Virus record (IMG/VR): IMGVR_UViG_3300009788_000005
Coordinates: 1-64,000 of that record
Direction: 5' to 3' (one strand)
Source: a virus
Length of the DNA: 64,000 nucleotides
The notes beneath the pieces are model-generated. The model was given only the letters and a program-made list of their open reading frames with translations, was not told the DNA's origin and did not search any database. The translations under genes were made by a program, and so were the position numbers. Shown in pieces: positions 1 to 64,000 of this stretch (its first letter is position 1; the number at the start of each line of letters is the position of its first letter).

Positions 1-21
1 ATAGTATATACTATCATCCAT
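1..21 (-). CDS. start of a gene cut by the window edge (tentative)
   Basis: An ATG at 21 opens a frame that runs off the left edge after seven codons (MDDSIYY). It lies 6 nt downstream of a TATCTTTG box at 28-35. A competing 19-residue frame (24-83, MKYERTQQ...) covers the promoter, so either could be the real gene. Too little sequence is present for any functional statement. Confidence 0.3.
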
Positions 22-27
22 GCCTAC

Positions 28-35
28 CAAAGATA
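28..35 (-). promoter_or_regulatory. possible -7 box (TATCTTTG)
   Basis: The minus strand reads TATCTTTG, a full match to the Bacteroidota TAnnTTTG box, with a TTG 17 nt upstream. It would serve the ATG at 21. No palindrome copy is nearby, unlike most boxes of this phage. Confidence 0.35.
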
Positions 36-87
36 ACCCCGTATCTTATTCTCAATCTCTTGTTGTGTTCTTTCGTATTTCATAACC

Positions 88-420
88 TTAATTATTTACA
101 ATCTCCTTCAAATTTACATGCAAAGCATAAGTACCCGTAGCAGGATGATACTTGATACGCTCAGGCATTACTACCTCATTCCAATGCTTATAAGAACCGG
201 ATACATTATAGTAACCTTTATCAGCAAACAATTGATATAAGGCTAAAACCTCTACCTCAGTAAAATACATCTGCCCTCTCTTAGGAGATACGGTTAGATA
301 TTGACTCATCGTACCTACGCTCTTACGTACATTCACTTTAAATCCTACTTCACCCATAACTAACGCTTTGAATTCTTTAGCTATTTCTGAGAGAGTTTTG
401 GTGCCTATATAAGTTTTCAT
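88..420 (-). CDS. hypothetical protein, LPD29-like
   Basis: 110 residues. The N-terminal half (IGTKTLSEIAKEFK, then GFKVNVRKS) has the look of the small LPD29-type domain common in phages and mobile elements, a helix followed by a 'FKVxVRKS' strand. That resemblance is from memory and is weak. The gene is the last complete one on the left and has its own phage-type promoter at 443-462 with a palindrome at 481-495, giving a predicted leader of about 20 nt. No catalytic residues are recognisable. Confidence 0.5.
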   Translation of the reverse strand: MKTYIGTKTLSEIAKEFKALVMGEVGFKVNVRKSVGTMSQYLTVSPKRGQMYFTEVEVLALYQLFADKGYYNVSGSYKHWNEVVMPERIKYHPATGTYALHVNLKEIVNN

Positions 421-442
421 AATCTTTTTCGTTTGGTATACC

Positions 443-462
443 CAAAGATAAGGTAAGGTTTT
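443..462 (-). promoter_or_regulatory. phage-type promoter of gene 88-420
   Basis: The minus strand reads AAAACCTTACCTTATCTTTG, identical to the element at 18452-18471. It ends in the TATCTTTG -7 box and has no TTG at the usual -33 distance. The palindrome at 481-495 is centred 41.5 bp upstream of the box centre. Confidence 0.75.
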
Positions 463-480
463 GATATATCCTAATACAGG

Positions 481-495
481 TGTAAAAATTTTACA
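481..495 (-). repeat. palindrome copy 1, promoter-distal
   Basis: TGTAAAAATTTTACA, lying upstream of the promoter of gene 88-420 rather than next to a start codon. The GGTG flank faces away from the gene. Confidence 0.9.
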
Positions 496-513
496 GATTT
501 AGCAGTAATACCT

Positions 514-849
514 CTAATCAATTAAAGCATAATACATACTCTGTATGTGGGATAACCCGAAAGATATGCCTTTATAATACTTCACTACCTGATAGAAATG
601 TTCAAGTAATGATAGATCCTCCTGCTGCTCATCTGTAAACTCTGATAGATCAGGTACAGTATATTCCTTCTTACCTACAATACCTCCTCCCATAGCCCCT
701 ACTATCATACCTCCCGATCGTTTGCCCTGTCCCCTCTTCCTAGGTCCCCAATCGATTGTGTAGGTTCTCATAGGGATAACCGGATTAGGAATCTTATCTA
801 TCCTCTCCCGGTTATCATTTATATGATGTTTATCTTCCTGGGTAATCAT
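514..849 (-). CDS. hypothetical protein
   Basis: 111 residues, not recognised. The middle (about 40-62) is rich in Gly, Lys and Arg, with the segment GGMIVGAMGGGIVGKK resembling a short glycine-zipper hydrophobic stretch; the C-terminal third is predicted helical. It ends in TAG, 10 nt in front of the next transcription unit's upstream palindrome, and lies 10 nt downstream of gene 860-1105, with which it is probably co-transcribed. Confidence 0.6.
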   Translation of the reverse strand: MITQEDKHHINDNRERIDKIPNPVIPMRTYTIDWGPRKRGQGKRSGGMIVGAMGGGIVGKKEYTVPDLSEFTDEQQEDLSLLEHFYQVVKYYKGISFGLSHIQSMYYALID

Positions 850-859
850 TACCGTAGTA

Positions 860-1105
860 TCAATTACTTAATACTTCACTATAGGAGTAGGGAAATCTTT
901 CTGATTTTATTATGTTAAACTTACTTTCCCCTAACCAACTATACAAAGATCTACGTATGCGCACTAAAGAATTATGCTCCTTATTATATAGATCTTGTAG
1001 AGTATTTTCTTTATAATTATCTACGTTTAAAAACTGACTAGTACGAGTTTCAACTACAATAGCCATATCTTTAATTACCTGCTGAGTAGAGTATTTATAC
1101 TTCAT
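860..1105 (-). CDS. hypothetical protein
   Basis: 81 residues with alternating charged and aromatic helices; not recognised. The ATG at 1105 follows a short leader from a phage-type promoter at 1128-1147, whose -7 box is a variant (TATCTCTG). First gene of a two-gene unit with 514-849. Confidence 0.6.
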   Translation of the reverse strand: MKYKYSTQQVIKDMAIVVETRTSQFLNVDNYKENTLQDLYNKEHNSLVRIRRSLYSWLGESKFNIIKSERFPYSYSEVLSN

Positions 1106-1127
1106 AATCTTTTCGTTTAAGTATATC

Positions 1128-1147
1128 CAGAGATAAGGTAAGGTTAT
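1128..1147 (-). promoter_or_regulatory. phage-type promoter of gene 860-1105
   Basis: The minus strand reads ATAACCTTACCTTATCTCTG, matching the extended CCTTACCTTATCTTTG element with one change in the -7 box. The palindrome at 1164-1178 is centred 39.5 bp upstream of the box centre. Confidence 0.7.
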
Positions 1148-1163
1148 GAGAATTCCTAATAGG

Positions 1164-1178
1164 TGTAAAATTTTTACA
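1164..1178 (-). repeat. palindrome copy 2, promoter-distal
   Basis: Abuts the TAG stop of the HNH gene (1179-1181) and lies upstream of the promoter of gene 860-1105. GGTG flank faces away from that gene. Confidence 0.9.
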
Positions 1179-1595
1179 CTATCTAGCCATATCCTCTACT
1201 GTCTTTTCCTTGTGACACTCTATACATAACGTCTGATATCCCTTCAAGGTACATCCTCCCCCTCCCTTATAAACGGGTATTATATGATCTGCCTGCCACC
1301 CCTTAGGATCTTCTACAGTTATATGACACTTAGCACATACTCCTTTATCCCTATACAATAACTGATCCCTAATAACCCGGATATCCCCCCATATAATACA
1401 TCTGTAGATATAAGCATTTCGCCTGCATACGTTATCTGTCCACCTAGTACGTCTACCTATAAGTATGGTACCACACCCACAAGCACACCTACCATCAGTC
1501 CTATAAGGAAAAATATCAGAAACACTCAACTGCTTCTGATATCTACTGTAAGGATCTATTGCACCCTTACGTATTAACTCTTCTCTGCTAACCAT
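1179..1595 (-). CDS. HNH endonuclease
   Basis: 138 residues. A first Cys cluster (CACGCG near residue 38) is followed by a classical HNH core: CAKC near residue 87, then WQADHIIPVYKGG and CIECHKEKT at the C-terminus. The DH pair supplies the metal/general-base residues and the four Cys bind structural zinc. HNH proteins of this size in phages act as free-standing homing endonucleases or as nicking nucleases associated with packaging; nothing here decides between them, and no large terminase is adjacent. Confidence 0.85.
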   Translation of the reverse strand: MVSREELIRKGAIDPYSRYQKQLSVSDIFPYRTDGRCACGCGTILIGRRTRWTDNVCRRNAYIYRCIIWGDIRVIRDQLLYRDKGVCAKCHITVEDPKGWQADHIIPVYKGGGGCTLKGYQTLCIECHKEKTVEDMAR

Positions 1596-1596
1596 A

Positions 1597-1827
1597 CTAA
1601 AATATAAGCCCTACATCCTCATTACTAACTGCCCTATCAAATTCCTTAAAGGTATAATATAACATAGAAGGTTTACCTATAACCGACTCATCTACTCCCT
1701 CCATTACTACAACACTACCATATTTTCCACCCATTTCTTTATTAGGCATAGAAGTTATTTTCTTCATAAAAAATACCTTACTCCCGATATTAAACCTTCT
1801 ACCTAAGTACTTATCTATATCATTCAT
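1597..1827 (-). CDS. hypothetical protein
   Basis: 76 residues, not recognised; mixed beta character with a Gly-rich turn (NKEMGGKYGSVVVMEG) in the middle. One nucleotide separates its stop from the HNH start, so the two are probably translated from one mRNA. Palindrome copy 3 ends 3 nt upstream of its ATG. Confidence 0.6.
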   Translation of the reverse strand: MNDIDKYLGRRFNIGSKVFFMKKITSMPNKEMGGKYGSVVVMEGVDESVIGKPSMLYYTFKEFDRAVSNEDVGLIF

Positions 1828-1830
1828 ATC

Positions 1831-1845
1831 TGTAAAATTTTTACA
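1831..1845 (-). repeat. palindrome copy 3, start-proximal
   Basis: Three nucleotides upstream of the ATG at 1827. The coding strand reads AAAGGTG immediately before the palindrome. Confidence 0.9.
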
Positions 1846-2296
1846 CCTTTAAGGCATCCATCAGAAACTTAAACGTACGTTCGTATATACCAGGATTCTT
1901 AGACTCCCTATTACCTGCTACATTCAATACTACTATTTCCTTATCCCTCAGGAACTTTAGAAACTGCTCCTTAGTAGGATTGCATATAACCGGCTTACTG
2001 TAGGAGGTACAATATCCAAAAGTGAATTTACTACCCGCACTATCTATATCTCCAAAAATTACCGTACCATCAGAGGCTATAATATTACTACCCGTACGAT
2101 CTCTATAGTCTCTGCTTTCTGTCTCTATAAGCCCATATCTTTCTCCTAGTACAGGCATAGGTCCCTTCTCCGTTCTAAAGTCCTTAGGTACTCTCCCTCC
2201 TGTCTGTAGACCTAATTGTATAGCAGCCTCTAACCCGGCTACATCGGCTCCCGTTTGCCCCCCTGATACTATCCTACTTAGTTTTAATTCCTTCAT
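1841..2296 (-). CDS. SLOG-fold protein (putative molybdenum-carrier / cpYpsA-like)
   Basis: 151 residues from the ATG at 2296. The N-terminus has the signature RIVSGGQTGADVAGLEAA of the YpsA-related SLOG branch annotated as putative molybdenum carrier (PF12694-type), a Rossmann-like nucleotide-binding fold with its glycine-rich loop. Later blocks (TVIFGDIDSAGSKFT, VVLNVAGNRESKNPGIYE) also fit, and the length matches a complete single domain. In other systems these domains are thought to bind nucleotide-derived ligands; the phage role is unknown. An ATG at 2347 and a TTG at 2368 would extend the N-terminus, but the family usually begins just before the RIVSGG strand. Confidence 0.8.
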   Translation of the reverse strand: MKELKLSRIVSGGQTGADVAGLEAAIQLGLQTGGRVPKDFRTEKGPMPVLGERYGLIETESRDYRDRTGSNIIASDGTVIFGDIDSAGSKFTFGYCTSYSKPVICNPTKEQFLKFLRDKEIVVLNVAGNRESKNPGIYERTFKFLMDALKV

Positions 2297-2358
2297 TAGT
2301 TGTTTCTTATACCACGCATTATAAAAGTTTTGTAAATTATAGCACATAGCTTTACTAA

Positions 2359-2805
2359 TCAAATACAAAACCGATCAGAATAAATTATCTTAGGTTCACA
2401 TGCTCTTTCCTTTACCCGTACTATACGGAAAGGTCCGGGATACTTGTAGGTATTGAGATCATTACTAAACTTCTCCCAAGCCCTTGCTACAGGTAGGGGC
2501 ATAAGTACTATATCTACCCGTCCCTTCTCCCATAAAACATACCATCTCCTTATAGCCTCTGATACATCTCTACCTAAATTAAAGCATAGTTCTATATCAG
2601 TAACGTATATAGGATCTCCATTCCCATGATCCCTTAGCCAATACTTATTCTCCTTCTCTTCAACCTCTAAACTCATAGCATCACACCACTCCTTAGAATG
2701 TCCGGGTAGTATCTCTCCAGTATCAAAATGAAAAGGATGAAAGCTACTAAAGTTAGCTATGCGTAACCCACTCTTTAACGTTAGCTGTTGTATTTGTAAT
2801 TCCAT
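2359..2805 (-). CDS. hypothetical protein
   Basis: 148 residues from the ATG at 2805; not recognised. Trp- and Cys-rich, with blocks GHSKEWCDAMSLE, IELCFNLGRDVSEAIRRW and a PLPVARAWEKF segment. The ATG lies 3 nt downstream of a -7-like box (TACCTTTA, 2809-2816), so the mRNA may be leaderless. Followed by the SLOG-fold gene in the same unit. Confidence 0.6.
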   Translation of the reverse strand: MELQIQQLTLKSGLRIANFSSFHPFHFDTGEILPGHSKEWCDAMSLEVEEKENKYWLRDHGNGDPIYVTDIELCFNLGRDVSEAIRRWYVLWEKGRVDIVLMPLPVARAWEKFSNDLNTYKYPGPFRIVRVKERACEPKIIYSDRFCI

Positions 2806-2808
2806 TAT

Positions 2809-2816
2809 TAAAGGTA
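2809..2816 (-). promoter_or_regulatory. -7-like box of gene 2359-2805
   Basis: The minus strand reads ACATTACCTTTAATAATG: a TACCTTTA box, off-consensus at the last base, three nucleotides before the ATG. Palindrome copy 4 is centred 36.5 bp upstream, in the same range as at the full-match promoters. Confidence 0.5.
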
Positions 2817-2841
2817 ATGTTTTATATATCAATATACAACC

Positions 2842-2856
2842 TGTAAAAATTTTACA
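2842..2856 (-). repeat. palindrome copy 4, promoter-distal
   Basis: Lies between the stop of gene 2860-3255 and the promoter of gene 2359-2805. Confidence 0.9.
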
Positions 2857-2859
2857 TAC

Positions 2860-3255
2860 CTAACCAAAAATAAACAACGCCAACAAAAATATCAATACCC
2901 ATATAAGACATCCTCTATTGCCTGTACCCCATCTAGGTAATGTCTGATCACTACCCCTATATATACTATTATGATTCTGCCTACCTACCTGATCCGTATC
3001 ATCTCCTTTTCCTGAAAAATGTCTGTGATCCTCATTAGTAACTCCTACATACTGATGAGCATGCTCATCCACTGACTTAACCATTTGTAAAGTAAATACA
3101 TGTGAGTATAACTTATACGAGTTGGCTAACCTATCCTCCTGCTCATCTACATCCTTACACCCCTCATCCTTATAAGCCTGCTCTATCTTCTCCCTCTGCT
3201 TAATCCATCTCTCCAGGCTATTCTTAATAATCATTACCTTTTTATCCTCAGCCAT
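2860..3255 (-). CDS. tail-anchored small membrane protein
   Basis: 131 residues. Charged, helical N-terminal two thirds, a His-rich patch in the middle (HAHQYVGV, EDHRHFSG) and a single hydrophobic segment at the extreme C-terminus (CLIWVLIFLLALFIFG). This is the layout of a tail-anchored inner-membrane protein with its bulk in the cytoplasm. Family not recognised. Palindrome copy 5 is 4 nt upstream of the ATG and a hairpin terminator (3295-3323) separates it from the upstream gene. Confidence 0.65.
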   Translation of the reverse strand: MAEDKKVMIIKNSLERWIKQREKIEQAYKDEGCKDVDEQEDRLANSYKLYSHVFTLQMVKSVDEHAHQYVGVTNEDHRHFSGKGDDTDQVGRQNHNSIYRGSDQTLPRWGTGNRGCLIWVLIFLLALFIFG

Positions 3256-3259
3256 AATA

Positions 3260-3274
3260 TGTAAAATTTTTACA
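3260..3274 (-). repeat. palindrome copy 5, start-proximal
   Basis: Four nucleotides upstream of the ATG at 3255 and just downstream of a terminator hairpin, an arrangement suggesting that a new transcript starts here. Confidence 0.9.
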
Positions 3275-3294
3275 CCCTAAATATAAACAAGAAA

Positions 3295-3323
3295 GGGGAG
3301 GAAAGCTTGCCGCCAACCTCCCC
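3295..3323 (-). terminator. hairpin terminator after gene 3343-3813
   Basis: GGGGAGG (3295-3301) pairs with CCTCCCC (3317-3323). On the minus strand it is followed by TTTCTTGTTT, a weak intrinsic-terminator tail. Confidence 0.6.
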
Positions 3324-3342
3324 CAATCAGAGCTATAAGTAG

Positions 3343-3813
3343 TTAGTGTTTTACGTTTATAATCTCCCCCTCAATTCCTAAACATTTCATAGCGTATTCA
3401 TTCCAAACTAATCCTACGTTATCATTCATACAATCAATTATGAAATAATTAACAGTACTAGAAGATAAAGTAAAATCTCCGTCAATATCAATTTCAATGT
3501 TAATACTCCCATATCCTATTCGTATAAAAATATTACTCTCCCCATTATAAAACGATACAAGGTCATTATTTCTACTATAACAAGACCACCCCTTAAATAA
3601 ACAATCCTTATGATCAGGATCAAACATATTAGGAGACATAGATAAAATATATAGATCGCTAATATTCTGATACAGCGTATCATACCTACTTCCTATCTCA
3701 GAGAAAGTCTTAAAATGCTCTCCCGTTTCATCCTGGTAAACATTAGATATCTCCTCTGCATACCTGGTACGGGTATCTCTCCAAATATCTATAAAGGGGA
3801 CTACCTTACTCAT
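3343..3813 (-). CDS. hypothetical protein
   Basis: 156 residues from the ATG at 3813, which overlaps the upstream stop by 8 nt. Not recognised. The C-terminal half alternates beta strands with acidic turns (INIEIDIDGDFTLSSSTV), suggesting a small beta-rich domain. Last gene of a unit closed by the hairpin at 3295-3323. The open frame extends upstream to 3888, but that part lies inside the preceding gene in another frame. Confidence 0.6.
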   Translation of the reverse strand: MSKVVPFIDIWRDTRTRYAEEISNVYQDETGEHFKTFSEIGSRYDTLYQNISDLYILSMSPNMFDPDHKDCLFKGWSCYSRNNDLVSFYNGESNIFIRIGYGSINIEIDIDGDFTLSSSTVNYFIIDCMNDNVGLVWNEYAMKCLGIEGEIINVKH

Positions 3814-4144
3814 AACCAATACCTTTAATTTTCTTAAGCCACAACAATAATAAAGGATCTTTAATAATACTATCCGCATCAAAATCAACCAGCGATAACC
3901 TAATTATCTCCTCAATCAATTCCTTTTCCTTATCCGACTTAGATAATAAATATTGTACATGATATTTAATGGCTATACCCCTATGTACCTGGGTAAGACT
4001 ATCCGACTGCTCAACAATTTCTATATCTGTAGGGATATCGGTTACTCTTGTAGGACTATCACCGTATATCATTCCACATATAAACATAATACACATTAAC
4101 TCCAGCACTATAACCGTATTCATAAACCCTAATAATATCCTCAT
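3806..4144 (-). CDS. membrane-anchored hypothetical protein
   Basis: 112 residues from the ATG at 4144. One N-terminal hydrophobic segment (about residues 3-27, VIVLELMCIMFICGMIYG) acts as a signal anchor, followed by a soluble helical domain. Overlaps the next gene and follows the stop of gene 4146-4382 by one nucleotide, so it is translationally coupled. Function unknown. Confidence 0.6.
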   Translation of the reverse strand: MRILLGFMNTVIVLELMCIMFICGMIYGDSPTRVTDIPTDIEIVEQSDSLTQVHRGIAIKYHVQYLLSKSDKEKELIEEIIRLSLVDFDADSIIKDPLLLLWLKKIKGIGYE

Positions 4145-4145
4145 A

Positions 4146-4382
4146 CTATTTATCCTCAGTAACTTTTTCGCACTTATAGGTATGTACATTTATTAGGGCT
4201 TTATTCCACTTATTGCAATGCATTACCGACCAACACCACTCTATAAAAGTAGGATCATTATCTCTTAGCCGGCAAAACTCTTCCTCCTCACTCATGTTAT
4301 CCCTTTCTTCCCGAACTTCTTTTAATACATCCTCAAAAGTTAAGACCCTATCATACATAGATAAATCCTCTTCTATATACAT
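4146..4382 (-). CDS. hypothetical acidic protein
   Basis: 78 residues from the ATG at 4382. Strongly acidic N-terminal half (VREERDNMSEEEEF), then a Cys/Trp segment (FIEWCWSVMHCNKWNK). The open frame continues upstream to 4409, but those codons (MCKIFTG) are palindrome copy 6 read as protein, so the downstream start is preferred. Not recognised. Confidence 0.6.
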   Translation of the reverse strand: MYIEEDLSMYDRVLTFEDVLKEVREERDNMSEEEEFCRLRDNDPTFIEWCWSVMHCNKWNKALINVHTYKCEKVTEDK

Positions 4383-4391
4383 TATACTACC

Positions 4392-4406
4392 TGTAAAAAT
4401 TTTACA
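4392..4406 (-). repeat. palindrome copy 6, start-proximal
   Basis: Nine nucleotides upstream of the ATG at 4382, with AGGTG on the coding side and a strong terminator hairpin (4425-4450) directly upstream. Confidence 0.9.
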
Positions 4407-4424
4407 CACCTAAATATAAATAAA

Positions 4425-4450
4425 ATAGGGCATATTAAAGTATGCCCTAT
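4425..4450 (-). terminator. intrinsic terminator after gene 4480-4599
   Basis: Perfect 10-bp stem ATAGGGCATA / TATGCCCTAT with a 6-nt loop; on the minus strand it is followed by TTTATTTATATTT. Immediately followed by palindrome copy 6. Confidence 0.75.
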
Positions 4451-4479
4451 CACTACCCCAAAGTAAATTATCTCTTTAG

Positions 4480-4599
4480 CTATTCCTGATCTGCTCTGGC
4501 TTGACACTCATCATATGTACCCGTGTATTTAAGAATATCATACACAAATAAACCCCAGTCTGTTGCACTTATCATTCTTATTTCTATTGGATTTTTCAT
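4480..4599 (-). CDS. small protein, 39 residues
   Basis: An ATG at 4599 opens a 39-codon frame ending in TAG at 4480-4482 (MKNPIEIRMISATDWGL... ending CQARADQE). It fills what would otherwise be an empty 200-nt gap and is directly followed by a strong terminator, which supports a real gene. No family recognised. Confidence 0.55.
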   Translation of the reverse strand: MKNPIEIRMISATDWGLFVYDILKYTGTYDECQARADQE

Positions 4600-4621
4600 T
4601 GTTTTGTAAATTAAATTATAA

Positions 4622-4846
4622 TTATCCGTATGTATGTTCCTCCTTGGGAGCATTCACTATCTCAGGATACTCTATCCCCTTTGCAATCATTCCATGATAT
4701 ACAGCTAAGTGTCGGTACAATACTTGAGCCGACTTCTTATTATCAGTTAATATTGCGTTCTCACCCTCTGATGAAACAAATGCCTTTACTTTAGTTAGTA
4801 AAGGATGCATTGACTCTTGATAACCTGTATATTTTATATCTTCCAT
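4622..4846 (-). CDS. hypothetical protein
   Basis: 74 residues, not recognised. Mostly helical with a conserved-looking centre (KKSAQVLYRHLAVYHGMIAKG). Upstream gene 4480-4599 is downstream of it by 22 nt, so the two are likely co-transcribed. The region before its ATG is AT-rich with no clear -7 box. Confidence 0.55.
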   Translation of the reverse strand: MEDIKYTGYQESMHPLLTKVKAFVSSEGENAILTDNKKSAQVLYRHLAVYHGMIAKGIEYPEIVNAPKEEHTYG

Positions 4847-4891
4847 AATTATATAAATTAATTAATAATACCTATACAATTAAAAAAGTAA

Positions 4892-4922
4892 GGGGGCTTA
4901 GTCGGAATCTAAGTTATCCCCC
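4892..4922 (-). terminator. hairpin terminator after the 4998-5462 unit
   Basis: GGGGGCTTAG (4892-4901) pairs with CTAAG (4909-4913) and CCCCC (4918-4922), leaving a TTAT bulge. On the minus strand it is followed by TTACTTTTTTAATT. Confidence 0.65.
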
Positions 4923-4997
4923 TCAAAGAACGAATAGCCAAATGCAGCTACCTTATACTTATTATACGTAACCAGATTAAAAAGGTTACCTTATACC

Positions 4998-5462
4998 TCA
5001 ATATATAACTTTTATAAAATACCAGCAACCCTCCCACGTCTTAGTAATACTATTATAGGTACTTCTCTCCTCTATACCCCAAGGTCTACCTAACATTTTA
5101 TTAAGCATATTATAAGAATCCTCATTAGACTCTGCACATTTACCATTTATAGATCTAGGATTTATCTGTTTCAAATACCTCTCTATCTCCTTAATCATTC
5201 TTCCCGCATTAAATCTATTACTATCTAAAGCAAATATAGATATAGTAACATCGTTCATAGCCGCCCTATCTATACTTACATGCCCTAAGCAAGATATTTG
5301 ATCATTCACTAAATATATCTCATACCACCCATTAGAATAAGTAGTTAGTGTAGGTACTGCTATGTGTGTATCTATAAACAGATAAGGAGCTACCTTATCA
5401 TCCATCATAGCTTTAGCATAGAAGGCTGTTACGTCCTCCTGGGTAGCCGTTCTTATGCTCAT
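4998..5462 (-). CDS. GNAT-like acetyltransferase
   Basis: 154 residues. The N-terminus (SIRTATQEDVTAFYAKA) matches the first strand and helix of GNAT enzymes. DVTISIFALDSNRFNAGRM is in the position of strand 4 and the acetyl-CoA pyrophosphate loop, although a clear Q/RxxGxG/A is replaced by RFNAGR. The later ESNEDSYNMLNKMLG helix also fits. Complete length for a single GNAT domain. The substrate cannot be read from sequence; phage GNATs can modify host or virion proteins. ATGA overlap with gene 5459-5644 indicates coupling. Confidence 0.6.
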   Translation of the reverse strand: MSIRTATQEDVTAFYAKAMMDDKVAPYLFIDTHIAVPTLTTYSNGWYEIYLVNDQISCLGHVSIDRAAMNDVTISIFALDSNRFNAGRMIKEIERYLKQINPRSINGKCAESNEDSYNMLNKMLGRPWGIEERSTYNSITKTWEGCWYFIKVIY

Positions 5463-5644
5463 GAGGACTTATCCGCTAAGTACTTTCTAGCAGCCTTAGC
5501 GGCAACCCTCCAGGCATTCACTTGCTTTTGTTTCTTGGGATCATTTGCAAACACATCCCAGGTAGGCAAGTCATCCCCATTAAAGGCTTTACCTCCTACA
5601 GCTTGACAATAAGCCGTGTACATTACATCAGTTAAATTATCCAT
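5459..5644 (-). CDS. small conserved phage protein
   Basis: 61 residues (AYCQAVGGKAFNGDDLPTW, NAWRVAAKAARKYL). The pattern is familiar from short uncharacterised proteins in phages of Bacteroidota and others: an AYxxAVGGKxFNGxxLPxW core followed by a WRxxAxAA helix. No activity is known to me. Coupled to the GNAT gene by an ATGA overlap. Confidence 0.65.
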   Translation of the reverse strand: MDNLTDVMYTAYCQAVGGKAFNGDDLPTWDVFANDPKKQKQVNAWRVAAKAARKYLADKSS

Positions 5645-5665
5645 GATATTATCTATTAATTGTGA

Positions 5666-6022
5666 TTAAATTATAAACTCATCTACTTTATTACCATCTA
5701 TATAGATAAGTACTTTCTTTACTGATCGATCAGACATAAATTCTAACATCCTAGTATCTGTTAATCTACTCGGCAATGTATAACTATCTTCGTTATCAAC
5801 ATACACCACAGAAAACAGGGGATATATCGTAATACCTTCTATACCCCTCACCCGATACTTATCTATAGCATTGAATATATACTCCAACTGTTTTGCCTTA
5901 GTATGATCATTACCCTCCCATACAGGAAAATCTTTACCTCTAGCTAATATCTTATAGTCTGAAGTCCATCCACACTCATTCATCTCTACATAAAATCTCA
6001 GCCTAGTAATAGTTCTTTTCAT
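5666..6022 (-). CDS. hypothetical protein
   Basis: 118 residues, alpha/beta; not recognised. Basic N-terminus with alternating strands, then a Tyr-rich segment and a hydrophobic strand (VKKVLIYIDGNKVDEFII) at the C-terminus. Lies 21 nt upstream of gene 5459-5644 and 1 nt after the small ORF at 6024. Confidence 0.55.
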   Translation of the reverse strand: MKRTITRLRFYVEMNECGWTSDYKILARGKDFPVWEGNDHTKAKQLEYIFNAIDKYRVRGIEGITIYPLFSVVYVDNEDSYTLPSRLTDTRMLEFMSDRSVKKVLIYIDGNKVDEFII

Positions 6023-6023
6023 A

Positions 6024-6194
6024 TCAGTATCCTTTACTTTTCAAATACTCTACAACACATGTAGTAATAGGTTTAATCCACAACCCTCCTATATCATCTC
6101 TCCTGTGAAACATCTACCCACCAAATCTATTAACGCAATCTAGATAATGATTCCTAGATATCTTTATTCCTACTCCAGGTTTAACGTTACTCAT
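6024..6194 (-). pseudogene. small gene split by an in-frame TAG
   Basis: From the ATG at 6194 a 26-residue frame (MSNVKPGVGIKISRN... NRFGG) ends in TAG at 6114-6116 and is followed in the same frame by an ATG and 29 more residues (MFHRRDDIGGL... YLKSKGY) to a TGA at 6024. Read as one protein it would be about 56 residues with plausible composition throughout. The ATG overlaps the upstream stop (ATGA). Either a nonsense mutation, suppression of TAG, or two tiny genes. Confidence 0.45.
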
Positions 6195-6454
6195 CCCTCT
6201 ACTCCCTTCCTCCATAGATACATGTAATCCAATATATAACCTCTAATCACTTTAAGATTATCACCAAATAAATCAATCATAATAGGCAACTTATTTTCTA
6301 ACTTTAGTTCTTGCAGCTTACTCCAGGTTTCAAACCATAAAGTACAGGCATAATCAAACCCCCTATATAAACATCTACTATATAAAGGATTTCTATTATG
6401 CAGAGATAAGTTCATAGTTGATAGATCCAAATAGGTAACCCTTCCTGTACTCAT
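6191..6454 (-). CDS. hypothetical protein
   Basis: 87 residues, not recognised. Aromatic and Leu-rich (TLWFETWSKLQELKLENKL), probably a compact helical protein. Start and stop both overlap neighbours by ATGA, placing it firmly within a tightly coupled run from 7511 to 6024. Confidence 0.55.
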   Translation of the reverse strand: MSTGRVTYLDLSTMNLSLHNRNPLYSRCLYRGFDYACTLWFETWSKLQELKLENKLPIMIDLFGDNLKVIRGYILDYMYLWRKGVEG

Positions 6455-7062
6455 AACTGATATCTAATTACTTCATCATCCTTACCCTTAATATCTATTC
6501 TCATAACTAATCCATCACACATCTCTTTTACAATAAAGGACATAATATTATAATCCAACGTATGATAACTACCCGTATACGATACATATACCAATCTAAA
6601 ATATTCATTAGGTATACTAATATCATTAAATCTATCCTCCATCAAATTAAGAACCCGGATTAGATTACTTACCCTATCCCTTAAAGATATAGAAAAATCA
6701 TTCTCTACAATACTGTAGTAACTCTTGTCATGACTATCATTAACCTGATAATACCTCTTATGATCTATGTAAATCGTGTACCTATCACTTATAGGCTTAT
6801 CGGATACCGTTGCTACCCCTATACCCTCATTACCCGATTTAGGATCTTCGCCCACCCTAGTATCAAACCCCTGTACCTCCATAGCGTAATTGAATCCCTT
6901 TATAAAACACTCTCTCATTAAATCATCATCAGCATCCTCAAACCCTAACCCCATCTGCTCTTGTACAAATTTATTAACTACCTCCTCAGCCTTATCCTTA
7001 ACCATCCGACTTAAAGCAATGTGGGCTAATTCTTCTCCGGTAAATGCTTCTTTATCACTCAT
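6451..7062 (-). CDS. hypothetical protein
   Basis: 203 residues from the ATG at 7062; the longer frame starts at a TTG (7089) and overlaps the upstream gene by 25 nt, so the ATG is preferred. N-terminal 60 residues helical and acidic (AFTGEELAHIALSRMVKDK), followed by a beta-containing part. Family not recognised. Confidence 0.55.
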   Translation of the reverse strand: MSDKEAFTGEELAHIALSRMVKDKAEEVVNKFVQEQMGLGFEDADDDLMRECFIKGFNYAMEVQGFDTRVGEDPKSGNEGIGVATVSDKPISDRYTIYIDHKRYYQVNDSHDKSYYSIVENDFSISLRDRVSNLIRVLNLMEDRFNDISIPNEYFRLVYVSYTGSYHTLDYNIMSFIVKEMCDGLVMRIDIKGKDDEVIRYQL

Positions 7063-7064
7063 AG

Positions 7065-7511
7065 CTACCAAAGATCCGATAATAACCAATACCCTACCTC
7101 ACACTCGTCCTCAGGTATATTAAACTCTTTAATAAATTCCTCTAACTCTTCCCTACAATCCTTAGCTTTAATTATCTCATCCAGGTCTAATAGCATAGGA
7201 TCATTCCAATCACCATCAGCTAATACTCTTCCCCGCATAGTAACAACTATATCAGGCTCCTCATCACCTCCACCACTAGCCTGCTCATAGGGACAAGGGT
7301 TATCTTCATTCCACTTACCTACCTTATCAAAGTACTCTGATTCATCATCATCTCCCTTACCCTCTATAAGCTCCCCCTCTACATAAGGACTCTCAATATC
7401 CATACCGTGTTTCTCCTGCCACCACTCCTCAAGATTATCCCCTTCCCAAGGAAGATACTCAGCATCAACTTTTATTCCATATACAAAAACACTTCTCGGA
7501 TCATGTCCCAT
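7065..7511 (-). CDS. hypothetical acidic protein
   Basis: 148 residues, very acidic (EGDNLEEWWQEKHG, GDDDESEYFDK, ASGGGDEEPD). Such composition can reflect DNA mimicry, but nothing else supports that and it is only a possibility. Palindrome copy 7 lies 28 nt upstream of the ATG, the same spacing as at the capsid and protease genes. First gene of the 7511-6024 run. Confidence 0.55.
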   Translation of the reverse strand: MGHDPRSVFVYGIKVDAEYLPWEGDNLEEWWQEKHGMDIESPYVEGELIEGKGDDDESEYFDKVGKWNEDNPCPYEQASGGGDEEPDIVVTMRGRVLADGDWNDPMLLDLDEIIKAKDCREELEEFIKEFNIPEDECEVGYWLLSDLW

Positions 7512-7539
7512 AATCTTATATTTTTATTTATTCCTAGAC

Positions 7540-7554
7540 TGTAAAATTTTTACA
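7540..7554 (-). repeat. palindrome copy 7, start-proximal (28 nt)
   Basis: Twenty-eight nucleotides upstream of the ATG at 7511 and overlapping the terminal TAA of the shifted frame at 7550. Confidence 0.9.
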
Positions 7555-7854
7555 TGCCCTCTAAATGATCCTTAGCCTTACTATCCGGAGGTAATACTCC
7601 AGTAGCCTTATGTAATCTCTCTACATTTCTTATCAACCTATCATTACAAGATTTGCAGTAATCTACACGGCTAATATACCTCTTATCCTTAACTTATGTG
7701 GGTACGCTGCACAACACTTATACTCAACTTCCTTACTACCATGAGTATTACTAAGAGACCAAGTAGGAAGACGTACACTCCCTATAAAGATTACATACTT
7801 TCCATCTGTTATATAACTGTACTTCTTAAAGTAATCTTTCTTCTTAATACGCAT
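7550..7854 (-). pseudogene. zinc-finger protein interrupted by a frameshift
   Basis: From the ATG at 7854, 63 residues (MRIKKKDYFKKY... YKCCAAYPHK... ILAV) end at 7663. A -1 shift near 7697 leads into a second open frame (KDKRYISRVDYCKSCNDRL... LEGM) that ends at TAA 7550. Together they give about 100 residues with CCxxxxxH followed by CxxC, the usual arrangement of small phage zinc-finger proteins, whereas neither half is complete alone. A -7 box (TATATTTG) lies 3 nt before the ATG. A mutation, a sequencing error and recoding are all possible. Confidence 0.5.
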
Positions 7855-7857
7855 ATA

Positions 7858-7865
7858 CAAATATA
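7858..7865 (-). promoter_or_regulatory. -7 box 3 nt before the ATG at 7854
   Basis: The minus strand reads TATATTTG-TAT-ATG. The three-base spacing would put the transcript start at the A of the start codon. Confidence 0.5.
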
Positions 7866-7888
7866 CTCAGTATAGATAACAAAAGATA

Positions 7889-7916
7889 AGCCCCTACTTA
7901 TTGCTAGGTAGGGGCT
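7889..7916 (-). terminator. hairpin, terminator or leader structure
   Basis: AGCCCCTAC (7889-7897) pairs with GTAGGGGCT (7908-7916), 10-nt loop. On the minus strand it is followed by TATCTTTTGTT. It could end gene 7949-8206, but a promoter-like element (7922-7941) lies between that gene and the hairpin, so it may instead be the first feature of a new transcript. Confidence 0.6.
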
Positions 7917-7921
7917 ACATT

Positions 7922-7941
7922 CAAAGATAAGGTAAAGTTAT
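7922..7941 (-). promoter_or_regulatory. phage-type promoter directly before a hairpin
   Basis: The minus strand reads ATAACTTTACCTTATCTTTG, matching the extended element. The predicted transcript would begin with the hairpin at 7889-7916 and run toward gene 7663-7854. There is no palindrome upstream of this copy. Confidence 0.55.
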
Positions 7942-7948
7942 TTTTATG

Positions 7949-8206
7949 CTAACTCTTATATCTTATGGTGTACTGATTAGCCTGTCTGATAAGATCCTGT
8001 CTTTCGTCCTCTTCTCTCATAGATAAGTATCCTGCATTAGCAGTCAATACTATAAGTCTATCCACTATAGTCTTATAGTCCTGGTCAGTAGTATAGTGAG
8101 TGGCTATCTCTCTGACAGTCTGATGATCGTTACACTCCTCGTGCTGCTCACATATCTTAATATCTACCGGGCTAGTAATTGTAATTATTTGTTCTTCAGT
8201 TTTCAT
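7949..8206 (-). CDS. hypothetical protein
   Basis: 85 residues from the ATG at 8206, which follows a short leader from the promoter at 8230-8249; the longer frame to 8260 would include the promoter itself. Acidic N-terminus (TEEQIITITSPVDIKICEQ), then helices. Not recognised. Confidence 0.6.
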   Translation of the reverse strand: MKTEEQIITITSPVDIKICEQHEECNDHQTVREIATHYTTDQDYKTIVDRLIVLTANAGYLSMREEDERQDLIRQANQYTIRYKS

Positions 8207-8229
8207 AATCTTTCTTCGTTTGGTATACC

Positions 8230-8249
8230 CAAAGATAAGGTAATGTTTT
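8230..8249 (-). promoter_or_regulatory. phage-type promoter of gene 7949-8206
   Basis: The minus strand reads AAAACATTACCTTATCTTTG. Palindrome copy 8 is centred 61.5 bp upstream of the -7 box centre, the largest distance among the promoter-linked copies. Confidence 0.75.
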
Positions 8250-8287
8250 GATATAACCAAACTGAAAAGAAAATACTTTAATAAAAG

Positions 8288-8302
8288 TGTAAAATTTTTA
8301 CA
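8288..8302 (-). repeat. palindrome copy 8, promoter-distal
   Basis: Lies between the stop of the zinc-ribbon gene (8305) and the promoter of gene 7949-8206. Confidence 0.9.
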
Positions 8303-8304
8303 GT

Positions 8305-8472
8305 CTATCCCTTATCCTCATATCCTGTAGATTTAATCTCTGCCGGAGTAGTCCACATGTTACCACAATTATTACAGGACCAGGTACCTAAACCCATGTA
8401 GACAAATGTACCTCCCTGAACTCCCTTAATGCCACAATCATTACACTGCCTAATAACTATTCTAAGGATCAT
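8305..8472 (-). CDS. zinc-ribbon small protein
   Basis: An ATG at 8472 opens a 55-residue frame ending in TAG at 8305-8307. It contains CNDCG near residue 10 and CNNCG near residue 33, a classical zinc ribbon, with a Gly/aromatic turn between (GGTFVYMGLGTWS). Palindrome copy 9 lies 8 nt upstream of the ATG, the usual placement. Such ribbons occur in phage transcription or nucleic-acid-binding proteins, but the function is unknown. Confidence 0.75.
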   Translation of the reverse strand: MILRIVIRQCNDCGIKGVQGGTFVYMGLGTWSCNNCGNMWTTPAEIKSTGYEDKG

Positions 8473-8480
8473 ATCTAACC

Positions 8481-8495
8481 TGTAAAATTTTTACA
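8481..8495 (-). repeat. palindrome copy 9, start-proximal
   Basis: Eight nucleotides upstream of the ATG at 8472, overlapping the last codons of gene 8491-8709. Coding-side flank is GAGGGTG. Confidence 0.9.
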
Positions 8496-8709
8496 CCCTC
8501 CCCTTAGAACCTCCCTTAACACCCTTCATTAATTCAGCCTGCCTAATAACCTCTTCCCTCCTATCTAGCTCATCCTCAATTAATTTCTGATTCCATAAAG
8601 CCCTATGCCAATCAACCATACTAGTAGTTAATTTAAGAATTCTCTCATACCTATGATATAGGGTATGTAACATTATCTCACTATACTCCTCTATAGGTAT
8701 ATTACTCAT
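8491..8709 (-). CDS. hypothetical protein
   Basis: 72 residues, helical, with basic C-terminus (MKGVKGGSKGRV). Not recognised. Its ATG overlaps the stop of gene 8706-8966 (ATGA), and its own last codons are part of palindrome copy 9. Confidence 0.55.
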   Translation of the reverse strand: MSNIPIEEYSEIMLHTLYHRYERILKLTTSMVDWHRALWNQKLIEDELDRREEVIRQAELMKGVKGGSKGRV

Positions 8710-8966
8710 ACTATGGGCTCCTCATAATAGTATACTACAGAACTATACCCTTCTGCTACTATCTCTCCGTTATCTACAAATTTCATAAATCCGGGTAATA
8801 GATACATTATAACCTCTACGTTATCCCTATCTATACATATCTCCTCCAAAACTACTATAGGCTCCTGCTCAACCCCTATAAGCCACTGTCTTTGAGGTAA
8901 GCCTACTAATCTAAATTTCTTATCTCCTATACTAAGTACTTTACCTAACAAATCTTCAATAATCAT
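8706..8966 (-). CDS. hypothetical protein
   Basis: 86 residues, predicted beta-rich (KFRLVGLPQRQWLIGVEQ, VVYYYEEPIV). Coupled by ATGA overlaps to both the upstream triple-HTH gene and the downstream gene. Not recognised. Confidence 0.55.
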   Translation of the reverse strand: MIIEDLLGKVLSIGDKKFRLVGLPQRQWLIGVEQEPIVVLEEICIDRDNVEVIMYLLPGFMKFVDNGEIVAEGYSSVVYYYEEPIV

Positions 8967-10246
8967 ATCTTAAAATCCTCTTCTTTAGTTTCCTTACCCT
9001 TGCTTTTCTTAATAGTCTTCTTACCTGTAGGAAGATCATCATCCCGGATAATATCCTCTATCTCCTCCATCACTTCCGACTCCCCTACATCTAAGTCTCC
9101 TAATATACTACTTCTAAACTTATTTCTCTTAGCCCTAAGTTTCTTAATCTTCTTAGTATCCTTCTTCTCTACCTCCTCTACCTTCTGGGCATCTGTAGTA
9201 TGTAGGTGTAAATGTTTACCCTCTATCTGTACTGTATCAGTAGGAGCAGTCCCAGTTAACTTATCCACATACTGCAAGGTAGGTAAGTCTACCTCTAACT
9301 TATCTATCTCTAGTCTCTGCTTATGTATATCGATTGCTATAGGTGTTTTGCTTATCATATTACCTTCCTCATCATACTCAATCTCAAAAGCTATACGCTG
9401 ATCTATAGACTCTACCTGCTTATGCGTTGTACGCTGCTGCATACGGTACTTAAGAGCTTGCCTACTCAATTCCATCAACTCATGTATGTCATTTATACGA
9501 GCTAATCTAATCATCTCTACACGCTTTATTTTCACCTCTTCCCACATACTCTCTAACCTATCATAAAAAGTAGATAAGGCATAGTAAAAGCTTCCCTCTG
9601 CTATACCTACCTTAAAACAGCAATTAGCTAATGTTAAAAATCCTGTCTCATGGCGATATAATTGCTCACCCTGTAAGCTAACTACTGTAGGTATCTTAAC
9701 CGTAGTATACTCAGTATAATACTTACATACCCTAGCAAATGATCTTATTATATTACGTTCTGATTCCTGACTACGAGGCTTACGCTCAAATTCTTTATTT
9801 ATAGCCTTAGCCATAATACCGCATACATCCCACTCACTCTCTAATCCTAAGCTCTCCACCCAATTATAAAAAGATTCTTTAGGTATTTTCTGATCCTTAC
9901 ATAGATCAACTAAAGTTTTATCAGTGTAGGCGTATCCATCCATTATATCAGTAACCTTCTGTCTTTTAGTAGCCTCTGAATACCTCTTAGTTCTTTTGTT
10001 TATTTTCTTAGCTGACGGTGCCTGCCTAGTTAACTTCTCATATACCTTCTCATACTTCTCTTTAATCTTCTCAAACCCATCCCTCTTTAACCAAAAATTA
10101 AATTGTCTCTGACTGATACCATTAAGGTCTATAATATCTTTCAGAGACTTATCAGGATGTTTAGGTATGTCTGCACATATCTTTAGGCATATAGCCTTTC
10201 TCTCTACATCACTTGAAAATTTATGCGTTCGTTTTTTCTTATCCAT
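8963..10246 (-). CDS. triple helix-turn-helix protein, small-terminase-like
   Basis: 427 residues. Three related HTH units are visible: SLKDIIDLNGISQRQFNFWL near residue 35, TLVDLCKDQKIPKESFYNWV near 110 and TLANCCFKVGIAEGSFYYAL near 205. Each has the pattern 'L..(C)..xxIxxxSFYxWL' of phage small terminase subunits. A C-terminal segment (HKQRLEIDKLEVDLPTLQYV) resembles the oligomerisation region of such subunits, then comes a Lys/Glu-rich tail. Against this, it is larger than most small terminases and no large terminase is adjacent, so it could instead be a transcriptional regulator. Palindrome copy 10 is 7 nt upstream. Confidence 0.55.
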   Translation of the reverse strand: MDKKKRTHKFSSDVERKAICLKICADIPKHPDKSLKDIIDLNGISQRQFNFWLKRDGFEKIKEKYEKVYEKLTRQAPSAKKINKRTKRYSEATKRQKVTDIMDGYAYTDKTLVDLCKDQKIPKESFYNWVESLGLESEWDVCGIMAKAINKEFERKPRSQESERNIIRSFARVCKYYTEYTTVKIPTVVSLQGEQLYRHETGFLTLANCCFKVGIAEGSFYYALSTFYDRLESMWEEVKIKRVEMIRLARINDIHELMELSRQALKYRMQQRTTHKQVESIDQRIAFEIEYDEEGNMISKTPIAIDIHKQRLEIDKLEVDLPTLQYVDKLTGTAPTDTVQIEGKHLHLHTTDAQKVEEVEKKDTKKIKKLRAKRNKFRSSILGDLDVGESEVMEEIEDIIRDDDLPTGKKTIKKSKGKETKEEDFKI

Positions 10247-10253
10247 TTACACC

Positions 10254-10268
10254 TGTAAAAATTTTACA
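10254..10268 (-). repeat. palindrome copy 10, start-proximal
   Basis: Seven nucleotides upstream of the ATG at 10246 of the triple-HTH gene. Confidence 0.9.
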
Positions 10269-10271
10269 CTT

Positions 10272-10484
10272 TTACTTCAATAAAGGATTAACCGTATCCT
10301 TTGCCCTACTCTTATTATAGACTATCAACCTTTCTATACAAGTAGGACCAATTACCTTAGATCCATCCGTAGTGGACTTGCGCATAACACACCACTTACA
10401 CGGATGTAAATTATGCGCACCGCACAATACTGTTAATGATCTACCCCTATAATGTATTACCTGCAATAATTTATGTACAGCCAT
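10272..10484 (-). CDS. small Cys/His protein
   Basis: 70 residues with a likely metal-binding cluster C-x2-H-x3-H-x-C-x2-C (VLCGAHNLHPCKWCVM) around residues 20-34 and a further Cys near residue 50. Basic overall. Function unknown. Overlaps the C-terminus of gene 10471-10761 by 14 nt. Confidence 0.6.
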   Translation of the reverse strand: MAVHKLLQVIHYRGRSLTVLCGAHNLHPCKWCVMRKSTTDGSKVIGPTCIERLIVYNKSRAKDTVNPLLK

Positions 10485-10761
10485 ATCTTTTACCTTTTAT
10501 AGGTCTAACTTTTATCGGCTCAATAGTAAATTTATCAGTTAACATACTAGTAGTAATACCCATATTATTATCCTGCCTAAATCTAAGCTCACTTTCTAAA
10601 CTACCCGATATATTGACTATCATTCTTTCTCTTTCCTTCAGCAAACGATCTACCTCTCTTTTCGCTCCCCCTTCATCTACCCAACTACTGTTATTCATAT
10701 AGATCTCTTTCAAGCCCGTAAGGCAATTAATATACGTTATCCTGTAGTAAATCTTAGACAT
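10471..10761 (-). CDS. hypothetical protein
   Basis: 96 residues, with an Arg/Lys-rich helix (GGAKREVDRLLKERERM) in the middle. Not recognised. ATG shares one nucleotide with the upstream stop (TAATG), indicating coupling. Confidence 0.55.
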   Translation of the reverse strand: MSKIYYRITYINCLTGLKEIYMNNSSWVDEGGAKREVDRLLKERERMIVNISGSLESELRFRQDNNMGITTSMLTDKFTIEPIKVRPIKGKRYGCT

Positions 10762-11186
10762 TAGTTTATATCTTCTATCGAAGGGTACAAAATAACATGA
10801 TGATTTAACAACTTCTTAATTACTGAAATTCTCATATCTCTGCATGCATCCTCTGTATGTTGTTTAGCCCCTAAAGAATAATACTTACCTTCCACCTTAA
10901 CTACTATTCTAACATCCTCTATATCATTTATATCAACCTCCTTAGATAACTGGACTACCACATCTTGAAAAGGTATCCCCTGGATACGGGCATCTATTAT
11001 TACACGTAACATTATATTAGTAGCACCCGGAGTATCTATCCAAGCTCTATACTCCTGCTCAGTCATCCCCAAAAAATCCCACAACTCAATACCTCCCGGA
11101 TGAGATTCATGCCACATATCTACATACTCCTCAATATCTTTATGTGATACCCTGCCTGCTACACACTCATCTATAAATTTACCCAT
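10761..11186 (-). CDS. hypothetical protein
   Basis: 141 residues; the first part (EEYVDMWHESHPGGIELWDF, LGMTEQEYRAWI) resembles small phage proteins with a 'LGMTxxEYxxW' HTH-like helix pair found next to acidic regulatory proteins. Likely a DNA- or protein-binding protein, but this is a guess from pattern. Overlaps gene 11179-11472 by 8 nt. Confidence 0.5.
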   Translation of the reverse strand: MGKFIDECVAGRVSHKDIEEYVDMWHESHPGGIELWDFLGMTEQEYRAWIDTPGATNIMLRVIIDARIQGIPFQDVVVQLSKEVDINDIEDVRIVVKVEGKYYSLGAKQHTEDACRDMRISVIKKLLNHHVILYPSIEDIN

Positions 11187-11472
11187 TTCGTAATACCATT
11201 AAACAATTACTTATTGAATTAATATTATACAATTTCCACACACTACTATAAGTCCTCCTACACTTTAGCACCCTACACTCTACCTCATTCCCCTCCTTAT
11301 CCATCAACATACCCCATATTTTAGCCGGATTAGCTTGTAGGGTCTTAGCCACACCTCTAACTGATCCTCTCCCGCCCCTTACTACCAATATCCTACGAAC
11401 GTCCTCCCAGGAGGATCTTTTAAATTTTACTAAAGGTGTGAGGTAGGTAGTAAAAGGTATCTGCTGTTGCAT
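11179..11472 (-). CDS. hypothetical basic protein
   Basis: 97 residues, basic. The sequence around residue 25-55 (ILVVRGGRGSVRGVAKTL, NPAKIWGMLMDKEG) looks like a HTH pattern with Arg-rich first helix, so nucleic-acid binding is plausible. Not assigned to a family. Confidence 0.5.
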   Translation of the reverse strand: MQQQIPFTTYLTPLVKFKRSSWEDVRRILVVRGGRGSVRGVAKTLQANPAKIWGMLMDKEGNEVECRVLKCRRTYSSVWKLYNINSISNCLMVLRNG

Positions 11473-11475
11473 AAC

Positions 11476-11679
11476 TTACTTTTGCCTCCTAAAAGTTACA
11501 ACTACATCCTGCTTATCCATAGGGCACCACTCAGGTCTACTACCCAAACCTGTAACCACATAATCAGATATTATATTATTATATAGACCCATTAAACATG
11601 AATACTTAACCTTTTCATATCCATAATTATAAGCTAAAGCACAATCACTACAACCCTTTACCTCTATAACTTTTCCCAT
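11476..11679 (-). CDS. small CxxC...PEWCP protein, copy B
   Basis: 67 residues. Cys pattern GCSDCAL near residue 9, a third Cys (YSCLMG) near 28 and the C-terminal signature SRPEWCPMDK. The same pattern occurs in the C-terminal half of the neighbouring 148-residue protein, so the two are tandem paralogues. Small phage proteins with CxxC...PxWCPL patterns are common and uncharacterised; a bound zinc is likely. Confidence 0.65.
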   Translation of the reverse strand: MGKVIEVKGCSDCALAYNYGYEKVKYSCLMGLYNNIISDYVVTGLGSRPEWCPMDKQDVVVTFRRQK

Positions 11680-11684
11680 AATAT

Positions 11685-12131
11685 CTACCTCCTTAAAGTT
11701 ACATCACCCCTATTCAAAGGACACCACTCAGGACTAATATTTACTCCTTCTGCTGTATCCTTAAAAATAATTCTACCATCACCCTTACCCTCACATCTAT
11801 ATATTATTATTTGATTAGTATTATTACTTTTATGTCTTAAAGGACAACCATTACACCCAGGCACTTCCCATACTACGGGCTTTACACGCTCCCTCCATAT
11901 AAAAGCATCATCTGTAGGTCTATCCTCAGTATCCAAAATTATAACTAGTGTAGGTAGTAAGCATATATATAGCAACCTCTCCGATCTATCAATATAACAA
12001 CCTACCCACATATCCTTCTTTACCCATCTTAACCTAATCCTTCTACCTATAGTACAGGCTATCAATACAACTACTACAAATAATATCGATAAGAGTAATA
12101 AAATTTTACCTACTACTGATACAACGTCCAT
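11685..12131 (-). CDS. membrane protein with CxxC...PEWCP domain, copy A
   Basis: 148 residues from the ATG at 12131. An N-terminal transmembrane helix (about residues 5-28, ILLLLSILFVVVVLIAC), a second weaker hydrophobic stretch near residue 55, then a domain with GCNGCPL, a YRCEGKG Cys and ISPEWCPLNRGDVTLRR. It shares its last 60 residues' pattern with gene 11476-11679. A membrane-anchored version of the small metal-binding domain. Confidence 0.65.
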   Translation of the reverse strand: MDVVSVVGKILLLLSILFVVVVLIACTIGRRIRLRWVKKDMWVGCYIDRSERLLYICLLPTLVIILDTEDRPTDDAFIWRERVKPVVWEVPGCNGCPLRHKSNNTNQIIIYRCEGKGDGRIIFKDTAEGVNISPEWCPLNRGDVTLRR

Positions 12132-12151
12132 AACTAATAACTTAAATATCC

Positions 12152-12382
12152 CTAATTCATAAAACAATCAGTACACACCCTATCTCCATCATCATCTACA
12201 GCATACATAATATCACACCACCAACTGCATGTATCACACTTAAATACTTCCTCATCCAAAGCATCATTATCCTGATCAGTCATATCCTCTAATGATAATC
12301 CTTGAACCTCTAACCCCTGCTCAAGAGTCTTACTGCTACCCCTAAGATTATGTACTAGTTTGTCTATATCTACTACTCCCAT
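12152..12382 (-). CDS. small zinc-binding protein
   Basis: 76 residues, acidic. The C-terminus has CDTCSWWC and VCTDCF, two Cys pairs about 20 residues apart, a treble-clef or ribbon-like arrangement. Co-directional with and 20 nt upstream of the membrane protein gene. Function unknown. Confidence 0.65.
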   Translation of the reverse strand: MGVVDIDKLVHNLRGSSKTLEQGLEVQGLSLEDMTDQDNDALDEEVFKCDTCSWWCDIMYAVDDDGDRVCTDCFMN

Positions 12383-12391
12383 AGTCTTAAT

Positions 12392-12682
12392 CTATAATGT
12401 ATAAAATACATATAAATGATAAACCTCATCCCCCATAAAATAGGTATCTACATATGTAGATACCTCATCACAAATATAAGGGGGTAATTCCTCACCTGTA
12501 CCGTATAATCTAAATACCATAGTTATGAGGGTACTATCTGTATTATACACTTCTCCCCATACAGCTAATGAATTACCTTGAATAGCCACCTTGATCAAAA
12601 TAGTACCTAAATGTACTTCTGCTATCCATTCTTTACCGTCAGTACTATCAGCCTTATATTTATGAACTACTCTTATTCCCAT
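12392..12682 (-). CDS. hypothetical protein
   Basis: 96 residues from the ATG at 12682; predicted beta-rich (HLGTILIKVAIQGNSLAVWG). Not recognised. The open frame upstream starts at a TTG (12694) next to palindrome copy 11, so the ATG is preferred. Confidence 0.55.
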   Translation of the reverse strand: MGIRVVHKYKADSTDGKEWIAEVHLGTILIKVAIQGNSLAVWGEVYNTDSTLITMVFRLYGTGEELPPYICDEVSTYVDTYFMGDEVYHLYVFYTL

Positions 12683-12695
12683 AATAAACCTCAAC

Positions 12696-12710
12696 TGTAA
12701 AATTTTTACA
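12696..12710 (-). repeat. palindrome copy 11, start-proximal
   Basis: Thirteen nucleotides upstream of the ATG at 12682. Confidence 0.9.
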
Positions 12711-12724
12711 CTCCATCATTATTC

Positions 12725-13258
12725 TTATTTATATACAATTTCACCATTATCAAAATCAAATAACTTTTTATCATCCGATACTTCACCACACAATTCCTTA
12801 CGAGTAGCAGGCCCATAATCTACATACTCCTTCCAAGAAACCCATCCCAACTTAGTCATAAATCCCCACTTACGCTTAGGCCAAAACATAATAACCAAAG
12901 TCTTAACCGGCTTTATTTGGTGCTGAGGTAGCTGTACTCTATGCAGGCACTTAGCAGATCTATAGACTATAGATCCTGTACTCCTAGTATATACTACCGG
13001 ATATACTACATCCTTCCTTTTCCTATATTCAAAATATTCCCCAGACATAACAAAGGATATGAAAGACCAAGGATGATCATGCAAACACCTATCCTTATCA
13101 CTTCGTAATATCCAATGTATACATATAGAAAATAGGGGAGTCTTAAGTATTGTAAGTCTTTTTAGATAAGGATCTCCATCTATATTTATAATCTCTCTAC
13201 CCCAAATACCCCACCTCTTATACCAAGGATTTTTATTTATAGTTTGGTCTTGTTTCAT
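12725..13258 (-). CDS. cupin-like protein with HDHPW motif
   Basis: 177 residues from the ATG at 13258. The block CLHDHPWSFISFVMSGEYFEY carries the HxHPW...GxYxE arrangement of a cupin metal site, and CLHRVQLP supplies the second cupin His. Such proteins recur in tailed phages; some cupins modify nucleotides or sugars, but the substrate here is unknown. The start is chosen because a TACCTTTA box precedes it by 3 nt; ATGs at 13309 and 13330 would add residues overlapping the upstream gene. Confidence 0.6.
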   Translation of the reverse strand: MKQDQTINKNPWYKRWGIWGREIINIDGDPYLKRLTILKTPLFSICIHWILRSDKDRCLHDHPWSFISFVMSGEYFEYRKRKDVVYPVVYTRSTGSIVYRSAKCLHRVQLPQHQIKPVKTLVIMFWPKRKWGFMTKLGWVSWKEYVDYGPATRKELCGEVSDDKKLFDFDNGEIVYK

Positions 13259-13261
13259 AGT

Positions 13262-13269
13262 TAAAGGTA
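13262..13269 (-). promoter_or_regulatory. -7-like box before the cupin start
   Basis: The minus strand reads TACCTTTA-ACT-ATG, the same spacing as at 2809-2816 and at the full-match leaderless genes. It lies within the open frame's upstream extension, so it could be coincidence. Confidence 0.35.
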
Positions 13270-13287
13270 CAAAAACTTTCCCTTTAA

Positions 13288-13539
13288 CTAAAACCCCGGT
13301 ACCCATATACCGGAATACAACCAACCCCATACTATTACTCCATCTTTCCTAGCTACTACTCTATTTTCAATATCTTCATTAGCAAACAAACAACATTCCT
13401 CAGCAGACCCCTCTAGCAATATGTGTAGCCTCCACCTGTTAACTACGTAAACAGGCTTATATCTGTCTACCCCCGCAATAGTTAATCCAACATCCTTAGC
13501 CTGCCTATCTAGTACATAATATTTATAAAAGGCAATCAA
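13288..13539 (-). CDS. hypothetical protein with TTG start
   Basis: 83 residues. No in-frame ATG exists before the middle of the protein and a stop lies directly upstream, so the start is probably the TTG at 13539, 2 nt after the upstream TAA. Contains GSAEECCLF and a C-terminal Trp-rich segment (VIVWGWLYSGIWVPGF). Not recognised. Confidence 0.5.
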   Translation of the reverse strand: MIAFYKYYVLDRQAKDVGLTIAGVDRYKPVYVVNRWRLHILLEGSAEECCLFANEDIENRVVARKDGVIVWGWLYSGIWVPGF

Positions 13540-13541
13540 TA

Positions 13542-13850
13542 TTATGTACTTAATTTACTTTTCCTACCCTCCTCAGCTACAAGATCCGTACCTAAACTAG
13601 GAGACTTCAACCAGGAAAATATAACAGTAGATTTATCTTTGGGTAAATTATTAATTACTGTTACGGGTATTGTACCTGCATACACAGCCTGATATAAACT
13701 AACCAAATCTACTCTACCTCCAGATGAAAGATCTTGTAACCAAAACTTAACCATATCCTTAGATACATATATCTGAGTAGGTAACCCATCCTTCTCTATC
13801 TTCTGTAAGAGCCTATCCCACTGCTCATCCTGTTTGCTTGTGTCTGTCAT
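13542..13850 (-). CDS. hypothetical protein
   Basis: 102 residues; helical N-terminus (DEQWDRLLQKIEKDG), then a hydrophobic core and basic C-terminus. Not recognised. Separated by 4 nt from gene 13855-14073. Confidence 0.5.
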   Translation of the reverse strand: MTDTSKQDEQWDRLLQKIEKDGLPTQIYVSKDMVKFWLQDLSSGGRVDLVSLYQAVYAGTIPVTVINNLPKDKSTVIFSWLKSPSLGTDLVAEEGRKSKLST

Positions 13851-13854
13851 AATA

Positions 13855-14073
13855 TTACCACTTAGATTTTATTCTAATCAATCCTGACATACTATCATAC
13901 CTATACTTTCTTCTTATTCTTTTTGATAGCTGGATTCTATCCATATAATAATTATTAGATTTCTTTAAAACCTGTCTCAATCTGCCCATTTTATCCAGAA
14001 TATCTTGTAGGGATATAAACGCTTCATCTGCTCCTCTTAACTCAATCTTATAAACTAGTTCAACCTTTGCCAT
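13855..14073 (-). CDS. hypothetical basic protein
   Basis: 72 residues, highly basic in the second half (LSKRIRRKYRYDSM). Probably nucleic-acid or membrane-surface binding by charge, but unassigned. First gene of a unit preceded by palindrome copy 12 at 3 nt. Confidence 0.5.
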   Translation of the reverse strand: MAKVELVYKIELRGADEAFISLQDILDKMGRLRQVLKKSNNYYMDRIQLSKRIRRKYRYDSMSGLIRIKSKW

Positions 14074-14076
14074 ACC

Positions 14077-14091
14077 TGTAAAAATTTTACA
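14077..14091 (-). repeat. palindrome copy 12, start-proximal
   Basis: Three nucleotides upstream of the ATG at 14073; coding-side flank AGGGGTG. Confidence 0.9.
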
Positions 14092-14094
14092 CCC

Positions 14095-14370
14095 CTACGT
14101 AAGGGGTATACCTTGATACTTACCCGAATTACTGGAAATCTGTTGAAGTATCATATCATACTCAGCCTGAGTAGCTACCCTAGTTACATCTACAGTAGCA
14201 TCATCAGCACAATAGATAATTCCATGCCTAATACCGGCAGTACCTAATATCAAATTGTACGTAAAAAAATGTTTATCCGGTTCCGGATTGGTTTCTACTA
14301 AGGCAGTAACCCCCTTGAATATACTACTATCAAAAGTAGATCCCTCTATTAATTTGAATACTTTAGGCAT
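14095..14370 (-). CDS. hypothetical protein
   Basis: 91 residues with N-terminal strands and a segment rich in small residues (NLILGTAGIRHGIIYCADDA). Not recognised. Overlaps the stop of the upstream gene 14363-14701 by 8 nt. Confidence 0.5.
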   Translation of the reverse strand: MPKVFKLIEGSTFDSSIFKGVTALVETNPEPDKHFFTYNLILGTAGIRHGIIYCADDATVDVTRVATQAEYDMILQQISSNSGKYQGIPLT

Positions 14371-14701
14371 AACCTTTTTTTCTTATTTCTAAATAATCTC
14401 CTAATACAAAATTATCTAATAGATGTAATATCTTGTCCTTCTTATTCACATCATCGTAAACTTCTCCAGCTAATATATTTTTAGCCTCATCTGATTTAGT
14501 AATTCCAAGACAAACAAGCTCCCATATCAAGTATAAAAAATCTGTACAATCTATATGATATTTCTTATGATGAATTACAAACTTACCCGAACCAGGATAA
14601 TAAGATATGAGTGTATCTTTAACTTTAAAATCCCTGGATATTTCTGTAGCTAACAAGTATCCTATTATTTTTTGATCTATCCTGTCAGTTATATCTTCCA
14701 T
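14363..14701 (-). CDS. hypothetical protein
   Basis: 112 residues from the ATG at 14701; the frame upstream begins with TTG. Mixed alpha/beta with a hydrophobic helix (DFLYLIWELVCLGI) near the middle. Not recognised. Confidence 0.5.
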   Translation of the reverse strand: MEDITDRIDQKIIGYLLATEISRDFKVKDTLISYYPGSGKFVIHHKKYHIDCTDFLYLIWELVCLGITKSDEAKNILAGEVYDDVNKKDKILHLLDNFVLGDYLEIRKKGYA

Positions 14702-14704
14702 CAA

Positions 14705-14998
14705 TTACTTAATTAGTGATACATCCAACACCATAGCTATATCTCTGAAAGGTCCTATACTTTTACCTACTATAGCTACCCCTGCCTCATGAGGATTCCT
14801 TAAACCTAAATTCATACAAGCTACTCCGTTCAAGCCGTATTGTGTTCCTCTGATCTCTACTACGGGCATATTTCTAACGGGCTGTCTAAGTATAGCATCA
14901 GCATCATTAAAAGCCCATAGATCCTGAAAAATAAAACTCATTACCGTTATCTCCTCTAAGGTCTTAGCCTTGTCTATATAACTGTCTACAACCCCCAT
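14705..14998 (-). CDS. hypothetical protein
   Basis: 97 residues; the middle (VVEIRGTQYGLNGVACMNLG) suggests a beta hairpin, and the remainder is helical. Not recognised. Lies between tightly spaced neighbours in the 15480-14095 run. Confidence 0.5.
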   Translation of the reverse strand: MGVVDSYIDKAKTLEEITVMSFIFQDLWAFNDADAILRQPVRNMPVVEIRGTQYGLNGVACMNLGLRNPHEAGVAIVGKSIGPFRDIAMVLDVSLIK

Positions 14999-15006
14999 AA
15001 TACAAT

Positions 15007-15480
15007 CTAATTCTTTTTAGAGTTTAAAACAATAGTATTTACCTCAGGATGAAATACCTCTATAAGTTGTGTCATATCCACCAAAAAACAAACACACTCC
15101 CCATCCTTCAAATCAAAATTTGTAGTGCCTTGCCAATAAGATACAAACCCAGTATTATATACAGCAGCATATACTTTATACCCCATCCCTATACCCACAG
15201 TACCGTAAGCAGATATAACCATTTTAGAACAATCTTTGATAGATTGATAATGAGCTACAGGATAATTATTAAACGGCTCAGGATGCCCTCTAAACTTTTT
15301 TAGATCGAATCCCATCTCATCCATTTTGGTAAGTAGCAATAAAAATACCGCTTCCTCCATACAAAACTGGCCTATATCACCCGGAAAAGCCCTAACAAAT
15401 ATCCTGTCCCTTTTCCATGCTTTTATCTTGCATACATCTACCCCGCCTAAGTTCAACTCACTATTAGTATATTTTACCAT
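15007..15480 (-). CDS. hypothetical protein
   Basis: 157 residues, beta-rich with several aromatic strands (IGMGYKVYAAVYNTGFVSYW). Not recognised. Starts 2 nt after the stop of the Dda-like helicase and is probably on its mRNA. Confidence 0.5.
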   Translation of the reverse strand: MVKYTNSELNLGGVDVCKIKAWKRDRIFVRAFPGDIGQFCMEEAVFLLLLTKMDEMGFDLKKFRGHPEPFNNYPVAHYQSIKDCSKMVISAYGTVGIGMGYKVYAAVYNTGFVSYWQGTTNFDLKDGECVCFLVDMTQLIEVFHPEVNTIVLNSKKN

Positions 15481-15482
15481 AG

Positions 15483-17069
15483 CTACAAAATTATAATATT
15501 ATTAGTTATTGCCCTAGAGCAAGCTGTATAGAATACCTTTCTATGATAAGCATCAGTAGCCCTAGATCTATTTATCTTATCTATATCATACTCAAGTATT
15601 ATAGAAGTATCAAAACTAGATCCCATAGACCTATGTACGGTACAAGCATGCGAATAAGTAAAATTAACAAACATCTTAGTGAAAGAATAATACTGCATGA
15701 AGGACATTCTAGCCCCCGACTTATCTCCTGCTCTCTTTAATCTCAAAGCCCTCTCTTTCCACTCCTGCATAAAAGCAGCATAATCAGCCTGCTCATCCTC
15801 ATGCAATATCTTACACGTAGAAGATAATACCTGACCCGTACTATCACACACGTACTCTACCTCTGTATGATAGTACGTAAACTTAGCCTCATTATTACCC
15901 CCTATAGCCTTAATCAAACTCATAGTAGTAGGAGTAACCTTCACTATCCGCAACTCACTAAAATTAGGATGCTTTATTATCTTCTCTCCAGTTTCGGGAT
16001 CTGTTTCTACTATAGAAGATTTAGTTATTATAGTTTCCCCAGGTATCAGTATAGGTAAATGTCCGTTAGGATATCTGTCCGCATACAATAACTTTCTTAC
16101 TCTATGATTCCATAACTCTACTGTATCCTTATAGTAAGCTAGTATTTTAACATAATCTGTATCCTTCGCATAACTATCAGATCCAAAATATTTTATCAGT
16201 ATTGTATCAATATCCTGATCCCTTCTATCCAAATAATACACACCTCCCGTATCACTAACTACAGTATTCTTAGCCCTATCTTTGTACTCTCCTAAGCGTA
16301 TAGAAGTTGCCATAGCAAGGACAGGATTATCTAGGGCTTGTCTCATTACTGTAGCTAATGTTGAACTACGTATATCGTGAAAATCATGGTATGACTTATC
16401 AAATATAACAGACACCCCCCCCTTAGTACCCTTCATATTAATAGGAGGAATTTGCTCCATATCCCCCACAAATATAATATTAACTATGTCTTTCCAAGAT
16501 AATAACTCATCCACCATAGCAGTTTCTAACCAACTATCCTCATCTACTATTATAGTATCGAAATTATTTATAGGCTCCTGACCCTCCATATATGTATTAG
16601 GTCCATACTTCTCCTTACCATTCTCATCTATGAATTGTTTCCACCCTATTAAGCTATGTACTGTAGAATAGTGTACCCTGGAGTGATCAATCCTAGCTAC
16701 CTTATTCCTATCGTTTTCAAACTCCCTAAACTGAGTAGTAAAGGGAGATAACTTACGGGTAATCTTTACAGCCTTATGAGTAGGACTAGCTATACATACC
16801 CTCATATTGGTTTTATGCAGTATCAGATGTACCAGCATGGTAATAAGGGTAGTCTTGCCCGTACCGGCACTACCTAATACCATATGACATTTTCCATGTC
16901 TACCGTTAAAAAATCTCCTACAATTATCGAAAGCTATTTTCTGCTCATCAGTAAGGAAATCTATATTAGGGGGAGAAGTGATATCTACCTTTTGAATGTT
17001 AAGCTTTATAGGCTTAAGCTCAAGAGCTAATATTTTGTCAGATGAATTATCTTTTATGTGTACTGGCAT
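15483..17069 (-). CDS. SF1B DNA helicase, Dda/RecD2-like
   Basis: 528 residues from the ATG at 17069. Residues 41-50 (DEQKIAFDNC) form a Q-like motif, GSAGTGKTT (66-74) is Walker A, IASPTHKA (93-100) motif Ia, STVHSLIGWK motif Ib, IIVDEDSW (173-180) Walker B, GDMEQIPPI (202-210) motif III, and the C-terminal HACTVHRSMGSSF / YTACSRAI motifs V-VI. This order matches T4 Dda, a 5'-3' helicase that helps start replication and displace proteins. Walker B has DED where DEA/DES is more usual. The longer frame (to 17144) includes the promoter and palindrome copy 13, so the ATG at 17069, 3 nt after the -7 box, is chosen. Confidence 0.9.
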   Translation of the reverse strand: MPVHIKDNSSDKILALELKPIKLNIQKVDITSPPNIDFLTDEQKIAFDNCRRFFNGRHGKCHMVLGSAGTGKTTLITMLVHLILHKTNMRVCIASPTHKAVKITRKLSPFTTQFREFENDRNKVARIDHSRVHYSTVHSLIGWKQFIDENGKEKYGPNTYMEGQEPINNFDTIIVDEDSWLETAMVDELLSWKDIVNIIFVGDMEQIPPINMKGTKGGVSVIFDKSYHDFHDIRSSTLATVMRQALDNPVLAMATSIRLGEYKDRAKNTVVSDTGGVYYLDRRDQDIDTILIKYFGSDSYAKDTDYVKILAYYKDTVELWNHRVRKLLYADRYPNGHLPILIPGETIITKSSIVETDPETGEKIIKHPNFSELRIVKVTPTTMSLIKAIGGNNEAKFTYYHTEVEYVCDSTGQVLSSTCKILHEDEQADYAAFMQEWKERALRLKRAGDKSGARMSFMQYYSFTKMFVNFTYSHACTVHRSMGSSFDTSIILEYDIDKINRSRATDAYHRKVFYTACSRAITNNIIIL

Positions 17070-17072
17070 ACA

Positions 17073-17080
17073 CAAAGATA
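17073..17080 (-). promoter_or_regulatory. -7 box of the Dda-like helicase (leaderless)
   Basis: The minus strand reads TATCTTTG-TGT-ATG. Palindrome copy 13 is centred 37.5 bp upstream of the box. Confidence 0.7.
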
Positions 17081-17106
17081 CACAGCCTAAGGTAAGATTA
17101 CAAGGG

Positions 17107-17121
17107 TGTAAAAATTTTACA
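17107..17121 (-). repeat. palindrome copy 13, promoter-distal
   Basis: Upstream of the helicase promoter, between the helicase and gene 17128-17496. Confidence 0.9.
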
Positions 17122-17127
17122 ATACTA

Positions 17128-17496
17128 TTAAGCAGCCTTGACAAATATATCTACATGCGCCACATATTTAATGGCTACATCAGTAAAAAAGTCTTGCCCG
17201 TGCCTAAAATTATTACCTAGTTTATTCATCACAGCAAAACTATCTACATCATTAGCTACTATATCATAATTTTCTGTAACTTCTGCAATTATCACAGCAT
17301 TTACAGCAACTAAAATATTATCTAAAGTAGTATCGGCAGAAGCATTTTCTACCCCTGACTTAGGAACATCAATAATAAACTCTTTAGATATATATTCATC
17401 ATCTGTAAACTCAGTTACTACAGGGAGTGTATATCCTACAGGTATCAAATGAGTACCTATATTTAATCTTGTACCACCGTGTGTTAATCCAGCCAT
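17128..17496 (-). CDS. SGVEN paralogue B
   Basis: 122 residues from the ATG at 17496. Shares a common plan with gene 17508-17882: a Gly/Thr N-terminus, a PKSGVENASADTTLDNIL block near residue 50 and a C-terminal FFTDVAIKYVAHVD segment. Unrecognised family; predicted beta-rich with no signal peptide. The two are a recent or retained tandem duplication. Confidence 0.6.
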   Translation of the reverse strand: MAGLTHGGTRLNIGTHLIPVGYTLPVVTEFTDDEYISKEFIIDVPKSGVENASADTTLDNILVAVNAVIIAEVTENYDIVANDVDSFAVMNKLGNNFRHGQDFFTDVAIKYVAHVDIFVKAA

Positions 17497-17507
17497 TATA
17501 TAAAGGG

Positions 17508-17882
17508 TTAGGATACTAAAGTAAAATAATCTACAAAACAATAATATACCGTAGCTACATCAGTTAAAAACTCCTCACTAGGAGTAAAGTTACTGGTAAT
17601 ACTACGTACTACAGCATGAGCATTTATATTGTTAGTAGTAGGATCTACATCTGCATCAATAAAAGCATCTATATCTGTATCCAACTGACTAAAGATATTA
17701 TCCATTGTTACACCTGGATCTACATTTTCTACACCTGACTTAGTAACAGGGAAAATTACCCCCTTCTTAGTATAAGTAGATACCTCAGGATCAAAGGTAC
17801 TAGGTGAAGGTAATGTATGGGTATCAGGTATTAAGCTTTTGGCTAATCCATTCTTAGTACCATCATAAACAAATACTCCCAT
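17508..17882 (-). CDS. SGVEN paralogue A
   Basis: 124 residues from the ATG at 17882. Contains VTKSGVENVDPGVTMDNIF and a C-terminal FLTDVATVYYCFVDYF block, both aligned with paralogue B. The TATATTTG box at 17904-17911 gives a predicted leader of about 21 nt. Could be minor virion or decoration proteins by their composition, but there is no direct evidence and they lie far from the structural module. Confidence 0.6.
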   Translation of the reverse strand: MGVFVYDGTKNGLAKSLIPDTHTLPSPSTFDPEVSTYTKKGVIFPVTKSGVENVDPGVTMDNIFSQLDTDIDAFIDADVDPTTNNINAHAVVRSITSNFTPSEEFLTDVATVYYCFVDYFTLVS

Positions 17883-17903
17883 AATGATTTTAATTTTGTT
17901 GAA

Positions 17904-17911
17904 CAAATATA
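17904..17911 (-). promoter_or_regulatory. -7 box of the SGVEN pair
   Basis: The minus strand reads TATATTTG, 21 nt before the ATG at 17882. No palindrome lies within 60 bp upstream and no clear TTG is at the usual distance. Confidence 0.5.
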
Positions 17912-17958
17912 TAAATATTATTCAACAAAACCTATGAAAATAGTAAAGTTCTACCTAC

Positions 17959-18399
17959 TTACAAAACCTCAATAATAACTCCTGCTAATTCCTTATTTAT
18001 AATAACTTTCGGATGAGGAAAAGGTACTACATGTTTATAATCATCATCAGGTATCCAGGCTACTCTAGTACTATACCCCGGCACCTTTTTATCTAAGTAT
18101 CTATACTTCTGACCAGACATACAATCTAATAAAGTCTCCATAGGGTTTACAAAATCAAACCTCCTTTTAGAATCTCTAATAAATTGAAACTGTATATGTA
18201 TAGGATAATCCTTATCCCGTATCAAATACTGAAACTGTCTCTTATACTTAGTCCAGTACTGTAATGTATTAGATATATACTGCCTTACCCTCTCACTATC
18301 TATCAGCTTAGTAAACTTACCCGATCTAACTATCTGTTTATTATTTTTAGAGGAGGGTACATTACCCGGTATATAAATTTGATTTGGTTTTAAGTTCAT
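17959..18399 (-). CDS. RusA-like Holliday junction resolvase
   Basis: 146 residues from the ATG at 18399. The N-terminal IPGNVPSSKNNKQI is the RusA-family opening (PGxPxSKxR/N), RRFDFVNPMETLLDC gives the conserved Asp and Asn, and WIPDDDYKHV the acidic pair that completes the metal site. RusA enzymes are dimers that cut four-way junctions during recombination-dependent phage replication. The gene sits beside an HNH protein and the SbcDC fusion, which fits. The longer frame to 18453 crosses palindrome copy 14. Confidence 0.8.
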   Translation of the reverse strand: MNLKPNQIYIPGNVPSSKNNKQIVRSGKFTKLIDSERVRQYISNTLQYWTKYKRQFQYLIRDKDYPIHIQFQFIRDSKRRFDFVNPMETLLDCMSGQKYRYLDKKVPGYSTRVAWIPDDDYKHVVPFPHPKVIINKELAGVIIEVL

Positions 18400-18402
18400 A
18401 TA

Positions 18403-18410
18403 CAAATATG
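18403..18410 (-). promoter_or_regulatory. -7-like box of the RusA gene (leaderless)
   Basis: The minus strand reads CATATTTG-TAT-ATG, off by one base at position 1 from TAnnTTTG. It overlaps palindrome copy 14 by two bases. Confidence 0.4.
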
Positions 18411-18423
18411 TAAAAATTTTACA
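18409..18423. repeat. palindrome copy 14, shared by divergent genes
   Basis: Nine nucleotides upstream of the RusA ATG on the minus strand and centred 51.5 bp upstream of the -7 box of the only plus-strand gene. Confidence 0.9.
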
Positions 18424-18451
18424 TCCTATACCCAAATAATTAGGATATATC

Positions 18452-18471
18452 AAAACCTTACCTTATCTTTG
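18452..18471 (+). promoter_or_regulatory. phage-type promoter of gene 18494-18943
   Basis: AAAACCTTACCTTATCTTTG, identical to the element at 443-462, followed by GATATAACCAAACG and an AT-rich leader to the ATG at 18494. Confidence 0.8.
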
Positions 18472-18493
18472 GATATAACCAAACGAAAATAAA

Positions 18494-18943
18494 ATGAAAG
18501 ATCTCAAAAACATAACAATAGGAAATAAAAGAGTACTTGGTTGGGAAGATGGATTTAATGAGTGTGATTGTTGCGGTAAGACTGGATTAAAAGGTACTTA
18601 TGCCTGTGAGTTAGAAGGAGGGGATATTGTACATTATGGCAGTACATGTGTATACTATAATACCGGGTTAAATCAAAAAGAGGTTAAATCTCAGATAGAT
18701 CATGAGATGAAATTCCAAACTAATGAAGTTTATAACCTAATTAATAACAATATCCAAATAACGTTATTAAAATCATATCTTACAAAATTGGATACTCCTG
18801 AAATGTCTTGGCAGGAAAGATTACAAACACTTACCCCGATAGTAGATGAAGTTGAATTACTTGAGAATGCTATTAGAATAAATTTTCCTAGAGCTAATAC
18901 AGTTACTTTGTGGTATGAGGGGTTAGATAATACCCCTTCCTAA
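18494..18943 (+). CDS. zinc-cluster protein, the only plus-strand gene
   Basis: 149 residues. The N-terminus has ECDCCGKTGLKGTYACEL followed by HYGSTCV, a zinc-binding fold seen in small phage and plasmid proteins (CxCCGKxxL...GxxYGxxC). The C-terminal 90 residues are helical. Function unknown. It is divergent from RusA and convergent with the HNH gene downstream, so it interrupts a run of more than 100 minus-strand genes and may be a separately controlled, possibly early or regulatory, gene. Confidence 0.65.
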   Translation: MKDLKNITIGNKRVLGWEDGFNECDCCGKTGLKGTYACELEGGDIVHYGSTCVYYNTGLNQKEVKSQIDHEMKFQTNEVYNLINNNIQITLLKSYLTKLDTPEMSWQERLQTLTPIVDEVELLENAIRINFPRANTVTLWYEGLDNTPS

Positions 18944-18958
18944 ATATTTCTAATCATC

Positions 18959-18973
18959 TGTAAAACTTTTACA
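18959..18973. repeat. palindrome copy 15, in a convergent gap
   Basis: TGTAAAACTTTTACA. Its centre base is C rather than A/T and it lies between two convergent stop codons, the only copy not upstream of any gene. Confidence 0.9.
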
Positions 18974-18984
18974 CCCCTATATAT

Positions 18985-19596
18985 CTATCCCTCACCATCC
19001 CTAATAAATCCTTTAAGGGCATACTTCTTAACCAAGTATGCCCTTATGCTTTCAAGCTCTTTGTAACACTTCATATCACTCCTCACCTCATTTATCCCGT
19101 TATCCATTTTAGTATGATGCCTACAGCAGGTAGGGACTTGGTTTTCTGGATCTAATACTAACCCCTCATGACTCCCACACTCCCCCTTACCTATTACGTG
19201 GGCATAGTTACATGCCTGATTCATAGTTAACCATCCTACCTCTCTCCCATGTACGGCTACACACTCTATGCAATAATTTTTTTCATTCTCTATCCACTCT
19301 ATCTTTAGCTCTCTCCTTACCTGCATTAACCTATCATTAATTGCAGCCTGTTTAGCAGTTCTCTTTTTAAACCTCTGTAACGGCTTATCTTTTTTATTTG
19401 ATGTACTGCTACCATACTTACCCTTATACCTTACTGGATACCTACCTATACCCTCAGTAGATACCTTCTCATCTACCTTATCCTTCCACTTCTTAGTAGA
19501 CTTAGCCTGATACTCATTATAATGCTCCCAACACTTACTAAGTTTTCTAGCTATTTCATCACAACCCTTCACACTACATATAGGTATCTTTGCCAT
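18985..19596 (-). CDS. HNH-type nuclease, recombination-associated
   Basis: 203 residues. An N-terminal zinc knuckle (CSVKGCDEIARKLSKCWEHY) is followed by a basic linker and a C-terminal HNH-like core: YCIECVAVHG, NYAHVIGKGECGSHEGL and NQVPTCCRHHTKMD. Similar two-part proteins in phages are placed with NinG/Rap-like recombination nucleases. Located between RusA and SbcDC, which fits a recombination role. The zinc knuckle plus 'HVIGKG' arrangement is seen directly; the NinG relation is from memory. Confidence 0.65.
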   Translation of the reverse strand: MAKIPICSVKGCDEIARKLSKCWEHYNEYQAKSTKKWKDKVDEKVSTEGIGRYPVRYKGKYGSSTSNKKDKPLQRFKKRTAKQAAINDRLMQVRRELKIEWIENEKNYCIECVAVHGREVGWLTMNQACNYAHVIGKGECGSHEGLVLDPENQVPTCCRHHTKMDNGINEVRSDMKCYKELESIRAYLVKKYALKGFIRDGEG

Positions 19597-19597
19597 A

Positions 19598-22500
19598 CTA
19601 TTTAATTAACCTGGAGGGCATAGTTTCCCCTCCCTCTATTCGTAGCACATCAGCATAAAACATATCCATAACAGGACTGTGAGTAATAACATGAGTATTA
19701 ATCTTCTCCCTGTCTTTTAGAAAGATCCTGGATACTTGATGTATAGTATCTACATCTAATTGGCTATAGGGTTCATCAAATAACTGTAAGTCTATATCTA
19801 CCCTATCTCTCCACAGTCTGCCAAGACTCTTTGCCAGTAACAAATTAGCAATTACTAATTGACCGTCACTCGCATTACTGGCTAACCTCTCCCGTCCCTG
19901 AATCATTAAAGAACATTCAAATTTATTAGAGTCATCCACAAAAAATCTAAAGCTAGTACCTATCTCAGCAGCGTACTCTGAAGCGTATCTATTAATTCTA
20001 CCTAGCTTCAGGTTTATAATAAACTTCTTAAGACCTTTTACCCCACATATACGGGAAGTTACATATCTTAAAGCCTCTAGTCTATGAGTTAAAATTTTAG
20101 TTTTCTTATCATGTATCTTAGATTCTTTTTTTATAGCAGTAATCTCCTTCTCTATCTTAATACTATCAGACTTATCCGGCTTACTTTTTTGCTCTATACC
20201 TAATTGATCTCTTTGAGTAGTTAGTATACCTATAAACCTACCCTTATCCTCCTTTGCACCTAATATATTAGCCACGATACTTTCCTTATCCGAACATAAC
20301 TTATCCTGAGAATCATATAGTAATAGGGCAGTATTGTACGCCCTAGCTATCTCTTCATACTCCTGCTTATAATCCTCTACTGCCTTATGACAAATAATTA
20401 CATTAGCCTCAAGACCCTCTAATACCTTAGCACACTCCTCTTTAAAATCCCTCTCATATCCCTCTTCATACACCTCAAAAATTTTTAACCCTTCCTCTAG
20501 GGATACTATTTGTAATTCCCTCTCCTTCTGCTCATCCTCTAATTTAGCATATTCCTTAGTAACACGATCTAATACATCCTTAATCCTATCCCTATTAACA
20601 AGTATATCATGACCCTTCTTTAAGACTGTCTCACATGTAGGACAATTATCCCCTATGTGATCATACTCAGACTTTTTAAGAACAATATTATTATATAATC
20701 TACCCAATTCTCTACATACTTCCTTCTGTTTTGAGACACTAGTAAAAACCTGATATTTTTGTCTCGCTAGGTCGTCCTTTACCTGTAAAAATTTTACAGA
20801 TTTTTCAGGATAGTACTCATCACAATTTACTAATTTCCTTTTAGCACTCTTAACCTGTTCCTGTAAATCATATTTCCTATCCTTAGCGGATACAAATTTT
20901 TCCTTCTCAGAGGATATATCTATCTCCTTTATAACCAGGTTTTGTAACTGCTGCTCATATACCTCTATCTCCTTAATAATATCCTGTAAAAGATTATCGT
21001 TAGTATCTATCTTCGATTTTAACTCCTCTACCTTAACCTGCTTATCCTCTTCAAACTTACTTAGTTTAGCCTCCTCACTTTTTAGCCTAACCGATAATGA
21101 AGCTAACCTATTATTAATATCAGATTTTACATTTATTGATGTATCATATTTCTCCGATACCTCTTCTATCTCCTCCTTAGCTAACTCTTTCAAATCGTCT
21201 ACCCATACCACCCCTAATAAAGGTTCTAATATCTTCCTCTTTTCTGCCTCCTTAGCAGATATTAGCCGGCACTTATCAGGAGAGAAGTAAACCGTATTCA
21301 GAATCATATCCATAGTAAACCCATTAAACTTTAACCATGAATTTGTTTTTTGGGTTTTAGTATTAAACTCCTCATCCTCTACTCCTAAATCTTCAGCAGT
21401 TACGATACTCTCGTTCTTATAAATTACAAAGGAATCTTTACCCCTTAAGCCGTTAGTATCCCCCTTAAAATTGATATGCCGGATAACAGTATACTTTATC
21501 CCGTCTACATATTTTACAACCATAACCCTAGTACCTCTCCAGTCTCTACCCATCTCTCTTATCCAAGGTTCTGATACTACATCGTCAACCTTAGACCCTT
21601 CTCGTATAGGAGTTCCGCACTCAGCCCATATAAGAGCCTCAAAAATACTAGTCTTACCACTACCCTTAGGAGCCTGTATATACTGTATCTTATTAGTTCT
21701 AAAGTCATATGTAACCGGATCAACCCAGGACCTAAACCCCTCTATAGTTATAGACTCATACTTAATTACTTTGGTAGACTTAGCTACAGCATCCGGTATA
21801 CCTAATAATAAATAACCAAACTCTACTCCTACCCCCTCAGGTAATCCTCCTGAAATAGTTTCAACATACCAATTGAATAAGTCCAACCTACCCTCCTCTA
21901 CCGTATCATCAAAATCCTCCTCTACCTGCACCTCATAAGTAGGTCTTTCTTTACGTATAATATAATTACCTACATCCTCATCCCGTACATCCTCATCCTG
22001 ATAATAATCAACAAATTCAGGAAACCCTTCATGGGGTATAAACTCAACCTCTTCCCCTACTATATATATCCCGTTTGGTCCTGACCCTTTATCTGTTCCT
22101 TTCTGCTGTAGGAAATTTCCACAGTTATAAAAATTACCGTGCTGACTCTTATTAATTATATGCCCGTTAAACACATACATAAACTCCCCAAAAATATCAT
22201 CATCCTCTTTGATAGTTGACCCAGGTACAGAAGATATAGTATCCTGGTGCATCAAAAGTATAGTTGTATCAGGATTAACTTGCATATCCAACATAACTTT
22301 TAAAGCATCTTTAAAATGTTCCTCATGCCGATAGAAAGGTAATCCTACTACAATACCTACAGAGGTATCCACAGTATAACCATCAAGTATATAAAAATTA
22401 TCACATGCCAAAGCTAAAGCATGTAAAACATGTGAATCCTTTTTAATACTACTAACTAACCCTCCCTCAGGATCATCATGATTACCCGTAATAGTATTAG

Positions 22501-22735
22501 TCTCTACAGCCTGACCCTGAAAAAACTTAACCATTCTATTAAATACCTTATAGTTAGGTTTGGAATGCTCAAATATATCCCCCAATAAAAACACCTGCTC
22601 TATACCCTGATCCCTAGCTATACCGTAGGCCCATTCTAAAGCCTCTATAGTTACATCAATAATATTCTTACCAGACTCATAAGCCTTATTTTTGTGATAC
22701 GTTTGTATATCACCTATTACCATTATTTTCTTCAT
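19598..22735 (-). CDS. SbcD-SbcC fusion nuclease-ATPase
   Basis: 1,045 residues from the ATG at 22735. The N-terminal part (1-230) is an Mre11/SbcD phosphoesterase: VIGDIQTYH, LLGDIFEH, TGNHDDPEG, LLMHQDT, FNGHIINKSQHG. From residue 325 it is an SbcC/Rad50 ATPase: YIQAPKGSGKTS (Walker A, 353-363), long coiled coils around a CPTC zinc hook (698-701) and a C-terminal LFDEPYSQLD Walker B. In T4 (gp47/gp46) and bacteria these are two proteins; a single chain is unusual. Expected role: end resection and processing of branched replication DNA. The longer frame to 22795 crosses palindrome copy 17. Confidence 0.92.
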   Translation of the reverse strand: MKKIMVIGDIQTYHKNKAYESGKNIIDVTIEALEWAYGIARDQGIEQVFLLGDIFEHSKPNYKVFNRMVKFFQGQAVETNTITGNHDDPEGGLVSSIKKDSHVLHALALACDNFYILDGYTVDTSVGIVVGLPFYRHEEHFKDALKVMLDMQVNPDTTILLMHQDTISSVPGSTIKEDDDIFGEFMYVFNGHIINKSQHGNFYNCGNFLQQKGTDKGSGPNGIYIVGEEVEFIPHEGFPEFVDYYQDEDVRDEDVGNYIIRKERPTYEVQVEEDFDDTVEEGRLDLFNWYVETISGGLPEGVGVEFGYLLLGIPDAVAKSTKVIKYESITIEGFRSWVDPVTYDFRTNKIQYIQAPKGSGKTSIFEALIWAECGTPIREGSKVDDVVSEPWIREMGRDWRGTRVMVVKYVDGIKYTVIRHINFKGDTNGLRGKDSFVIYKNESIVTAEDLGVEDEEFNTKTQKTNSWLKFNGFTMDMILNTVYFSPDKCRLISAKEAEKRKILEPLLGVVWVDDLKELAKEEIEEVSEKYDTSINVKSDINNRLASLSVRLKSEEAKLSKFEEDKQVKVEELKSKIDTNDNLLQDIIKEIEVYEQQLQNLVIKEIDISSEKEKFVSAKDRKYDLQEQVKSAKRKLVNCDEYYPEKSVKFLQVKDDLARQKYQVFTSVSKQKEVCRELGRLYNNIVLKKSEYDHIGDNCPTCETVLKKGHDILVNRDRIKDVLDRVTKEYAKLEDEQKERELQIVSLEEGLKIFEVYEEGYERDFKEECAKVLEGLEANVIICHKAVEDYKQEYEEIARAYNTALLLYDSQDKLCSDKESIVANILGAKEDKGRFIGILTTQRDQLGIEQKSKPDKSDSIKIEKEITAIKKESKIHDKKTKILTHRLEALRYVTSRICGVKGLKKFIINLKLGRINRYASEYAAEIGTSFRFFVDDSNKFECSLMIQGRERLASNASDGQLVIANLLLAKSLGRLWRDRVDIDLQLFDEPYSQLDVDTIHQVSRIFLKDREKINTHVITHSPVMDMFYADVLRIEGGETMPSRLIK
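20784..20798 (-). repeat. palindrome copy 16, inside the SbcDC gene
   Basis: Encodes SVKFLQ in the coiled coil near residue 647. No start codon or gene boundary is near. Confidence 0.85.
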
Positions 22736-22744
22736 AATTACACC

Positions 22745-22759
22745 TGTAAAATTTTTACA
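22745..22759 (-). repeat. palindrome copy 17, start-proximal
   Basis: Nine nucleotides upstream of the ATG at 22735; coding-side flank ATAGGTG. Confidence 0.9.
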
Positions 22760-22824
22760 CCTATAATAAAAAGGGGGAGAGTCCCCAGCAGACAATCCCC
22801 CTAAAAACTAACTTGTCATTACTC

Positions 22825-23796
22825 TTATATATCTGCTGTTTTCCTCTTTCTACCTGTACTTCTTTTTGTCTCCTTAGGCTCCGGCTTATTTTCCTCATCC
22901 TCCTTAGGCTCCTCATCACCAAAATGTACCTTAAGTATATGTAAAGCTTCCTCAGTTTTTATACCCTTCTTAGCCTCATCCAAGAGCTTAGGTAATTTGT
23001 CTTCAGTCCACAACTCAGAATCCTCTATATCTGTCTGAAAATCGCTCCTACGAGTACCTACAAAATAATCACTAGCAGTAGATTTACCTCCTTTAGGTAC
23101 TCTCTCTATATAAAAGTCTACTCCTTTGTACTGATTATATAGGGTATAGCCTACTTCAGTATCCCCTACTAAACCTTTCTTCTTACCTCCCCCAAAAATA
23201 CCGGACTGACAAGACCAATTTATATTAATAATCTTAGCTCCCGAAGGATCAGGGATAGACTTACCATCCTCAACATCTACTATCGGTATTACAGGCAACC
23301 ACCTCTCATCATTACCCGCTCTATTAGTATGCCGAATCTTACTACCCTTACCATCATCTCTCTCGTTTTTTGAAAAAATAAACAGATCCCTATATATCTG
23401 TATATCGTCTGAATCTCCTCCCTCCTCCTCATACATTCCCGGTAAATCATCCAACTTATCTTTCAAATATTCATATACCTGATCTACCGGCTCTCCTAAA
23501 GCTTTCTCAGAAACATGATAGCAAAACTTAGGCTTATTCTCATCATTAAGCCTATAATCCTTTATACCGTACTTCTTAACAGGTAAAAATTCAATCTTAC
23601 CATGAAGCTCTTGCGTAGCTGCATCCGGGGGTAACGCCCTAAAGTAATGTTTTACATTAGGGGCAAGATCTGATACATTCATGAAAATATTCTTACCCCC
23701 CCATCCTGATACAGCTCTTGATACAGATTCTTGGGCCTCAATTTCAGGAGTGTAAGTAATCCCTTGCGGTTTTGGTGATTTTTTTCTTGTAGCCAT
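22825..23796 (-). CDS. putative single-stranded DNA-binding protein
   Basis: 323 residues. A folded core of about 270 residues is followed by an acidic segment (FGDEEPKEDEENKPEP) and a basic end (KRSTGRKRKTADI). Size, acidic tail and place between polymerase and SbcDC fit a gp32-like single-stranded DNA-binding protein, as does a strong promoter. No convincing zinc or OB signature can be read by eye, so the assignment rests on context and composition. Its promoter lies at 23874-23904, leaving an AT-rich leader of about 75 nt. Confidence 0.5.
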   Translation of the reverse strand: MATRKKSPKPQGITYTPEIEAQESVSRAVSGWGGKNIFMNVSDLAPNVKHYFRALPPDAATQELHGKIEFLPVKKYGIKDYRLNDENKPKFCYHVSEKALGEPVDQVYEYLKDKLDDLPGMYEEEGGDSDDIQIYRDLFIFSKNERDDGKGSKIRHTNRAGNDERWLPVIPIVDVEDGKSIPDPSGAKIININWSCQSGIFGGGKKKGLVGDTEVGYTLYNQYKGVDFYIERVPKGGKSTASDYFVGTRRSDFQTDIEDSELWTEDKLPKLLDEAKKGIKTEEALHILKVHFGDEEPKEDEENKPEPKETKRSTGRKRKTADI

Positions 23797-23873
23797 AAAG
23801 CGTTTAAATTTTTAAATTAATGATTAACGTTATTACACAATTAAATTGTATTAAACGTATTAAATTATCAATA

Positions 23874-23904
23874 CAAATGTACCCATTAAACTACTATAAC
23901 CCAA
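23874..23904 (-). promoter_or_regulatory. canonical Bacteroidota promoter of gene 22825-23796
   Basis: TTG (23904-23902), 20 nt, then TACATTTG (23881-23874), a full match to the -33/-7 host-type consensus. No palindrome is present, so this gene may be read by unmodified host polymerase. The 77-nt leader contains ATTTAAAAATTTAAA-like AT runs. Confidence 0.75.
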
Positions 23905-23909
23905 CCCCT

Positions 23910-24422
23910 CTAACCCATTCTTTCTATTCTCTCATTAGCATTAATAGACCTAGCAGTATTCCAAGCCAAATCTACTATATTATAACTAGACCTTAACCTG
24001 TTTAGTGTTTGACTAACATTCAATATATTAGATCTTGAATTCTTTACCTCAGTTAATACAGACAACATAGAAATAACTAATTTATCTGTAGGCATTTCGT
24101 TAGCCCTAGACTTAGATAAGTCATCTCTCCCTATCATATCCTCCATCCTCATGGTCTTAAATTGTACATACTGCTCGTTTACTATATCCAACTCCATCCT
24201 ATTCAATTCATCTACAGCCCTTTCATAGTACAACACTAACCCCGATAAAAAAGACATAGTAGATAGAAAATCCATCATTCTTTCCTCTGTACCGTAACTC
24301 TGCAAATCAGCTAATATAGTATTATCGATAGTAACCGTACCTACTCTACCTCCATATTCTACAGCTACCTCATATACCTGTAAAAATTTTACATCTACTC
24401 CCTCTATATATATCCCTTTCAT
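23910..24422 (-). CDS. hypothetical protein downstream of DNA polymerase
   Basis: 170 residues from the ATG at 24422, which overlaps the polymerase stop (ATGA). Mostly helical after residue 40; not recognised. Palindrome copy 18 falls inside its first 25 codons (DVKFLQV), so the copy is not in front of the start here. Probably translated from the polymerase mRNA. Confidence 0.6.
   Translation of the reverse strand: MKGIYIEGVDVKFLQVYEVAVEYGGRVGTVTIDNTILADLQSYGTEERMMDFLSTMSFLSGLVLYYERAVDELNRMELDIVNEQYVQFKTMRMEDMIGRDDLSKSRANEMPTDKLVISMLSVLTEVKNSRSNILNVSQTLNRLRSSYNIVDLAWNTARSINANERIERMG
24379..24393 (-). repeat. palindrome copy 18, inside a gene near its start
   Basis: Lies about 30 nt downstream of the ATG at 24422. 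Confidence 0.85.
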
Positions 24423-27400
24423 ACAACTATATCTATCTCTTTTAAATCTTTCCAATTAGGACCTACCTCTACATCACTTTTCATCTCCACATTATCAAAT
24501 TCAAAACCAAAGTACTCCATATTAGGGGGATTATTGAAAGCCTTAAGCAACCACCTCAAATATAAATCCATTTGACTTCTCCTCACATACCCTAACCCCG
24601 AATCATGCACCGTATTTAACAAGTCTCCATCATACTGTAGTATACTCATTCTATCTTGATGAACTATACAAGAGAATAAAAGCCCCTGACCACTACTACC
24701 TTGTACTGGACTATTAACCCCTATACGCTCATCATGACTCCTTAACCCAGGATCATTAGAATTAATAAAAGGAGTAAATCTTTTACTACCGTAAGCAGTT
24801 CTTACCCACCCATAACGATTAGCCTTAGATCTATATAACTCGTGCGCCTTAGGTATAGCAGGGTGAAGAGTATATAAATAATCTTTATGCTCCTTACGTG
24901 CTTGCTCCATGCTCATTTCTATCCCATACTGTATCTTAGAATACTCCCTATAACTTTCTGCACTCATCACATAAATCAATCCAAAATTCTTAGCCTTACC
25001 TTTATGCCTATGTATTTCTGCTGCCCCAATATCCTCCTCCAACATAATACAGTAATCATCCAAAGAAACATTAGTACCACTACATGAAGCTAATACATGC
25101 AAATCAATATCATCAGCCAAAGCCTCTGCCATTGTATCTACTCTCCATAAATAAGTACACCACCTTAATTCTGATTGAGATAAGTCAGCCTGAAAAAACT
25201 CATACGGATCATCCTTATTAGTATCATACAAAGGAGTACAAAACATCCTCTTAATATAAGATACTGTTTCCTTAACTCTCTCTAAAGAAGTCCTACTAGG
25301 TATATTCTGTAAATTAGGATTATTACTAGTAATCCTCTGAGATCTAGCAGTACCGAAAGTACTATGTACCTTATCCTCATTATCCAAGCAAGATCTTATC
25401 CCCTCAAAATAAGTACTCTTAGCCGTAGACAATAATCTATACTCTAATACTCTTTCTATCAATTTTGTAGGGTCCGGAAACAAACCTAATATATCCTTAT
25501 TAGTAGAGGGATAAGGTCCTGTTTCCTTCTTCATCCTCTTAGTTATAGGATCTTTTATGGTCCTGGTTACTACAGGTAATTCATAATTCAAACCCGCCTT
25601 ACTTGTATAAATAAGTTTTCCTAATTGAGTAGGGGAATTAAAATTAATACTCTCAAAATTATTAACCTCCCCAGACTTCAACTTATCTATTTTAATCTTC
25701 CAAGTTACAATATTTTTATAAGGATAGGAAAGGGAGTAGTAATTTTGATCTAATACCAACTGTCTTTTTTCTACTACGTTAGAATAAGATTTAAGTAGTA
25801 TATACTCATCCGTTTCTTTATCTTTTCTCTTACTATACACCTTATCCTCACTTTCCATTTTCTGCTGAGATATGATCAACTCCTTTAACTTGATACCCTC
25901 AGCCTTAGATATCTTCTCTGTAAGATCCTGTATCATCTCTTGATCTATTCTATCTTTCTCATACCGAATAAATCTCTTTACCAAAGACATATTATTCAAC
26001 TCTTCTGTAACCTCCTGTAATAACTCTGTACATTTACTAAGTCCCTCCTCTAAGACATCCGTATCTACCGGCATACCCTTATATTCCATATCCCCCAATA
26101 ACCGTAACTTAGAAGTTTCATAATTACGATATACCCTATACAACTTAGGATCTTTCAATAACTCATACTCAAATAAATATCTAGCTCTTAAAGTTAAATC
26201 ATTATCATTAGCACAATAATTACCCAATGATCGTAAAGAGTCGTTTGCATAATCCACCTCATCACCATACCCCTCAAACTCAGGATACAATTGAGGCGCT
26301 ATTTTTTTAAGTCCATGAGGTACATCCTCCCGTATAGTATGATGCATAATTAAAGTATCATCCAACCTACCCTCTACCTCTATATCTAATTGTCTCCCTA
26401 TACTGAGATCAAACTTAATATTATGGGCAACCTTACGTATATCCTTCTTTTTAAATATCTCCTCATTAATTTCAGGCAATAAAAAATCATGTAATAAATC
26501 AGGTATATGCTCTCTTTTAACAAACCCCCAATTACTAAACAAGGCATCTATAAATACCTTATTATCCTCCTCAACCATAACAAGCTCCCCATTATATCTT
26601 TCTAAAGGTTCACCATTCTTATACACATACATGTTTACTACCAAAATACCCTCCTCATCTTTCTCCTGTACCGAGACATATTCAAGATCATCATCACAAC
26701 CTATATTCCAAGGGCTTTCACAATGATATATAGGTATTATGTATCCACTTCCAACCTGAAAACTAATACCCAACATACTAGCCTGAGCCTTATGAGGATC
26801 AAGAGAATGATCTTTTATATCCTTAGATTTAGTAAGTCCTTTTAACTTAGGAAAAGTCTCAAAATCAAAACATATTTCTCCTGTAATATTACAGTAATCT
26901 ATTAGAGGTTTTATATCTTCAGGAGTATTAATAAATACTGTTTCAGTCATCGTAGATACAGACTCAAACCCCAATATAGCATTATAGCATAACCCTATAG
27001 CCTTCTCTCCTCTACGTAACTCTACCATTGACTCCGGATCATCCGGATACTGATATAACAATTTAATCTTAAAGGATGAGATAAACCCCCAATAAGTTAC
27101 ATGTGTCCCTGGTTTATTTCCTAAAGAAATTACTTTTTTATTTAGCCTGTATAGTAGGTCTGTATGCCTACCAAACTTTAGGTACTCGGATACCTTAGCC
27201 CCAAAACCTACAACAGCATCCCAATCCCCCCATTCAAATCCCTCCCCCACAGAAACCACATGCTCAAGAGAAACCACATACATTGAATCCTGTACTACCT
27301 GTCTTTGATCAGCCTTCAACAATTTATAATCCGTAACCCCATATATAGCCAATGATAAGGATTCAAATACTAACCTAGCAGCAGACATCATATGCTCCTT

Positions 27401-27469
27401 ATCCGGCTTATCAGATATTACTAATACTCCTTTAATTGGTTTCATCTGTATGCTTGTATCTCCACTCAT
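24419..27469 (-). CDS. DNA polymerase, family A, with 3'-5' exonuclease
   Basis: 1,016 residues. Residues 1-190 are an N-terminal extension of unknown role. Exonuclease motifs follow: EICFDFETF, NIKFDLSIGR and YCANDNDLTLR. Polymerase motif A is QADLSQSELR (near 760), motif B RHKGKAKNFGLIY (near 825), motif C NTVHDSGLG (near 960). Motif C in family A is normally HDE; here it is HDS, keeping the metal-binding Asp but losing the Glu. Motif A DLSQSELR is also unlike the common DYSQIELR. This is the replicative polymerase of the phage. A second ATG at 27445 is possible; an AAAGGGA precedes the chosen one. Confidence 0.92.
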   Translation of the reverse strand: MSGDTSIQMKPIKGVLVISDKPDKEHMMSAARLVFESLSLAIYGVTDYKLLKADQRQVVQDSMYVVSLEHVVSVGEGFEWGDWDAVVGFGAKVSEYLKFGRHTDLLYRLNKKVISLGNKPGTHVTYWGFISSFKIKLLYQYPDDPESMVELRRGEKAIGLCYNAILGFESVSTMTETVFINTPEDIKPLIDYCNITGEICFDFETFPKLKGLTKSKDIKDHSLDPHKAQASMLGISFQVGSGYIIPIYHCESPWNIGCDDDLEYVSVQEKDEEGILVVNMYVYKNGEPLERYNGELVMVEEDNKVFIDALFSNWGFVKREHIPDLLHDFLLPEINEEIFKKKDIRKVAHNIKFDLSIGRQLDIEVEGRLDDTLIMHHTIREDVPHGLKKIAPQLYPEFEGYGDEVDYANDSLRSLGNYCANDNDLTLRARYLFEYELLKDPKLYRVYRNYETSKLRLLGDMEYKGMPVDTDVLEEGLSKCTELLQEVTEELNNMSLVKRFIRYEKDRIDQEMIQDLTEKISKAEGIKLKELIISQQKMESEDKVYSKRKDKETDEYILLKSYSNVVEKRQLVLDQNYYSLSYPYKNIVTWKIKIDKLKSGEVNNFESINFNSPTQLGKLIYTSKAGLNYELPVVTRTIKDPITKRMKKETGPYPSTNKDILGLFPDPTKLIERVLEYRLLSTAKSTYFEGIRSCLDNEDKVHSTFGTARSQRITSNNPNLQNIPSRTSLERVKETVSYIKRMFCTPLYDTNKDDPYEFFQADLSQSELRWCTYLWRVDTMAEALADDIDLHVLASCSGTNVSLDDYCIMLEEDIGAAEIHRHKGKAKNFGLIYVMSAESYREYSKIQYGIEMSMEQARKEHKDYLYTLHPAIPKAHELYRSKANRYGWVRTAYGSKRFTPFINSNDPGLRSHDERIGVNSPVQGSSGQGLLFSCIVHQDRMSILQYDGDLLNTVHDSGLGYVRRSQMDLYLRWLLKAFNNPPNMEYFGFEFDNVEMKSDVEVGPNWKDLKEIDIVV

Positions 27470-27959
27470 TCCCTTTATTAATAATATTAGAACTATTACT
27501 TATAGCCTCTAACAATACATCTACTAAATCAAAATCTATAGAATTTAATACCTCCTCTACATCTCTTCTCAACGCCTTACGTAATCGGTCTGTAGTAATT
27601 ACGTCCCCCTCTTCTTCCTTAACCTTAATAGTATATACATAAGTATCCACAAGCTCCCTACCTTTTTCCTTAACCTTATTCTCATCATAAAAAGGTTTTC
27701 CCTCAAAATGATCAAATCTCACAACCTCAACTAGCGTATCTAAGTTATTCATTTTTTGTACTGCCATACATACTAGTGACAAATGACATACTAAACAATT
27801 CCTATCTCCAGGATCATAACCTATATCTCCCGGACCTTTACCAAACTCAGGACATATTTTCCTCCATCTAGGGGTATCATCTACTATACTTTGGTCTTGG
27901 AAAGGCTTAACCATATCGTAAGGATTTTCCTTAACTGGATTCTTATTTACTTGTATCAT
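27432..27959 (-). CDS. Cys-cluster protein upstream of DNA polymerase
   Basis: 175 residues. The N-terminal third has four Cys in a pattern suggesting a metal centre (KICPEFGKG, then RNCLVCHLSLVC); the rest is acidic and helical. No family recognised. Overlaps the polymerase start by 38 nt, so the two are co-translated and the protein may work with the polymerase. Palindrome copy 19 is 3 nt upstream. Confidence 0.6.
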   Translation of the reverse strand: MIQVNKNPVKENPYDMVKPFQDQSIVDDTPRWRKICPEFGKGPGDIGYDPGDRNCLVCHLSLVCMAVQKMNNLDTLVEVVRFDHFEGKPFYDENKVKEKGRELVDTYVYTIKVKEEEGDVITTDRLRKALRRDVEEVLNSIDFDLVDVLLEAISNSSNIINKGNEWRYKHTDETN

Positions 27960-27962
27960 GAA

Positions 27963-27977
27963 TGTAAAATTTTTACA
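27963..27977 (-). repeat. palindrome copy 19, start-proximal
   Basis: Three nucleotides upstream of the ATG at 27959; coding-side flank AGAGGTG. Confidence 0.9.
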
Positions 27978-28008
27978 CCTCTATACTATTTTATATCCTA
28001 GAAAATTA

Positions 28009-28257
28009 TTATTCCTTCACATTATTATACTTCCATTTTTTATCTAAAATATCTAATACCGATTTCCATTTATCAATACAATCATACCCACATGTTACAT
28101 TAGCCCCATCACTCCATGAAAATTGAATATAATATTGCTTTGAATTACTAATCCAACTCTGAATAATAACCAAATTATGTAGGTTTATACTTAAATGCAA
28201 ACACCCAGAAAAGTAAATCCTGATATGTTGCCAACTTGTTTTAGAAGTTATATCCAT
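28009..28257 (-). CDS. hypothetical protein
   Basis: 82 residues from the ATG at 28257; a GTG at 28275 overlapping the upstream stop is an alternative start and would add six residues. Several Cys and aromatic residues (YFSGCLHLSINLHN, NVTCGYDCIDKW). Not recognised. Confidence 0.5.
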   Translation of the reverse strand: MDITSKTSWQHIRIYFSGCLHLSINLHNLVIIQSWISNSKQYYIQFSWSDGANVTCGYDCIDKWKSVLDILDKKWKYNNVKE

Positions 28258-28267
28258 ATCAAATAAA

Positions 28268-29998
28268 TTATCCACAACCCTCAGGAATACCTTCTATATG
28301 CTCATATAGATAATTCATAACTGTACCATGCTCCTCCTTAGATAGCTCATCTATGAGCCTCTTACTACCCTCCTCCAAGATCTTATGCCCCTGATCAAAA
28401 AAAGCTAGTATATCAAATTTATAAGCATCCTTATTTTTCCTGGTACCTCTACCTATAGATCCCTGTACTAAGCTTATCTCATTACCCGTAGATTCCCAAT
28501 TAATCCATACCTCTATGTTAGGTATATTTAATCCTTTCTTTATAACCCTATTAGCAACTAATACCCGAATATCTCCCGATCTAAATCTATCTAAAATAGC
28601 AGATCTATTTTTTGTCTTACCATCAATATATCCTACCCTATCAAATATAAGACCAAAATCTAATATCTTTTCAAATAACCATCTACCGTACCCAATTCTA
28701 GCAGCCCCAAAATAAAATATTATTTGCTTATCCAGTAACTTAAGATCTCTAAGCTTTTCTACTACAATATCAAGCCTATCCATAGATCTATAAATATACC
28801 TATCCTTTACATAACCTACATTATTAGACCTAACCCCTCTAATATCATTAAGTAATACATGTACATGAGGCTCTAAGCTTACTCCTTTCTCAACATTATC
28901 AGCAGTTGTTACCTCATACCTTTGACTACCAAACAACCCCAATACGGTATACCTATTTTTACCCTTATCACTTTTTAACGGGGTACCTGAATACCCTATC
29001 TGTAATCCTGGACTTGTCTTACCTATAAAATCTAAAGACTGCTTACCCGTAAAAGTTTCACACTCATCATACATACACAAATTAAACCTAAACAAATCCT
29101 CTACTATTATCTTACTTGATCTTATCCTAGCTTCTACAGTTTGCACCATACATATAGTAAAGTCTGTAAAGGTATCCCATTTGGGTTGCTTAGTTATACC
29201 TTGAGACTTTAACTCCGCCCTAATCATAGCCTTATTTGCTGCCACAACCCCCACATCAAACCCCATACCTAAGTATTCTGCTACAGCTTTAGCACACAAT
29301 ATAGCATCCCTAAAAGGCATCAATACTTTAGCATGTACTACATTCAAAACAAAACACGCTGCCAAAATAGTCTTCCCAAAATTTACCGCCAAATCAAGCA
29401 ATACAGAATTAAAATATTGCCCCATCTGTTTTCTGTCTGTAAAAGTATGCCTAACCTTATCTATAACAGGTTTTTGATCTTCTCTAAGTTTGTAATCTCC
29501 TACTGAGTATACCGGATCTTTTGTTAACCTAATAAAATTTCTCCTTTGGTCTTTAATATCATACAATATCTCTCCATACTCTGTAACTATATCAACAGAC
29601 TGTAGCAACATTAAAACACCTCTCAATAACCCGGATCTAAACTTTAGTCTTCTACCCGCAAAATACAATCTAAATACCGATGAATATCCGTCCGACATTT
29701 GCCAAGCCTTAAACTTTAACCCTAACTTAGTCCTACTATCATCAGTATACTGATACATATTTATATACTTACCAGTAATATGGTAACATAAATAGTTTTG
29801 AAAAAATACAGACTCTACATCAGGAGCTAAAGACTTTAAATGATCCTCATTATTATAATCGAAACCACACTTATTAACCTTCTCCCAACTCCTCACATAA
29901 TCGTTATAGGAATAGTAATCTCTTATATCCTCTAACACACTTTTAGGCTCATCATCTCTTTCAAGTATAACCCACTGATTTGTTAAATATATTACCAT
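28268..29998 (-). CDS. SF2 DNA helicase, UvsW-like
   Basis: 576 residues. RecA-like domain 1 begins near residue 185: KLREDQKPVID, LDLAVNFGKTI (degenerate Walker A, GKT retained), MYDECETF (DExx Walker B) and GYSGTPLKS (motif III). Domain 2 has QIIFYFGAA, VLVANRVIKKGLNIP (motif V) and QGSIGRGTRKN (motif VI). This is the architecture of T4 UvsW and related helicases that rewind and migrate branched DNA. The N-terminal 180 residues may be the UvsW-type wing. Start is adjacent to the upstream stop. Confidence 0.85.
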   Translation of the reverse strand: MVIYLTNQWVILERDDEPKSVLEDIRDYYSYNDYVRSWEKVNKCGFDYNNEDHLKSLAPDVESVFFQNYLCYHITGKYINMYQYTDDSRTKLGLKFKAWQMSDGYSSVFRLYFAGRRLKFRSGLLRGVLMLLQSVDIVTEYGEILYDIKDQRRNFIRLTKDPVYSVGDYKLREDQKPVIDKVRHTFTDRKQMGQYFNSVLLDLAVNFGKTILAACFVLNVVHAKVLMPFRDAILCAKAVAEYLGMGFDVGVVAANKAMIRAELKSQGITKQPKWDTFTDFTICMVQTVEARIRSSKIIVEDLFRFNLCMYDECETFTGKQSLDFIGKTSPGLQIGYSGTPLKSDKGKNRYTVLGLFGSQRYEVTTADNVEKGVSLEPHVHVLLNDIRGVRSNNVGYVKDRYIYRSMDRLDIVVEKLRDLKLLDKQIIFYFGAARIGYGRWLFEKILDFGLIFDRVGYIDGKTKNRSAILDRFRSGDIRVLVANRVIKKGLNIPNIEVWINWESTGNEISLVQGSIGRGTRKNKDAYKFDILAFFDQGHKILEEGSKRLIDELSKEEHGTVMNYLYEHIEGIPEGCG

Positions 29999-30964
29999 TT
30001 AGAATTTATTAATTTTAGGTATTGATTTCTTCTTACTCTTTACTTCCTTCTTTACTTTATCCCTGTATTCTATGTACCTATCTATAGCACCCGGTCCGCA
30101 CAAATAACCAAGCTCTATATCAATATTTCTCTGACCCGAAAAATTATTATTGTAAACTAATAACTGAGATTCTATCCATAAAGGTATATACTTTTCACTA
30201 GCTTTAGCTGAGGAGTCTTTAGCCGTAGATCTAGCCTCCATCAACAATTCAAAAGCTATTAAAAACTTATACCTATACTTTATATTATTACTAAATATAT
30301 CCGTAGACCTATCCGTAATTTTCATAAAAACACCGATCATACTTAAAGTATAGTCCTTATACTTATCATGAGCTACCTTATAATATTCACTCAATATAGA
30401 TCCTGCCTCAGATTGTACATTAGCATCTAAATACGCCTTAATAGAAAACTTCCTTTTGTTACGTAATAACGGAGTAACTATATCAATATATACCTTATAA
30501 AACTCTACCCTGTTTTTAGCAGTATTGGTAGGTCCTATATCCTTCCAGATATCCTCTACTACTTTCCATAAAGATATTAGATCATTATAAGCAGCCGTAC
30601 CTACTACAAACCTCTTAATAAAAGATCTATCCTGCTTCAGTATAACTACCCTAGCCTCATAAACAATATCATTTAATATCTCCACATAATGCTTAGGAGC
30701 TTTAGATACCCTCTTTAATATCTCCGCCTTAGATACTTTACCCTTACCACTAATTTGTATAGTAATTAAATCATCAGGTATAGTTGCATAACCTTCAGAT
30801 TTCTTTGCCAACTCTTTAACAAATCTTTCTACCTGGGTAGGTGTAAAATTTTTACACGCCTTAATCATTGCAGCCTGTACAGATTTCTCCTGTAGTATCA
30901 ACTTAATAGTAGCCTCAACAGTCAATATTACTACAGGATTCTTATCTGATTTACTAACAGTCAT
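29999..30964 (-). CDS. hypothetical replication-module protein
   Basis: 321 residues, helical, basic at both ends with a Lys-rich C-terminus (KKEVKSKKKSIPKINKF). Lies between primase and SF2 helicase, so a role in replication is likely by context only. Palindrome copy 20 lies inside it and encodes CKNFT near residue 38. Confidence 0.55.
   Translation of the reverse strand: MTVSKSDKNPVVILTVEATIKLILQEKSVQAAMIKACKNFTPTQVERFVKELAKKSEGYATIPDDLITIQISGKGKVSKAEILKRVSKAPKHYVEILNDIVYEARVVILKQDRSFIKRFVVGTAAYNDLISLWKVVEDIWKDIGPTNTAKNRVEFYKVYIDIVTPLLRNKRKFSIKAYLDANVQSEAGSILSEYYKVAHDKYKDYTLSMIGVFMKITDRSTDIFSNNIKYRYKFLIAFELLMEARSTAKDSSAKASEKYIPLWIESQLLVYNNNFSGQRNIDIELGYLCGPGAIDRYIEYRDKVKKEVKSKKKSIPKINKF
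30842..30856 (-). repeat. palindrome copy 20, inside gene 29999-30964
   Basis: Flanked by GGTG on the plus strand side and about 110 nt downstream of the ATG at 30964; no internal ATG follows closely. Confidence 0.85.
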
Positions 30965-30993
30965 TAGTACAAATTAACCTAAATAAATTCAAC

Positions 30994-32010
30994 TTACCAT
31001 AACAACACACTACCCCCTACTTTACCCCTGTATGTTTTCTGTCCCTGCTTAACAACCCTACCCAATTCTTCATAGTAAATATTAGGCGTTATACGTATTG
31101 CCTCTTTGGATAACTTCATCACATAATCCTTACCCTGCTCATTAGCATCACCCTTATCCATATCTATAGCATAGATAGGTTTATCTGTTGCTTGGCTTAA
31201 GATATAAGCCGCATGTATTGAATCTCTCCAGGCTCCCTCATCAAACAAAAAATAATAACTACTACAACTAAAACCTAATAATTTTCTACACTGAATTATA
31301 GATAATGTCTTTCCTTGTATTCCTATGGCATTTTCCATAGTAATAACATCAGCTATACCTTCACAAACAAAAATACTTTCTGTTTTTACACACGCATTCC
31401 ATTCATTATAAAGTACCTCCGACTTTCCAAAAGGGGTTTCATGTTCTTTAGGATTTAACCACCTGTAGGAATGTTCTTTTTTTGCATACCGTGCCTGAAA
31501 ATATACTAACTTTCCTACACTATCTTTAAAAGGAAATATTATACGCCTAAAATACCTACCTGACTTCTTAACATACCCTACCCCATAACCATTTGAAAGT
31601 ACCTCTATAGAAAAGTCTCTATTAGATAAATACTCTCTAGCCTCATCAGCTAACTTACCTCCTCCCTCATCTATAGGTATAAAGTCACTGGGTAATTTAC
31701 AATGAATAGGTCTAACTACAACATCATCCTTACGTAAATCAGATCTAGGTATAAATCCATTTATAACTTTCCCTACTTGCTGATAACTAACGTCCTCACA
31801 GTATTGCACATAGTCTACTATACTTGCCCATCCCTGAGAATATTCACAACTACTCTGATAACATTTTATAGTATTAGTATCCGGGTGATAGTGTCCAGAT
31901 CTACCTAGATCCTCCAAACAAGCAGAACAAGCATAATGATAATACTTGCCTACCTTCTTTGTATCGTGCGTGGTATATAACCACTCAAGACATTTATCAT
32001 TAAAAGACAT
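30994..32010 (-). CDS. DNA primase, zinc-finger plus TOPRIM
   Basis: 338 residues from the ATG at 32010. The N-terminus has YACSACLEDLG, GHYHPDTNTIKC and a further Cys (SSC), a CHC2/gp4-like zinc finger that reads the template. The C-terminal half has a TOPRIM domain: IFVCEGIADVITMENAIG (catalytic Glu), FLFDEGAWRDSI and AIDMDKGDANEQGKDY (acidic pair). Primers for the family A polymerase would be made here, with the DnaB-like helicase encoded nearby. The first Met of the longer frame (32055) overlaps the upstream gene heavily. Confidence 0.85.
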   Translation of the reverse strand: MSFNDKCLEWLYTTHDTKKVGKYYHYACSACLEDLGRSGHYHPDTNTIKCYQSSCEYSQGWASIVDYVQYCEDVSYQQVGKVINGFIPRSDLRKDDVVVRPIHCKLPSDFIPIDEGGGKLADEAREYLSNRDFSIEVLSNGYGVGYVKKSGRYFRRIIFPFKDSVGKLVYFQARYAKKEHSYRWLNPKEHETPFGKSEVLYNEWNACVKTESIFVCEGIADVITMENAIGIQGKTLSIIQCRKLLGFSCSSYYFLFDEGAWRDSIHAAYILSQATDKPIYAIDMDKGDANEQGKDYVMKLSKEAIRITPNIYYEELGRVVKQGQKTYRGKVGGSVLLW

Positions 32011-32206
32011 ATACGTTTTGTAAATTGGGGTAAGGAAAGAATTGTACAGCCCCATATGAAAACTGAGACACTACAAACCCACACTTACTACATATATCCT
32101 CAGACTCACATACAATATATCCATGCACTCTATCAAATACCCTAGTTTTTATATCATTACTACCACAACAAGTACAATTATCCACAGGATTACCTACTAC
32201 TACCAT
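32000..32206 (-). CDS. zinc-ribbon small protein
   Basis: 68 residues with CTCCGS near residue 10 and ICSKCGF near residue 40, a ribbon similar in size to that of gene 8305-8472. It overlaps the primase start by 11 nt. Probably binds nucleic acid or a polymerase component; not further assigned. Confidence 0.7.
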   Translation of the reverse strand: MVVVGNPVDNCTCCGSNDIKTRVFDRVHGYIVCESEDICSKCGFVVSQFSYGAVQFFPYPNLQNVYVF

Positions 32207-32209
32207 ATC

Positions 32210-32224
32210 TGTAAAATTTTTACA
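32210..32224 (-). repeat. palindrome copy 21, start-proximal
   Basis: Three nucleotides upstream of the ATG at 32206; coding-side flank AGGGGGTG. Confidence 0.9.
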
Positions 32225-32353
32225 CCCCCTACCAATACTATTTATTTCTCTTCTAACAGCCTAAAACTTACCTACCCTTATCTACATACCAAAATTACTA
32301 TATCCCTTAACACACCTAACCTAGTAACCTACTGGCTATAATACACCTGTATA

Positions 32354-32959
32354 TTAGATACTACTAATATCTATAGTTTCTACTAAGGGCTTTTCCAACT
32401 TAAGTATATACAAATCCTCAGGACAATCAGTAGCCCCAGGATCATACATTTTACCCGGATACTCTATAGCCGTAACTCTTCTAGCTAACCACCTATTAAA
32501 CCTAATACGGACCTTCTTTACCTTATCCTTAAGGATATACTTAGGAATCACAGTAATTAATACTCCTCCAGGCTGTAGTAAGTATCTGTAATTATAAACA
32601 ATATGATGTATAATAAGATCTGTTTCAAAGGGAGGATTTAATATCAAGCAATCAAACATATCTATAAAATCTATACTATAATTTACTAAACTAAAACAGT
32701 TATGATATATAGAAATATAGCCTCCCGTTAAACTAGCCTCCCTCAAAATCTCAAACACATCAGTATTATACTCTATACCCCATACAATCAAATCTCCATA
32801 ATCCTTATCTGGATCAAGACTGTCTACGTAAGTCTTTAATAACCTACCATACCCTGCACTAGTATCTCCCACACATTTAAACCTACGATCACCCAACATA
32901 CACACCATCAACTTAGCCACCTCTATAGGAGTTTCTTTAATATTTACTGTCTTTTCCAT
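32354..32959 (-). CDS. SAM-dependent DNA methyltransferase, N6-adenine type
   Basis: 201 residues from the ATG at 32959. Motif I is VGDTSAGYGRLL (near 35-46), the acidic motif II IVWGIEYN, and motif IV is CLILNPPFETD, the NPPF form of the N6-adenine methyltransferase signature. Fairly short, without an obvious target-recognition domain, so its specificity may be low or set by a partner. No restriction endonuclease gene is nearby, so a stand-alone phage methyltransferase, for example to protect phage DNA, is likely. The longer frame to 33004 starts inside the upstream terminator. Confidence 0.75.
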   Translation of the reverse strand: MEKTVNIKETPIEVAKLMVCMLGDRRFKCVGDTSAGYGRLLKTYVDSLDPDKDYGDLIVWGIEYNTDVFEILREASLTGGYISIYHNCFSLVNYSIDFIDMFDCLILNPPFETDLIIHHIVYNYRYLLQPGGVLITVIPKYILKDKVKKVRIRFNRWLARRVTAIEYPGKMYDPGATDCPEDLYILKLEKPLVETIDISSI

Positions 32960-32990
32960 AACACAATATAACTGTAACCCCATAAATAAC

Positions 32991-33014
32991 AAAAGCCCCA
33001 ACATTGGGGCTTTT
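32991..33014 (-). terminator. intrinsic terminator after the ParB-like gene
   Basis: AAAAGCCCC pairs with GGGGCTTTT, 6-nt loop, with T-runs on both strands. A textbook bidirectional terminator 34 nt after the ParB-like stop. Confidence 0.85.
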
Positions 33015-33047
33015 GCAGGAAAAAAATAAACGTGTGAGAAGTATATT

Positions 33048-34199
33048 TTAACTTACTCCCCCTCCATCAGGATTTTCCTGAAAGTTTGCAGCCATTATAA
33101 GGGCATGGGCCATTTCTTCCGCTGAGTGTGACTGCACTTGAGCATCCATCATAACCTGCACAATATCATCTACAAGTCCCCCTTTAAACCGCTTACCGAA
33201 AGGAACATCTTTCTTTTGCCTTTCTACCGTAGATTGTTCATCCTGGATCATATTTACCAGATTACCGCACTCCTCTGCAAAGCTGTAACGCTTTTTAGTT
33301 GTAGGGGTTGCAGCAGCTTCTACATGCTTAGCAGTAACTTTAATTTTACCTTCTCCAGCAGCTTTTTCCTGAGCAACCTTAGCAATCTCAGCAGCAGATT
33401 GTTTTTCTCCTTCTTCCTGAGCAAGTACAGCAGCCTTAGAGGCAGCAGCCAAACTCAACCAACCCTCCTCAATACCTTTAAGCAATTTCTTATCCCGTCC
33501 TGCACGGAGATAATAATGTACTGCCGTCCTACCCATACCTACCTGCTTAGCAATATCCACTACAGACATACCAAGATCATCTTCCAACTTAGCCAAGTTC
33601 ACACACTTCTGATAATTTGACCACTGCTCATGAGTATTATTACTTACTTGCCGGAGTAATAGCATTGCTTCCCCCTCAGGACCTACAGGCTTTTCTACAA
33701 TCTGTACCGCAATCAAATTCTTATCCGCATCACTTCCAGGCCAAACAGCCATCTTAAGTATCACACCTGCCTCATCCTTAATAGTCCCCTTCATGATTTC
33801 ATCAAAGCCATACAGACGACGGAAACCTTCAACAAGCTTAAGCTTAAACTGATTATTACCCCTGGCTTTTATATCCGTAACATAAGCCTCTACGGCAGTA
33901 GTCTGACCATTAACCCCCAAAGATCGTACCCACTCAGTAGGAGTAGTTTTCTTTACCTCATTCTTACCTCCTCTTGGATTATCATTATAAGATACGATAA
34001 TCTGAGCGCGAGGTATCAAAATAATCATACCCGGCTGAGGTTTTTCAGGTAAACCTACAGTAAGTAATCCCACAATAGGGGTATCCTTCTTAGCGGGAGA
34101 TTCTTTGGCAGCTCCATTACCTTTGGAATTCTTAGCAATATTCTTTGCTACACCCTTAGTAGCGGGTTTTTCTTTTGTAGATGTTTCAACTTTTACCAT
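33048..34199 (-). CDS. ParB/Spo0J-like DNA-binding protein
   Basis: 383 residues. N-terminal basic Ala/Lys linker, then a ParB-type domain: IILIPRAQIIVSYNDNPRGG, FKLKLVEGFRRLYGF (ParB box II-like GxRR), and a central HTH (MSVVDIAKQVGMGRTAVHYYL, near 215-235) followed by LSLAAASKAAVLA. The C-terminal third is helical. In plasmids ParB binds palindromic parS sites and spreads; phage relatives act in partition, nuclease activity or transcription. It has its own promoter and terminator, i.e. is a separate transcription unit, and is the best candidate here to recognise the TGTAAAA-N-TTTTACA palindrome, though nothing shows this directly. Confidence 0.7.
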   Translation of the reverse strand: MVKVETSTKEKPATKGVAKNIAKNSKGNGAAKESPAKKDTPIVGLLTVGLPEKPQPGMIILIPRAQIIVSYNDNPRGGKNEVKKTTPTEWVRSLGVNGQTTAVEAYVTDIKARGNNQFKLKLVEGFRRLYGFDEIMKGTIKDEAGVILKMAVWPGSDADKNLIAVQIVEKPVGPEGEAMLLLRQVSNNTHEQWSNYQKCVNLAKLEDDLGMSVVDIAKQVGMGRTAVHYYLRAGRDKKLLKGIEEGWLSLAAASKAAVLAQEEGEKQSAAEIAKVAQEKAAGEGKIKVTAKHVEAAATPTTKKRYSFAEECGNLVNMIQDEQSTVERQKKDVPFGKRFKGGLVDDIVQVMMDAQVQSHSAEEMAHALIMAANFQENPDGGGVS

Positions 34200-34244
34200 G
34201 TTGGATTATATTTGTTTTTGTTATTTTTAATACAACTTATAATC

Positions 34245-34275
34245 CAAAGGTAAGGATTACAGTTTTTATAAACAA
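34245..34275 (-). promoter_or_regulatory. promoter of the ParB-like gene
   Basis: TTG (34275-34273), 20 nt, then TACCTTTG (34252-34245). A palindrome variant (CGTAAAATTTTTACA) at 34292-34306 is centred 50.5 bp upstream of the box, so this promoter combines host-type and phage-type features. Confidence 0.75.
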
Positions 34276-34291
34276 GGATTTTTCAAAAAAG

Positions 34292-34306
34292 CGTAAAATT
34301 TTTACA
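34292..34306 (-). repeat. palindrome copy 22 (one mismatch), promoter-distal
   Basis: CGTAAAATTTTTACA, directly downstream of the DnaB-like gene stop and upstream of the ParB-like promoter. If the ParB-like protein binds the palindrome, this copy could be autoregulatory. Confidence 0.85.
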
Positions 34307-34310
34307 CTCT

Positions 34311-36086
34311 CTAAGCATCTTCTAACTGCTCCTCAGAAAACTGATAACCTAAAGAACCCTTTTTCTTTTTACCTGTAGGGGTATTTTCTCCTGATGACTG
34401 CTCCTCCCAAAATTCAGGACAATTATCCATATGTATTTGCCTATCTATAGGACTAGCAGTCATTATATCATAATCAATATGCAAATATTCTACTACATGA
34501 TCCCCACCATCTCTATCTCTATCCATCCATAATACTAATCTCCTATACCCCTTTTCTTTTTCTTCTTCAGTAGCTAAAGATACTACAGCACACTCAACAT
34601 CATAACCTATATTCCCCGTACCGGCTATCTTTAAATTTCTAAGTCTAAATTTCTCATCCGTTAGTTTTTCATAATCCTTAGGAGCCTCTATCATTAACAT
34701 ATAGATGTTATGCCTATCCCGTAATTCTTTCAGATCTGCGTAATTTTCTCGTATGGCCTGCCAATAATTCAGATCCCTATTATCAGATTTTAAATGCTGT
34801 CCCCAATCTATAATAACTACTTTGGGTCTACTATCGTCACTGAAAAAATTAGTTGGGTCTTCCTTCAACTGAACTATCAACTTATCTAGTTTACCGGGAG
34901 TACAGGATTTAATATACTCTAACCTAATATCCCCTCCTGATTCTGCCTTAATTTTTTCTAAAGTATCATTCAACTTATCCAACAAAGACACATATACCTT
35001 ATCAGGATCAAAATATTTATCTCCCTTGTTACTCAACTCTCTCCAATCATCGTACCCCTGAGGATTTTTCTTTATAGCTTCATAAATTCTAACTACAGTC
35101 TTCCAATTATTTACTTGCTTTTTCTTCCCCTCTATAACTACTTCTTTCTTCCCGTCTTTATAAGATCTAATCCTATACACTTTCTCCCCCTGCAAATATA
35201 TTCTATCTTCCTCATACTGCTTAACTGATTTTATTATATGAGAAGTATCTACCCATACCCCACTATAAAACCACTCCTTAGGAGCCTGTAACAAAGACTG
35301 ATAAAACCTCCTCTCCATCTTAAGTTTACCATTCTCCAAATCAGCAAATAAAACATCAGCCCCCTGCTTAACCAAATCTACTGCTACATTCTGACTTAAT
35401 CCCGACTTAAAGGACTTAGGCCCCGCTATAACAATCGTAATACCTCTAAAGTAAAGTACTATACTTTCATAACAAGTCTTTAACCCTTCTAACTGTTCTA
35501 ACTCCTCCAGGCTATGTACCTTATCAAATATATAAACCCCCTCCGACTCCTCATTAAGTATATCAGAATTAAGCTTATCTATAAATAACTTTCTTTCTCT
35601 GTAGCTCCACTTTATAACCTCTATAGGATCTACATCATCTAACCTTAATTTCTCTGCCTCATCCCTAATCAATTTAGATAAAAAACAATGTACAATAAAT
35701 CCTATTAATTGTGCTATAGTGTAATCCTCATCTTCAGGAGGCTTAAATAAAGCCCTCTCAAAATTACGTAGATCCTGCTTATCCTCTGAGGAACTTAATT
35801 TTAACCATTTTTGAAAAGGATTACTATCTTTTTTTATCTGCCGATATACTTCCTTACTGGGAAGATCTGTATACTCTCCATAATAAGTACCTAATAACTC
35901 TACAATTCTTTGGGCAGCAGATGAACTAAAAGTTTCCTTAAATACCGTAGCATCTACCTCTTTAAAATACTTAAAAAGACGTAAGCCCAACTGCTGAACT
36001 TTGGGCTTAATTTGTCCGTCCGGCAAACGATCTTTCCAGAGTAACCGGGAAATCATTTTTAGCTGTACCTCAGGGGTATACTTCAT
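34311..36086 (-). CDS. replicative DNA helicase, DnaB-like
   Basis: 591 residues. A helical N-terminal region of about 200 residues precedes a RecA-like core: IVIAGPKSFKSGLS (Walker A, GPxxxKS, near 215), VLFADLENGKLKMERRFYQ (DnaB H1a-like) and VVIIDWGQHLKS (Walker B/H2). Then come a conserved Arg/Asn-containing stretch (AGTGNIGYDVECAVV) and a GDHVVEYLHIDYD strand near the C-terminus. Length exceeds RepA and fits DnaB. Start overlaps the upstream stop (TAATG). With the primase it forms the fork machinery of the phage. Confidence 0.8.
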   Translation of the reverse strand: MKYTPEVQLKMISRLLWKDRLPDGQIKPKVQQLGLRLFKYFKEVDATVFKETFSSSAAQRIVELLGTYYGEYTDLPSKEVYRQIKKDSNPFQKWLKLSSSEDKQDLRNFERALFKPPEDEDYTIAQLIGFIVHCFLSKLIRDEAEKLRLDDVDPIEVIKWSYRERKLFIDKLNSDILNEESEGVYIFDKVHSLEELEQLEGLKTCYESIVLYFRGITIVIAGPKSFKSGLSQNVAVDLVKQGADVLFADLENGKLKMERRFYQSLLQAPKEWFYSGVWVDTSHIIKSVKQYEEDRIYLQGEKVYRIRSYKDGKKEVVIEGKKKQVNNWKTVVRIYEAIKKNPQGYDDWRELSNKGDKYFDPDKVYVSLLDKLNDTLEKIKAESGGDIRLEYIKSCTPGKLDKLIVQLKEDPTNFFSDDSRPKVVIIDWGQHLKSDNRDLNYWQAIRENYADLKELRDRHNIYMLMIEAPKDYEKLTDEKFRLRNLKIAGTGNIGYDVECAVVSLATEEEKEKGYRRLVLWMDRDRDGGDHVVEYLHIDYDIMTASPIDRQIHMDNCPEFWEEQSSGENTPTGKKKKGSLGYQFSEEQLEDA

Positions 36087-36289
36087 TAGCCGTTCAAGCA
36101 GTTAGGGTCTAACACACGCTCAATAGCAAGGAATCCTGCTGTATCTCCCTGAGATATCTTCATAGTCTTAACTTTGTAATCTCTCTCACACTGAGCCAAT
36201 ACAATATACCCTTCCCAAAATCTAACTATAGACGCTTCCCTTTTCATCTCAGCAACAGCATTTTTTATGTATGCTTTTAAATAAGTCAT
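36086..36289 (-). CDS. hypothetical protein
   Basis: 67 residues from the ATG at 36289; the frame begins with a TTG at 36292. Basic, helical N-terminus (YIKNAVAEMKREAS). Not recognised. Coupled on both sides (TGATG upstream, TAATG downstream) to gene 36289-36438 and the DnaB-like gene. Confidence 0.55.
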   Translation of the reverse strand: MTYLKAYIKNAVAEMKREASIVRFWEGYIVLAQCERDYKVKTMKISQGDTAGFLAIERVLDPNCLNG

Positions 36290-36438
36290 CAACTACCTGA
36301 AGCACATCCCTCTTTAATTAACCTTTGTGATTCTTTACACGATATAGGAATTTCCTTAACTACCTCTTTACACCCATTAAAAAATAAAATAGAGGGCTTT
36401 GAAATACCTCTCCAATTAATATTAATCATAATCTCCAT
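36289..36438 (-). CDS. small protein, 49 residues
   Basis: An ATG at 36438 opens a frame (MEIMINWRG... GISKPSILFFNGCKE... GCASGS) that ends in TGA at 36289-36291 sharing a base with the next ATG. Three Cys. Its overlap with the following gene and the promoter-like CCTTACCTTAGG about 40 nt upstream support a real gene. Not recognised. Confidence 0.6.
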   Translation of the reverse strand: MEIMININWRGISKPSILFFNGCKEVVKEIPISCKESQRLIKEGCASGS

Positions 36439-36475
36439 GATGATAAATTATTTAAGAATTATAGTAAATTATACA

Positions 36476-36495
36476 CCTAAGGTAAGGATTTGATT
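36476..36495 (-). promoter_or_regulatory. partial phage-type promoter before gene 36289-36438
   Basis: The minus strand reads AAATCCTTACCTTAGGTGTA, which matches the CCTTACCTTA half of the extended element, but the -7 box itself is changed (no TTTG). Weak. Confidence 0.4.
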
Positions 36496-36504
36496 TACTC
36501 TATC

Positions 36505-36837
36505 CTAATTCCCTACCTCCCTATCCTTACATACTCTCCTAGGAAAAGCACACATACCCAATTTTTTATCCATCCTATTCCAAAAAGTATCATAATCCTC
36601 AATAGATACTTTATCCATCAAAAACCCTAGCTCCGCTAAAGAATAGCATGACCCTCTATATACCTGATCACCCTTCCTATCCATAACTATAATACCTGAC
36701 TTATACACATTCAGAAAATGCTTTACAGGGGCAGATAATACGATATCATAAACCTTACACTGCTCCCCAGATGTACCTATAAAAGTCCATCCTAAAGGTT
36801 TAAATAGTTCAGGGTCTAATTCAAATAAATTTTGCAT
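36505..36837 (-). CDS. hypothetical protein
   Basis: 110 residues from the ATG at 36837, 3 nt after a TATCTTTG box. The longer reading from 36843 starts with TTG inside that box. Contains ELDPELFKPLGWTF and a C-terminal Cys/Arg-rich end. Not recognised. Confidence 0.6.
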   Translation of the reverse strand: MQNLFELDPELFKPLGWTFIGTSGEQCKVYDIVLSAPVKHFLNVYKSGIIVMDRKGDQVYRGSCYSLAELGFLMDKVSIEDYDTFWNRMDKKLGMCAFPRRVCKDREVGN

Positions 36838-36840
36838 ACC

Positions 36841-36848
36841 CAAAGATA
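36841..36848 (-). promoter_or_regulatory. -7 box of gene 36505-36837 (leaderless)
   Basis: The minus strand reads TATCTTTG-GGT-ATG. Palindrome copy 23 is centred 55.5 bp upstream. Confidence 0.7.
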
Positions 36849-36892
36849 CCTAACCCCAGGTAATTAACAAACCTCCAAAACTATCTTCAATG

Positions 36893-36907
36893 TGTAAAAA
36901 TTTTACA
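36893..36907 (-). repeat. palindrome copy 23, promoter-distal
   Basis: Ends 4 nt into the stop region of gene 36903-37484 and lies upstream of the promoter of gene 36505-36837. Confidence 0.9.
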
Positions 36908-37484
36908 GATGATGAGGGTGATCATCTACATCAAACCTACCTCCAAAATCAGGTTTAACTGTACCCCAACTACTGAGAGCAGAGCTATCATTCTCCTTTA
37001 ATAAACAATCATCTGTAGGCAGACAAGGATACAAACTCTTATTATCTTGTAGCCATATCTTAAACATCTCTAAAGACTCTTCCACAGCTATCTTCAAACC
37101 AGATACAAAACCCTCAAACTGTCCCTCTTCGAATTTCTGAGGAAACTTTAACCCCTCTTTTGTAAGTATAGCATATCCTGACTTACGTACATACAAATAT
37201 TCCGTACCATCAACTATAACCATAGTAGCCATATCTATAAGATCTATCCACCTCTGCTCTATAGCTACTTGATTATCTTCAAAATCCTTAATAGCATCAC
37301 ATATCTCCTTAAAACAATCCCCTAAAGGCTGCTTCAAATATTTTATCTGGGCACCATCAAGATGCTTAGTAACTTTATTAGTATCTAAATGAGCATCAAG
37401 TAAAGTTGACTGATCAAATAAACACTTCAGGGTTATAAAAAAACACCTGGAAGCACACTTAGTACATCCTCTTCCTGTTGACAT
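36903..37484 (-). CDS. putative head-completion or adaptor protein
   Basis: 193 residues, helical, with an N-terminal CTKCASRCFF cluster and the segment PLGDCFKEICDAIKDFEDN, which looks like helical head-tail connector proteins of phages of Bacteroidota (DUF6712-like). It is translationally coupled to the portal gene (TAATG), which supports a neck role. C-terminal His-rich end (DVDDHPHHL). Assignment rests mainly on position. Confidence 0.45.
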   Translation of the reverse strand: MSTGRGCTKCASRCFFITLKCLFDQSTLLDAHLDTNKVTKHLDGAQIKYLKQPLGDCFKEICDAIKDFEDNQVAIEQRWIDLIDMATMVIVDGTEYLYVRKSGYAILTKEGLKFPQKFEEGQFEGFVSGLKIAVEESLEMFKIWLQDNKSLYPCLPTDDCLLKENDSSALSSWGTVKPDFGGRFDVDDHPHHL

Positions 37485-39103
37485 TATTCTGTATCTCCTT
37501 CTCCGGTATTACTGTTATTATTTTTATTCCTATCCTTTATCTCCTGCTTAACCTCATCCGTAGCAGGTCCATCACCATGCATAGCTCTTGTTTCATCTAT
37601 ACCATAAGAAGATTGTAATACCTCCTTAGGGGGAATTCTACTAAACAATCTCTTCCGGATAAATAGTACCTCGGTTATAGTAGTCTCTACCCTATTTAAC
37701 TCACTCATCCATATAGGTAATAATTCCTCAAATATCCATGATACTAAGGGATGTATTATTTCTGGATCTATTACATTATCATACCACAAATCCTCAGCCA
37801 TTGCTAAAGCATCTGCCTGACTACTCATTCCCTTAGCCGTAACCGGAGGAGATCCTATTAATCTTTCATCTATTACCCCCCATGCAGTCAGTATAGCTTT
37901 AAGTTTTCTAAGCTCCATCTCCTGCTGCATGTCACTAGTATTAGTATGAGGGATTTCAGCTATAGTTATAACATTTTCCTTAGATCTGGGATCTTTAAAT
38001 ACTACTACTATTTGATCTGCATTATCTACTCCCTGTAATTCATCCCTTATTTTTGTCTCTATCTGTGATTTCTTTTCTTCATGAGATCTCTTATCCTTAC
38101 TACTTGTATCTGCTACTTCTACTGTCACTATAAAACCCGCCATCATCCCATTCTGCATACTGCCTATATCCATAGCCCCTAAAGCATCCTCCACCATAAT
38201 AGCAGCTATAGAACTATTAGTTTCCCAGGCAGGCTCAGGGTAATAGACAGAAAATAAATTAGGCTCCCGTATAAGAAAAGAATACCTACCTAAATTATTA
38301 ATAGCCTTATCCTCCCCCTCAAAAAAACCACTCTTTTTATCCTGCTTAACTATTGTAACCTCTGTAGGATTTACTTTATCAAATGACTCATAAACCTTAA
38401 TACCTTTTAATAACGCTTTTCTAGGGGATTTCTCATTAAAGGAGGGATGCTCCCAATGAAATAATACCTTACCTATATCCTTCCCTTCTACCTCCCTCTT
38501 TCCTATTCGGGTAGAGAAATATTTACGTAAATGTATCTGAGATAAAAATTTAGTAGTAGATATCGTTTTATCCGTAACCTCTACTTTATCAATATCAATA
38601 TTTATTTTATCAGAGAATACCTTATGTACGTACGAACCTCCAAAACTTGCTATACTCTGTAATGACTCCTTAAGAAAGTTATAATTATTTACTCCAATCT
38701 TACCTAGCCAATTCAAAAATAAACTACCATCCTCCCCTCCCTCTTCTTCGACTACCGACAATCCTTTACCGTAAGCAATATTAACAGCAGTCTTATATGC
38801 TCTCTTATGTGTATGGGCTAACTTTAAAAGTCTCAATATAAAAAAAGGATATTTGTTATCGTGTCCCGATCTAATATAAGGCTCAGAACTTGTATTAGGT
38901 TTTCTATGTCTCTTATTAGGATCAGAAGAATATCTTAAATAGGATGAGGGTATATTATAATCAAACTGTAATTGGTTAGCAGAAGCATTATATTTGTAAC
39001 TATCTATTCTATATACCTTACTTTCCTCGGAGGAATATAAATTATCCATTAGCTCATTATAGCTAACATGCTTAACAGATAATTTATCTATACTATCCGG
39101 CAT
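37484..39103 (-). CDS. portal protein
   Basis: 539 residues. Typical portal layout: mixed N-terminal wing (INIAYGKGLSV, FLKESLQSIASFGGSYVHK), beta-rich central part (FSVYYPEPAWETNSSIAAI), a long helical stem region (SQIETKIRDELQGVDNADQ) and a C-terminal crown (GIDETRAMHGDGPATDEVK). The MSSQADALAMAEDLWYDNVI helix is a portal-type clip/stem. The protein forms the dodecameric DNA gate to which terminase and neck bind. It lies downstream of the capsid gene, opposite to the common order. Assignment by overall pattern and context. Confidence 0.75.
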   Translation of the reverse strand: MPDSIDKLSVKHVSYNELMDNLYSSEESKVYRIDSYKYNASANQLQFDYNIPSSYLRYSSDPNKRHRKPNTSSEPYIRSGHDNKYPFFILRLLKLAHTHKRAYKTAVNIAYGKGLSVVEEEGGEDGSLFLNWLGKIGVNNYNFLKESLQSIASFGGSYVHKVFSDKINIDIDKVEVTDKTISTTKFLSQIHLRKYFSTRIGKREVEGKDIGKVLFHWEHPSFNEKSPRKALLKGIKVYESFDKVNPTEVTIVKQDKKSGFFEGEDKAINNLGRYSFLIREPNLFSVYYPEPAWETNSSIAAIMVEDALGAMDIGSMQNGMMAGFIVTVEVADTSSKDKRSHEEKKSQIETKIRDELQGVDNADQIVVVFKDPRSKENVITIAEIPHTNTSDMQQEMELRKLKAILTAWGVIDERLIGSPPVTAKGMSSQADALAMAEDLWYDNVIDPEIIHPLVSWIFEELLPIWMSELNRVETTITEVLFIRKRLFSRIPPKEVLQSSYGIDETRAMHGDGPATDEVKQEIKDRNKNNNSNTGEGDTE

Positions 39104-39124
39104 AATATGAAGTTAAAATCTCCA

Positions 39125-39418
39125 TTAATAAACAAAAAGATCAAACGTAGAATGTACTATAGAAGCTATAGATAATTCCGCATAATACCTACCCACATCC
39201 AAAGTAAATTTTGAAGAATTACCACACTCATGCTCTAAAGTAATCTTTATAATACTGCCCCCTATACATCTGTCCCCTTGCACGGTATCTTCGTATACCT
39301 GACAGTCTTTACAACTATTCTCCCACACCGTAAGCGTATAAGACTGTAATCCTGTAGGAGGATCATTGATACCTTCTACTACTAAAACATTTACCTTATC
39401 TTGATATGCAGCAATCAT
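39125..39418 (-). CDS. hypothetical protein in the head module
   Basis: 97 residues, beta-rich, four Cys in two pairs (ENSCKDCQVYE, GDRCIGG, EHECGNS). Possibly a small virion protein; unassigned. Lies between the portal and a GC-rich stretch at 39438-39488. Confidence 0.5.
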   Translation of the reverse strand: MIAAYQDKVNVLVVEGINDPPTGLQSYTLTVWENSCKDCQVYEDTVQGDRCIGGSIIKITLEHECGNSSKFTLDVGRYYAELSIASIVHSTFDLFVY

Positions 39419-39437
39419 AACAAAATACCTCTAAAAA

Positions 39438-39488
39438 GGGTCCACCCCAACCTCCATTGGAAGCTAGGGCTTTCCCGTCCGCTGAGGT
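39438..39488 (-). other. GC-rich intergenic stretch, possible structured RNA
   Basis: This 51-nt stretch is far richer in G and C than its surroundings. On the minus strand it contains short self-complementary parts (GGG-AAAG-CCC and GGG-TGGA-CCC) and ends in CCCTTTTT, which could terminate transcription after gene 39502-39885. It is not a tRNA: no acceptor stem or T-loop. Confidence 0.4.
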
Positions 39489-39501
39489 GTAATTGAATTT
39501 C

Positions 39502-39885
39502 TTATTTTTCCGCCTTCTCCCTATTAATCTCCCTCTGTAATACAGCTATCTCCTGTATAGTCATATTCATTAACCTAGCCTCATCTGCCTTGCTTATAGT
39601 AAGGTAATTAAACAGATGAAACTTACGGGCATAATACAAAGGCATCAACATAAACTGATTATATGTTACCTCACTATTTTGCTTATTACGATCAAAAGAA
39701 TTTACTACCTTACCCTCAACTCTGGAAGTATTTACCAGTGATCCAGACCGTATAACCATAGTAGGAGTTAGGCTAGAACTAAGAGTAACCTTAGGTCTAA
39801 AAGGCTTAGGCAAAGATTCCTTCTTAGTCTTTTTAAGAGTAGGAGCTTTTTCTTCCTTAGTATTAATAACCTCTGTATCGGACAT
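39502..39885 (-). CDS. small head-module protein
   Basis: 127 residues. Basic N-terminal half (KEEKAPTLKKTKKES) followed by a helix-rich part (MPLYYARKFHLFNYLTISKADEARL) and a charged C-terminal helix. Could be a head assembly or internal protein; unassigned. Confidence 0.5.
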   Translation of the reverse strand: MSDTEVINTKEEKAPTLKKTKKESLPKPFRPKVTLSSSLTPTMVIRSGSLVNTSRVEGKVVNSFDRNKQNSEVTYNQFMLMPLYYARKFHLFNYLTISKADEARLMNMTIQEIAVLQREINREKAEK

Positions 39886-39921
39886 ATATTTACAGCTTAA
39901 AGTTTAACCCTAATTACCCTA

Positions 39922-40509
39922 TTATGCAGTAACAGAATCTACCAGGATATCCGTAGTAGCCTCATCAGTATCAAATACCTCCAGAAAGATATCGGGTACA
40001 TCATCACCTGTAGCAATGAATGTAGTAGGGGTAAACTCGGTAGTACCTGTACCTCCCCTGATCTCCGTAAAATGGATATCACCCTTTCTACCTGTCATAT
40101 ACCAACGATTTGTACCCTTCTCCTTCCACAGAAATACTACTTCCTGACCTACAAAAGTCTTAACTACACAATAAAATTTTCTATCTTTAACATCAACAGA
40201 AAAATTTATTGTTTCTTCAAAAGTAGTAGTACCTGTTTCAGGGTCAAATATCAACCCCCAAATATGTTCTATACTCTTATCCTTAGTAGTAACCTTAAAG
40301 AAAAGGGGAGCAACAGGCAATACACCGTCTTGAGTTACAATATCTGTAATCTTAGCATCATTACCTCCCCCGGCTAAGCAATCATCTTCAGTAACAGTTA
40401 CGAACTTCAAACACGATACCCGTAAATCAAAAGCCCCTGCTTTTTGCGCTCCACAAGATGCAGCACTAGTAGCAATCCCATCCCTTATATCACAACATTC
40501 CTTATCCAT
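39922..40509 (-). CDS. putative minor structural protein
   Basis: 195 residues. Cys-containing N-terminus (ECCDIRDGIATSAASCG) then a beta-rich body (VPVAPLFFKVTTKDKSIEH, FLWKEKGTNRWYMTGRKG). The pattern and place directly downstream of the capsid gene suggest a tail tube, head decoration or neck protein; which one cannot be told. Palindrome copy 24 at 17 nt upstream, and the capsid terminator lies just before that, so it may have its own transcript. Confidence 0.5.
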   Translation of the reverse strand: MDKECCDIRDGIATSAASCGAQKAGAFDLRVSCLKFVTVTEDDCLAGGGNDAKITDIVTQDGVLPVAPLFFKVTTKDKSIEHIWGLIFDPETGTTTFEETINFSVDVKDRKFYCVVKTFVGQEVVFLWKEKGTNRWYMTGRKGDIHFTEIRGGTGTTEFTPTTFIATGDDVPDIFLEVFDTDEATTDILVDSVTA

Positions 40510-40526
40510 GATTCAAAAATTTTAGG

Positions 40527-40541
40527 TGTAAAAATTTTACA
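40527..40541 (-). repeat. palindrome copy 24, start-proximal
   Basis: Seventeen nucleotides upstream of the ATG at 40509. It shares its outermost A with a perfect 14-bp hairpin at 40541-40571. Confidence 0.9.
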
Positions 40542-40571
40542 TCCAGGACTATAACCTTTATAGTCCTGGAT
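40541..40571 (-). terminator. strong hairpin after the major capsid gene
   Basis: ATCCAGGACTATAA (40541-40554) pairs perfectly with TTATAGTCCTGGAT (40558-40571), 3-nt loop. The plus strand side is followed by GTTTTT; on the minus strand it runs directly into palindrome copy 24. Confidence 0.8.
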
Positions 40572-40581
40572 GTTTTTAATA

Positions 40582-42087
40582 CTACTGAGGATCAAGAGGC
40601 TGAGCAGGCTGAAAGATAAGCCGTGCAGGAGCTGCTTCAGAAAAGGTACCAGCAACCTGATCAAGCTGACTGATCTGAAATCCCATATTAAACTTATTCT
40701 TCCACCATGCCGTCTCACACTGCTCATCAAATCCTGTCTTTATTTCTGCCACATCCTGTACAAGATCCGTACCTGCATGAAGATCCTCCGGACGCGCTAT
40801 AAGCATAAAATCGTTAGGCATATAATTCATGCGAGAAATAGGTACTCCCATCCATTCAGGACACGTAGGGTTAACATCACAAGTACCTAAGAATGCTTTT
40901 GTCTCCTCTTTCTCAGCCAAAACTAAAGCATGCCAAATATTTCTCGCCAACATCCAATTAGCTCCAAAATCAGGCTCCAATATCTCAGGCTTTTTAGATA
41001 CAATCTCCTCATACATTGCAGTCATGTAAGCAAATACATTAGCTGAATCAATAGATAATATATCTATACTTATAGGAGTATCGGCATCTACAAACTCCTG
41101 AGTAACAGCAAGAACTACAGCCACACCCGTAACAGTAATAGGAGTATTGGCTAATAGGGTCTGATCTATACATATCATAAACCCATCACAGTTAGTAATG
41201 ACTATACGTACCTGTAAATCAACCCCCTTCTGTCCTTCAATATGTAAAGTATCTCCGCCTACATTAGTAACAACAGTCCACAGATTAACCCCATTTTGAT
41301 CTACATAACCATTAGCAGCCGTAGTAAGTTCTGTAACTACATCATCTAACGTATCAGACAGAGAAGTATTAAAAGGTATAGATACTTGTTTACCTCCTAT
41401 CAACAGATCAATACATAGACCGGTAAGGTCCCCGGTAAAAAGCCAATTATATATAGGCTCCACAGCATCACCCAGAGCAGCATTAGCTATCTTAAAGTAA
41501 CCGTCCGTATGAGAATAATCCTCATTTGCTGAAGCATAATCTCCCCCAAATGCATGTCTGTCCCAAGTTATCTTAGACTCCCTCAACATCGCTATCTCTA
41601 CCTCATCAGAGATTACTATCATATCTCCCTCATCCCTCATTACTCCTCTACCTAATCCGCTTTGTCTCCAGGTCTTAATAAATTCATTTATACAAAAATC
41701 ATCATCCTGAAAAACAGTTTGTATGGTTAAGAATCTATCTACCTTAGGACCTTTAGTAGTAGTACCAGGATCAAAACCGCAATCAGTAGCCCCCTTTGAA
41801 GAGTTTACTTTAGACTTAATCTTAGACTTTATGGTTTCTCTGAACAATCTTTGCCGGGTTTGTACGTCCTCATTAAAGCTCACAAATTGACGACCATTAC
41901 CTGCAACCTCCCCTGTATCGGGAGCCTCATCCTCAAGAGGAATAGCATTCTGTAGGATCTGAGCCTTAGCAAACACCCTACGACGAATAAAAACAGAATC
42001 CTCTACCGGGTAGGTCTTTGCTTCAAACTCATACCTATCCCTGATAGTATGAGTGTGCCTGCAAGTTCCCATATCACATAAGTTCAT
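40582..42087 (-). CDS. major capsid protein
   Basis: 501 residues. Abundant beta strands with a helix-rich N-terminal arm (FIRRRVFAKAQILQNAIP, then RQRLFRETIKSKIKSK), an apparent inserted domain (about 235-340, GGKQVSIPFNTSLSDTLDD to VTGVAVVLAVTQEF) and a C-terminal part (WMGVPISRMNYMPNDFMLIA). It lies directly after an S49 protease plus scaffold gene and before a strong terminator, the normal position for an HK97-fold capsid protein. Evidence is mainly context and overall pattern; the inserted domain is a plausible surface domain. Palindrome copy 25 is 28 nt upstream. Confidence 0.75.
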   Translation of the reverse strand: MNLCDMGTCRHTHTIRDRYEFEAKTYPVEDSVFIRRRVFAKAQILQNAIPLEDEAPDTGEVAGNGRQFVSFNEDVQTRQRLFRETIKSKIKSKVNSSKGATDCGFDPGTTTKGPKVDRFLTIQTVFQDDDFCINEFIKTWRQSGLGRGVMRDEGDMIVISDEVEIAMLRESKITWDRHAFGGDYASANEDYSHTDGYFKIANAALGDAVEPIYNWLFTGDLTGLCIDLLIGGKQVSIPFNTSLSDTLDDVVTELTTAANGYVDQNGVNLWTVVTNVGGDTLHIEGQKGVDLQVRIVITNCDGFMICIDQTLLANTPITVTGVAVVLAVTQEFVDADTPISIDILSIDSANVFAYMTAMYEEIVSKKPEILEPDFGANWMLARNIWHALVLAEKEETKAFLGTCDVNPTCPEWMGVPISRMNYMPNDFMLIARPEDLHAGTDLVQDVAEIKTGFDEQCETAWWKNKFNMGFQISQLDQVAGTFSEAAPARLIFQPAQPLDPQ

Positions 42088-42115
42088 AACTTTATTCTTT
42101 AGAGTTAATTAAATC

Positions 42116-42130
42116 CGTAAAAATTTTACA
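42116..42130 (-). repeat. palindrome copy 25 (one mismatch), start-proximal
   Basis: CGTAAAAATTTTACA, 28 nt upstream of the capsid ATG at 42087; coding-side flank GGGGTGTG. Confidence 0.85.
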
Positions 42131-42161
42131 CACCCCAACGGACTCTAATTAACAGGATATA

Positions 42162-42707
42162 TTATACCCTCTCCAGGCTAGACCTCTTTTTACGAGTCTT
42201 AGACTTCTTATCATCATCCCCTATTTTTCCAGGATCATCAGACTCAGGATCAATAGGCTCAGCAGACTCTTCACCCGCCTTAGCAGCCAAAGCATTATAT
42301 TTACCAACCAAAGCATTATACTTAGAAGCATTAACAGTAGCCTCATCTCCCCAATTTTCCTTATCAGCCTGTAACGTATCCCGCTCATCAGTCAAAGTTA
42401 CTACCTGCTCCTCCAACCCCGTAACCTTAGTCTCCTGATCTGTTGCACTAATAGTAGCTATAGTAACTTCCTCTTCCAATGCGGTTATATTGGTATTGGC
42501 TATTTCCAAAGCCGCCTTAGCAGTTCCATTCTCCTCAATCAAGGATTCAATTTGTCCAGACTGCAACTTATTAGTTGCCTCAAGAGCAATATTATTTTTC
42601 TCCTGAGTATCCAAAGTTGACCTAAGACTATTGGCTTGATCGGCAGTTAATTCTACGGGCTCAGTAGTAGTTGCCGAATTGTTTAAATGCCCATCAAAAA
42701 TTCCCAT
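42162..42707 (-). CDS. nested scaffolding protein (internal start)
   Basis: An internal ATG at 42707 (Met324, MGIFDGHLNN) in frame with the S49 gene would give a 181-residue coiled-coil scaffold alone, made in excess over protease as in lambda Nu3. The protein continues from it with heptad-like repeats and an acidic, then Lys-rich C-terminus. There is no other Met in the 100 residues before it, which points to selective use. The internal start is inferred from this layout. Confidence 0.6.
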   Translation of the reverse strand: MGIFDGHLNNSATTTEPVELTADQANSLRSTLDTQEKNNIALEATNKLQSGQIESLIEENGTAKAALEIANTNITALEEEVTIATISATDQETKVTGLEEQVVTLTDERDTLQADKENWGDEATVNASKYNALVGKYNALAAKAGEESAEPIDPESDDPGKIGDDDKKSKTRKKRSSLERV

Positions 42708-43676
42708 GTTATTATTTTTTGAAGTTTTATTACTTGATTTCTTACTAGTCTTCGAATTATTATTACGTCTACGTTTTGCAGATCTTACCGCATCATGTAG
42801 AGATCCTATCTTATCTACAAGACCTAGTTTTTTAGCCTCCTTAAATAAGAATACTCTACCCGAAAATATTCTTTGCTCCTCCCGTAGCTTATCTCCTCTA
42901 CCTGTCTTAACATCACCCTGAAATATTTTAGCTATAGGATTTAACGACTTATTAATAATCTCGTTTTTCTCCTCAACAGTTATAGCCCGGGTAGGGGGAG
43001 CAGAAACTTTTTTAGTAGCGTCATCGTTTGTTAGAAATGTTATCTCTAACCCAGCATTGGCAAAAAACATTTCACCGTTAACATGCTGCATCACAACTCC
43101 AATAGATCCTACTTCAGATGTTTCTCCTGATACTATAATCTCATCGGTTTGAGATATAGCCCAAAAGGCAGCAGATGCCGCCAACCCATCTACAAAACCA
43201 ATAACTCTTTTTTTAATGTTGGCATCCTTAATAGCAGCTACTAAATCCTCAGTACCGTCTACCGTACCCCCCGGACTATCAAACACTAATACAATACCAG
43301 ATACATCATCATTATCTGCCGCTTCCCTAATAAATCTAGTAACTCTTGATACTCCCGCTGTAGCTGAGACTGCATCCATATCAGCAGCCCTTTTAAACAT
43401 TGTCCCTATAATAGAGATTACTGCTACATCCCCCTCCTTAACACTAGTCCCCATACGGAAAGTATCCGACTCATCTAAATGGCTGCTTCTCTTTTTGGTA
43501 TTATCAAACCTAGCATACTTAACCTGATTCCTTTCCTTGTTACCTGAAAATTCGCTGCTACGATTACCCCCCATTATACCCTTAATAATAGGATACAATC
43601 TTTCCACTGCTTCGGGCCTCATAGCCCAATAGTTCTGATTTAGTAAAGTACCGAAAAAGGAAACTGATTCAGACAT
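42162..43676 (-). CDS. S49 head-maturation protease fused to scaffold
   Basis: 504 residues. Residues 80-300 are an S49/SppA-like protease: GIVLVFDSPGGTVDG, GFVDGLAASAAFW (catalytic Ser168) and SEVGSIGVVMQ, with Lys222/223 at the right distance to complete the Ser-Lys dyad. After a basic linker (RRRNNNSKTSKKSSNK), the C-terminal 180 residues are a low-complexity coiled coil (IALEATNKLQSGQIESL, LEEEVTIATISA). This mirrors lambda gpC/Nu3, where the C-terminal scaffold is also made from an internal start. Confidence 0.85.
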   Translation of the reverse strand: MSESVSFFGTLLNQNYWAMRPEAVERLYPIIKGIMGGNRSSEFSGNKERNQVKYARFDNTKKRSSHLDESDTFRMGTSVKEGDVAVISIIGTMFKRAADMDAVSATAGVSRVTRFIREAADNDDVSGIVLVFDSPGGTVDGTEDLVAAIKDANIKKRVIGFVDGLAASAAFWAISQTDEIIVSGETSEVGSIGVVMQHVNGEMFFANAGLEITFLTNDDATKKVSAPPTRAITVEEKNEIINKSLNPIAKIFQGDVKTGRGDKLREEQRIFSGRVFLFKEAKKLGLVDKIGSLHDAVRSAKRRRNNNSKTSKKSSNKTSKNNNMGIFDGHLNNSATTTEPVELTADQANSLRSTLDTQEKNNIALEATNKLQSGQIESLIEENGTAKAALEIANTNITALEEEVTIATISATDQETKVTGLEEQVVTLTDERDTLQADKENWGDEATVNASKYNALVGKYNALAAKAGEESAEPIDPESDDPGKIGDDDKKSKTRKKRSSLERV

Positions 43677-43704
43677 AAATATTTTTATAACCGAATCAAA
43701 AATA

Positions 43705-43719
43705 TGTAAAATTTTTACA
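43705..43719 (-). repeat. palindrome copy 26, start-proximal (28 nt)
   Basis: Twenty-eight nucleotides upstream of the protease ATG at 43676. A TATTTTTG box matching TAnnTTTG directly follows it on the coding strand. Confidence 0.9.
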
Positions 43720-43739
43720 CCCTCTAAGGATTATCTGTA

Positions 43740-43781
43740 TTTTTTACAAATTTATCCCAATTGGCTATGATTTGTAAAAAA
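43740..43781 (-). terminator. long AT-rich hairpin after gene 43784-44605
   Basis: TTTTTTACAAAT (43740-43751) pairs perfectly with ATTTGTAAAAAA (43770-43781), 18-nt loop. On the minus strand the stem begins 2 nt after the stop of gene 43784-44605 and ends in an A-run. Its arms carry TTTTACA/TGTAAAA, the half-site of the palindrome. Confidence 0.55.
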
Positions 43782-43783
43782 GA

Positions 43784-44605
43784 TTACCTTATAACCATTT
43801 TCCAAACATAATCAAATTTTACCTTAACACTACCTACTGTATCCTCATATAATACATCACTACTAACATTAGAATTAAACCAATTTAACCACCCTACAAA
43901 AACTCCTAAACAATTTTCCCCCACAATATTCACCCCTTTCTTTTGTACAGACTTAGCCAAACCCTCTAACTTAATTAGCGTTAATTCTTTTCTACTACCA
44001 TATAACTTCCTAACGTTATCATAACCCGTATGATACTTAAATATCCATTTTCTTAATAATATTCTATTATCAACAGAATTATGTAACCTCCTCATTAACT
44101 TACAAAACATATCAAACGTACCCCCTCCCTCAAAAGGTACATAAAATATATCTTTATCCTCATTTTGTATTTCTACCTCTAATAATATCGTAGGTTCTAT
44201 TCTGTCATACCTATGTATATGTAAAACACATATTTTAAAATGTAACCCTCCTACTTCTAATTCTGCTACTGGAGATACTACCGGCTCATCAGGATTACTA
44301 CCATTCAATTTAGCAAATTTAAAAGCAACCTGCTCCCCGTTTCCCATCTCCTCCATATATACAGGTTTCAAAGGTCTATACTTACTACATAAACCTTTTA
44401 ATACGTTTCCTGGAGAAGCTACAGGCATTTCTTCAGAAACATTAGAATTTAATATTACAATATCTTTACTACCTTTTACTTTAGGTACCTTCAGTATCAT
44501 CGATCTACCCGTAGAAATATCAGGGTATCCTTCAACAAATAGCTTAGCCTTATGTACATCAAACTCAGATATAACTTTTGTAAATTCTTTAGACGTATTT
44601 TTCAT
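43784..44605 (-). CDS. hypothetical protein between tape measure and protease
   Basis: 273 residues; not recognised. Mixed alpha/beta, with a Gly-rich turn and helical tail (KSVQKKGVNIVGENCLG, VGWLNWFNSN). Encoded between the tape measure and head genes; could be a tail-associated or regulatory protein. Its stop is 2 nt from a hairpin (43740-43781). Confidence 0.5.
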   Translation of the reverse strand: MKNTSKEFTKVISEFDVHKAKLFVEGYPDISTGRSMILKVPKVKGSKDIVILNSNVSEEMPVASPGNVLKGLCSKYRPLKPVYMEEMGNGEQVAFKFAKLNGSNPDEPVVSPVAELEVGGLHFKICVLHIHRYDRIEPTILLEVEIQNEDKDIFYVPFEGGGTFDMFCKLMRRLHNSVDNRILLRKWIFKYHTGYDNVRKLYGSRKELTLIKLEGLAKSVQKKGVNIVGENCLGVFVGWLNWFNSNVSSDVLYEDTVGSVKVKFDYVWKMVIR

Positions 44606-44616
44606 ATTACCTCAAC

Positions 44617-47600
44617 TTAAAATTCTGATTTTCTTACTTGCCTGTCTAATTTTAATTGTTGCTTTTTCTGCTCTATAAGAGAAAGGGTTAGTTCTTGTTC
44701 ATCTATAGCAGTAATTACTTTCTCTACACTATCCTTAACCCCCTGTATATCTTGACCTAAATTATCAAATCCTCTACGTAATTCCGCAAAAGCTACAGAT
44801 GTGGATGCCTCACTTATACCTGTAGGTACTGCTCCTCCCGTTTGAAACTTATACTTAGGAGCTTTAACTGGTACTCTAGGTATATTGGCTACTACCCCTG
44901 ATCCTGAAGATTTAACCATACCAAATAAACTAGACATATCCCCATAAGGCTTACCCTGCTTTCTCCTGATTCCTTGGTGATTCATCCACGATAATAAAGG
45001 ATAAAATAATTCCGTAGACCACCTATTATTCTCATACTCTCCTCCCTCTACTTCTATAGGTATTCCTCCCCTACTATGCCTAGGTCCTACGTGCATCCCC
45101 CCATATCCTTTTCTTCGTTTAGGTGGTCTAGTAGCACTTCTAGCTGAGGTTCTACCTCTTATGGGGGTAGGTCCCCCATCAGCAAACAATAAGCCCGTAT
45201 CTCCCCCCAATTCAAAACTTGTAGCACTAGCTGTTAATGATCTAATACTAGCTATACCCGCAGCTACCGCCGCTATAATAGAAATAATAGCGGCTATATT
45301 TCCTGGGAAAGGTATCTTAGCCCCCTCTGATACAGCCTTAATATTATTACTAAGAGTGACAATATTATTTCTAATTATCTGAGCATTATCTATAACAGCT
45401 TGTATAGCCTGTATTTTCTTCTCAAAAGCTATAGCTGCTTCTCTTCTTTGCTCTGCCTTTTTTATAGCTGCTGCTACTCTCTTTTCTTCGTCTGCCCTCC
45501 TCTTATTTTCAGCCGCAACTTGAGCATTTCTCTGAGTATTTAAAGATGCTAATAAACTAGCCTCAGTTTCAGCATCTAATCCCTGCTTTAATATATTACG
45601 CTCCCTAGCTGCAAACTCCTGTTCCAACTGAGTTAACTGATTCTCATGCCCCTCTTGTCTACGGGCATCTCTTTCATTTATTAAAGCAATCTCCTCATCT
45701 ACCCCAAACTCTAATATCTCTCTAATAGATCCCGCAAAATTAACAAGACTATCTAAAGCCTGCCTTTGAAATTCTAAAGTTTTTTCAATCTCCTCCCTCT
45801 TTCTTTCCTCTTGCTTAGTAACTTCATCTATCTCACCGTCCCGTATATCTAATAATATTGCTATTCTTTCCTGCTCCAGTTTTAAAGTTTCCTCAGCACT
45901 TAACCCCACTATCTTTAACTGATCCTCTACAAACTGTAACGAAGCATCTAATCTTTTTTTATCAGCCTCTAACTCTATTTCAAATTTCTCATCCTCAATA
46001 TCCTCTATCCGATCTACAGTTAATTGCCCAGCAATATCTATAGCATTTAATTCTGCTAGTCTTGCTGCCTCTATTCCTTTAAGTCTCTCCTGCAATACTA
46101 AATCTAATGCTTCTGATTCTGCCTCTATTCTTTTTTGTGCTGCACCCCCTCTAGCTTTAACTACTCTTTCATCAAACTCAAGATTTAATTTTGAAAAAAG
46201 TAAAGCCCTTTCCTCCTCTGTAACTTGTAGTATAGTGGATTCGTCTACTCCCTGCTGTATTAAAGCTTGTCTTTCTTTCTCAAACCCTTCTAACTTAATA
46301 TTAAGTCTACCTAATGCCTGCGCTCTTAATACCTCTAATCCTTCGATAGATTTCCTTCCCCCTGCCTCCTCAACATCAGATAATTCTCTCTCTTTTGCTA
46401 TTCTCTTATTAAGAGAATCTAAAGTCTTAGCTAACTGATCTGCCTTTTTACTATCTGCCTTAGTGTTAGATACTATTCTTTTAGTATTAGTAGTTAGCAC
46501 CCCAGTCAAACTACCGTAAGTCTGATTAATCTGCTGTAATATTTCCCTACTTTTACCTACACTAGTAGTTAATAATCCTAACTCTCGTTGCTGTACTATA
46601 GTAGAGTTGGTAGTTACTCTCTGCTGTACTGCTAACTCAAAGGAAGCTTTGCCTGCACCCCCAAACTGAGTACTTACATCATCCCACTGAGATCCTAACC
46701 TCTCAGCAGTAACTTCAGCATCAAATGCCTCCCTGGATTGTGTAGATAGACTTGTAGCTAAATTTATAGAAGCTTTCTGAGAATCGCTTAATCCATTTTC
46801 AAAATCATCTACAGCACCTACATACGAATTAAGCACTCCCTGGGAAGCTGTAAAATTTTTACTAAGCTCAACATTAGCATTCTTTAATTCATTAACAGTC
46901 TTAATAGATCTATTAAGAGATTGTACAAATATATCTGTTATCTCTGTATCCTGATCTATATCACCTAATCTAGCTATCTCAGAGTTAACAGCATCTATGT
47001 CAGTTCCTATACCTAATGTTTGAGTCTCTAAAGCATCTCTTAAATCGTTAAAATTTCCAATAGTATTTTTTACCCCCTGCCCTAAAACATCATCTCCAAA
47101 AACTCCACCTAATCCTCTTACGCTAATTGTAGCACCTTTAGCAGCATCAGATACTAAGTCAGTTCTACCAGATAACTCAGCAAACCTATTTATTAAGGCA
47201 TCAATAGGATCTCTTAAACCATCTAACTCCTTAGCAGAATTCCTTAGCTGTATTCCAGATAACCCAGTAACTTCCTGTAGCTCTTTGGATACTTGGAGTT
47301 GATCCTTCAAAACATCTCCCAACTCTTCCTCTATAGCCTGCTTCTTTAACTTGGCTATTAAATTAGCTTCTATAGCCAAGTTAACCGCCAATTGGGCAGA
47401 TTCAATTTCCTTGAGATTACTTGACTCCGTTAAAAGATTAGGAAGATACTCCCCATACTGATCATTGATAGCATCAATAAGATTAGATCTCTCAGCAGAC
47501 CCCTCATTAGCATTCTTTAAAGATTCAAATAATAAATCTACCTGAGCAACTTCCGTACCTATTTGCTTTTCTGCCTCTTCCCTCCTCTTACCCAATCTAC

Positions 47601-49473
47601 CTTCAAGCTTCTCTAATTCCGTTAACTCCTTTACAGCCCCAGACCCAGAAGAAGCTAACGCAATAAGACCACCAACTAAAGCCCCTATACCTAAAGCTAA
47701 TCCCACAGGATTAAATAACTTAGTTGCTGCATTTAAGGCTATCTGGGCTACTGTCTGTAATTGTATCTTACCCGTCAATAACCCCGTAACTACATTTAAA
47801 GCTTTTGTGGCTGTTTCCTGTAATACCAGCAACTTAAACCCTATAGAGTAAGCCGCATTATTGGCTATAACAGAAAGTGTATTTAAGTTAAGGTTAAGCC
47901 TATTAGCTATTAAGCTGGCAGTATATACCCCTAATGCCGCCGATATAGCGCCAAACAAAGCAGGGAATTGCTGTATCAAATCTAACCCCCCACTAAGCAC
48001 CCTAATAAATGCCGTAAACCCCTGTACTACGGTGCGTATAGCAGGCTCTAAAGTATCAAATATATTTAAAGCAAAAGCCTCTGTAGCTGATGAGGCAGTA
48101 TCTAAATCTCCTCTTAAATCATCTCTAATAATTGCAGCCATTGCAGCAGCAGATCCGGCTGCATTTTCAAACTGAACCCCTAAATCTTCTATCTTATCAG
48201 CATTATCTATAAAAGTAGAAAAAGCTGCTACGGATCTTGTATCCGTTAATTCTAATACCTCTCCCAAACTTGCGCCCTCATCTCTTAGAGTCCTAAGTAC
48301 ACCTATTAATTTCTCAGAGGTATTTATATTAGTACCGAAAGTCTTAGATAACTCACTTGTAGGATCAGCCAATTTTAATAAAATATTCCGTAAAGAAGTT
48401 CCCGCCCTAGAACCTTCTATTCCTACATCAGCTAACCCGGCTAGTAAAGAAGTAACCCCTTCTAAAGAAAATCCTAAAGTTTTTGCTACAGGTGCTACTG
48501 TCTTTATAGACTCCCTGAAAGTCTCAAGATTCAAAGATGACTTAATAAAAGAAACAGCCAATACATCGGTAACCCTCCTAGTCTGATCAGCATCTAATCC
48601 AAAAGCACGTAAAGTCTTAACAGCTACCGTACCTGCCTCAGCCAAATCCTCACCTGTAGCAGTAGCTAAATCTAACGTAGCCGCTGTAGCCTCTAGTATC
48701 TCATCCTGCCTAAATCCTAACTTGGTTAACGATATTTGTAAATTACCTACCTGGGTAGTAGTAAACTCTGTAGCCGCCCCCAAACTACGAGCATCATTTA
48801 CAAGATTATCAATATCTCCCCCCTCATTAAGAGCCTTCAATGTTGATTGTATACGGGAAAAATCAGCCCCTAAATTTATGAGATTTCTAAACCCCCGGGT
48901 TACTTTAGATATTACAGCAGTAACCGCAAAAGCAGTTAAAAAGGTTTCTCCTACCTTCTTAAACGTGCTAATAATACCTTCCCCTATATTGGGGTAATTA
49001 CCTACATTTCTTTGGAATCTACCACTAGCTGCCTCTGCCTCAACAAGCTCATTATTTAATAGGGCTGACTGCTTAGATAATTCCTGAAACTCAGGATTAA
49101 CCTGACCCTTTACGGTTTGTGCCGTATTATCTAATTCCCTACGTACCCCTACTAGCCTATTCCTAAGATCATTAATACTACCAGCAGCAGCAGTACCCTG
49201 CCTTAATGACTTATTAAAATCTAATACCCTCTGTCTCCCTTGAGAGAATTGATTATTTAGATCCTTCTGTACTGAGGCTAATGTTTGAGTACCGTCTGTA
49301 GCCTCTCTTACTTCTTTATCTAAAGTATTATAAGCCTCGGTACCCTCAGCCGGTAGAGACAGTAGAAGTCGCTGTAGCTCCTTCTGATGAAACACTAATT
49401 CCTGTACGGATAAACTTGCTGTATCCGTACCAAGAACTTTTATAGTATATGTTAACGTCTGAGTCTTACCCAC
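44617..49473 (-). CDS. tail tape measure protein
   Basis: 1,618 residues. A TP901/TMP-type core occupies about residues 190-440 (SINDLRNRLVGVRREL, GTSLRNILLKLADP, ALRAFGLDADQ), followed by alternating hydrophobic segments (LTGKIQLQTVAQIAL) and a long coiled coil (residues about 1000-1400). The C-terminal 200 residues hold a GGDTGLLFADGGPTPI segment and a basic patch (RSATRPPKRRKGY). Length predicts a tail of roughly 200-250 nm if 1.5 angstrom per residue holds, typical of a siphovirus. Palindrome copy 27 is 8 nt upstream. Confidence 0.9.
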   Translation of the reverse strand: MGKTQTLTYTIKVLGTDTASLSVQELVFHQKELQRLLLSLPAEGTEAYNTLDKEVREATDGTQTLASVQKDLNNQFSQGRQRVLDFNKSLRQGTAAAGSINDLRNRLVGVRRELDNTAQTVKGQVNPEFQELSKQSALLNNELVEAEAASGRFQRNVGNYPNIGEGIISTFKKVGETFLTAFAVTAVISKVTRGFRNLINLGADFSRIQSTLKALNEGGDIDNLVNDARSLGAATEFTTTQVGNLQISLTKLGFRQDEILEATAATLDLATATGEDLAEAGTVAVKTLRAFGLDADQTRRVTDVLAVSFIKSSLNLETFRESIKTVAPVAKTLGFSLEGVTSLLAGLADVGIEGSRAGTSLRNILLKLADPTSELSKTFGTNINTSEKLIGVLRTLRDEGASLGEVLELTDTRSVAAFSTFIDNADKIEDLGVQFENAAGSAAAMAAIIRDDLRGDLDTASSATEAFALNIFDTLEPAIRTVVQGFTAFIRVLSGGLDLIQQFPALFGAISAALGVYTASLIANRLNLNLNTLSVIANNAAYSIGFKLLVLQETATKALNVVTGLLTGKIQLQTVAQIALNAATKLFNPVGLALGIGALVGGLIALASSGSGAVKELTELEKLEGRLGKRREEAEKQIGTEVAQVDLLFESLKNANEGSAERSNLIDAINDQYGEYLPNLLTESSNLKEIESAQLAVNLAIEANLIAKLKKQAIEEELGDVLKDQLQVSKELQEVTGLSGIQLRNSAKELDGLRDPIDALINRFAELSGRTDLVSDAAKGATISVRGLGGVFGDDVLGQGVKNTIGNFNDLRDALETQTLGIGTDIDAVNSEIARLGDIDQDTEITDIFVQSLNRSIKTVNELKNANVELSKNFTASQGVLNSYVGAVDDFENGLSDSQKASINLATSLSTQSREAFDAEVTAERLGSQWDDVSTQFGGAGKASFELAVQQRVTTNSTIVQQRELGLLTTSVGKSREILQQINQTYGSLTGVLTTNTKRIVSNTKADSKKADQLAKTLDSLNKRIAKERELSDVEEAGGRKSIEGLEVLRAQALGRLNIKLEGFEKERQALIQQGVDESTILQVTEEERALLFSKLNLEFDERVVKARGGAAQKRIEAESEALDLVLQERLKGIEAARLAELNAIDIAGQLTVDRIEDIEDEKFEIELEADKKRLDASLQFVEDQLKIVGLSAEETLKLEQERIAILLDIRDGEIDEVTKQEERKREEIEKTLEFQRQALDSLVNFAGSIREILEFGVDEEIALINERDARRQEGHENQLTQLEQEFAARERNILKQGLDAETEASLLASLNTQRNAQVAAENKRRADEEKRVAAAIKKAEQRREAAIAFEKKIQAIQAVIDNAQIIRNNIVTLSNNIKAVSEGAKIPFPGNIAAIISIIAAVAAGIASIRSLTASATSFELGGDTGLLFADGGPTPIRGRTSARSATRPPKRRKGYGGMHVGPRHSRGGIPIEVEGGEYENNRWSTELFYPLLSWMNHQGIRRKQGKPYGDMSSLFGMVKSSGSGVVANIPRVPVKAPKYKFQTGGAVPTGISEASTSVAFAELRRGFDNLGQDIQGVKDSVEKVITAIDEQELTLSLIEQKKQQLKLDRQVRKSEF

Positions 49474-49481
49474 TATATGCC

Positions 49482-49496
49482 TGTAAAAATTTTACA
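49482..49496 (-). repeat. palindrome copy 27, start-proximal
   Basis: Eight nucleotides upstream of the tape measure ATG at 49473; coding-side flank GGGGTGTG. Confidence 0.9.
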
Positions 49497-49548
49497 CACC
49501 CCAACAGACATAAAAAGTACTAACTCTACTACTTCATATATATAAAAT

Positions 49549-49597
49549 AATTGTCTCCCTAAATTTACAAAAAAAATTCAAATTTAGGGAGACAATT
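49549..49597 (-). terminator. perfect 18-bp hairpin after the T9SS protein gene
   Basis: AATTGTCTCCCTAAATTT (49549-49566) pairs perfectly with AAATTTAGGGAGACAATT (49580-49597), 13-nt A-rich loop. It lies 12 nt after the stop of gene 49610-50671 and isolates that gene from the tape measure gene. Confidence 0.8.
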
Positions 49598-49609
49598 TTA
49601 AACAGCTAT

Positions 49610-50671
49610 TTAATCAGTTATAACCACTATACTATTATACCTGTGACTATCACTAGTAACCATAAGTATATACATACCAGGATCTATATTATCAATAGGT
49701 ATAGAAGTACAGTTATGGCATCTATACTTAACTAAATTATCTGCGATACCATACAAAGTTACCTCATATATATTTAAACTAGTATCCGATATATTAAGAT
49801 TAGATCCCTGCCTGACCGGGTTAGGATATACTACTAAAGGATCAATAACTATTTCCTTCTCTGATCCCACAGTTATAGTAGTAACCATACCACATACCCC
49901 TTTTCTATCAGATATGCAAACATTATCTAAATAGTAATAGCTAATGTTCTTAGAACAGTAACTAGTAATACTATCCCCTGCCTCTATACTAAGTATAGCA
50001 CAAGTATCCACTAACATCTTAACACTAAAAGTATCATTCAAAAAATTACCTACAGAGAACCCTCTGAAGTCTTGATTTGTTATAAAACTATCTGACCACA
50101 TAACCCAGGTAGTATCTACTATAGGCTGCATGTAAGCTACGGTAAATAAATTATCAGTTAATGCAGGATTTATGAATTTATCCACATCATCCACTGATAA
50201 CTTTAATCCTAATCCTGTAGCATATCTTGAGGAGTCCGCAATAGCTACTCGTATACTAAAATAATACTTTACCCCGCTGTGTACATAAGCAGCAGTATCA
50301 TTTAAAAAGTCACCTGTTAGATGAGTCCGGGAATTTAAAGTAGTATCTCCATAAGCAATTATACCCGCATAAGATTCTACTACAGCAGCAGCCCAACTAA
50401 ATTGCATACTATCCGGGTACTGGAACCCAAAACTATTATAAGGTACTCCGGCTACAAACCCATCACACTGATGAAAATACTCAGGCCAAATATACATAAG
50501 ATCGGTGTTAGCCGCATCCCAATTAAATGACTTAATTATTTCATCATGATTGAAAGGACATAAACTCATTTGCTCAAAACTTGGATTCTTAACCAAATTT
50601 GTAGTTAATGATTGAGATACAGAAAAAAGGGGGATTGAAATTAGTAAAATTACCAGTAGTTTTTTTAACAT
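49610..50671 (-). CDS. secreted protein with T9SS C-terminal sorting domain
   Basis: 353 residues. The N-terminus is a lipid-free signal peptide (MLKKLLVILLISIPLF, cleavage near SVSQS). Residues 24-255 form a single domain (LVKNPSFEQMSLCPFN, GVPYNSFGFQYPDSMQF, YHSGVKYYFSIRVAIADSS-like segments, YYYLDNVCIS), a pattern of jellyroll-like surface domains of Bacteroidota. The end (VVYPNPVRQGSNLNIS, then NIDPGMYILMVTSDS) is a type A T9SS sorting domain. So the protein should be exported by the host Sec system and then by T9SS to the cell surface. It is not a known virion protein type; a host-modifying 'moron' gene is likely. Confidence 0.85.
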   Translation of the reverse strand: MLKKLLVILLISIPLFSVSQSLTTNLVKNPSFEQMSLCPFNHDEIIKSFNWDAANTDLMYIWPEYFHQCDGFVAGVPYNSFGFQYPDSMQFSWAAAVVESYAGIIAYGDTTLNSRTHLTGDFLNDTAAYVHSGVKYYFSIRVAIADSSRYATGLGLKLSVDDVDKFINPALTDNLFTVAYMQPIVDTTWVMWSDSFITNQDFRGFSVGNFLNDTFSVKMLVDTCAILSIEAGDSITSYCSKNISYYYLDNVCISDRKGVCGMVTTITVGSEKEIVIDPLVVYPNPVRQGSNLNISDTSLNIYEVTLYGIADNLVKYRCHNCTSIPIDNIDPGMYILMVTSDSHRYNSIVVITD

Positions 50672-50704
50672 AATATAAATTTGAGTTTGAATTATTTACA
50701 CCGT

Positions 50705-52885
50705 TTATACTCCATCCCTCACTAAATAAAATTCACATAACGCTAATAAATCTTCAGGTTGCCAATCCTTAACCTCATTTAACAAATAAATACCCTCAGC
50801 TATTAGAGCAGTCCTAATAATCTTGAACGTAGTGAAATCTAAATTATGTATTTGAGACTCCGTTAGCGTACACCATATTTCTACCGACCTTCCTCTATCT
50901 AAAATACCTAACAAAAAAGCATAAGTATTACTTATTATGCCTGGAAAAACTGTTATTACTCCTAACTGTAAAGTGGGTCCTATCCTCCTATCTACTACAT
51001 CCCCATACGATACAGCAAACTCAGTATTATAATTATAATAATCTACCATATACGCATGAGGATAAAGATCCTCTACCCCAACTATCCCCGTACCAGGATC
51101 ATACTCCCACTTTAAAGGGGCAAAATATCCCGCATCAACCTCATCTATTAATCCCTCATAATAACATATTCTGGGAGCAAAATCATGAGATATTAACTCC
51201 TCTGGATTAGTAGTAGGAAAAGGGGGTTCTGGTACCGTTTTCCACATAGCTAGCCATTGAATTTGTGCAGGAGGTACACTTGTTTGATTAAGGTTGTGCC
51301 TATTTATATTCCATGTAGGAGAATATGTAGGATTAATACTTTCCTCCCTACATATATCTGACGGATCAAATATAGCCTCCCCCGAATATAACCCTTTACC
51401 TCCTAAATTCTCTTCTTCTATTATTTTTACAAAAGCATCACTACTATCCTTTTTAAAAGAGAAAACAAAATTTCTACACTTACCTTTATCTATTTCCTGT
51501 ACTATATCCCTACCACAATCTACCCTATCACTCCACTCCTCTTGTACTTGTGGTCTATAAAATTCTGTTGCCGTAGATACCGTAACTTCCTTAGAACTTT
51601 CATTAGTCTCCCAATATAAATTCTCCAGATGAGTAACCCCATCTAATATATTTTTAACAGTTAATTTAGGGTCCATAGTCTCACACAATTCTATAGTAGA
51701 TCCTATACCTTTAACCTTAGGATTTGTAGGTCTGAAATCCCAAATAGCTTTAAGTATACCTATTGTTATTTGATCACACGGAGGAGGACCTATTAAACAT
51801 TGATCATTAACCCACCTAAGTTTAACTATATCATCCTTAAACAATATAAGAGTAATACACAAATTTATACCCGAAATAGGTATATAAGGCGCTAATGTTA
51901 CTGAAATCGCATTTACTTCTATATGCAAAGATAAACATCCCGCTACTATTCCCTGTCCTGGGTCAACAGTAACACATATCTCCATCTCCGCATCTATAGG
52001 CTGTTCCCACTCTCTTATATTAATAAAGAATCCTCCATTATTTATATCAAATCTCATAAACTGCCCCTCACCCAAAACATCACACGAGTCATATAAATAA
52101 GGCCCTTGATGTACTGCCTGAGCAGTTAACTCAGTTTCCTGATCAAAAGTAAGATCCCAAGCACCACGAGTAAACATATGCATTAAACCCTTATACCTAT
52201 TAGAGTTTATATAATCTCCTTTAAGAGTATATCCTATTTCAGCAAAAGCAACCTGAAATATATGAGCTATATATACATGAGGACGTAAATCCTGTATGTT
52301 TACATTTATAGACCCATCTACAAACCACCCATAATGTACAGGGAAATATGCAGCCCCTATAAAAGTGTGATCAAAAACCACCCCCAATTTACCCTTTCTA
52401 TCCCAACTATTTCTAGTAGTGGTATCATCAAAAATATGAGATCCTAAAGGTAAATCGCAAGCAAATAATTTATCTAATAAAGATACCCACCTAAATCTAC
52501 CCCCGGTAAGATCACATTCATAAAATATAGTTCCTAGAGTTTCATTAGTTCTCATTTCTGTTACCTGCAATACTCCTACACTATAAAGTATATCTACCCC
52601 ATTAACCAATAACTGAGCATCTATATCTATATCAAGAATATTATTAGTAATAACATCTACCCTAAATACATACTGTAAAGCCTTATTAGTTCTAGGGGTA
52701 CCTGAAAGCTCTACATTTTTTGAAAAGTGATTTTTAGGTTTAGATATATCCGTAATATCATTTACAGAATATGATGAAGCTATATCAAGGGCTTTAAATA
52801 AATCAACCTCAAACCAATTTAACCCCCCACTAGGTCTTATCAACAAACATATAGTAGTTAGGGTAGCTGATCCTCCTTTACTCAT
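50705..52885 (-). CDS. large tail or baseplate protein
   Basis: 726 residues. The first 200 residues are beta-rich and resemble tail proteins of phages of Bacteroidota (LNWFEVDLFKALDI, SKPKNHFSKNVELSGTPRTN). A cluster of Cys (CETMDPKLTV, DRCGRD-like segments) lies in the middle, and the end (TFKIIRTALIAEGIYLL) is helical. Position after the tape measure genes, size and composition indicate a distal tail, baseplate or receptor-contact protein. Palindrome copy 28 is 3 nt upstream. Confidence 0.6.
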   Translation of the reverse strand: MSKGGSATLTTICLLIRPSGGLNWFEVDLFKALDIASSYSVNDITDISKPKNHFSKNVELSGTPRTNKALQYVFRVDVITNNILDIDIDAQLLVNGVDILYSVGVLQVTEMRTNETLGTIFYECDLTGGRFRWVSLLDKLFACDLPLGSHIFDDTTTRNSWDRKGKLGVVFDHTFIGAAYFPVHYGWFVDGSINVNIQDLRPHVYIAHIFQVAFAEIGYTLKGDYINSNRYKGLMHMFTRGAWDLTFDQETELTAQAVHQGPYLYDSCDVLGEGQFMRFDINNGGFFINIREWEQPIDAEMEICVTVDPGQGIVAGCLSLHIEVNAISVTLAPYIPISGINLCITLILFKDDIVKLRWVNDQCLIGPPPCDQITIGILKAIWDFRPTNPKVKGIGSTIELCETMDPKLTVKNILDGVTHLENLYWETNESSKEVTVSTATEFYRPQVQEEWSDRVDCGRDIVQEIDKGKCRNFVFSFKKDSSDAFVKIIEEENLGGKGLYSGEAIFDPSDICREESINPTYSPTWNINRHNLNQTSVPPAQIQWLAMWKTVPEPPFPTTNPEELISHDFAPRICYYEGLIDEVDAGYFAPLKWEYDPGTGIVGVEDLYPHAYMVDYYNYNTEFAVSYGDVVDRRIGPTLQLGVITVFPGIISNTYAFLLGILDRGRSVEIWCTLTESQIHNLDFTTFKIIRTALIAEGIYLLNEVKDWQPEDLLALCEFYLVRDGV

Positions 52886-52888
52886 GAC

Positions 52889-52903
52889 TGTAAAAATTTT
52901 ACA
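52889..52903 (-). repeat. palindrome copy 28, start-proximal
   Basis: Three nucleotides upstream of the ATG at 52885; coding-side flank AGAGGTG. Confidence 0.9.
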
Positions 52904-52906
52904 CCT

Positions 52907-53341
52907 CTATCTTATAGTGGTTTTACGTTTCTTTTCTTCTACTGTAACACTAACATTACCTATAGGCTTAATCCCTATTTGTTTTATACTAACATACACA
53001 TCATACACAATAGTAACCACTGCACACAAATAAAGCGAATAGAGCGTAGATACTATTAAAGCTATAGCTATGTACCACCCAGAGAAAGATAGCATCACAC
53101 AAGCCACGATACACCCCCCTAAAGCAGGAATACCTCCCCATATAGATACCATACATTTATAGCAGGTTAAAAAGGGCTTAGCCCAATAGGTACCCAACCT
53201 ACTCTCAAACCATAACCTAACCCCACTTAAAATAAACATCCTCCCCCTATCATCTTTATGATTAGCGGCAATAAAAGCCCCTATAATAATAAAGGCATTA
53301 ATAAACGATATCAAAATAAAACACAAAATATACTCAACCAT
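52907..53341 (-). CDS. integral membrane protein
   Basis: 144 residues, three or four transmembrane helices: residues 3-24, one containing the CYKCMVSIWGGIPALGG segment, and two near 85-115. The CYKCxxSxWGG motif is typical of a small membrane family (DUF1360-like) also found in bacteria. Its place between tail genes is odd; a role in lysis, superinfection exclusion or membrane remodelling is possible. No holin signature is clear. Confidence 0.6.
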   Translation of the reverse strand: MVEYILCFILISFINAFIIIGAFIAANHKDDRGRMFILSGVRLWFESRLGTYWAKPFLTCYKCMVSIWGGIPALGGCIVACVMLSFSGWYIAIALIVSTLYSLYLCAVVTIVYDVYVSIKQIGIKPIGNVSVTVEEKKRKTTIR

Positions 53342-53351
53342 AATACACCTC

Positions 53352-54929
53352 TCACAAATTAGTTATTGATTTCTTTATAGAAACAGGTTTATATCTGATA
53401 GGTATCTGTACTACCTTATTTGATGCACTTGATACCAATACTTGCTCATCACCCAACACCACTACGGGAATGAGATCGTTATCATCACCTTTAACCATAT
53501 ACACCTCTGGGCTAGAAAAGAAATCAACTAATCTTTCCCTGGTATAATCAGTATTTGGTAACCTATGAGTATATATTCTAAACTCTTCCTCATAAGTCTT
53601 ATTATATATTAATGTTCCTCCAGGAGGACTAAAACAAGACTCACACCCATAAAAATCCTGAGCTGTTATATCCATCTTAAAAAAAGATTCACAGGTACCC
53701 TCCAATATATCCCACCTACCAAACTTATTTAAGTAATAAAATACGGATCTACAATCACAACACTCTCTCTCTTTCCTGCTTCTATAGTTAATTATGATAA
53801 TCTGAAAATTTCTCCCCATATCATCACCAAAATTAACAGAAGCTATACCTTCATAGTGATCTAATATAGTTTCTGACTGATCGGCTATACCAGTTATATT
53901 CATACACAATATACCGTCCCTGGTTAGTACAATATTCTCAACATAAATAGAAGCTCCTCCACCCTGAGAAGGAAAAGTAGTAACCTGTAAAGTCCATGTT
54001 ACCGGAGTAACCGTATCTCCTGCAACATGTGCATACAATAAAAACTCTGTACCCGCACAAAAAGTAAGCTGATCAGTATCTATTACATGTAAAAATTTTG
54101 CATCTACATTATTAAAATATGAGTGATCAAATAAAGCTACTCCAGGTGCATCCTTATCAGCACACAAAGCATTAGTAAATGAGTACGAATCATCTGATAC
54201 CTCAAATATACCCACACCATTTGTATCCTCTACTGCAAACCTAAAAAACATTAAGGCTAATGTTTGATACTGTATTTCCAAAAAAGGAGGTACCAGCGTA
54301 CCCAGTACAGGAATAGGACTTTTTATTACGTCCCGTATAAACTGATCTACCGGTATACATACCTCTAATTCAGGATCACCCGTAAATTTATCAGTAGTAA
54401 GTTTAGGTATAGCAATAATATTATCTATCAAACAAAACTCGAACCCTGATAAACTAATATTAATATGCAACTGTACTAATATCTTATAAGGAGATTTAAC
54501 CTCAATATCTACCCCAGGAGTTAAAGACATTACAAATAAAGGCGAAGTTTCCTGAGCATAAACTATATCAAATTCTGATCCGGGTCTATTGGCAAATATA
54601 AATATTACAGATATTATAGGAAGTATTAAATAATTAGCCGGAGTAGCAAACTGTAATGAAGATATTGCAGCAGCCGTATTATTTAAGGTAGCAGTTACAC
54701 TTCCTCCTATTAAAATATCAAATACTCCTACAGGAACAGTCCTATACGTAAATTGGACTCCATCTATAGAAAAAGTGTCTCCGTCTAAAGGTTGTACTAC
54801 TAAAGCTAATTGTATTGCCCATCTTCCTCCAGGATTAACAATATAATCCGTATCCTCAAAGCATATACAAAACTTACAATGGGCAGGATATAAAGTATCC
54901 TCCTCTATAGGCAAATGTGTTAAGGACAT
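53352..54929 (-). CDS. large structural protein
   Basis: 525 residues, beta-rich throughout with scattered Cys in the second half (CCDCRSVFYY, YGCESCFSPPGG). Segments such as GDPELEVCIPVDQF and IPIRYKPVSIKKS suggest repeated sandwich domains. Encoded in the tail cluster, so probably a tail or fibre protein. No family recognised. Overlaps the stop of gene 54920-55132 by 10 nt. Confidence 0.5.
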   Translation of the reverse strand: MSLTHLPIEEDTLYPAHCKFCICFEDTDYIVNPGGRWAIQLALVVQPLDGDTFSIDGVQFTYRTVPVGVFDILIGGSVTATLNNTAAAISSLQFATPANYLILPIISVIFIFANRPGSEFDIVYAQETSPLFVMSLTPGVDIEVKSPYKILVQLHINISLSGFEFCLIDNIIAIPKLTTDKFTGDPELEVCIPVDQFIRDVIKSPIPVLGTLVPPFLEIQYQTLALMFFRFAVEDTNGVGIFEVSDDSYSFTNALCADKDAPGVALFDHSYFNNVDAKFLHVIDTDQLTFCAGTEFLLYAHVAGDTVTPVTWTLQVTTFPSQGGGASIYVENIVLTRDGILCMNITGIADQSETILDHYEGIASVNFGDDMGRNFQIIIINYRSRKERECCDCRSVFYYLNKFGRWDILEGTCESFFKMDITAQDFYGCESCFSPPGGTLIYNKTYEEEFRIYTHRLPNTDYTRERLVDFFSSPEVYMVKGDDNDLIPVVVLGDEQVLVSSASNKVVQIPIRYKPVSIKKSITNL

Positions 54930-55132
54930 ACTCCCTCAATAAATTCCTGGGTAAAAGTGAAAGTGCTATCTGCTAATAACGTTTGATCCCCCCCACCACA
55001 AGTTACTATTATATCTATCTTTAACGTAACCTCACTACCCTCTACTACTATACCATTTTGATTAACTACCCTAGCACCATTAAAAACAGTCTCAAAATCT
55101 TCAGGAGATAACGTCAATTCTTCTACAGCCAT
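54920..55132 (-). CDS. small tail-module protein
   Basis: 70 residues, acidic, beta-rich (SEVTLKIDIIVTCGGGDQTL). Not recognised. Coupled to the following structural gene. Confidence 0.5.
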   Translation of the reverse strand: MAVEELTLSPEDFETVFNGARVVNQNGIVVEGSEVTLKIDIIVTCGGGDQTLLADSTFTFTQEFIEGVCP

Positions 55133-55159
55133 AGCAACACAAATATAGATAATTTTTAC

Positions 55160-55618
55160 CTAATTGCCCTCAATACTTGTAAGCATCCTTAGTACCTCAT
55201 CTCCTATCCCTAACCTGTCTACCTCTACATCTAATATCCGGGTTATAATTACCTCTGATTCCCTAATTAAATTTATAGGGCGTCTCGGATTTATAGCTAT
55301 AGATCGTGCTAACAAAAAATCAGGAATAGACAAACCTTTAGCTCTCTTCCACTCAGCCAAAGGCTTAACCAACTTAAACCTACCTCCCACTCTTCTTACA
55401 GGGAACTTAGTATTAGCTCTCTTGCCTCGTTGAATAAACAAATAACCCCCACCCGTAAATACATCAAAAGTTATAATGTTTGAAGATACGGTAGTAACTA
55501 CCTGTATAGAATTGAAAGTAGTTTTGGTAACTACCTTCCTATGCCTTACTAAAGGAGCCTGGAAAGCCTTCTTTATAAGTCCTGCCAAACGTATTACCCT
55601 ACCTTGATCTACTGCCAT
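55160..55618 (-). CDS. tail-completion / neck protein, gp10-like
   Basis: 152 residues, basic and beta-rich. The segment FTGGGYLFIQRGKRANTKFP and the following RPINLIRESEVI match the usual plan of HK97 gp10-like neck proteins, which are about 140-160 residues and have a basic loop around such a segment. It sits between the chaperone cluster and tail genes, the normal position for this family in tail modules. Palindrome copy 29 is 4 nt upstream. Confidence 0.6.
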   Translation of the reverse strand: MAVDQGRVIRLAGLIKKAFQAPLVRHRKVVTKTTFNSIQVVTTVSSNIITFDVFTGGGYLFIQRGKRANTKFPVRRVGGRFKLVKPLAEWKRAKGLSIPDFLLARSIAINPRRPINLIRESEVIITRILDVEVDRLGIGDEVLRMLTSIEGN

Positions 55619-55622
55619 AAGG

Positions 55623-55637
55623 TGTAAAAATTTTACA
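55623..55637 (-). repeat. palindrome copy 29, start-proximal
   Basis: Four nucleotides upstream of the ATG at 55618. It is the only start-proximal copy whose coding-side flank is ACCTG rather than GGTG. Confidence 0.9.
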
Positions 55638-55640
55638 GGT

Positions 55641-55811
55641 CTATTTACTATCTCCCAAATTTACCTTTTCAAGATACTTACTGCAAGTAACCTTAGATAA
55701 ATTAGTAGTAGCTACAACTACCTCCTCCTTACCGCAAGCTACAAACCAAGTCCCCTCACCATCTGACTCATTAGGTGAGGTATCTATTATTTTATAATGT
55801 TTAACAAACAT
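55641..55811 (-). CDS. small protein, 56 residues
   Basis: An ATG at 55811 opens a 56-codon frame (MFVKHYKIIDTSPNE... ending VNLGDSK) with TAG at 55641-55643, filling a gap that is otherwise empty. Two Cys (VACGKEE, VTCSKY). Palindrome copy 29 follows within 4 nt. Not recognised. Confidence 0.6.
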   Translation of the reverse strand: MFVKHYKIIDTSPNESDGEGTWFVACGKEEVVVATTNLSKVTCSKYLEKVNLGDSK

Positions 55812-55814
55812 ACT

Positions 55815-56408
55815 TTAATTTTTAGGTTGATTAACTGCATCCCAACTAGACCCAGGATCTGCCGGATCAAACCTACTACAACATAACTCTGAATGTGTAC
55901 CTACAAATACTATAGTCATTATCACATTTACAAGCCTATATATTCTCTTCCTATTTGTATCATCAGAATCCTCATTAGTATCAGGATCATACTCTACTAT
56001 TATAGTAGCTTCTCCCTCCTGGTTAAAATCATATATTCCTATAGGATCTCCTGGTTTCTTTTTCTTTCCCGTCAACCACTGAGCTATCTCTAGCAAGTCT
56101 ATCTGAAACCCTCGGGCAGATCGTAACGCCTTCAAATAAAACTCCCCCTCAGTATTACAATTATCCAGCTCGGGCTCAGGAAAAGCTATAGCTACTATAA
56201 GCTCAACCCGTAATATATCCTCCTCAAACCCTAGAACTGAACTTATAGCAGTTATGACAGGAAACTTAACATCCTCATCAAAAGCTATTTTATCTATGGA
56301 TTTTATAGGTATAAATTGTAACTCATTGTTTTGCAAATGACTGCTATCTATTATATCCCTAACAGCATACTCTAAAGGATCTTGTATTAACTCTATAGAT
56401 TCTGTCAT
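55815..56408 (-). CDS. putative tail terminator or neck protein
   Basis: 197 residues. Acidic, with beta strands (ILRVELIVAIAFPEPE) and a C-terminal part (RIYRLVNVIMTIVFVG) compatible with a tail terminator or minor neck protein. Assigned from its place next to the tail-completion gene and chaperone frameshift region; the sequence alone does not prove it. Confidence 0.4.
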   Translation of the reverse strand: MTESIELIQDPLEYAVRDIIDSSHLQNNELQFIPIKSIDKIAFDEDVKFPVITAISSVLGFEEDILRVELIVAIAFPEPELDNCNTEGEFYLKALRSARGFQIDLLEIAQWLTGKKKKPGDPIGIYDFNQEGEATIIVEYDPDTNEDSDDTNRKRIYRLVNVIMTIVFVGTHSELCCSRFDPADPGSSWDAVNQPKN

Positions 56409-56712
56409 TACTTTTTAGTTTTGGTCCTAGCCTCTTCCTCTGCTTCTTTTCTCATTCTAATATGTTCCTTATTTACCATAGTACCGTGCTGATTCATATA
56501 CCTAAGATAATTAAAAACTTTATAAGTAGGTAATGCCATTATCTTCTCTTCCGTATCTGGCGTATAACTGGCAGGTATAAGACTTTCTCTGAGTACTCCC
56601 ATCCAATCCCAAACTTTATAAAAGGCTAATCTTTCGGGGCTTACCGGCTTGCCTATATCCTCTTGTGACTCAAATACATCTAAGTATTTAGTGTCAAGAG
56701 CTTCCGTGCCTG
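56408..56712 (-). CDS. -1 frameshift extension of the tail-assembly chaperone (gpT-like part)
   Basis: A reading frame with no ATG in its first third overlaps the end of gene 56680-57621 and continues past it (YTGTEALDTKYLDVF, KPVSPERLAFYKVWDWMG, ending ARTKTKK). Coding quality is good from the slippery run TTTTTTT at 56706-56712 onward, with no gap. An ATG at 56602 could start a 64-residue version, but the 30 preceding codons are equally protein-like. Expected product: about 400 residues after -1 slippage. Confidence 0.65.
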
Positions 56713-57621
56713 TATAAAAAAATTTATTATAGCCTTAGCCTTATCAAGGGATAACGTCTTAAAATACTTAGCTCTAAGTCCTGCCAAGTTCTCATTATAC
56801 TTTTCACCCTGAGGTACACAAATATGAGATATTAATTTATGAGCATTACCAAATATATTCTTCTTAAACTCAGCAGCATAACCTGCAATAAGTTTAGCCC
56901 TCTCATTCTTCTCTTTCATATCAGTCATACTATCCCAATCCATCTTCTCCACCCACTCCATATACTTATCCTCGTCTATATCTTCTGCCGCCATTTTATC
57001 TTTTAAAGCCTGAGGTATAGAGGGAGATTGTTTCCTGATAAAATCAGTATTCATCCTACTTGCGAAATCTACCTCTGCTACCGGCACCAATACAAAAAAT
57101 CCTTTTTCTAATTTATTAATCTTAGACCTTATCCTCCTCCGTTTAATAATCTCCCACACCTTAACCTTAGCTAACTCATTCTTCAATATCTCTATGTCTG
57201 GAGCCATTGATTCTGAATGATAGAAATGTATTATAGGATCTACAGCCTGAACAGAGACTATAGAAATAGATTCCTTTAATACAAATAGATTAGGTACCGG
57301 TACTCTTCCTAAGACATCATGCTCAGATTGAGGTAAGACAAACCTTAGTTGGTTAGATACAATATCTATAAGCTGTAAATTCAACTCAGCTATATCTAAC
57401 TCTATATTTGAACTCATTACACTCATCCCTGCACCGTCCTCAGTAACCATACTTAATTGTAACTCCAAATCATCAAACCTGGATTTAACTTCTACCTCAT
57501 CAGGTAGCAAAGATGTAAACCCCTGGAAACCTCCTAAAGTTAAATCGCAATCTTCTGTAGGTATATTAAGATACTCAGACCCGGCAGATGTTTCTATAGT
57601 TAATTTCTCCATATCACTCAT
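56680..57621 (-). CDS. probable tail-assembly chaperone (gpG-like)
   Basis: 313 residues. An acidic N-terminal half (ETSAGSEYLNIPTEDCDL) is followed by helices; the end is INFFIQARKLLTLNT before the TAG. In siphoviruses a chaperone with a -1 frameshift extension lies just ahead of the tape measure. Here the same pattern is seen: the T_TTT_TTT run at 56706-56712 is in the right frame (0-frame AAT TTT TTT ATA) for -1 slippage into 56408-56712. It is long for a gpG-type protein, so part of the assignment rests on the frameshift. Confidence 0.6.
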   Translation of the reverse strand: MSDMEKLTIETSAGSEYLNIPTEDCDLTLGGFQGFTSLLPDEVEVKSRFDDLELQLSMVTEDGAGMSVMSSNIELDIAELNLQLIDIVSNQLRFVLPQSEHDVLGRVPVPNLFVLKESISIVSVQAVDPIIHFYHSESMAPDIEILKNELAKVKVWEIIKRRRIRSKINKLEKGFFVLVPVAEVDFASRMNTDFIRKQSPSIPQALKDKMAAEDIDEDKYMEWVEKMDWDSMTDMKEKNERAKLIAGYAAEFKKNIFGNAHKLISHICVPQGEKYNENLAGLRAKYFKTLSLDKAKAIINFFIQARKLLTLNT

Positions 57622-58507
57622 TTACTAATTTTGCCTTCAACTTAAGTTCCAACCCTATTAGTCTCTTTGCCTCATCTAATGTAAACCTCCTATTTTCTCC
57701 TAAATACTTTAGAGATTGTAAAGCCTCATCTATCTCACAAATATTTAACCAAATTTCCTCCCCCCTATCCTCCAAATATTCTAAGGCATCGTTAACCGTA
57801 AGATGTGATAGACTATGTTCCTCAGGTTTCCTCTTCCACTCTTCTATAACCTTTAATAACTCCTCCCCTACATTCTCATGATAATCTACAGGTATTTTAG
57901 ATACAGCCCTCAATAAGGTGTAAGTACCTATACAATTATTTAACATTACCTTCTCATCATTTTTCGTATGAGATAATTTATCTAGTAACTTATTTATCTG
58001 TAGGTATGTATTTTTTATAGGGTTACGTATACCTTTATACTGAAGGTTATCAGTAAGTATACCCTCTATTGTCTCATACCCTCCCTGAAACAATAATAAC
58101 CCAGATATCATATTTTCCATAGCTAATAAATATCCTTTAGTCCTTTGATCCGGCATAGTAATAGATGCCCTACCATACTTAAGTAAATGATTATTCAAAA
58201 TCTCAAATAAGAATAATTGCATATAACCATATACCTGACACTTATTAGTTAGATTAAAAAAATTAAAGCCCATAGACATAACATACTGTATACTATTCAA
58301 ACTACTAGTACCTTTATCAGATATAATTTTAGTAATAGTTATTTCCCAATCCCACCCCTCTTTCTTACCCTCAACATTTCTAACCTCAACATTCTTAAGC
58401 CCATCGGCTACATAATGATGTAATTCAAATGTTGTACTAGTTATTTTACTAATAAGTTTACTTTTATCTACTGTCCTATTACCTGTCTTTATAAGTTTCT
58501 TACTCAT
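57614..58507 (-). CDS. hypothetical tail-module protein
   Basis: 297 residues, helical; not recognised. Contains a Trp-rich segment (EGWDWEITITKI) and a charged helix bundle (LLKVIEEWKRKPEEHSL). Overlaps the chaperone gene by 8 nt. May be another tail-assembly factor. Confidence 0.5.
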   Translation of the reverse strand: MSKKLIKTGNRTVDKSKLISKITSTTFELHHYVADGLKNVEVRNVEGKKEGWDWEITITKIISDKGTSSLNSIQYVMSMGFNFFNLTNKCQVYGYMQLFLFEILNNHLLKYGRASITMPDQRTKGYLLAMENMISGLLLFQGGYETIEGILTDNLQYKGIRNPIKNTYLQINKLLDKLSHTKNDEKVMLNNCIGTYTLLRAVSKIPVDYHENVGEELLKVIEEWKRKPEEHSLSHLTVNDALEYLEDRGEEIWLNICEIDEALQSLKYLGENRRFTLDEAKRLIGLELKLKAKLVNE

Positions 58508-58510
58508 ATC

Positions 58511-58525
58511 TGTAAAATTTTTACA
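58511..58525 (-). repeat. palindrome copy 30, start-proximal
   Basis: Three nucleotides upstream of the ATG at 58507; coding-side flank TAAGGTG. Confidence 0.9.
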
Positions 58526-59171
58526 CCTTATTAATACGCTTATCCCTATAAACTCTCATAGTACCTATAGCTAATTCATGTACTGCATTATTTCTTAAAT
58601 CCGAGCTATGCCCTGGTACGTGACATACATTTATCAAATAATGCTTATCTGTTTTTTTAATCTCCCATACCTTATTCCACAGCTCTTTATGCTCTATCAC
58701 CCCCCCATCAGATTTCTCCCAATCCTTAAAATACCATGACACCAAATAAGAATTATAGGCATTAACTACATATAAAGAATCACACATTATTCTTAGCATA
58801 GTATTAGGCTTATACCTTTTATGCCAACATAATACCCTATATAATCCTAATGCTTCTGTCTTACCTGTTTTCCACCCCTCCAAAGCCTCAGCCTCCTCAT
58901 ATATACATTCCCTTCCTTGACCTATATAAACCCTAAGCCCATAAGCCCCAAATATTCTTCCTTCATGCTCCTCATAATTACTATTTAATATGTGGCTACT
59001 ACCATCTGTATAAGCAACACATATTACAGGAGTAGCCGGTTTCTCCTTAAACCTAATTGCCGGATGTACTATCCTTTTAGGTAAGGGTATATCCCCAGGA
59101 AAATCTACATCCTCTTCTCTCCTGGGTCTATCAGGATCTACCCACAACTTTTTAGTATCTCCTTCATTCAT
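58521..59171 (-). CDS. RNase HI-like nuclease
   Basis: 216 residues, the RNase H fold in residues 48-205. Asp56 in AYTDGSS, Glu106 in KTEALGLY and Asp131 in MCDSLYVVN correspond to the first three catalytic acids. The fourth, usually Asp in 'NExxDELA', is His198 (NNAVHELA). Residues 1-45 are an acidic extension. Probably removes RNA primers from Okazaki fragments alongside PolA. It lies apart from the replication module, at the edge of the tail genes. Confidence 0.8.
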   Translation of the reverse strand: MNEGDTKKLWVDPDRPRREEDVDFPGDIPLPKRIVHPAIRFKEKPATPVICVAYTDGSSHILNSNYEEHEGRIFGAYGLRVYIGQGRECIYEEAEALEGWKTGKTEALGLYRVLCWHKRYKPNTMLRIMCDSLYVVNAYNSYLVSWYFKDWEKSDGGVIEHKELWNKVWEIKKTDKHYLINVCHVPGHSSDLRNNAVHELAIGTMRVYRDKRINKV

Positions 59172-59442
59172 TAGATTCTGAATTTTTTAGTACTTCCTGT
59201 AATGTAGGATTTATAAATTCAGTAGATAATTTAGTAGGGTATATAGATTCCCCGTATGTTATGGTAGCTACATATATCTTCCCCGTAAACAAAAACTTAA
59301 TCCTCTTCCAAAGCCCCATACTCCAACATATAACTACCCCTTTTTCTATTGTAGCGATATCTTTAAAAGCGGGTACAGGTTTCATACCTACTTTACCCGC
59401 ACCATATACCGTATTTTGCTGCTTAAATTTTATCGGTTTCAT
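59164..59442 (-). CDS. hypothetical protein
   Basis: 92 residues, predicted beta barrel or small fold (VVICWSMGLWKRIKFLFTG). Not recognised. The region before its ATG contains GGGTGTAAAATTATTAACATG, which keeps only the left half of the palindrome. Confidence 0.5.
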   Translation of the reverse strand: MKPIKFKQQNTVYGAGKVGMKPVPAFKDIATIEKGVVICWSMGLWKRIKFLFTGKIYVATITYGESIYPTKLSTEFINPTLQEVLKNSESNE

Positions 59443-59516
59443 GTTAATAATTTTACACCCTAAAAATACAAAAAATGTACCGAGCTACAATATCACCATA
59501 ACCGATAAATAAAATA

Positions 59517-60194
59517 CTAACCATTAACAAATATCTTTCCTACACTACTTACATAAACCTCCTTAAATACAGGAATAGAATATATCAAATTAAAATATAA
59601 CTTCTTCCTAAAACACTGCTCATAAGTATCTGACATTATACGTCCTATATCCCCGTATTCTTTTTGTCGTATCCCTACCCATATAGCAGCCTGTATATCC
59701 CTTGGATAAGCATCTATGCATATACAATAATTACGTATGCTGTATTCTATCTCAGAGTATTGTTTATCTGACACCGAAAAATATTCTTTACCCTTATAAA
59801 TTCGAGGTTTTAATCCAAAAGCTTTAGCAATCCACATATCTACTACTACAGCCTGCTCATCTCCAAACATAGCCCTCCTAAAAGATTCTATTTTTCTACC
59901 TCCTAACTCTTCAAAATTAACCGCTCTTACTACCTGAGGTACCATAGCAGGTAAGAAATCAGGATCATCATTTTCCCCTAAAATATTTACCCCCTCCTGA
60001 ATCCTCCTTAGTACTTTCAAAGTTAATGTTACATTGCTTTGTATAGTTGATCTCTGACTAGTAGCGGCTAACAACCAAATAACTATTACCCAATCATCCC
60101 CAAATAATTTCTTAATAAATTTCAAATTAGATTCATACCAACTTTTATGGTTAGACCCTAATTTAATATACTCCTTTATATCTCGCGTAATCAT
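59517..60194 (-). CDS. HhH-GPD-like / DUF7178-type protein
   Basis: 225 residues. LLAATSQRSTIQSNVTLTLK, GRKIESFRRAMFGDEQAVV and VVDMWIAKAFG, then DIQAAIWVGI, follow the layout of phage proteins related to helix-hairpin-helix glycosylases: an N-terminal helix, a 'GRKxxSFRxAMFG' hairpin and an Asp in the VDxW position. Family membership is from memory and unproven; enzyme activity cannot be claimed. Palindrome copy 31 is 1 nt upstream. Confidence 0.55.
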   Translation of the reverse strand: MITRDIKEYIKLGSNHKSWYESNLKFIKKLFGDDWVIVIWLLAATSQRSTIQSNVTLTLKVLRRIQEGVNILGENDDPDFLPAMVPQVVRAVNFEELGGRKIESFRRAMFGDEQAVVVDMWIAKAFGLKPRIYKGKEYFSVSDKQYSEIEYSIRNYCICIDAYPRDIQAAIWVGIRQKEYGDIGRIMSDTYEQCFRKKLYFNLIYSIPVFKEVYVSSVGKIFVNG

Positions 60195-60195
60195 T

Positions 60196-60210
60196 TGTAA
60201 AAATTTTACA
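60196..60210 (-). repeat. palindrome copy 31, start-proximal
   Basis: One nucleotide upstream of the ATG at 60194, the closest of all copies. Confidence 0.9.
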
Positions 60211-60899
60211 CATAGTAAGTAAATAATTTCTCTAGCCTATGATCATAATTTTCACCTTTTTTATTTATAGTGGTTTGATGATTTATTTCTCTAACACACT
60301 CAAAATCTTCAGGAGCATTATACTCAGATACATAAACTCTATGCCCTTCCTTAGCTCTTTCCCTACACCATACCCAAAAAGATTTATGATCAAAAGGATA
60401 TGCATAACCTAAAACACCCTCATAGGGTTTATCACAATAAATAATACTATTAGAGGGTATGACCAACCCTCTATAATCTCCCGCATAAAATTGTACTCCT
60501 TCTAAATTGTTTGCTTGTCTTAATAAATTATCTCTACCCTCCCTGGAATAATTTCTACGATCATCCTTAGCATAACCTCCCCACCACTTACCCCCGAAGG
60601 AGCATAAAAAAACCTACAAATCCTACTAGATGATTAAGGTAATTACCCTTATTACTTTTAATAGAGTAGTACTCCCCTCTAGAAACATCTGTAGGGGGTA
60701 CCCAACCATCTCTAACAGCTATAAGTAAAGCTATAAGGTACATATGATTATCATTACCTATCCTATTCCCCGTAACCTTATCGATCATATTAGCACCTCC
60801 TACAAAAGGCTCTACATAATATTGATTGTGTCTACGACCTAATAAAATTATCCGTAATAACTCTTTAGCTAATCTGTTCTTACTCCCTACGTACTTCAT
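60206..60899 (-). pseudogene. Dam-like N6-adenine methyltransferase, frameshifted
   Basis: The start (MKYVGSKNRLAKELL, EPFVGGANMID) and the end (VIPSNSIIYCDKPYEGVLG) together form a D12-class methyltransferase: motif X, motif I and a DKPY variant of motif IV (DPPY). The first frame (60588-60899) ends in MLLRG shortly after a T7 run (60606-60612). Removing one T joins it to a second frame (CSFGGKWWGGYAKDDRR...) that continues to the stop at 60206. As written the gene cannot make a full enzyme. Mutation, sequencing error in the homopolymer, or recoding are possible. Confidence 0.8.
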
Positions 60900-61126
60900 A
60901 TATCTGTAAAATTTTTACACATCTCTTCAATTTCTCCCCACTCTCTCAACTCTTCCGAAAATATTTCCCCTGCCTGTTGTAGGGTTATTAACCCCTCATC
61001 AAAAGCCCTCTTAAAATCCTCCTCACTCAATTCATCATCCTCTTTACGTGCATAGTAACAGCACTCCTTAGCAGCATCTTTAATAGATGCTATAACTAAT
61101 TCTAATAAATCATAATCAGATCTCAT
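60896..61126 (-). CDS. hypothetical acidic protein
   Basis: 76 residues, acidic and helical (DDELSEEDFKRAFDEGLI). Its last residues (CKNFTDI) are encoded by palindrome copy 32, and its stop overlaps the methyltransferase start (ATGA). Function unknown. Confidence 0.55.
   Translation of the reverse strand: MRSDYDLLELVIASIKDAAKECCYYARKEDDELSEEDFKRAFDEGLITLQQAGEIFSEELREWGEIEEMCKNFTDI
60905..60919 (-). repeat. palindrome copy 32, start-proximal, inside an upstream gene
   Basis: Five nucleotides upstream of the methyltransferase ATG at 60899 but within the coding end of gene 60896-61126. Confidence 0.9.
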
Positions 61127-61133
61127 ACCTACT

Positions 61134-61148
61134 TGTAAAATTTTTACA
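61134..61148 (-). repeat. palindrome copy 33, start-proximal
   Basis: Seven nucleotides upstream of the ATG at 61126. Confidence 0.9.
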
Positions 61149-61242
61149 CATCCTTATTAATCTCAATGTACACATAAACAACCCCTCCAACAAGACTAAT
61201 GCCGGCCCAGGCATGTTACCAGAATAAGAAGTTACAAAGTAT

Positions 61243-62046
61243 TTACCGTAATGGTTTAGATCTAACCCCTACTAGATAAGACTCTACTAACTGTAACTCA
61301 TTACATTCCTGGTAAGCATAGCAATCTCTATCATGATGCCAAATAAGATTTACACCTTCTTTAATAGATTTTATATACTTAACCTCTGAATCAGTATACC
61401 TAGTTAAAGTAAATACCTGATTCATTTTAATAAATCCATACTGTAGTAACAGGGTCCTGAAGTAACTACCAGACATAATACTAAGTCCAAACCACTCTCC
61501 TACTTTTCGGGCTGATAAAGGTCTTTGCTTGATTGCTCCAGTTTTAGCAGTCTTTCCCTTTATCCTATCCTTATAGGATTGTACTTTATAACTATAGATT
61601 AGTCTAGCATATACACAACCCGCTTTAAGAGTCGTTACAGAAGTTAATAAGCATGGATTTAGTTTAGCCGTTTGTATCCTGGTTCTATCTTTACCTCCGC
61701 ATAACTTACTTATCTTCTTCCATCCTCTTACAAACCCCTCAGTAATCCACCCCATCCTAATCAACTTTTTTAAATGACTATTAGCAGTTTGCCTGGTATA
61801 TGATAAACTATCTGATAACTCTGTAGTAGTTACTTCATACCTCCCATCCCCCGCTACAGTACAGTAGTATTTTAAATACAGAAAGGTCCTCAGTAGTGAT
61901 ACCTGCCCTGATCCTATTATATAGGTAATAACCGGCAGAGGGATATTAATAGTATGACTTAACCCGAACTTATTAGACTTAGTAATAGCCTCCTTTACGG
62001 GTAAAGGGATACACTCAGTAACTACAGTTTCAAAGTTAGATATCAT
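61243..62046 (-). CDS. winged-helix DNA-binding protein
   Basis: 267 residues from the ATG at 62046. A winged-helix domain is clear near residues 65-120: LRTFLYLKYYCTVAG, then YEVTTTELSDSLSYTRQTANSHLKKLIRMGWI (helix-turn-helix with recognition helix) and a wing. The rest is basic with a Cys/Arg-rich middle (KLCGGKDRTRIQT). Candidate phage transcription regulator, perhaps also a replication initiator. The gene is preceded by a structured region (62108-62162) unlike any other in the window. Confidence 0.6.
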   Translation of the reverse strand: MISNFETVVTECIPLPVKEAITKSNKFGLSHTINIPLPVITYIIGSGQVSLLRTFLYLKYYCTVAGDGRYEVTTTELSDSLSYTRQTANSHLKKLIRMGWITEGFVRGWKKISKLCGGKDRTRIQTAKLNPCLLTSVTTLKAGCVYARLIYSYKVQSYKDRIKGKTAKTGAIKQRPLSARKVGEWFGLSIMSGSYFRTLLLQYGFIKMNQVFTLTRYTDSEVKYIKSIKEGVNLIWHHDRDCYAYQECNELQLVESYLVGVRSKPLR

Positions 62047-62107
62047 ACTCTCAAGGGACCTAGCAAAGGTATCATACAGAGTATGAATTACAAACACTCC
62101 AAAACCA

Positions 62108-62162
62108 GTAAGGAGAGACAACTAAGAGTATGGCTATTAAGCTCTCTTGTGTCTCTCCTTAC
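62108..62162. repeat. long hairpin before the winged-helix gene
   Basis: GTAAGGAGAGACA (62108-62120) pairs perfectly with TGTCTCTCCTTAC (62150-62162); the loop contains further AAGAG/CTCTT complementarity, and CTAAGAG-type repeats recur nearby (62122, 62168, 62212). Could be a structured leader, a terminator of gene 62234-62893, an operator or part of a replication origin. Confidence 0.6.
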
Positions 62163-62233
62163 ATTATCTAAGAGTAAACGATACCTACATATCACCCCAC
62201 CTTTTCAGGCTCTTAGACGATACAAAAATAATA

Positions 62234-62893
62234 TTACTCCTCCTCTTCCTGTACTACTTGTATTGATCCGTTATCTTCTTTAACCTTTACCTCAAATCTG
62301 CCTGCTTCAGGATGTAGTATCTTGGAGTATATAGGTATTCTTTCGTCCCCGGTAACCAAATTATAAATAAACATATCATCCCTAGTATTAGGATTTTTTA
62401 ATATAAGATCTCTCAAAATCTTATCTACGTTAACTTTAGTATAAGACATAACATGATCAAAGGCCATAGTTTGCTTAGGAAAGAATCCTATTTTCTGGCC
62501 TGGAGGGGTAGATATAAAATATATCTGAGTAGGATTATTAGCCTGCCCCCTACATATCGCCCATTGAGCCGTTATATCTAAATCCTTAGTATTGGTCTTA
62601 ATTCCGAACATAGCCTGGGTAAAACTATTCCCTTGATTCATTAAAGATATAGACCTAGAGAACTGATTACACATCTGAGTTAACTGACCTTTTTCAGTAT
62701 TAAACTTAGCCCATACATTCACAAACTCTTTCCCTAACCCTCCTTCCTCTATAGACATATTTTTATTTTTAAGATCCTTCTCCCTCTCCTCATATTTCTT
62801 ATATACCTTAGTTACATTATCAGATAGCTCTACAAGTATCTGTAGTCTATCCTTATGATTGTCTGGCTTTAATTTGTACTCAAGTGTTACCAT
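62234..62893 (-). CDS. hypothetical protein
   Basis: 219 residues, not recognised. Helical N-terminus (VTKVYKKYEEREKDLKN) then a beta-rich part (QIYFISTPPGQKIGFF) and acidic tail (IQVVQEEEE). It ends 70 nt before the hairpin at 62108-62162. Confidence 0.5.
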   Translation of the reverse strand: MVTLEYKLKPDNHKDRLQILVELSDNVTKVYKKYEEREKDLKNKNMSIEEGGLGKEFVNVWAKFNTEKGQLTQMCNQFSRSISLMNQGNSFTQAMFGIKTNTKDLDITAQWAICRGQANNPTQIYFISTPPGQKIGFFPKQTMAFDHVMSYTKVNVDKILRDLILKNPNTRDDMFIYNLVTGDERIPIYSKILHPEAGRFEVKVKEDNGSIQVVQEEEE

Positions 62894-62904
62894 GTTTTTA
62901 TCAA

Positions 62905-63468
62905 TTAAAAATTATTTTTAATAAGTTGTGAATCGTCTAAGTTAGTTTTTTCTTTTATAATCCTCAACAGTATAACTTCTGTTGCAGTTTGTGCTACTTC
63001 AACTACCTCAACAGGTAACACAAAATTATCCCTATCATCATACCCCTCAACAAGTCTATAATTTTGCTGTCTTTTTATATTGAATTTCTTAGTACTTATC
63101 ATGAGATTGTCCAATCTATAGGACTTGTTAGGGTCTATTCTATCTATCTCATAATCACACGTCCTATTACCTATTTTATTATTAGACCCACTTAATACAT
63201 TCTTCTTCTTCAATTCCCACTTATCAGGATATAGTACTGACCAAAAATATACAAATTGTAAAAAAGTTAATTCGTAAGATATTCCTCTTCTCTTAGCATT
63301 CTGTTTATGGTATCTATAACAGTATTTGAGAGGATATCTACATTTATAATTACGACTCTTACATTTTGAACATAACCCAGCTTTACCATAATAAGGCTTA
63401 CCTGTACAATACAAAGCAATACAAATCCCTTTCTTAGGATTCTTCTTTAAAGGGATTGCATACACCAT
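62905..63468 (-). CDS. zinc-finger HNH-like protein
   Basis: 187 residues from the ATG at 63468. A Cys-rich N-terminus (CIALYCTGKPYYGKAGLC, CSKCKSRNYKCRYPLKYC) is followed by a core with CDYEIDRIDPNKSYRLDNL, which matches the 'xHIDRxxPxxxYxxxNL' block of HNH/homing-type endonucleases, with Glu in the place of the usual His. Likely a homing endonuclease relative or a DNA-binding regulator. The frame extends to 63510 with an earlier Met overlapping the upstream gene. Confidence 0.6.
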   Translation of the reverse strand: MVYAIPLKKNPKKGICIALYCTGKPYYGKAGLCSKCKSRNYKCRYPLKYCYRYHKQNAKRRGISYELTFLQFVYFWSVLYPDKWELKKKNVLSGSNNKIGNRTCDYEIDRIDPNKSYRLDNLMISTKKFNIKRQQNYRLVEGYDDRDNFVLPVEVVEVAQTATEVILLRIIKEKTNLDDSQLIKNNF

Positions 63469-63766
63469 GATTACGCTTATATACTGTATCCTTATCTCCC
63501 TGCCCCCCATAACGTACTACCAACTTCTCCTTAACCATCCAACTTACCAGCCCTTTAAGATATGTATTCATACTAGGTATCTTACCCTCTTCCAAATATA
63601 ACTCCAATATAAGACTATCCAGCATATCCTTAAAAGTCATATACGTCTGATACTTATAAAAAGGTCTATCGAACGAGGCTAATATTATAGCAGTGCGTTT
63701 GGCCCTCTTACTTGAATGCTTAAGTGTTACCGGTATTTTTATATTTCCGTTTATATCCTTATTCAT
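63434..63766 (-). CDS. hypothetical basic protein
   Basis: 110 residues, basic (TLKHSSKRAKRTAIILA) with helical middle. ATGA overlap with the upstream gene. Not recognised. Confidence 0.5.
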   Translation of the reverse strand: MNKDINGNIKIPVTLKHSSKRAKRTAIILASFDRPFYKYQTYMTFKDMLDSLILELYLEEGKIPSMNTYLKGLVSWMVKEKLVVRYGGQGDKDTVYKRNHGVCNPFKEES

Positions 63767-64000
63767 GATCCCTCAATATACAAAATCTTATCAAAATATT
63801 CCCAATCAAATTTACGCCACTCATCTATAGTATGATCATAAAAACTCTGGATCCCGACTATACCTTTCATGGGTACAGTATAATTAGGGTCTTTTGACAA
63901 CGCATCACGCTCTACAAGTATCTCCTGCTTAGTTGATCCTATAGCGAACCTAGGTAACCCAGTACTCTTTTTTATAAATACAAAAGCAACCTTACCTGCA
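63763..64000 (-). CDS. hypothetical protein, cut by window edge
   Basis: The last 78 residues of a gene entering from the right (AGKVAFVFIKKSTG... FDKILYIEGS). Stop TGA overlaps the start of gene 63434-63766. Not recognised; the N-terminus lies outside the window. Confidence 0.6.
   Translation of the reverse strand, partial: AGKVAFVFIKKSTGLPRFAIGSTKQEILVERDALSKDPNYTVPMKGIVGIQSFYDHTIDEWRKFDWEYFDKILYIEGS

What the first reader, a model, noticed from the sequence alone, without database searches (positions are those of the whole stretch)
481..61148. A 15-bp palindrome, TGTAAAA-N-TTTTACA, occurs 33 times and marks gene starts
Thirty-one copies have exact arms and two (34292-34306, 42116-42130) have one change. 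Twenty-two lie 1-28 nt upstream of a start codon, seven (plus the shared copy 14) lie upstream of a promoter box, three are inside genes and one is between convergent genes. Copies follow terminators at 3295-3323, 4425-4450 and 40541-40571, which suggests new transcripts start at or near them. It looks like a phage-wide regulon site. This is a direct observation; the function is inference. It cannot fold into a stable RNA hairpin beyond 6-7 AT-rich pairs with almost no loop, so a protein-DNA site seems more likely than an RNA structure.
Basis: partly seen in the sequence, partly recalled or inferred. Interest (0 to 1): 0.92.

Follow-up and report, generated by a model that had tools for sequence, protein, structure and literature searches.

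The report
Phage-wide 15-bp palindrome operator regulon
A virus of Bacteroidota-type bacteria carries 45 perfect copies of one 15-letter DNA palindrome, set between its genes and just upstream of its promoters, which looks like a genome-wide landing pad for one phage-made regulatory protein; similar unexplained repeats exist in a few other phages, and this case makes their function testable.

Summary
The window holds 31 exact copies plus 4 with one change; the whole 85.6-kb record (circular by its end repeat) holds 45 exact, 4 one-change and 1 two-change copies, against 0, 0.05 and 1.4 expected. 41 of 45 lie between genes (p about 1e-37), more evenly spaced than random gene starts. Three settings recur: (i) 4-6 bp (or exactly 16 bp) upstream of a TTAGG-19bp-TAnnTTTG promoter, seven cases; (ii) about 29 within 1-41 nt 5' of a start codon, ten of them at exactly 3 nt; (iii) unit boundaries, including both ends of two inverted single-gene cassettes and 13-20 nt after four of seven predicted terminators. 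Host Bacteroidota genomes and public phage contigs show no enrichment, so it is phage-specific. Best reading: operators of a phage-encoded dimeric DNA-binding protein that sets transcription of units genome-wide. The binder is unknown; an orphan ParB-like protein (KorB-like logic) is the leading candidate but was not confirmed. The nearest precedent, the Cluster O mycobacteriophage repeats, is also of unknown function. RNA structure is a weaker rival. No relative sharing the motif was found, so conservation is untested.

The parts
481..495 (.). palindrome, promoter type
   Evidence: exact; TTAGG box 6 bp downstream on - strand, then 19 bp to TATCTTTG
443..474 (-). promoter TTAGG(474-470)-19 bp-TATCTTTG(450-443) for gene 88-420
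1164..1178 (.). palindrome, promoter type; TTAGG 4 bp downstream, TATCTCTG at 1135-1128
1831..1845 (.). palindrome; ATG of 1597-1827 3 nt after it; upstream stop TAA inside it
2842..2856 (.). palindrome, 9 nt (TTG) or 36 nt (ATG) 5' of gene 2359-2832
3260..3274 (.). palindrome 20 nt after terminator T-run start, 4 nt 5' of ATG of 2860-3255
4392..4406 (.). palindrome 19 nt after terminator T-run start, 9 nt 5' of ATG
7540..7554 (.). palindrome 28 nt 5' of ATG of 7065-7511
8288..8302 (.). palindrome, promoter type; TATCTTTG at 8237-8230
8481..8495 (.). palindrome 8 nt 5' of ATG (8472); upstream stop inside it
10254..10268 (.). palindrome 7 nt 5' of ATG of the HTH protein 8963-10246
12696..12710 (.). 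palindrome 13 nt 5' of ATG (1 nt 5' of a TTG)
14077..14091 (.). palindrome 3 nt 5' of ATG of 13855-14073
17107..17121 (.). palindrome upstream of TATCTTTG (17080-17073) and of the helicase gene's likely ATG (17069)
18409..18423 (.). palindrome shared by divergent units: 16 bp 5' of TTAGG of the + promoter and 9 nt 5' of a - strand ATG
18440..18471 (+). promoter TTAGG-19 bp-TATCTTTG for + gene 18494-18943
18959..18973 (.). palindrome between convergent genes (end of the + cassette)
20784..20798 (.). palindrome inside SbcC-like gene
22745..22759 (.). palindrome 13 nt after terminator T-run start, 9 nt 5' of likely ATG of the SbcC-like gene
24379..24393 (.). palindrome inside gene 23910-24455
27963..27977 (.). 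palindrome 3 nt 5' of ATG
30842..30856 (.). palindrome inside gene 29999-30964
32210..32224 (.). palindrome 3 nt 5' of ATG of a 68-aa ORF
34292..34306 (.). palindrome, one change, promoter type; TACCTTTG at 34252-34245, upstream of the ParB-like gene
36893..36907 (.). palindrome upstream of TATCTTTG (36848-36841); upstream stop inside it
40527..40541 (.). palindrome next to a hairpin, 17 nt 5' of ATG
42116..42130 (.). palindrome, one change, 28 nt 5' of ATG
43705..43719 (.). palindrome 28 nt 5' of ATG
49482..49496 (.). palindrome 8 nt 5' of GTG of the tape-measure gene
52889..52903 (.). palindrome 3 nt 5' of ATG
55623..55637 (.). palindrome 4 nt 5' of ATG
58511..58525 (.). palindrome 3 nt 5' of ATG; upstream stop inside it
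60196..60210 (.). palindrome 1 nt 5' of ATG; upstream stop inside it
60905..60919 (.). palindrome 5 nt 5' of ATG, within the last codons of the upstream gene
61134..61148 (.). palindrome 7 nt 5' of ATG
33048..34199 (-). ParB-like protein (383 aa), leading candidate binder, not shown to bind
   Evidence: phrog_1033 E=5e-12; HTH_ParB E=0.032, below cut-off
8963..10246 (-). HTH-type protein (427 aa), second candidate binder
   Evidence: weak HTH_Tnp_1 E=0.0028
61243..62121 (-). winged-helix protein (292 aa), third candidate binder
   Evidence: HTH_24 E=3.4e-5; weak replication-initiator-like match

Best explanation
The palindromes are operators (DNA sites) for one phage-encoded dimeric DNA-binding protein that controls transcription units across the whole genome. 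Next to promoters the dimer sits immediately 5' of the -33-like box and sets initiation by host RNA polymerase. At the other units it sits in the gap between a gene's end and the next start codon, where it most likely acts on read-through transcription, as a roadblock or silencer that holds units apart until it is removed or changes state. Shown here: the sites, their exactness, their positions, their absence from hosts. Inferred: binding by a dimer, that the protein is phage-encoded, the sign of control. The binder is most likely the orphan ParB-like protein (33048-34199) working in the manner of KorB, but this step is weak (about 0.35); the HTH protein 8963-10246 is the next candidate.
For: 45 exact copies against none expected, with almost no decay. 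41/45 intergenic, p=2.5e-37, and spacing CV 0.69 against 1.07 for random gene starts, p=0.0005. Eight of nine ACCTTACCTTATCTTTG-type promoters carry a copy 34-56 nt upstream (p about 1e-11); in seven the layout is palindrome-(4, 6, 6, 6, 6, 16 or 16 bp)-TTAGG-19 bp-TAnnTTTG, so the promoter spacing is fixed and the palindrome is close to it or about one helical turn further. Copies bracket both ends of the two inverted genes 18494-18943 and 64270-64548 and follow four of seven minus-strand terminators at 13-20 nt. The third base out is R on the left and Y on the right in 29/30 start-adjacent sites each, extending the dyad to 21 bp. No phage RNA polymerase, sigma factor, integrase or CI-like repressor was found in the Pfam/PHROGs scans, and the promoter boxes are of the Bacteroidota type (established consensus, own knowledge), so host polymerase is the likely target. 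No excess of the motif in 395 Bacteroidota genomes.
Against: No binding or transcript data. No relative with the same motif, so no conservation test. About 29 start-adjacent copies have no promoter box 5' of them above background, so action on initiation cannot explain most sites. Helical phasing to the -7 box is weak (Rayleigh p about 0.02, n=12; not significant on distinct offsets). The ParB link is not general: a phage with a clear ParB (G010) has no dispersed palindrome, and phages with dispersed palindromes (G001, G008) have no detectable ParB; PF02195 is not met by the window protein.
Confidence: 0.6

Rival explanations
1. An RNA element at translation starts: the palindrome folds into a small hairpin between a purine-rich (SD-like) stretch and the start codon, shortening their distance or acting as a translational operator, like the Start Associated Sequences of Cluster K phages.
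For: Ten copies at exactly 3 nt from ATG. 18 of 29 start-adjacent copies have an SD-like purine 4-mer directly 5' of the palindrome (62% against 15% background), although the other genes of this phage show no SD (13%). The two intergenic one-change variants turn a U-A end pair into U-G, which RNA tolerates.
Against: Hairpin only -1.0 kcal/mol, -1.8 with flanks. Promoter-type copies lie 5' of the promoter, and copies at 18959 and 64554 lie at gene ends. Flanking position 1 is a G.G mismatch in 18 of 31 sites, so the stem cannot extend. No compensatory change in 45 copies.
Confidence: 0.13
2. The palindrome is a core promoter element for host polymerase redirected by a phage factor, with transcription starting in or just after it (short-leader or leaderless mRNAs).
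For: Start codons 1-28 nt downstream; copies 13-20 nt after terminators, leaving about 40 nt for a new start.
Against: Copies 4-6 bp 5' of complete host-type promoters would then be redundant; a perfect dyad is unusual for a directional promoter; no phage RNAP or sigma factor found; copies between convergent genes.
Confidence: 0.12
3. Loading sites of a ParB-type clamp used for DNA condensation, segregation or packaging, without a direct role in gene control.
For: ParB-like gene without ParA; copies spread more evenly than random gene starts; ParB relatives such as Noc and KorB use many dispersed palindromes (own knowledge; KorB in PMC11790492).
Against: Near-fixed spacing to promoters and terminators; ParB and dispersed palindromes do not go together in other phages.
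Confidence: 0.1
4. Boundary sequences kept for homologous exchange of gene cassettes.
For: Two inverted genes are flanked by copies on both sides; recombination at the Cluster O repeats has been inferred (PMC4351075).
Against: 15 bp is short for homologous recombination; exactness, flank R/Y bias and promoter spacing are not explained.
Confidence: 0.03
5. Sites of a host transcription factor hijacked by the phage, as for CtrA in alphaproteobacterial phages (PMC9437464, found).
For: Promoters are host-type.
Against: Bacteroidota genomes do not hold more copies than of the reversed control pattern; GTDB hits with the start-adjacent layout are single and scattered over phyla.
Confidence: 0.02

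Closest known systems
17-bp dyad repeats of Cluster O mycobacteriophages (Corndog, Firecracker): TGTTCGG-N3-CCGAACA, PMC4351075
   Same: Invariant 7-bp inverted arms, 34 copies plus 3 with one change in Corndog; A/T-rich centre; no integrase; a ParB-domain protein and other DNA-binding proteins as candidate binders; absent from host; function unknown. Recounted here: 30 exact copies in 49 kb of Firecracker.
   Different: Different sequence, spacer (3 vs 1) and host. About a third lie in genes and only four near promoters there; here 41/45 are intergenic and 10-12 sit at promoters with near-fixed spacing.
Stoperators of Cluster A mycobacteriophages (L5 repressor), PMC6550527, PMC9283540
   Same: Many copies over the genome; proposed to stop elongation, in addition to repression at promoters.
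   Different: Stoperators are asymmetric 13-bp sites, mostly in one orientation, read by a monomeric repressor; here the site is a dyad and no such repressor or integrase was found.
SPbeta repeated element (SPBRE) bound by MrpR, PMC10516654
   Same: 15-bp dispersed intergenic element in a phage genome, read by one master regulator.
   Different: About ten bound sites, in promoter regions; MrpR is a tyrosine-recombinase-like repressor, none found here.
KorB operators (OB) of plasmid RK2, PMC11790492
   Same: Dispersed palindromes, 4-10 bp upstream of target promoters or far from them; ParB-family reader.
   Different: Other sequence; no KorA partner recognised; the phage protein is only ParB-like and unproven.
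Start Associated Sequences of Cluster K mycobacteriophages, PMC3203893
   Same: Copies 3-7 nt 5' of start codons; upstream stop codon sometimes inside.
   Different: Asymmetric, SD-containing GGGATAGGAGCCC in one orientation; not upstream of promoters.

Membership tests
Cluster O-type dispersed dyad repeat | More than 30 copies of a dyad with invariant 7-bp arms | tested here: met
   45 exact, 4 one-change
Cluster O-type dispersed dyad repeat | Sequence TGTTCGG-N3-CCGAACA | tested here: not met
   TGTAAAA-N-TTTTACA
Cluster O-type dispersed dyad repeat | No integrase or ParA | tested here: met
   None in Pfam/PHROGs scans of the called proteins
Cluster A stoperator | Asymmetric site in one orientation to transcription | tested here: not met
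   Core is a perfect dyad with centre A/T/G 25/21/1; only flanks are directional
Cluster A stoperator | Blocks elongation when the repressor is bound | not testable with these tools
   needs transcription assays
SPBRE/MrpR | Tyrosine-recombinase-like repressor encoded | tested here: not met
   no recombinase family match
ParB/KorB family (for protein 33048-34199) | ParB_N/CTPase domain PF02195 | tested here: not met
   no match at E<=1
ParB/KorB family (for protein 33048-34199) | Overall similarity to phage ParB-like proteins | tested here: met
   phrog_1033 E=5e-12 over residues 60-314
ParB/KorB family (for protein 33048-34199) | ParB HTH domain | tested here: inconclusive
   HTH_ParB 14.8 bits, cut-off 22.6; single-sequence model pLDDT 40, unusable
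KorB-like operator | Operator 4-10 bp upstream of the promoter | tested here: met
   4-6 bp in five promoters, 16 bp in two
Start Associated Sequence | Asymmetric SD-like 13-mer directly 5' of starts | tested here: not met
   dyad core; 10-12 copies upstream of promoters
Host regulon hijack | Motif enriched in host genomes | tested here: not met
   395 Bacteroidota genomes, motif not above reversed control

The most novel reading that the evidence does not exclude
An orphan ParB-like protein, freed from DNA partitioning, loads at 45 evenly spread palindromes and spreads along the phage genome as a clamp that silences or insulates every transcription unit until a switch in infection: a KorB-type, genome-wide control layer in a phage, which might also explain the Cluster O repeats.
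Probability: 0.22. Interest if true: 0.85.

Novelty: new variant of a known kind. Interest (0 to 1): 0.62.

Why it matters
Dispersed, exact palindromes in phage genomes were reported ten years ago in Cluster O mycobacteriophages and left without a function. Here the same kind of element is tied to promoters, terminators and unit ends with near-fixed spacing, in an unrelated phage of Bacteroidota type, so the question 'what do such repeats do' becomes testable with reporters and pull-downs. Four further phages with their own dispersed palindromes suggest a recurrent strategy with fast-changing specificity.

Tried and rejected
Close relatives by TerL, PolA and ParB in IMG/VR and INPHARED: none. 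Motif in IMG/VR, with and without a following ATG: only single chance hits. Motif plus ATG in GTDB genomes: 16 scattered single hits, no kin. Promoter string in IMG/VR: 5 unrelated hits. ParB as a general partner of such palindromes: tested on about a dozen phages and not supported; the ParB_N hits in G002 and G006 look like methyltransferase fusions (read from sequence). Structure prediction of the ParB-like protein: pLDDT 40, not used. Rfam: no match. Upstream promoter boxes for start-adjacent copies: not enriched. Bias towards the start codon within long gaps: 7 against 4.2 expected, not convincing.
Full report
What is there. The motif TGTAAAA-N-TTTTACA occurs 31 times exactly in the window, with 4 one-change and 1 two-change copies; shuffles of the same dinucleotide content give 0.79 on average. 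The window is the first 64,000 bases of an 85,758-base virus record whose ends share a 123-bp direct repeat. The record holds 45 exact copies, 4 with one change and 1 with two, against 0, 0.05 and 1.4 expected, so the sites show almost no decay. Nearly all genes run on the minus strand; two credible ones lie on the plus strand.

Where the copies lie. By their centres 41 of 45 are intergenic although 90% of the genome is coding (p=2.5e-37), and they are more evenly spaced than random gene starts (CV 0.69 against 1.07, p=0.0005). In eight copies the upstream gene's TAA stop falls inside TGTAA. About 29 copies lie 1-41 nt 5' of a start codon, ten at exactly 3 nt. Ten to twelve lie 41-65 nt 5' of a TAnnTTTG box, the -7 box of Bacteroidota promoters (own knowledge). 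Seven of these share one layout: palindrome, 4-6 bp (five cases) or 16 bp (two cases), TTAGG, exactly 19 bp, TAnnTTTG. Eight of nine promoters of the ACCTTACCTTATCTTTG class have a copy just upstream. Two copies lie between convergent genes (18959, 64554); together with 18409 and 64185 they bracket the two plus-strand genes on both sides. Four of seven predicted minus-strand terminators are followed by a copy at 13-20 nt. These facts fit a site that bounds and controls transcription units better than one that only marks start codons.

DNA or RNA. The 15-mer folds with -1.0 kcal/mol only. The bases next to it are G.G in 18 of 31 sites, so the stem does not extend, yet the third base out is purine on the left and pyrimidine on the right in 29 of 30 start-adjacent sites each, as for a dimer touching a 21-bp dyad. 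Against this, start-adjacent copies often have an SD-like purine stretch directly 5' (18 of 29; background 15%), while other genes of the phage show no SD, and the two intergenic variants keep a U-G pair. An added effect on translation therefore stays open.

Who binds. Scans of the called proteins show no integrase, ParA, RNA polymerase, sigma factor or CI-like repressor. Three proteins look able to bind DNA: a ParB-like protein (phrog_1033, E=5e-12), an HTH-type protein and a winged-helix protein. The ParB-like gene has its own promoter with a (one-change) copy upstream. KorB, a ParB-family regulator, uses dispersed operators 4-10 bp or far upstream of promoters, which is the layout seen here. 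But the pairing is not general. G010 has a clear ParB and no such palindrome; G001 and G008 have palindromes and no detectable ParB; G002 and G006 have only what look like ParB_N-methyltransferase fusions. So the binder stays unproven.

Spread. No close relative of TerL, PolA or ParB was found in IMG/VR or INPHARED, and no contig with several copies of the motif. In 395 Bacteroidota genomes the motif is not above the reversed control, so it is neither a host regulon nor a common prophage element. A PolA-based search brought four phages of one distant group that carry other dispersed palindromes: TTTGCAAC-N-GTTGCAAA, TGAAACCRGTTTCA, TGCAATTGATTGCA and TTGAAAAWWTTTTCAA. In each of the four a copy lies shortly 5' of a phrog_17202-family gene. 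The host group is inferred from the promoter boxes, a C-terminal T9SS sorting domain and tape-measure similarity to Cellulophaga, Bacteroides and Flavobacterium phages.

Compared with what is known. The best match in kind is the 17-bp repeat of Cluster O mycobacteriophages: invariant 7-bp arms, 34 copies, no integrase, ParB-domain protein, function unknown (30 copies recounted in Firecracker). Stoperators (asymmetric), SPBRE and SAS each share part of the picture and each fail a defining feature. The finding is filed as a new variant of a known, unexplained kind.

Verdict. An operator regulon read by a phage dimer is the best explanation (0.6); roadblock or silencing at unit boundaries is the favoured action; the ParB-like protein is the favoured reader at about 0.35. 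None of the last three steps is shown.

Noticed in passing
window 49610-50671 (-): A phage protein ends in a type IX secretion C-terminal sorting domain (Por_Secre_tail matched one scanned protein at E=1e-5; the YPNP motif is in this one), next to the tape-measure gene; it points to a Bacteroidota host.
   Followed up: partly
window 60206-60899 (-): A D12-type adenine methyltransferase appears split in two ORFs (60588-60899 N-terminal part; 60206-60466 with CDKPY, probably the C-terminal part), with copies of the palindrome at both ends of the region.
   Followed up: no
   Followed up: partly
window 18409-18973 and record 64185-64568: Two inverted single-gene cassettes with near-identical promoters but unlike genes, each bracketed by palindromes; they look like exchangeable modules.
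   Followed up: partly
start-adjacent copies, e.g. window 14077-14091: SD-like AGGGG directly 5' of the palindrome although the phage's other genes lack SD sequences.
   Followed up: partly
record 66300-66698 (outside the window): Small protein near the terminase gene that probably accounts for the PAS-domain match (PF00989 E=1.4e-5).
   Followed up: no
window 12725-13330 (-): Probable cupin; likely the protein behind the cysteine dioxygenase PHROG match (phrog_4786, E=2.1e-37).
   Followed up: no
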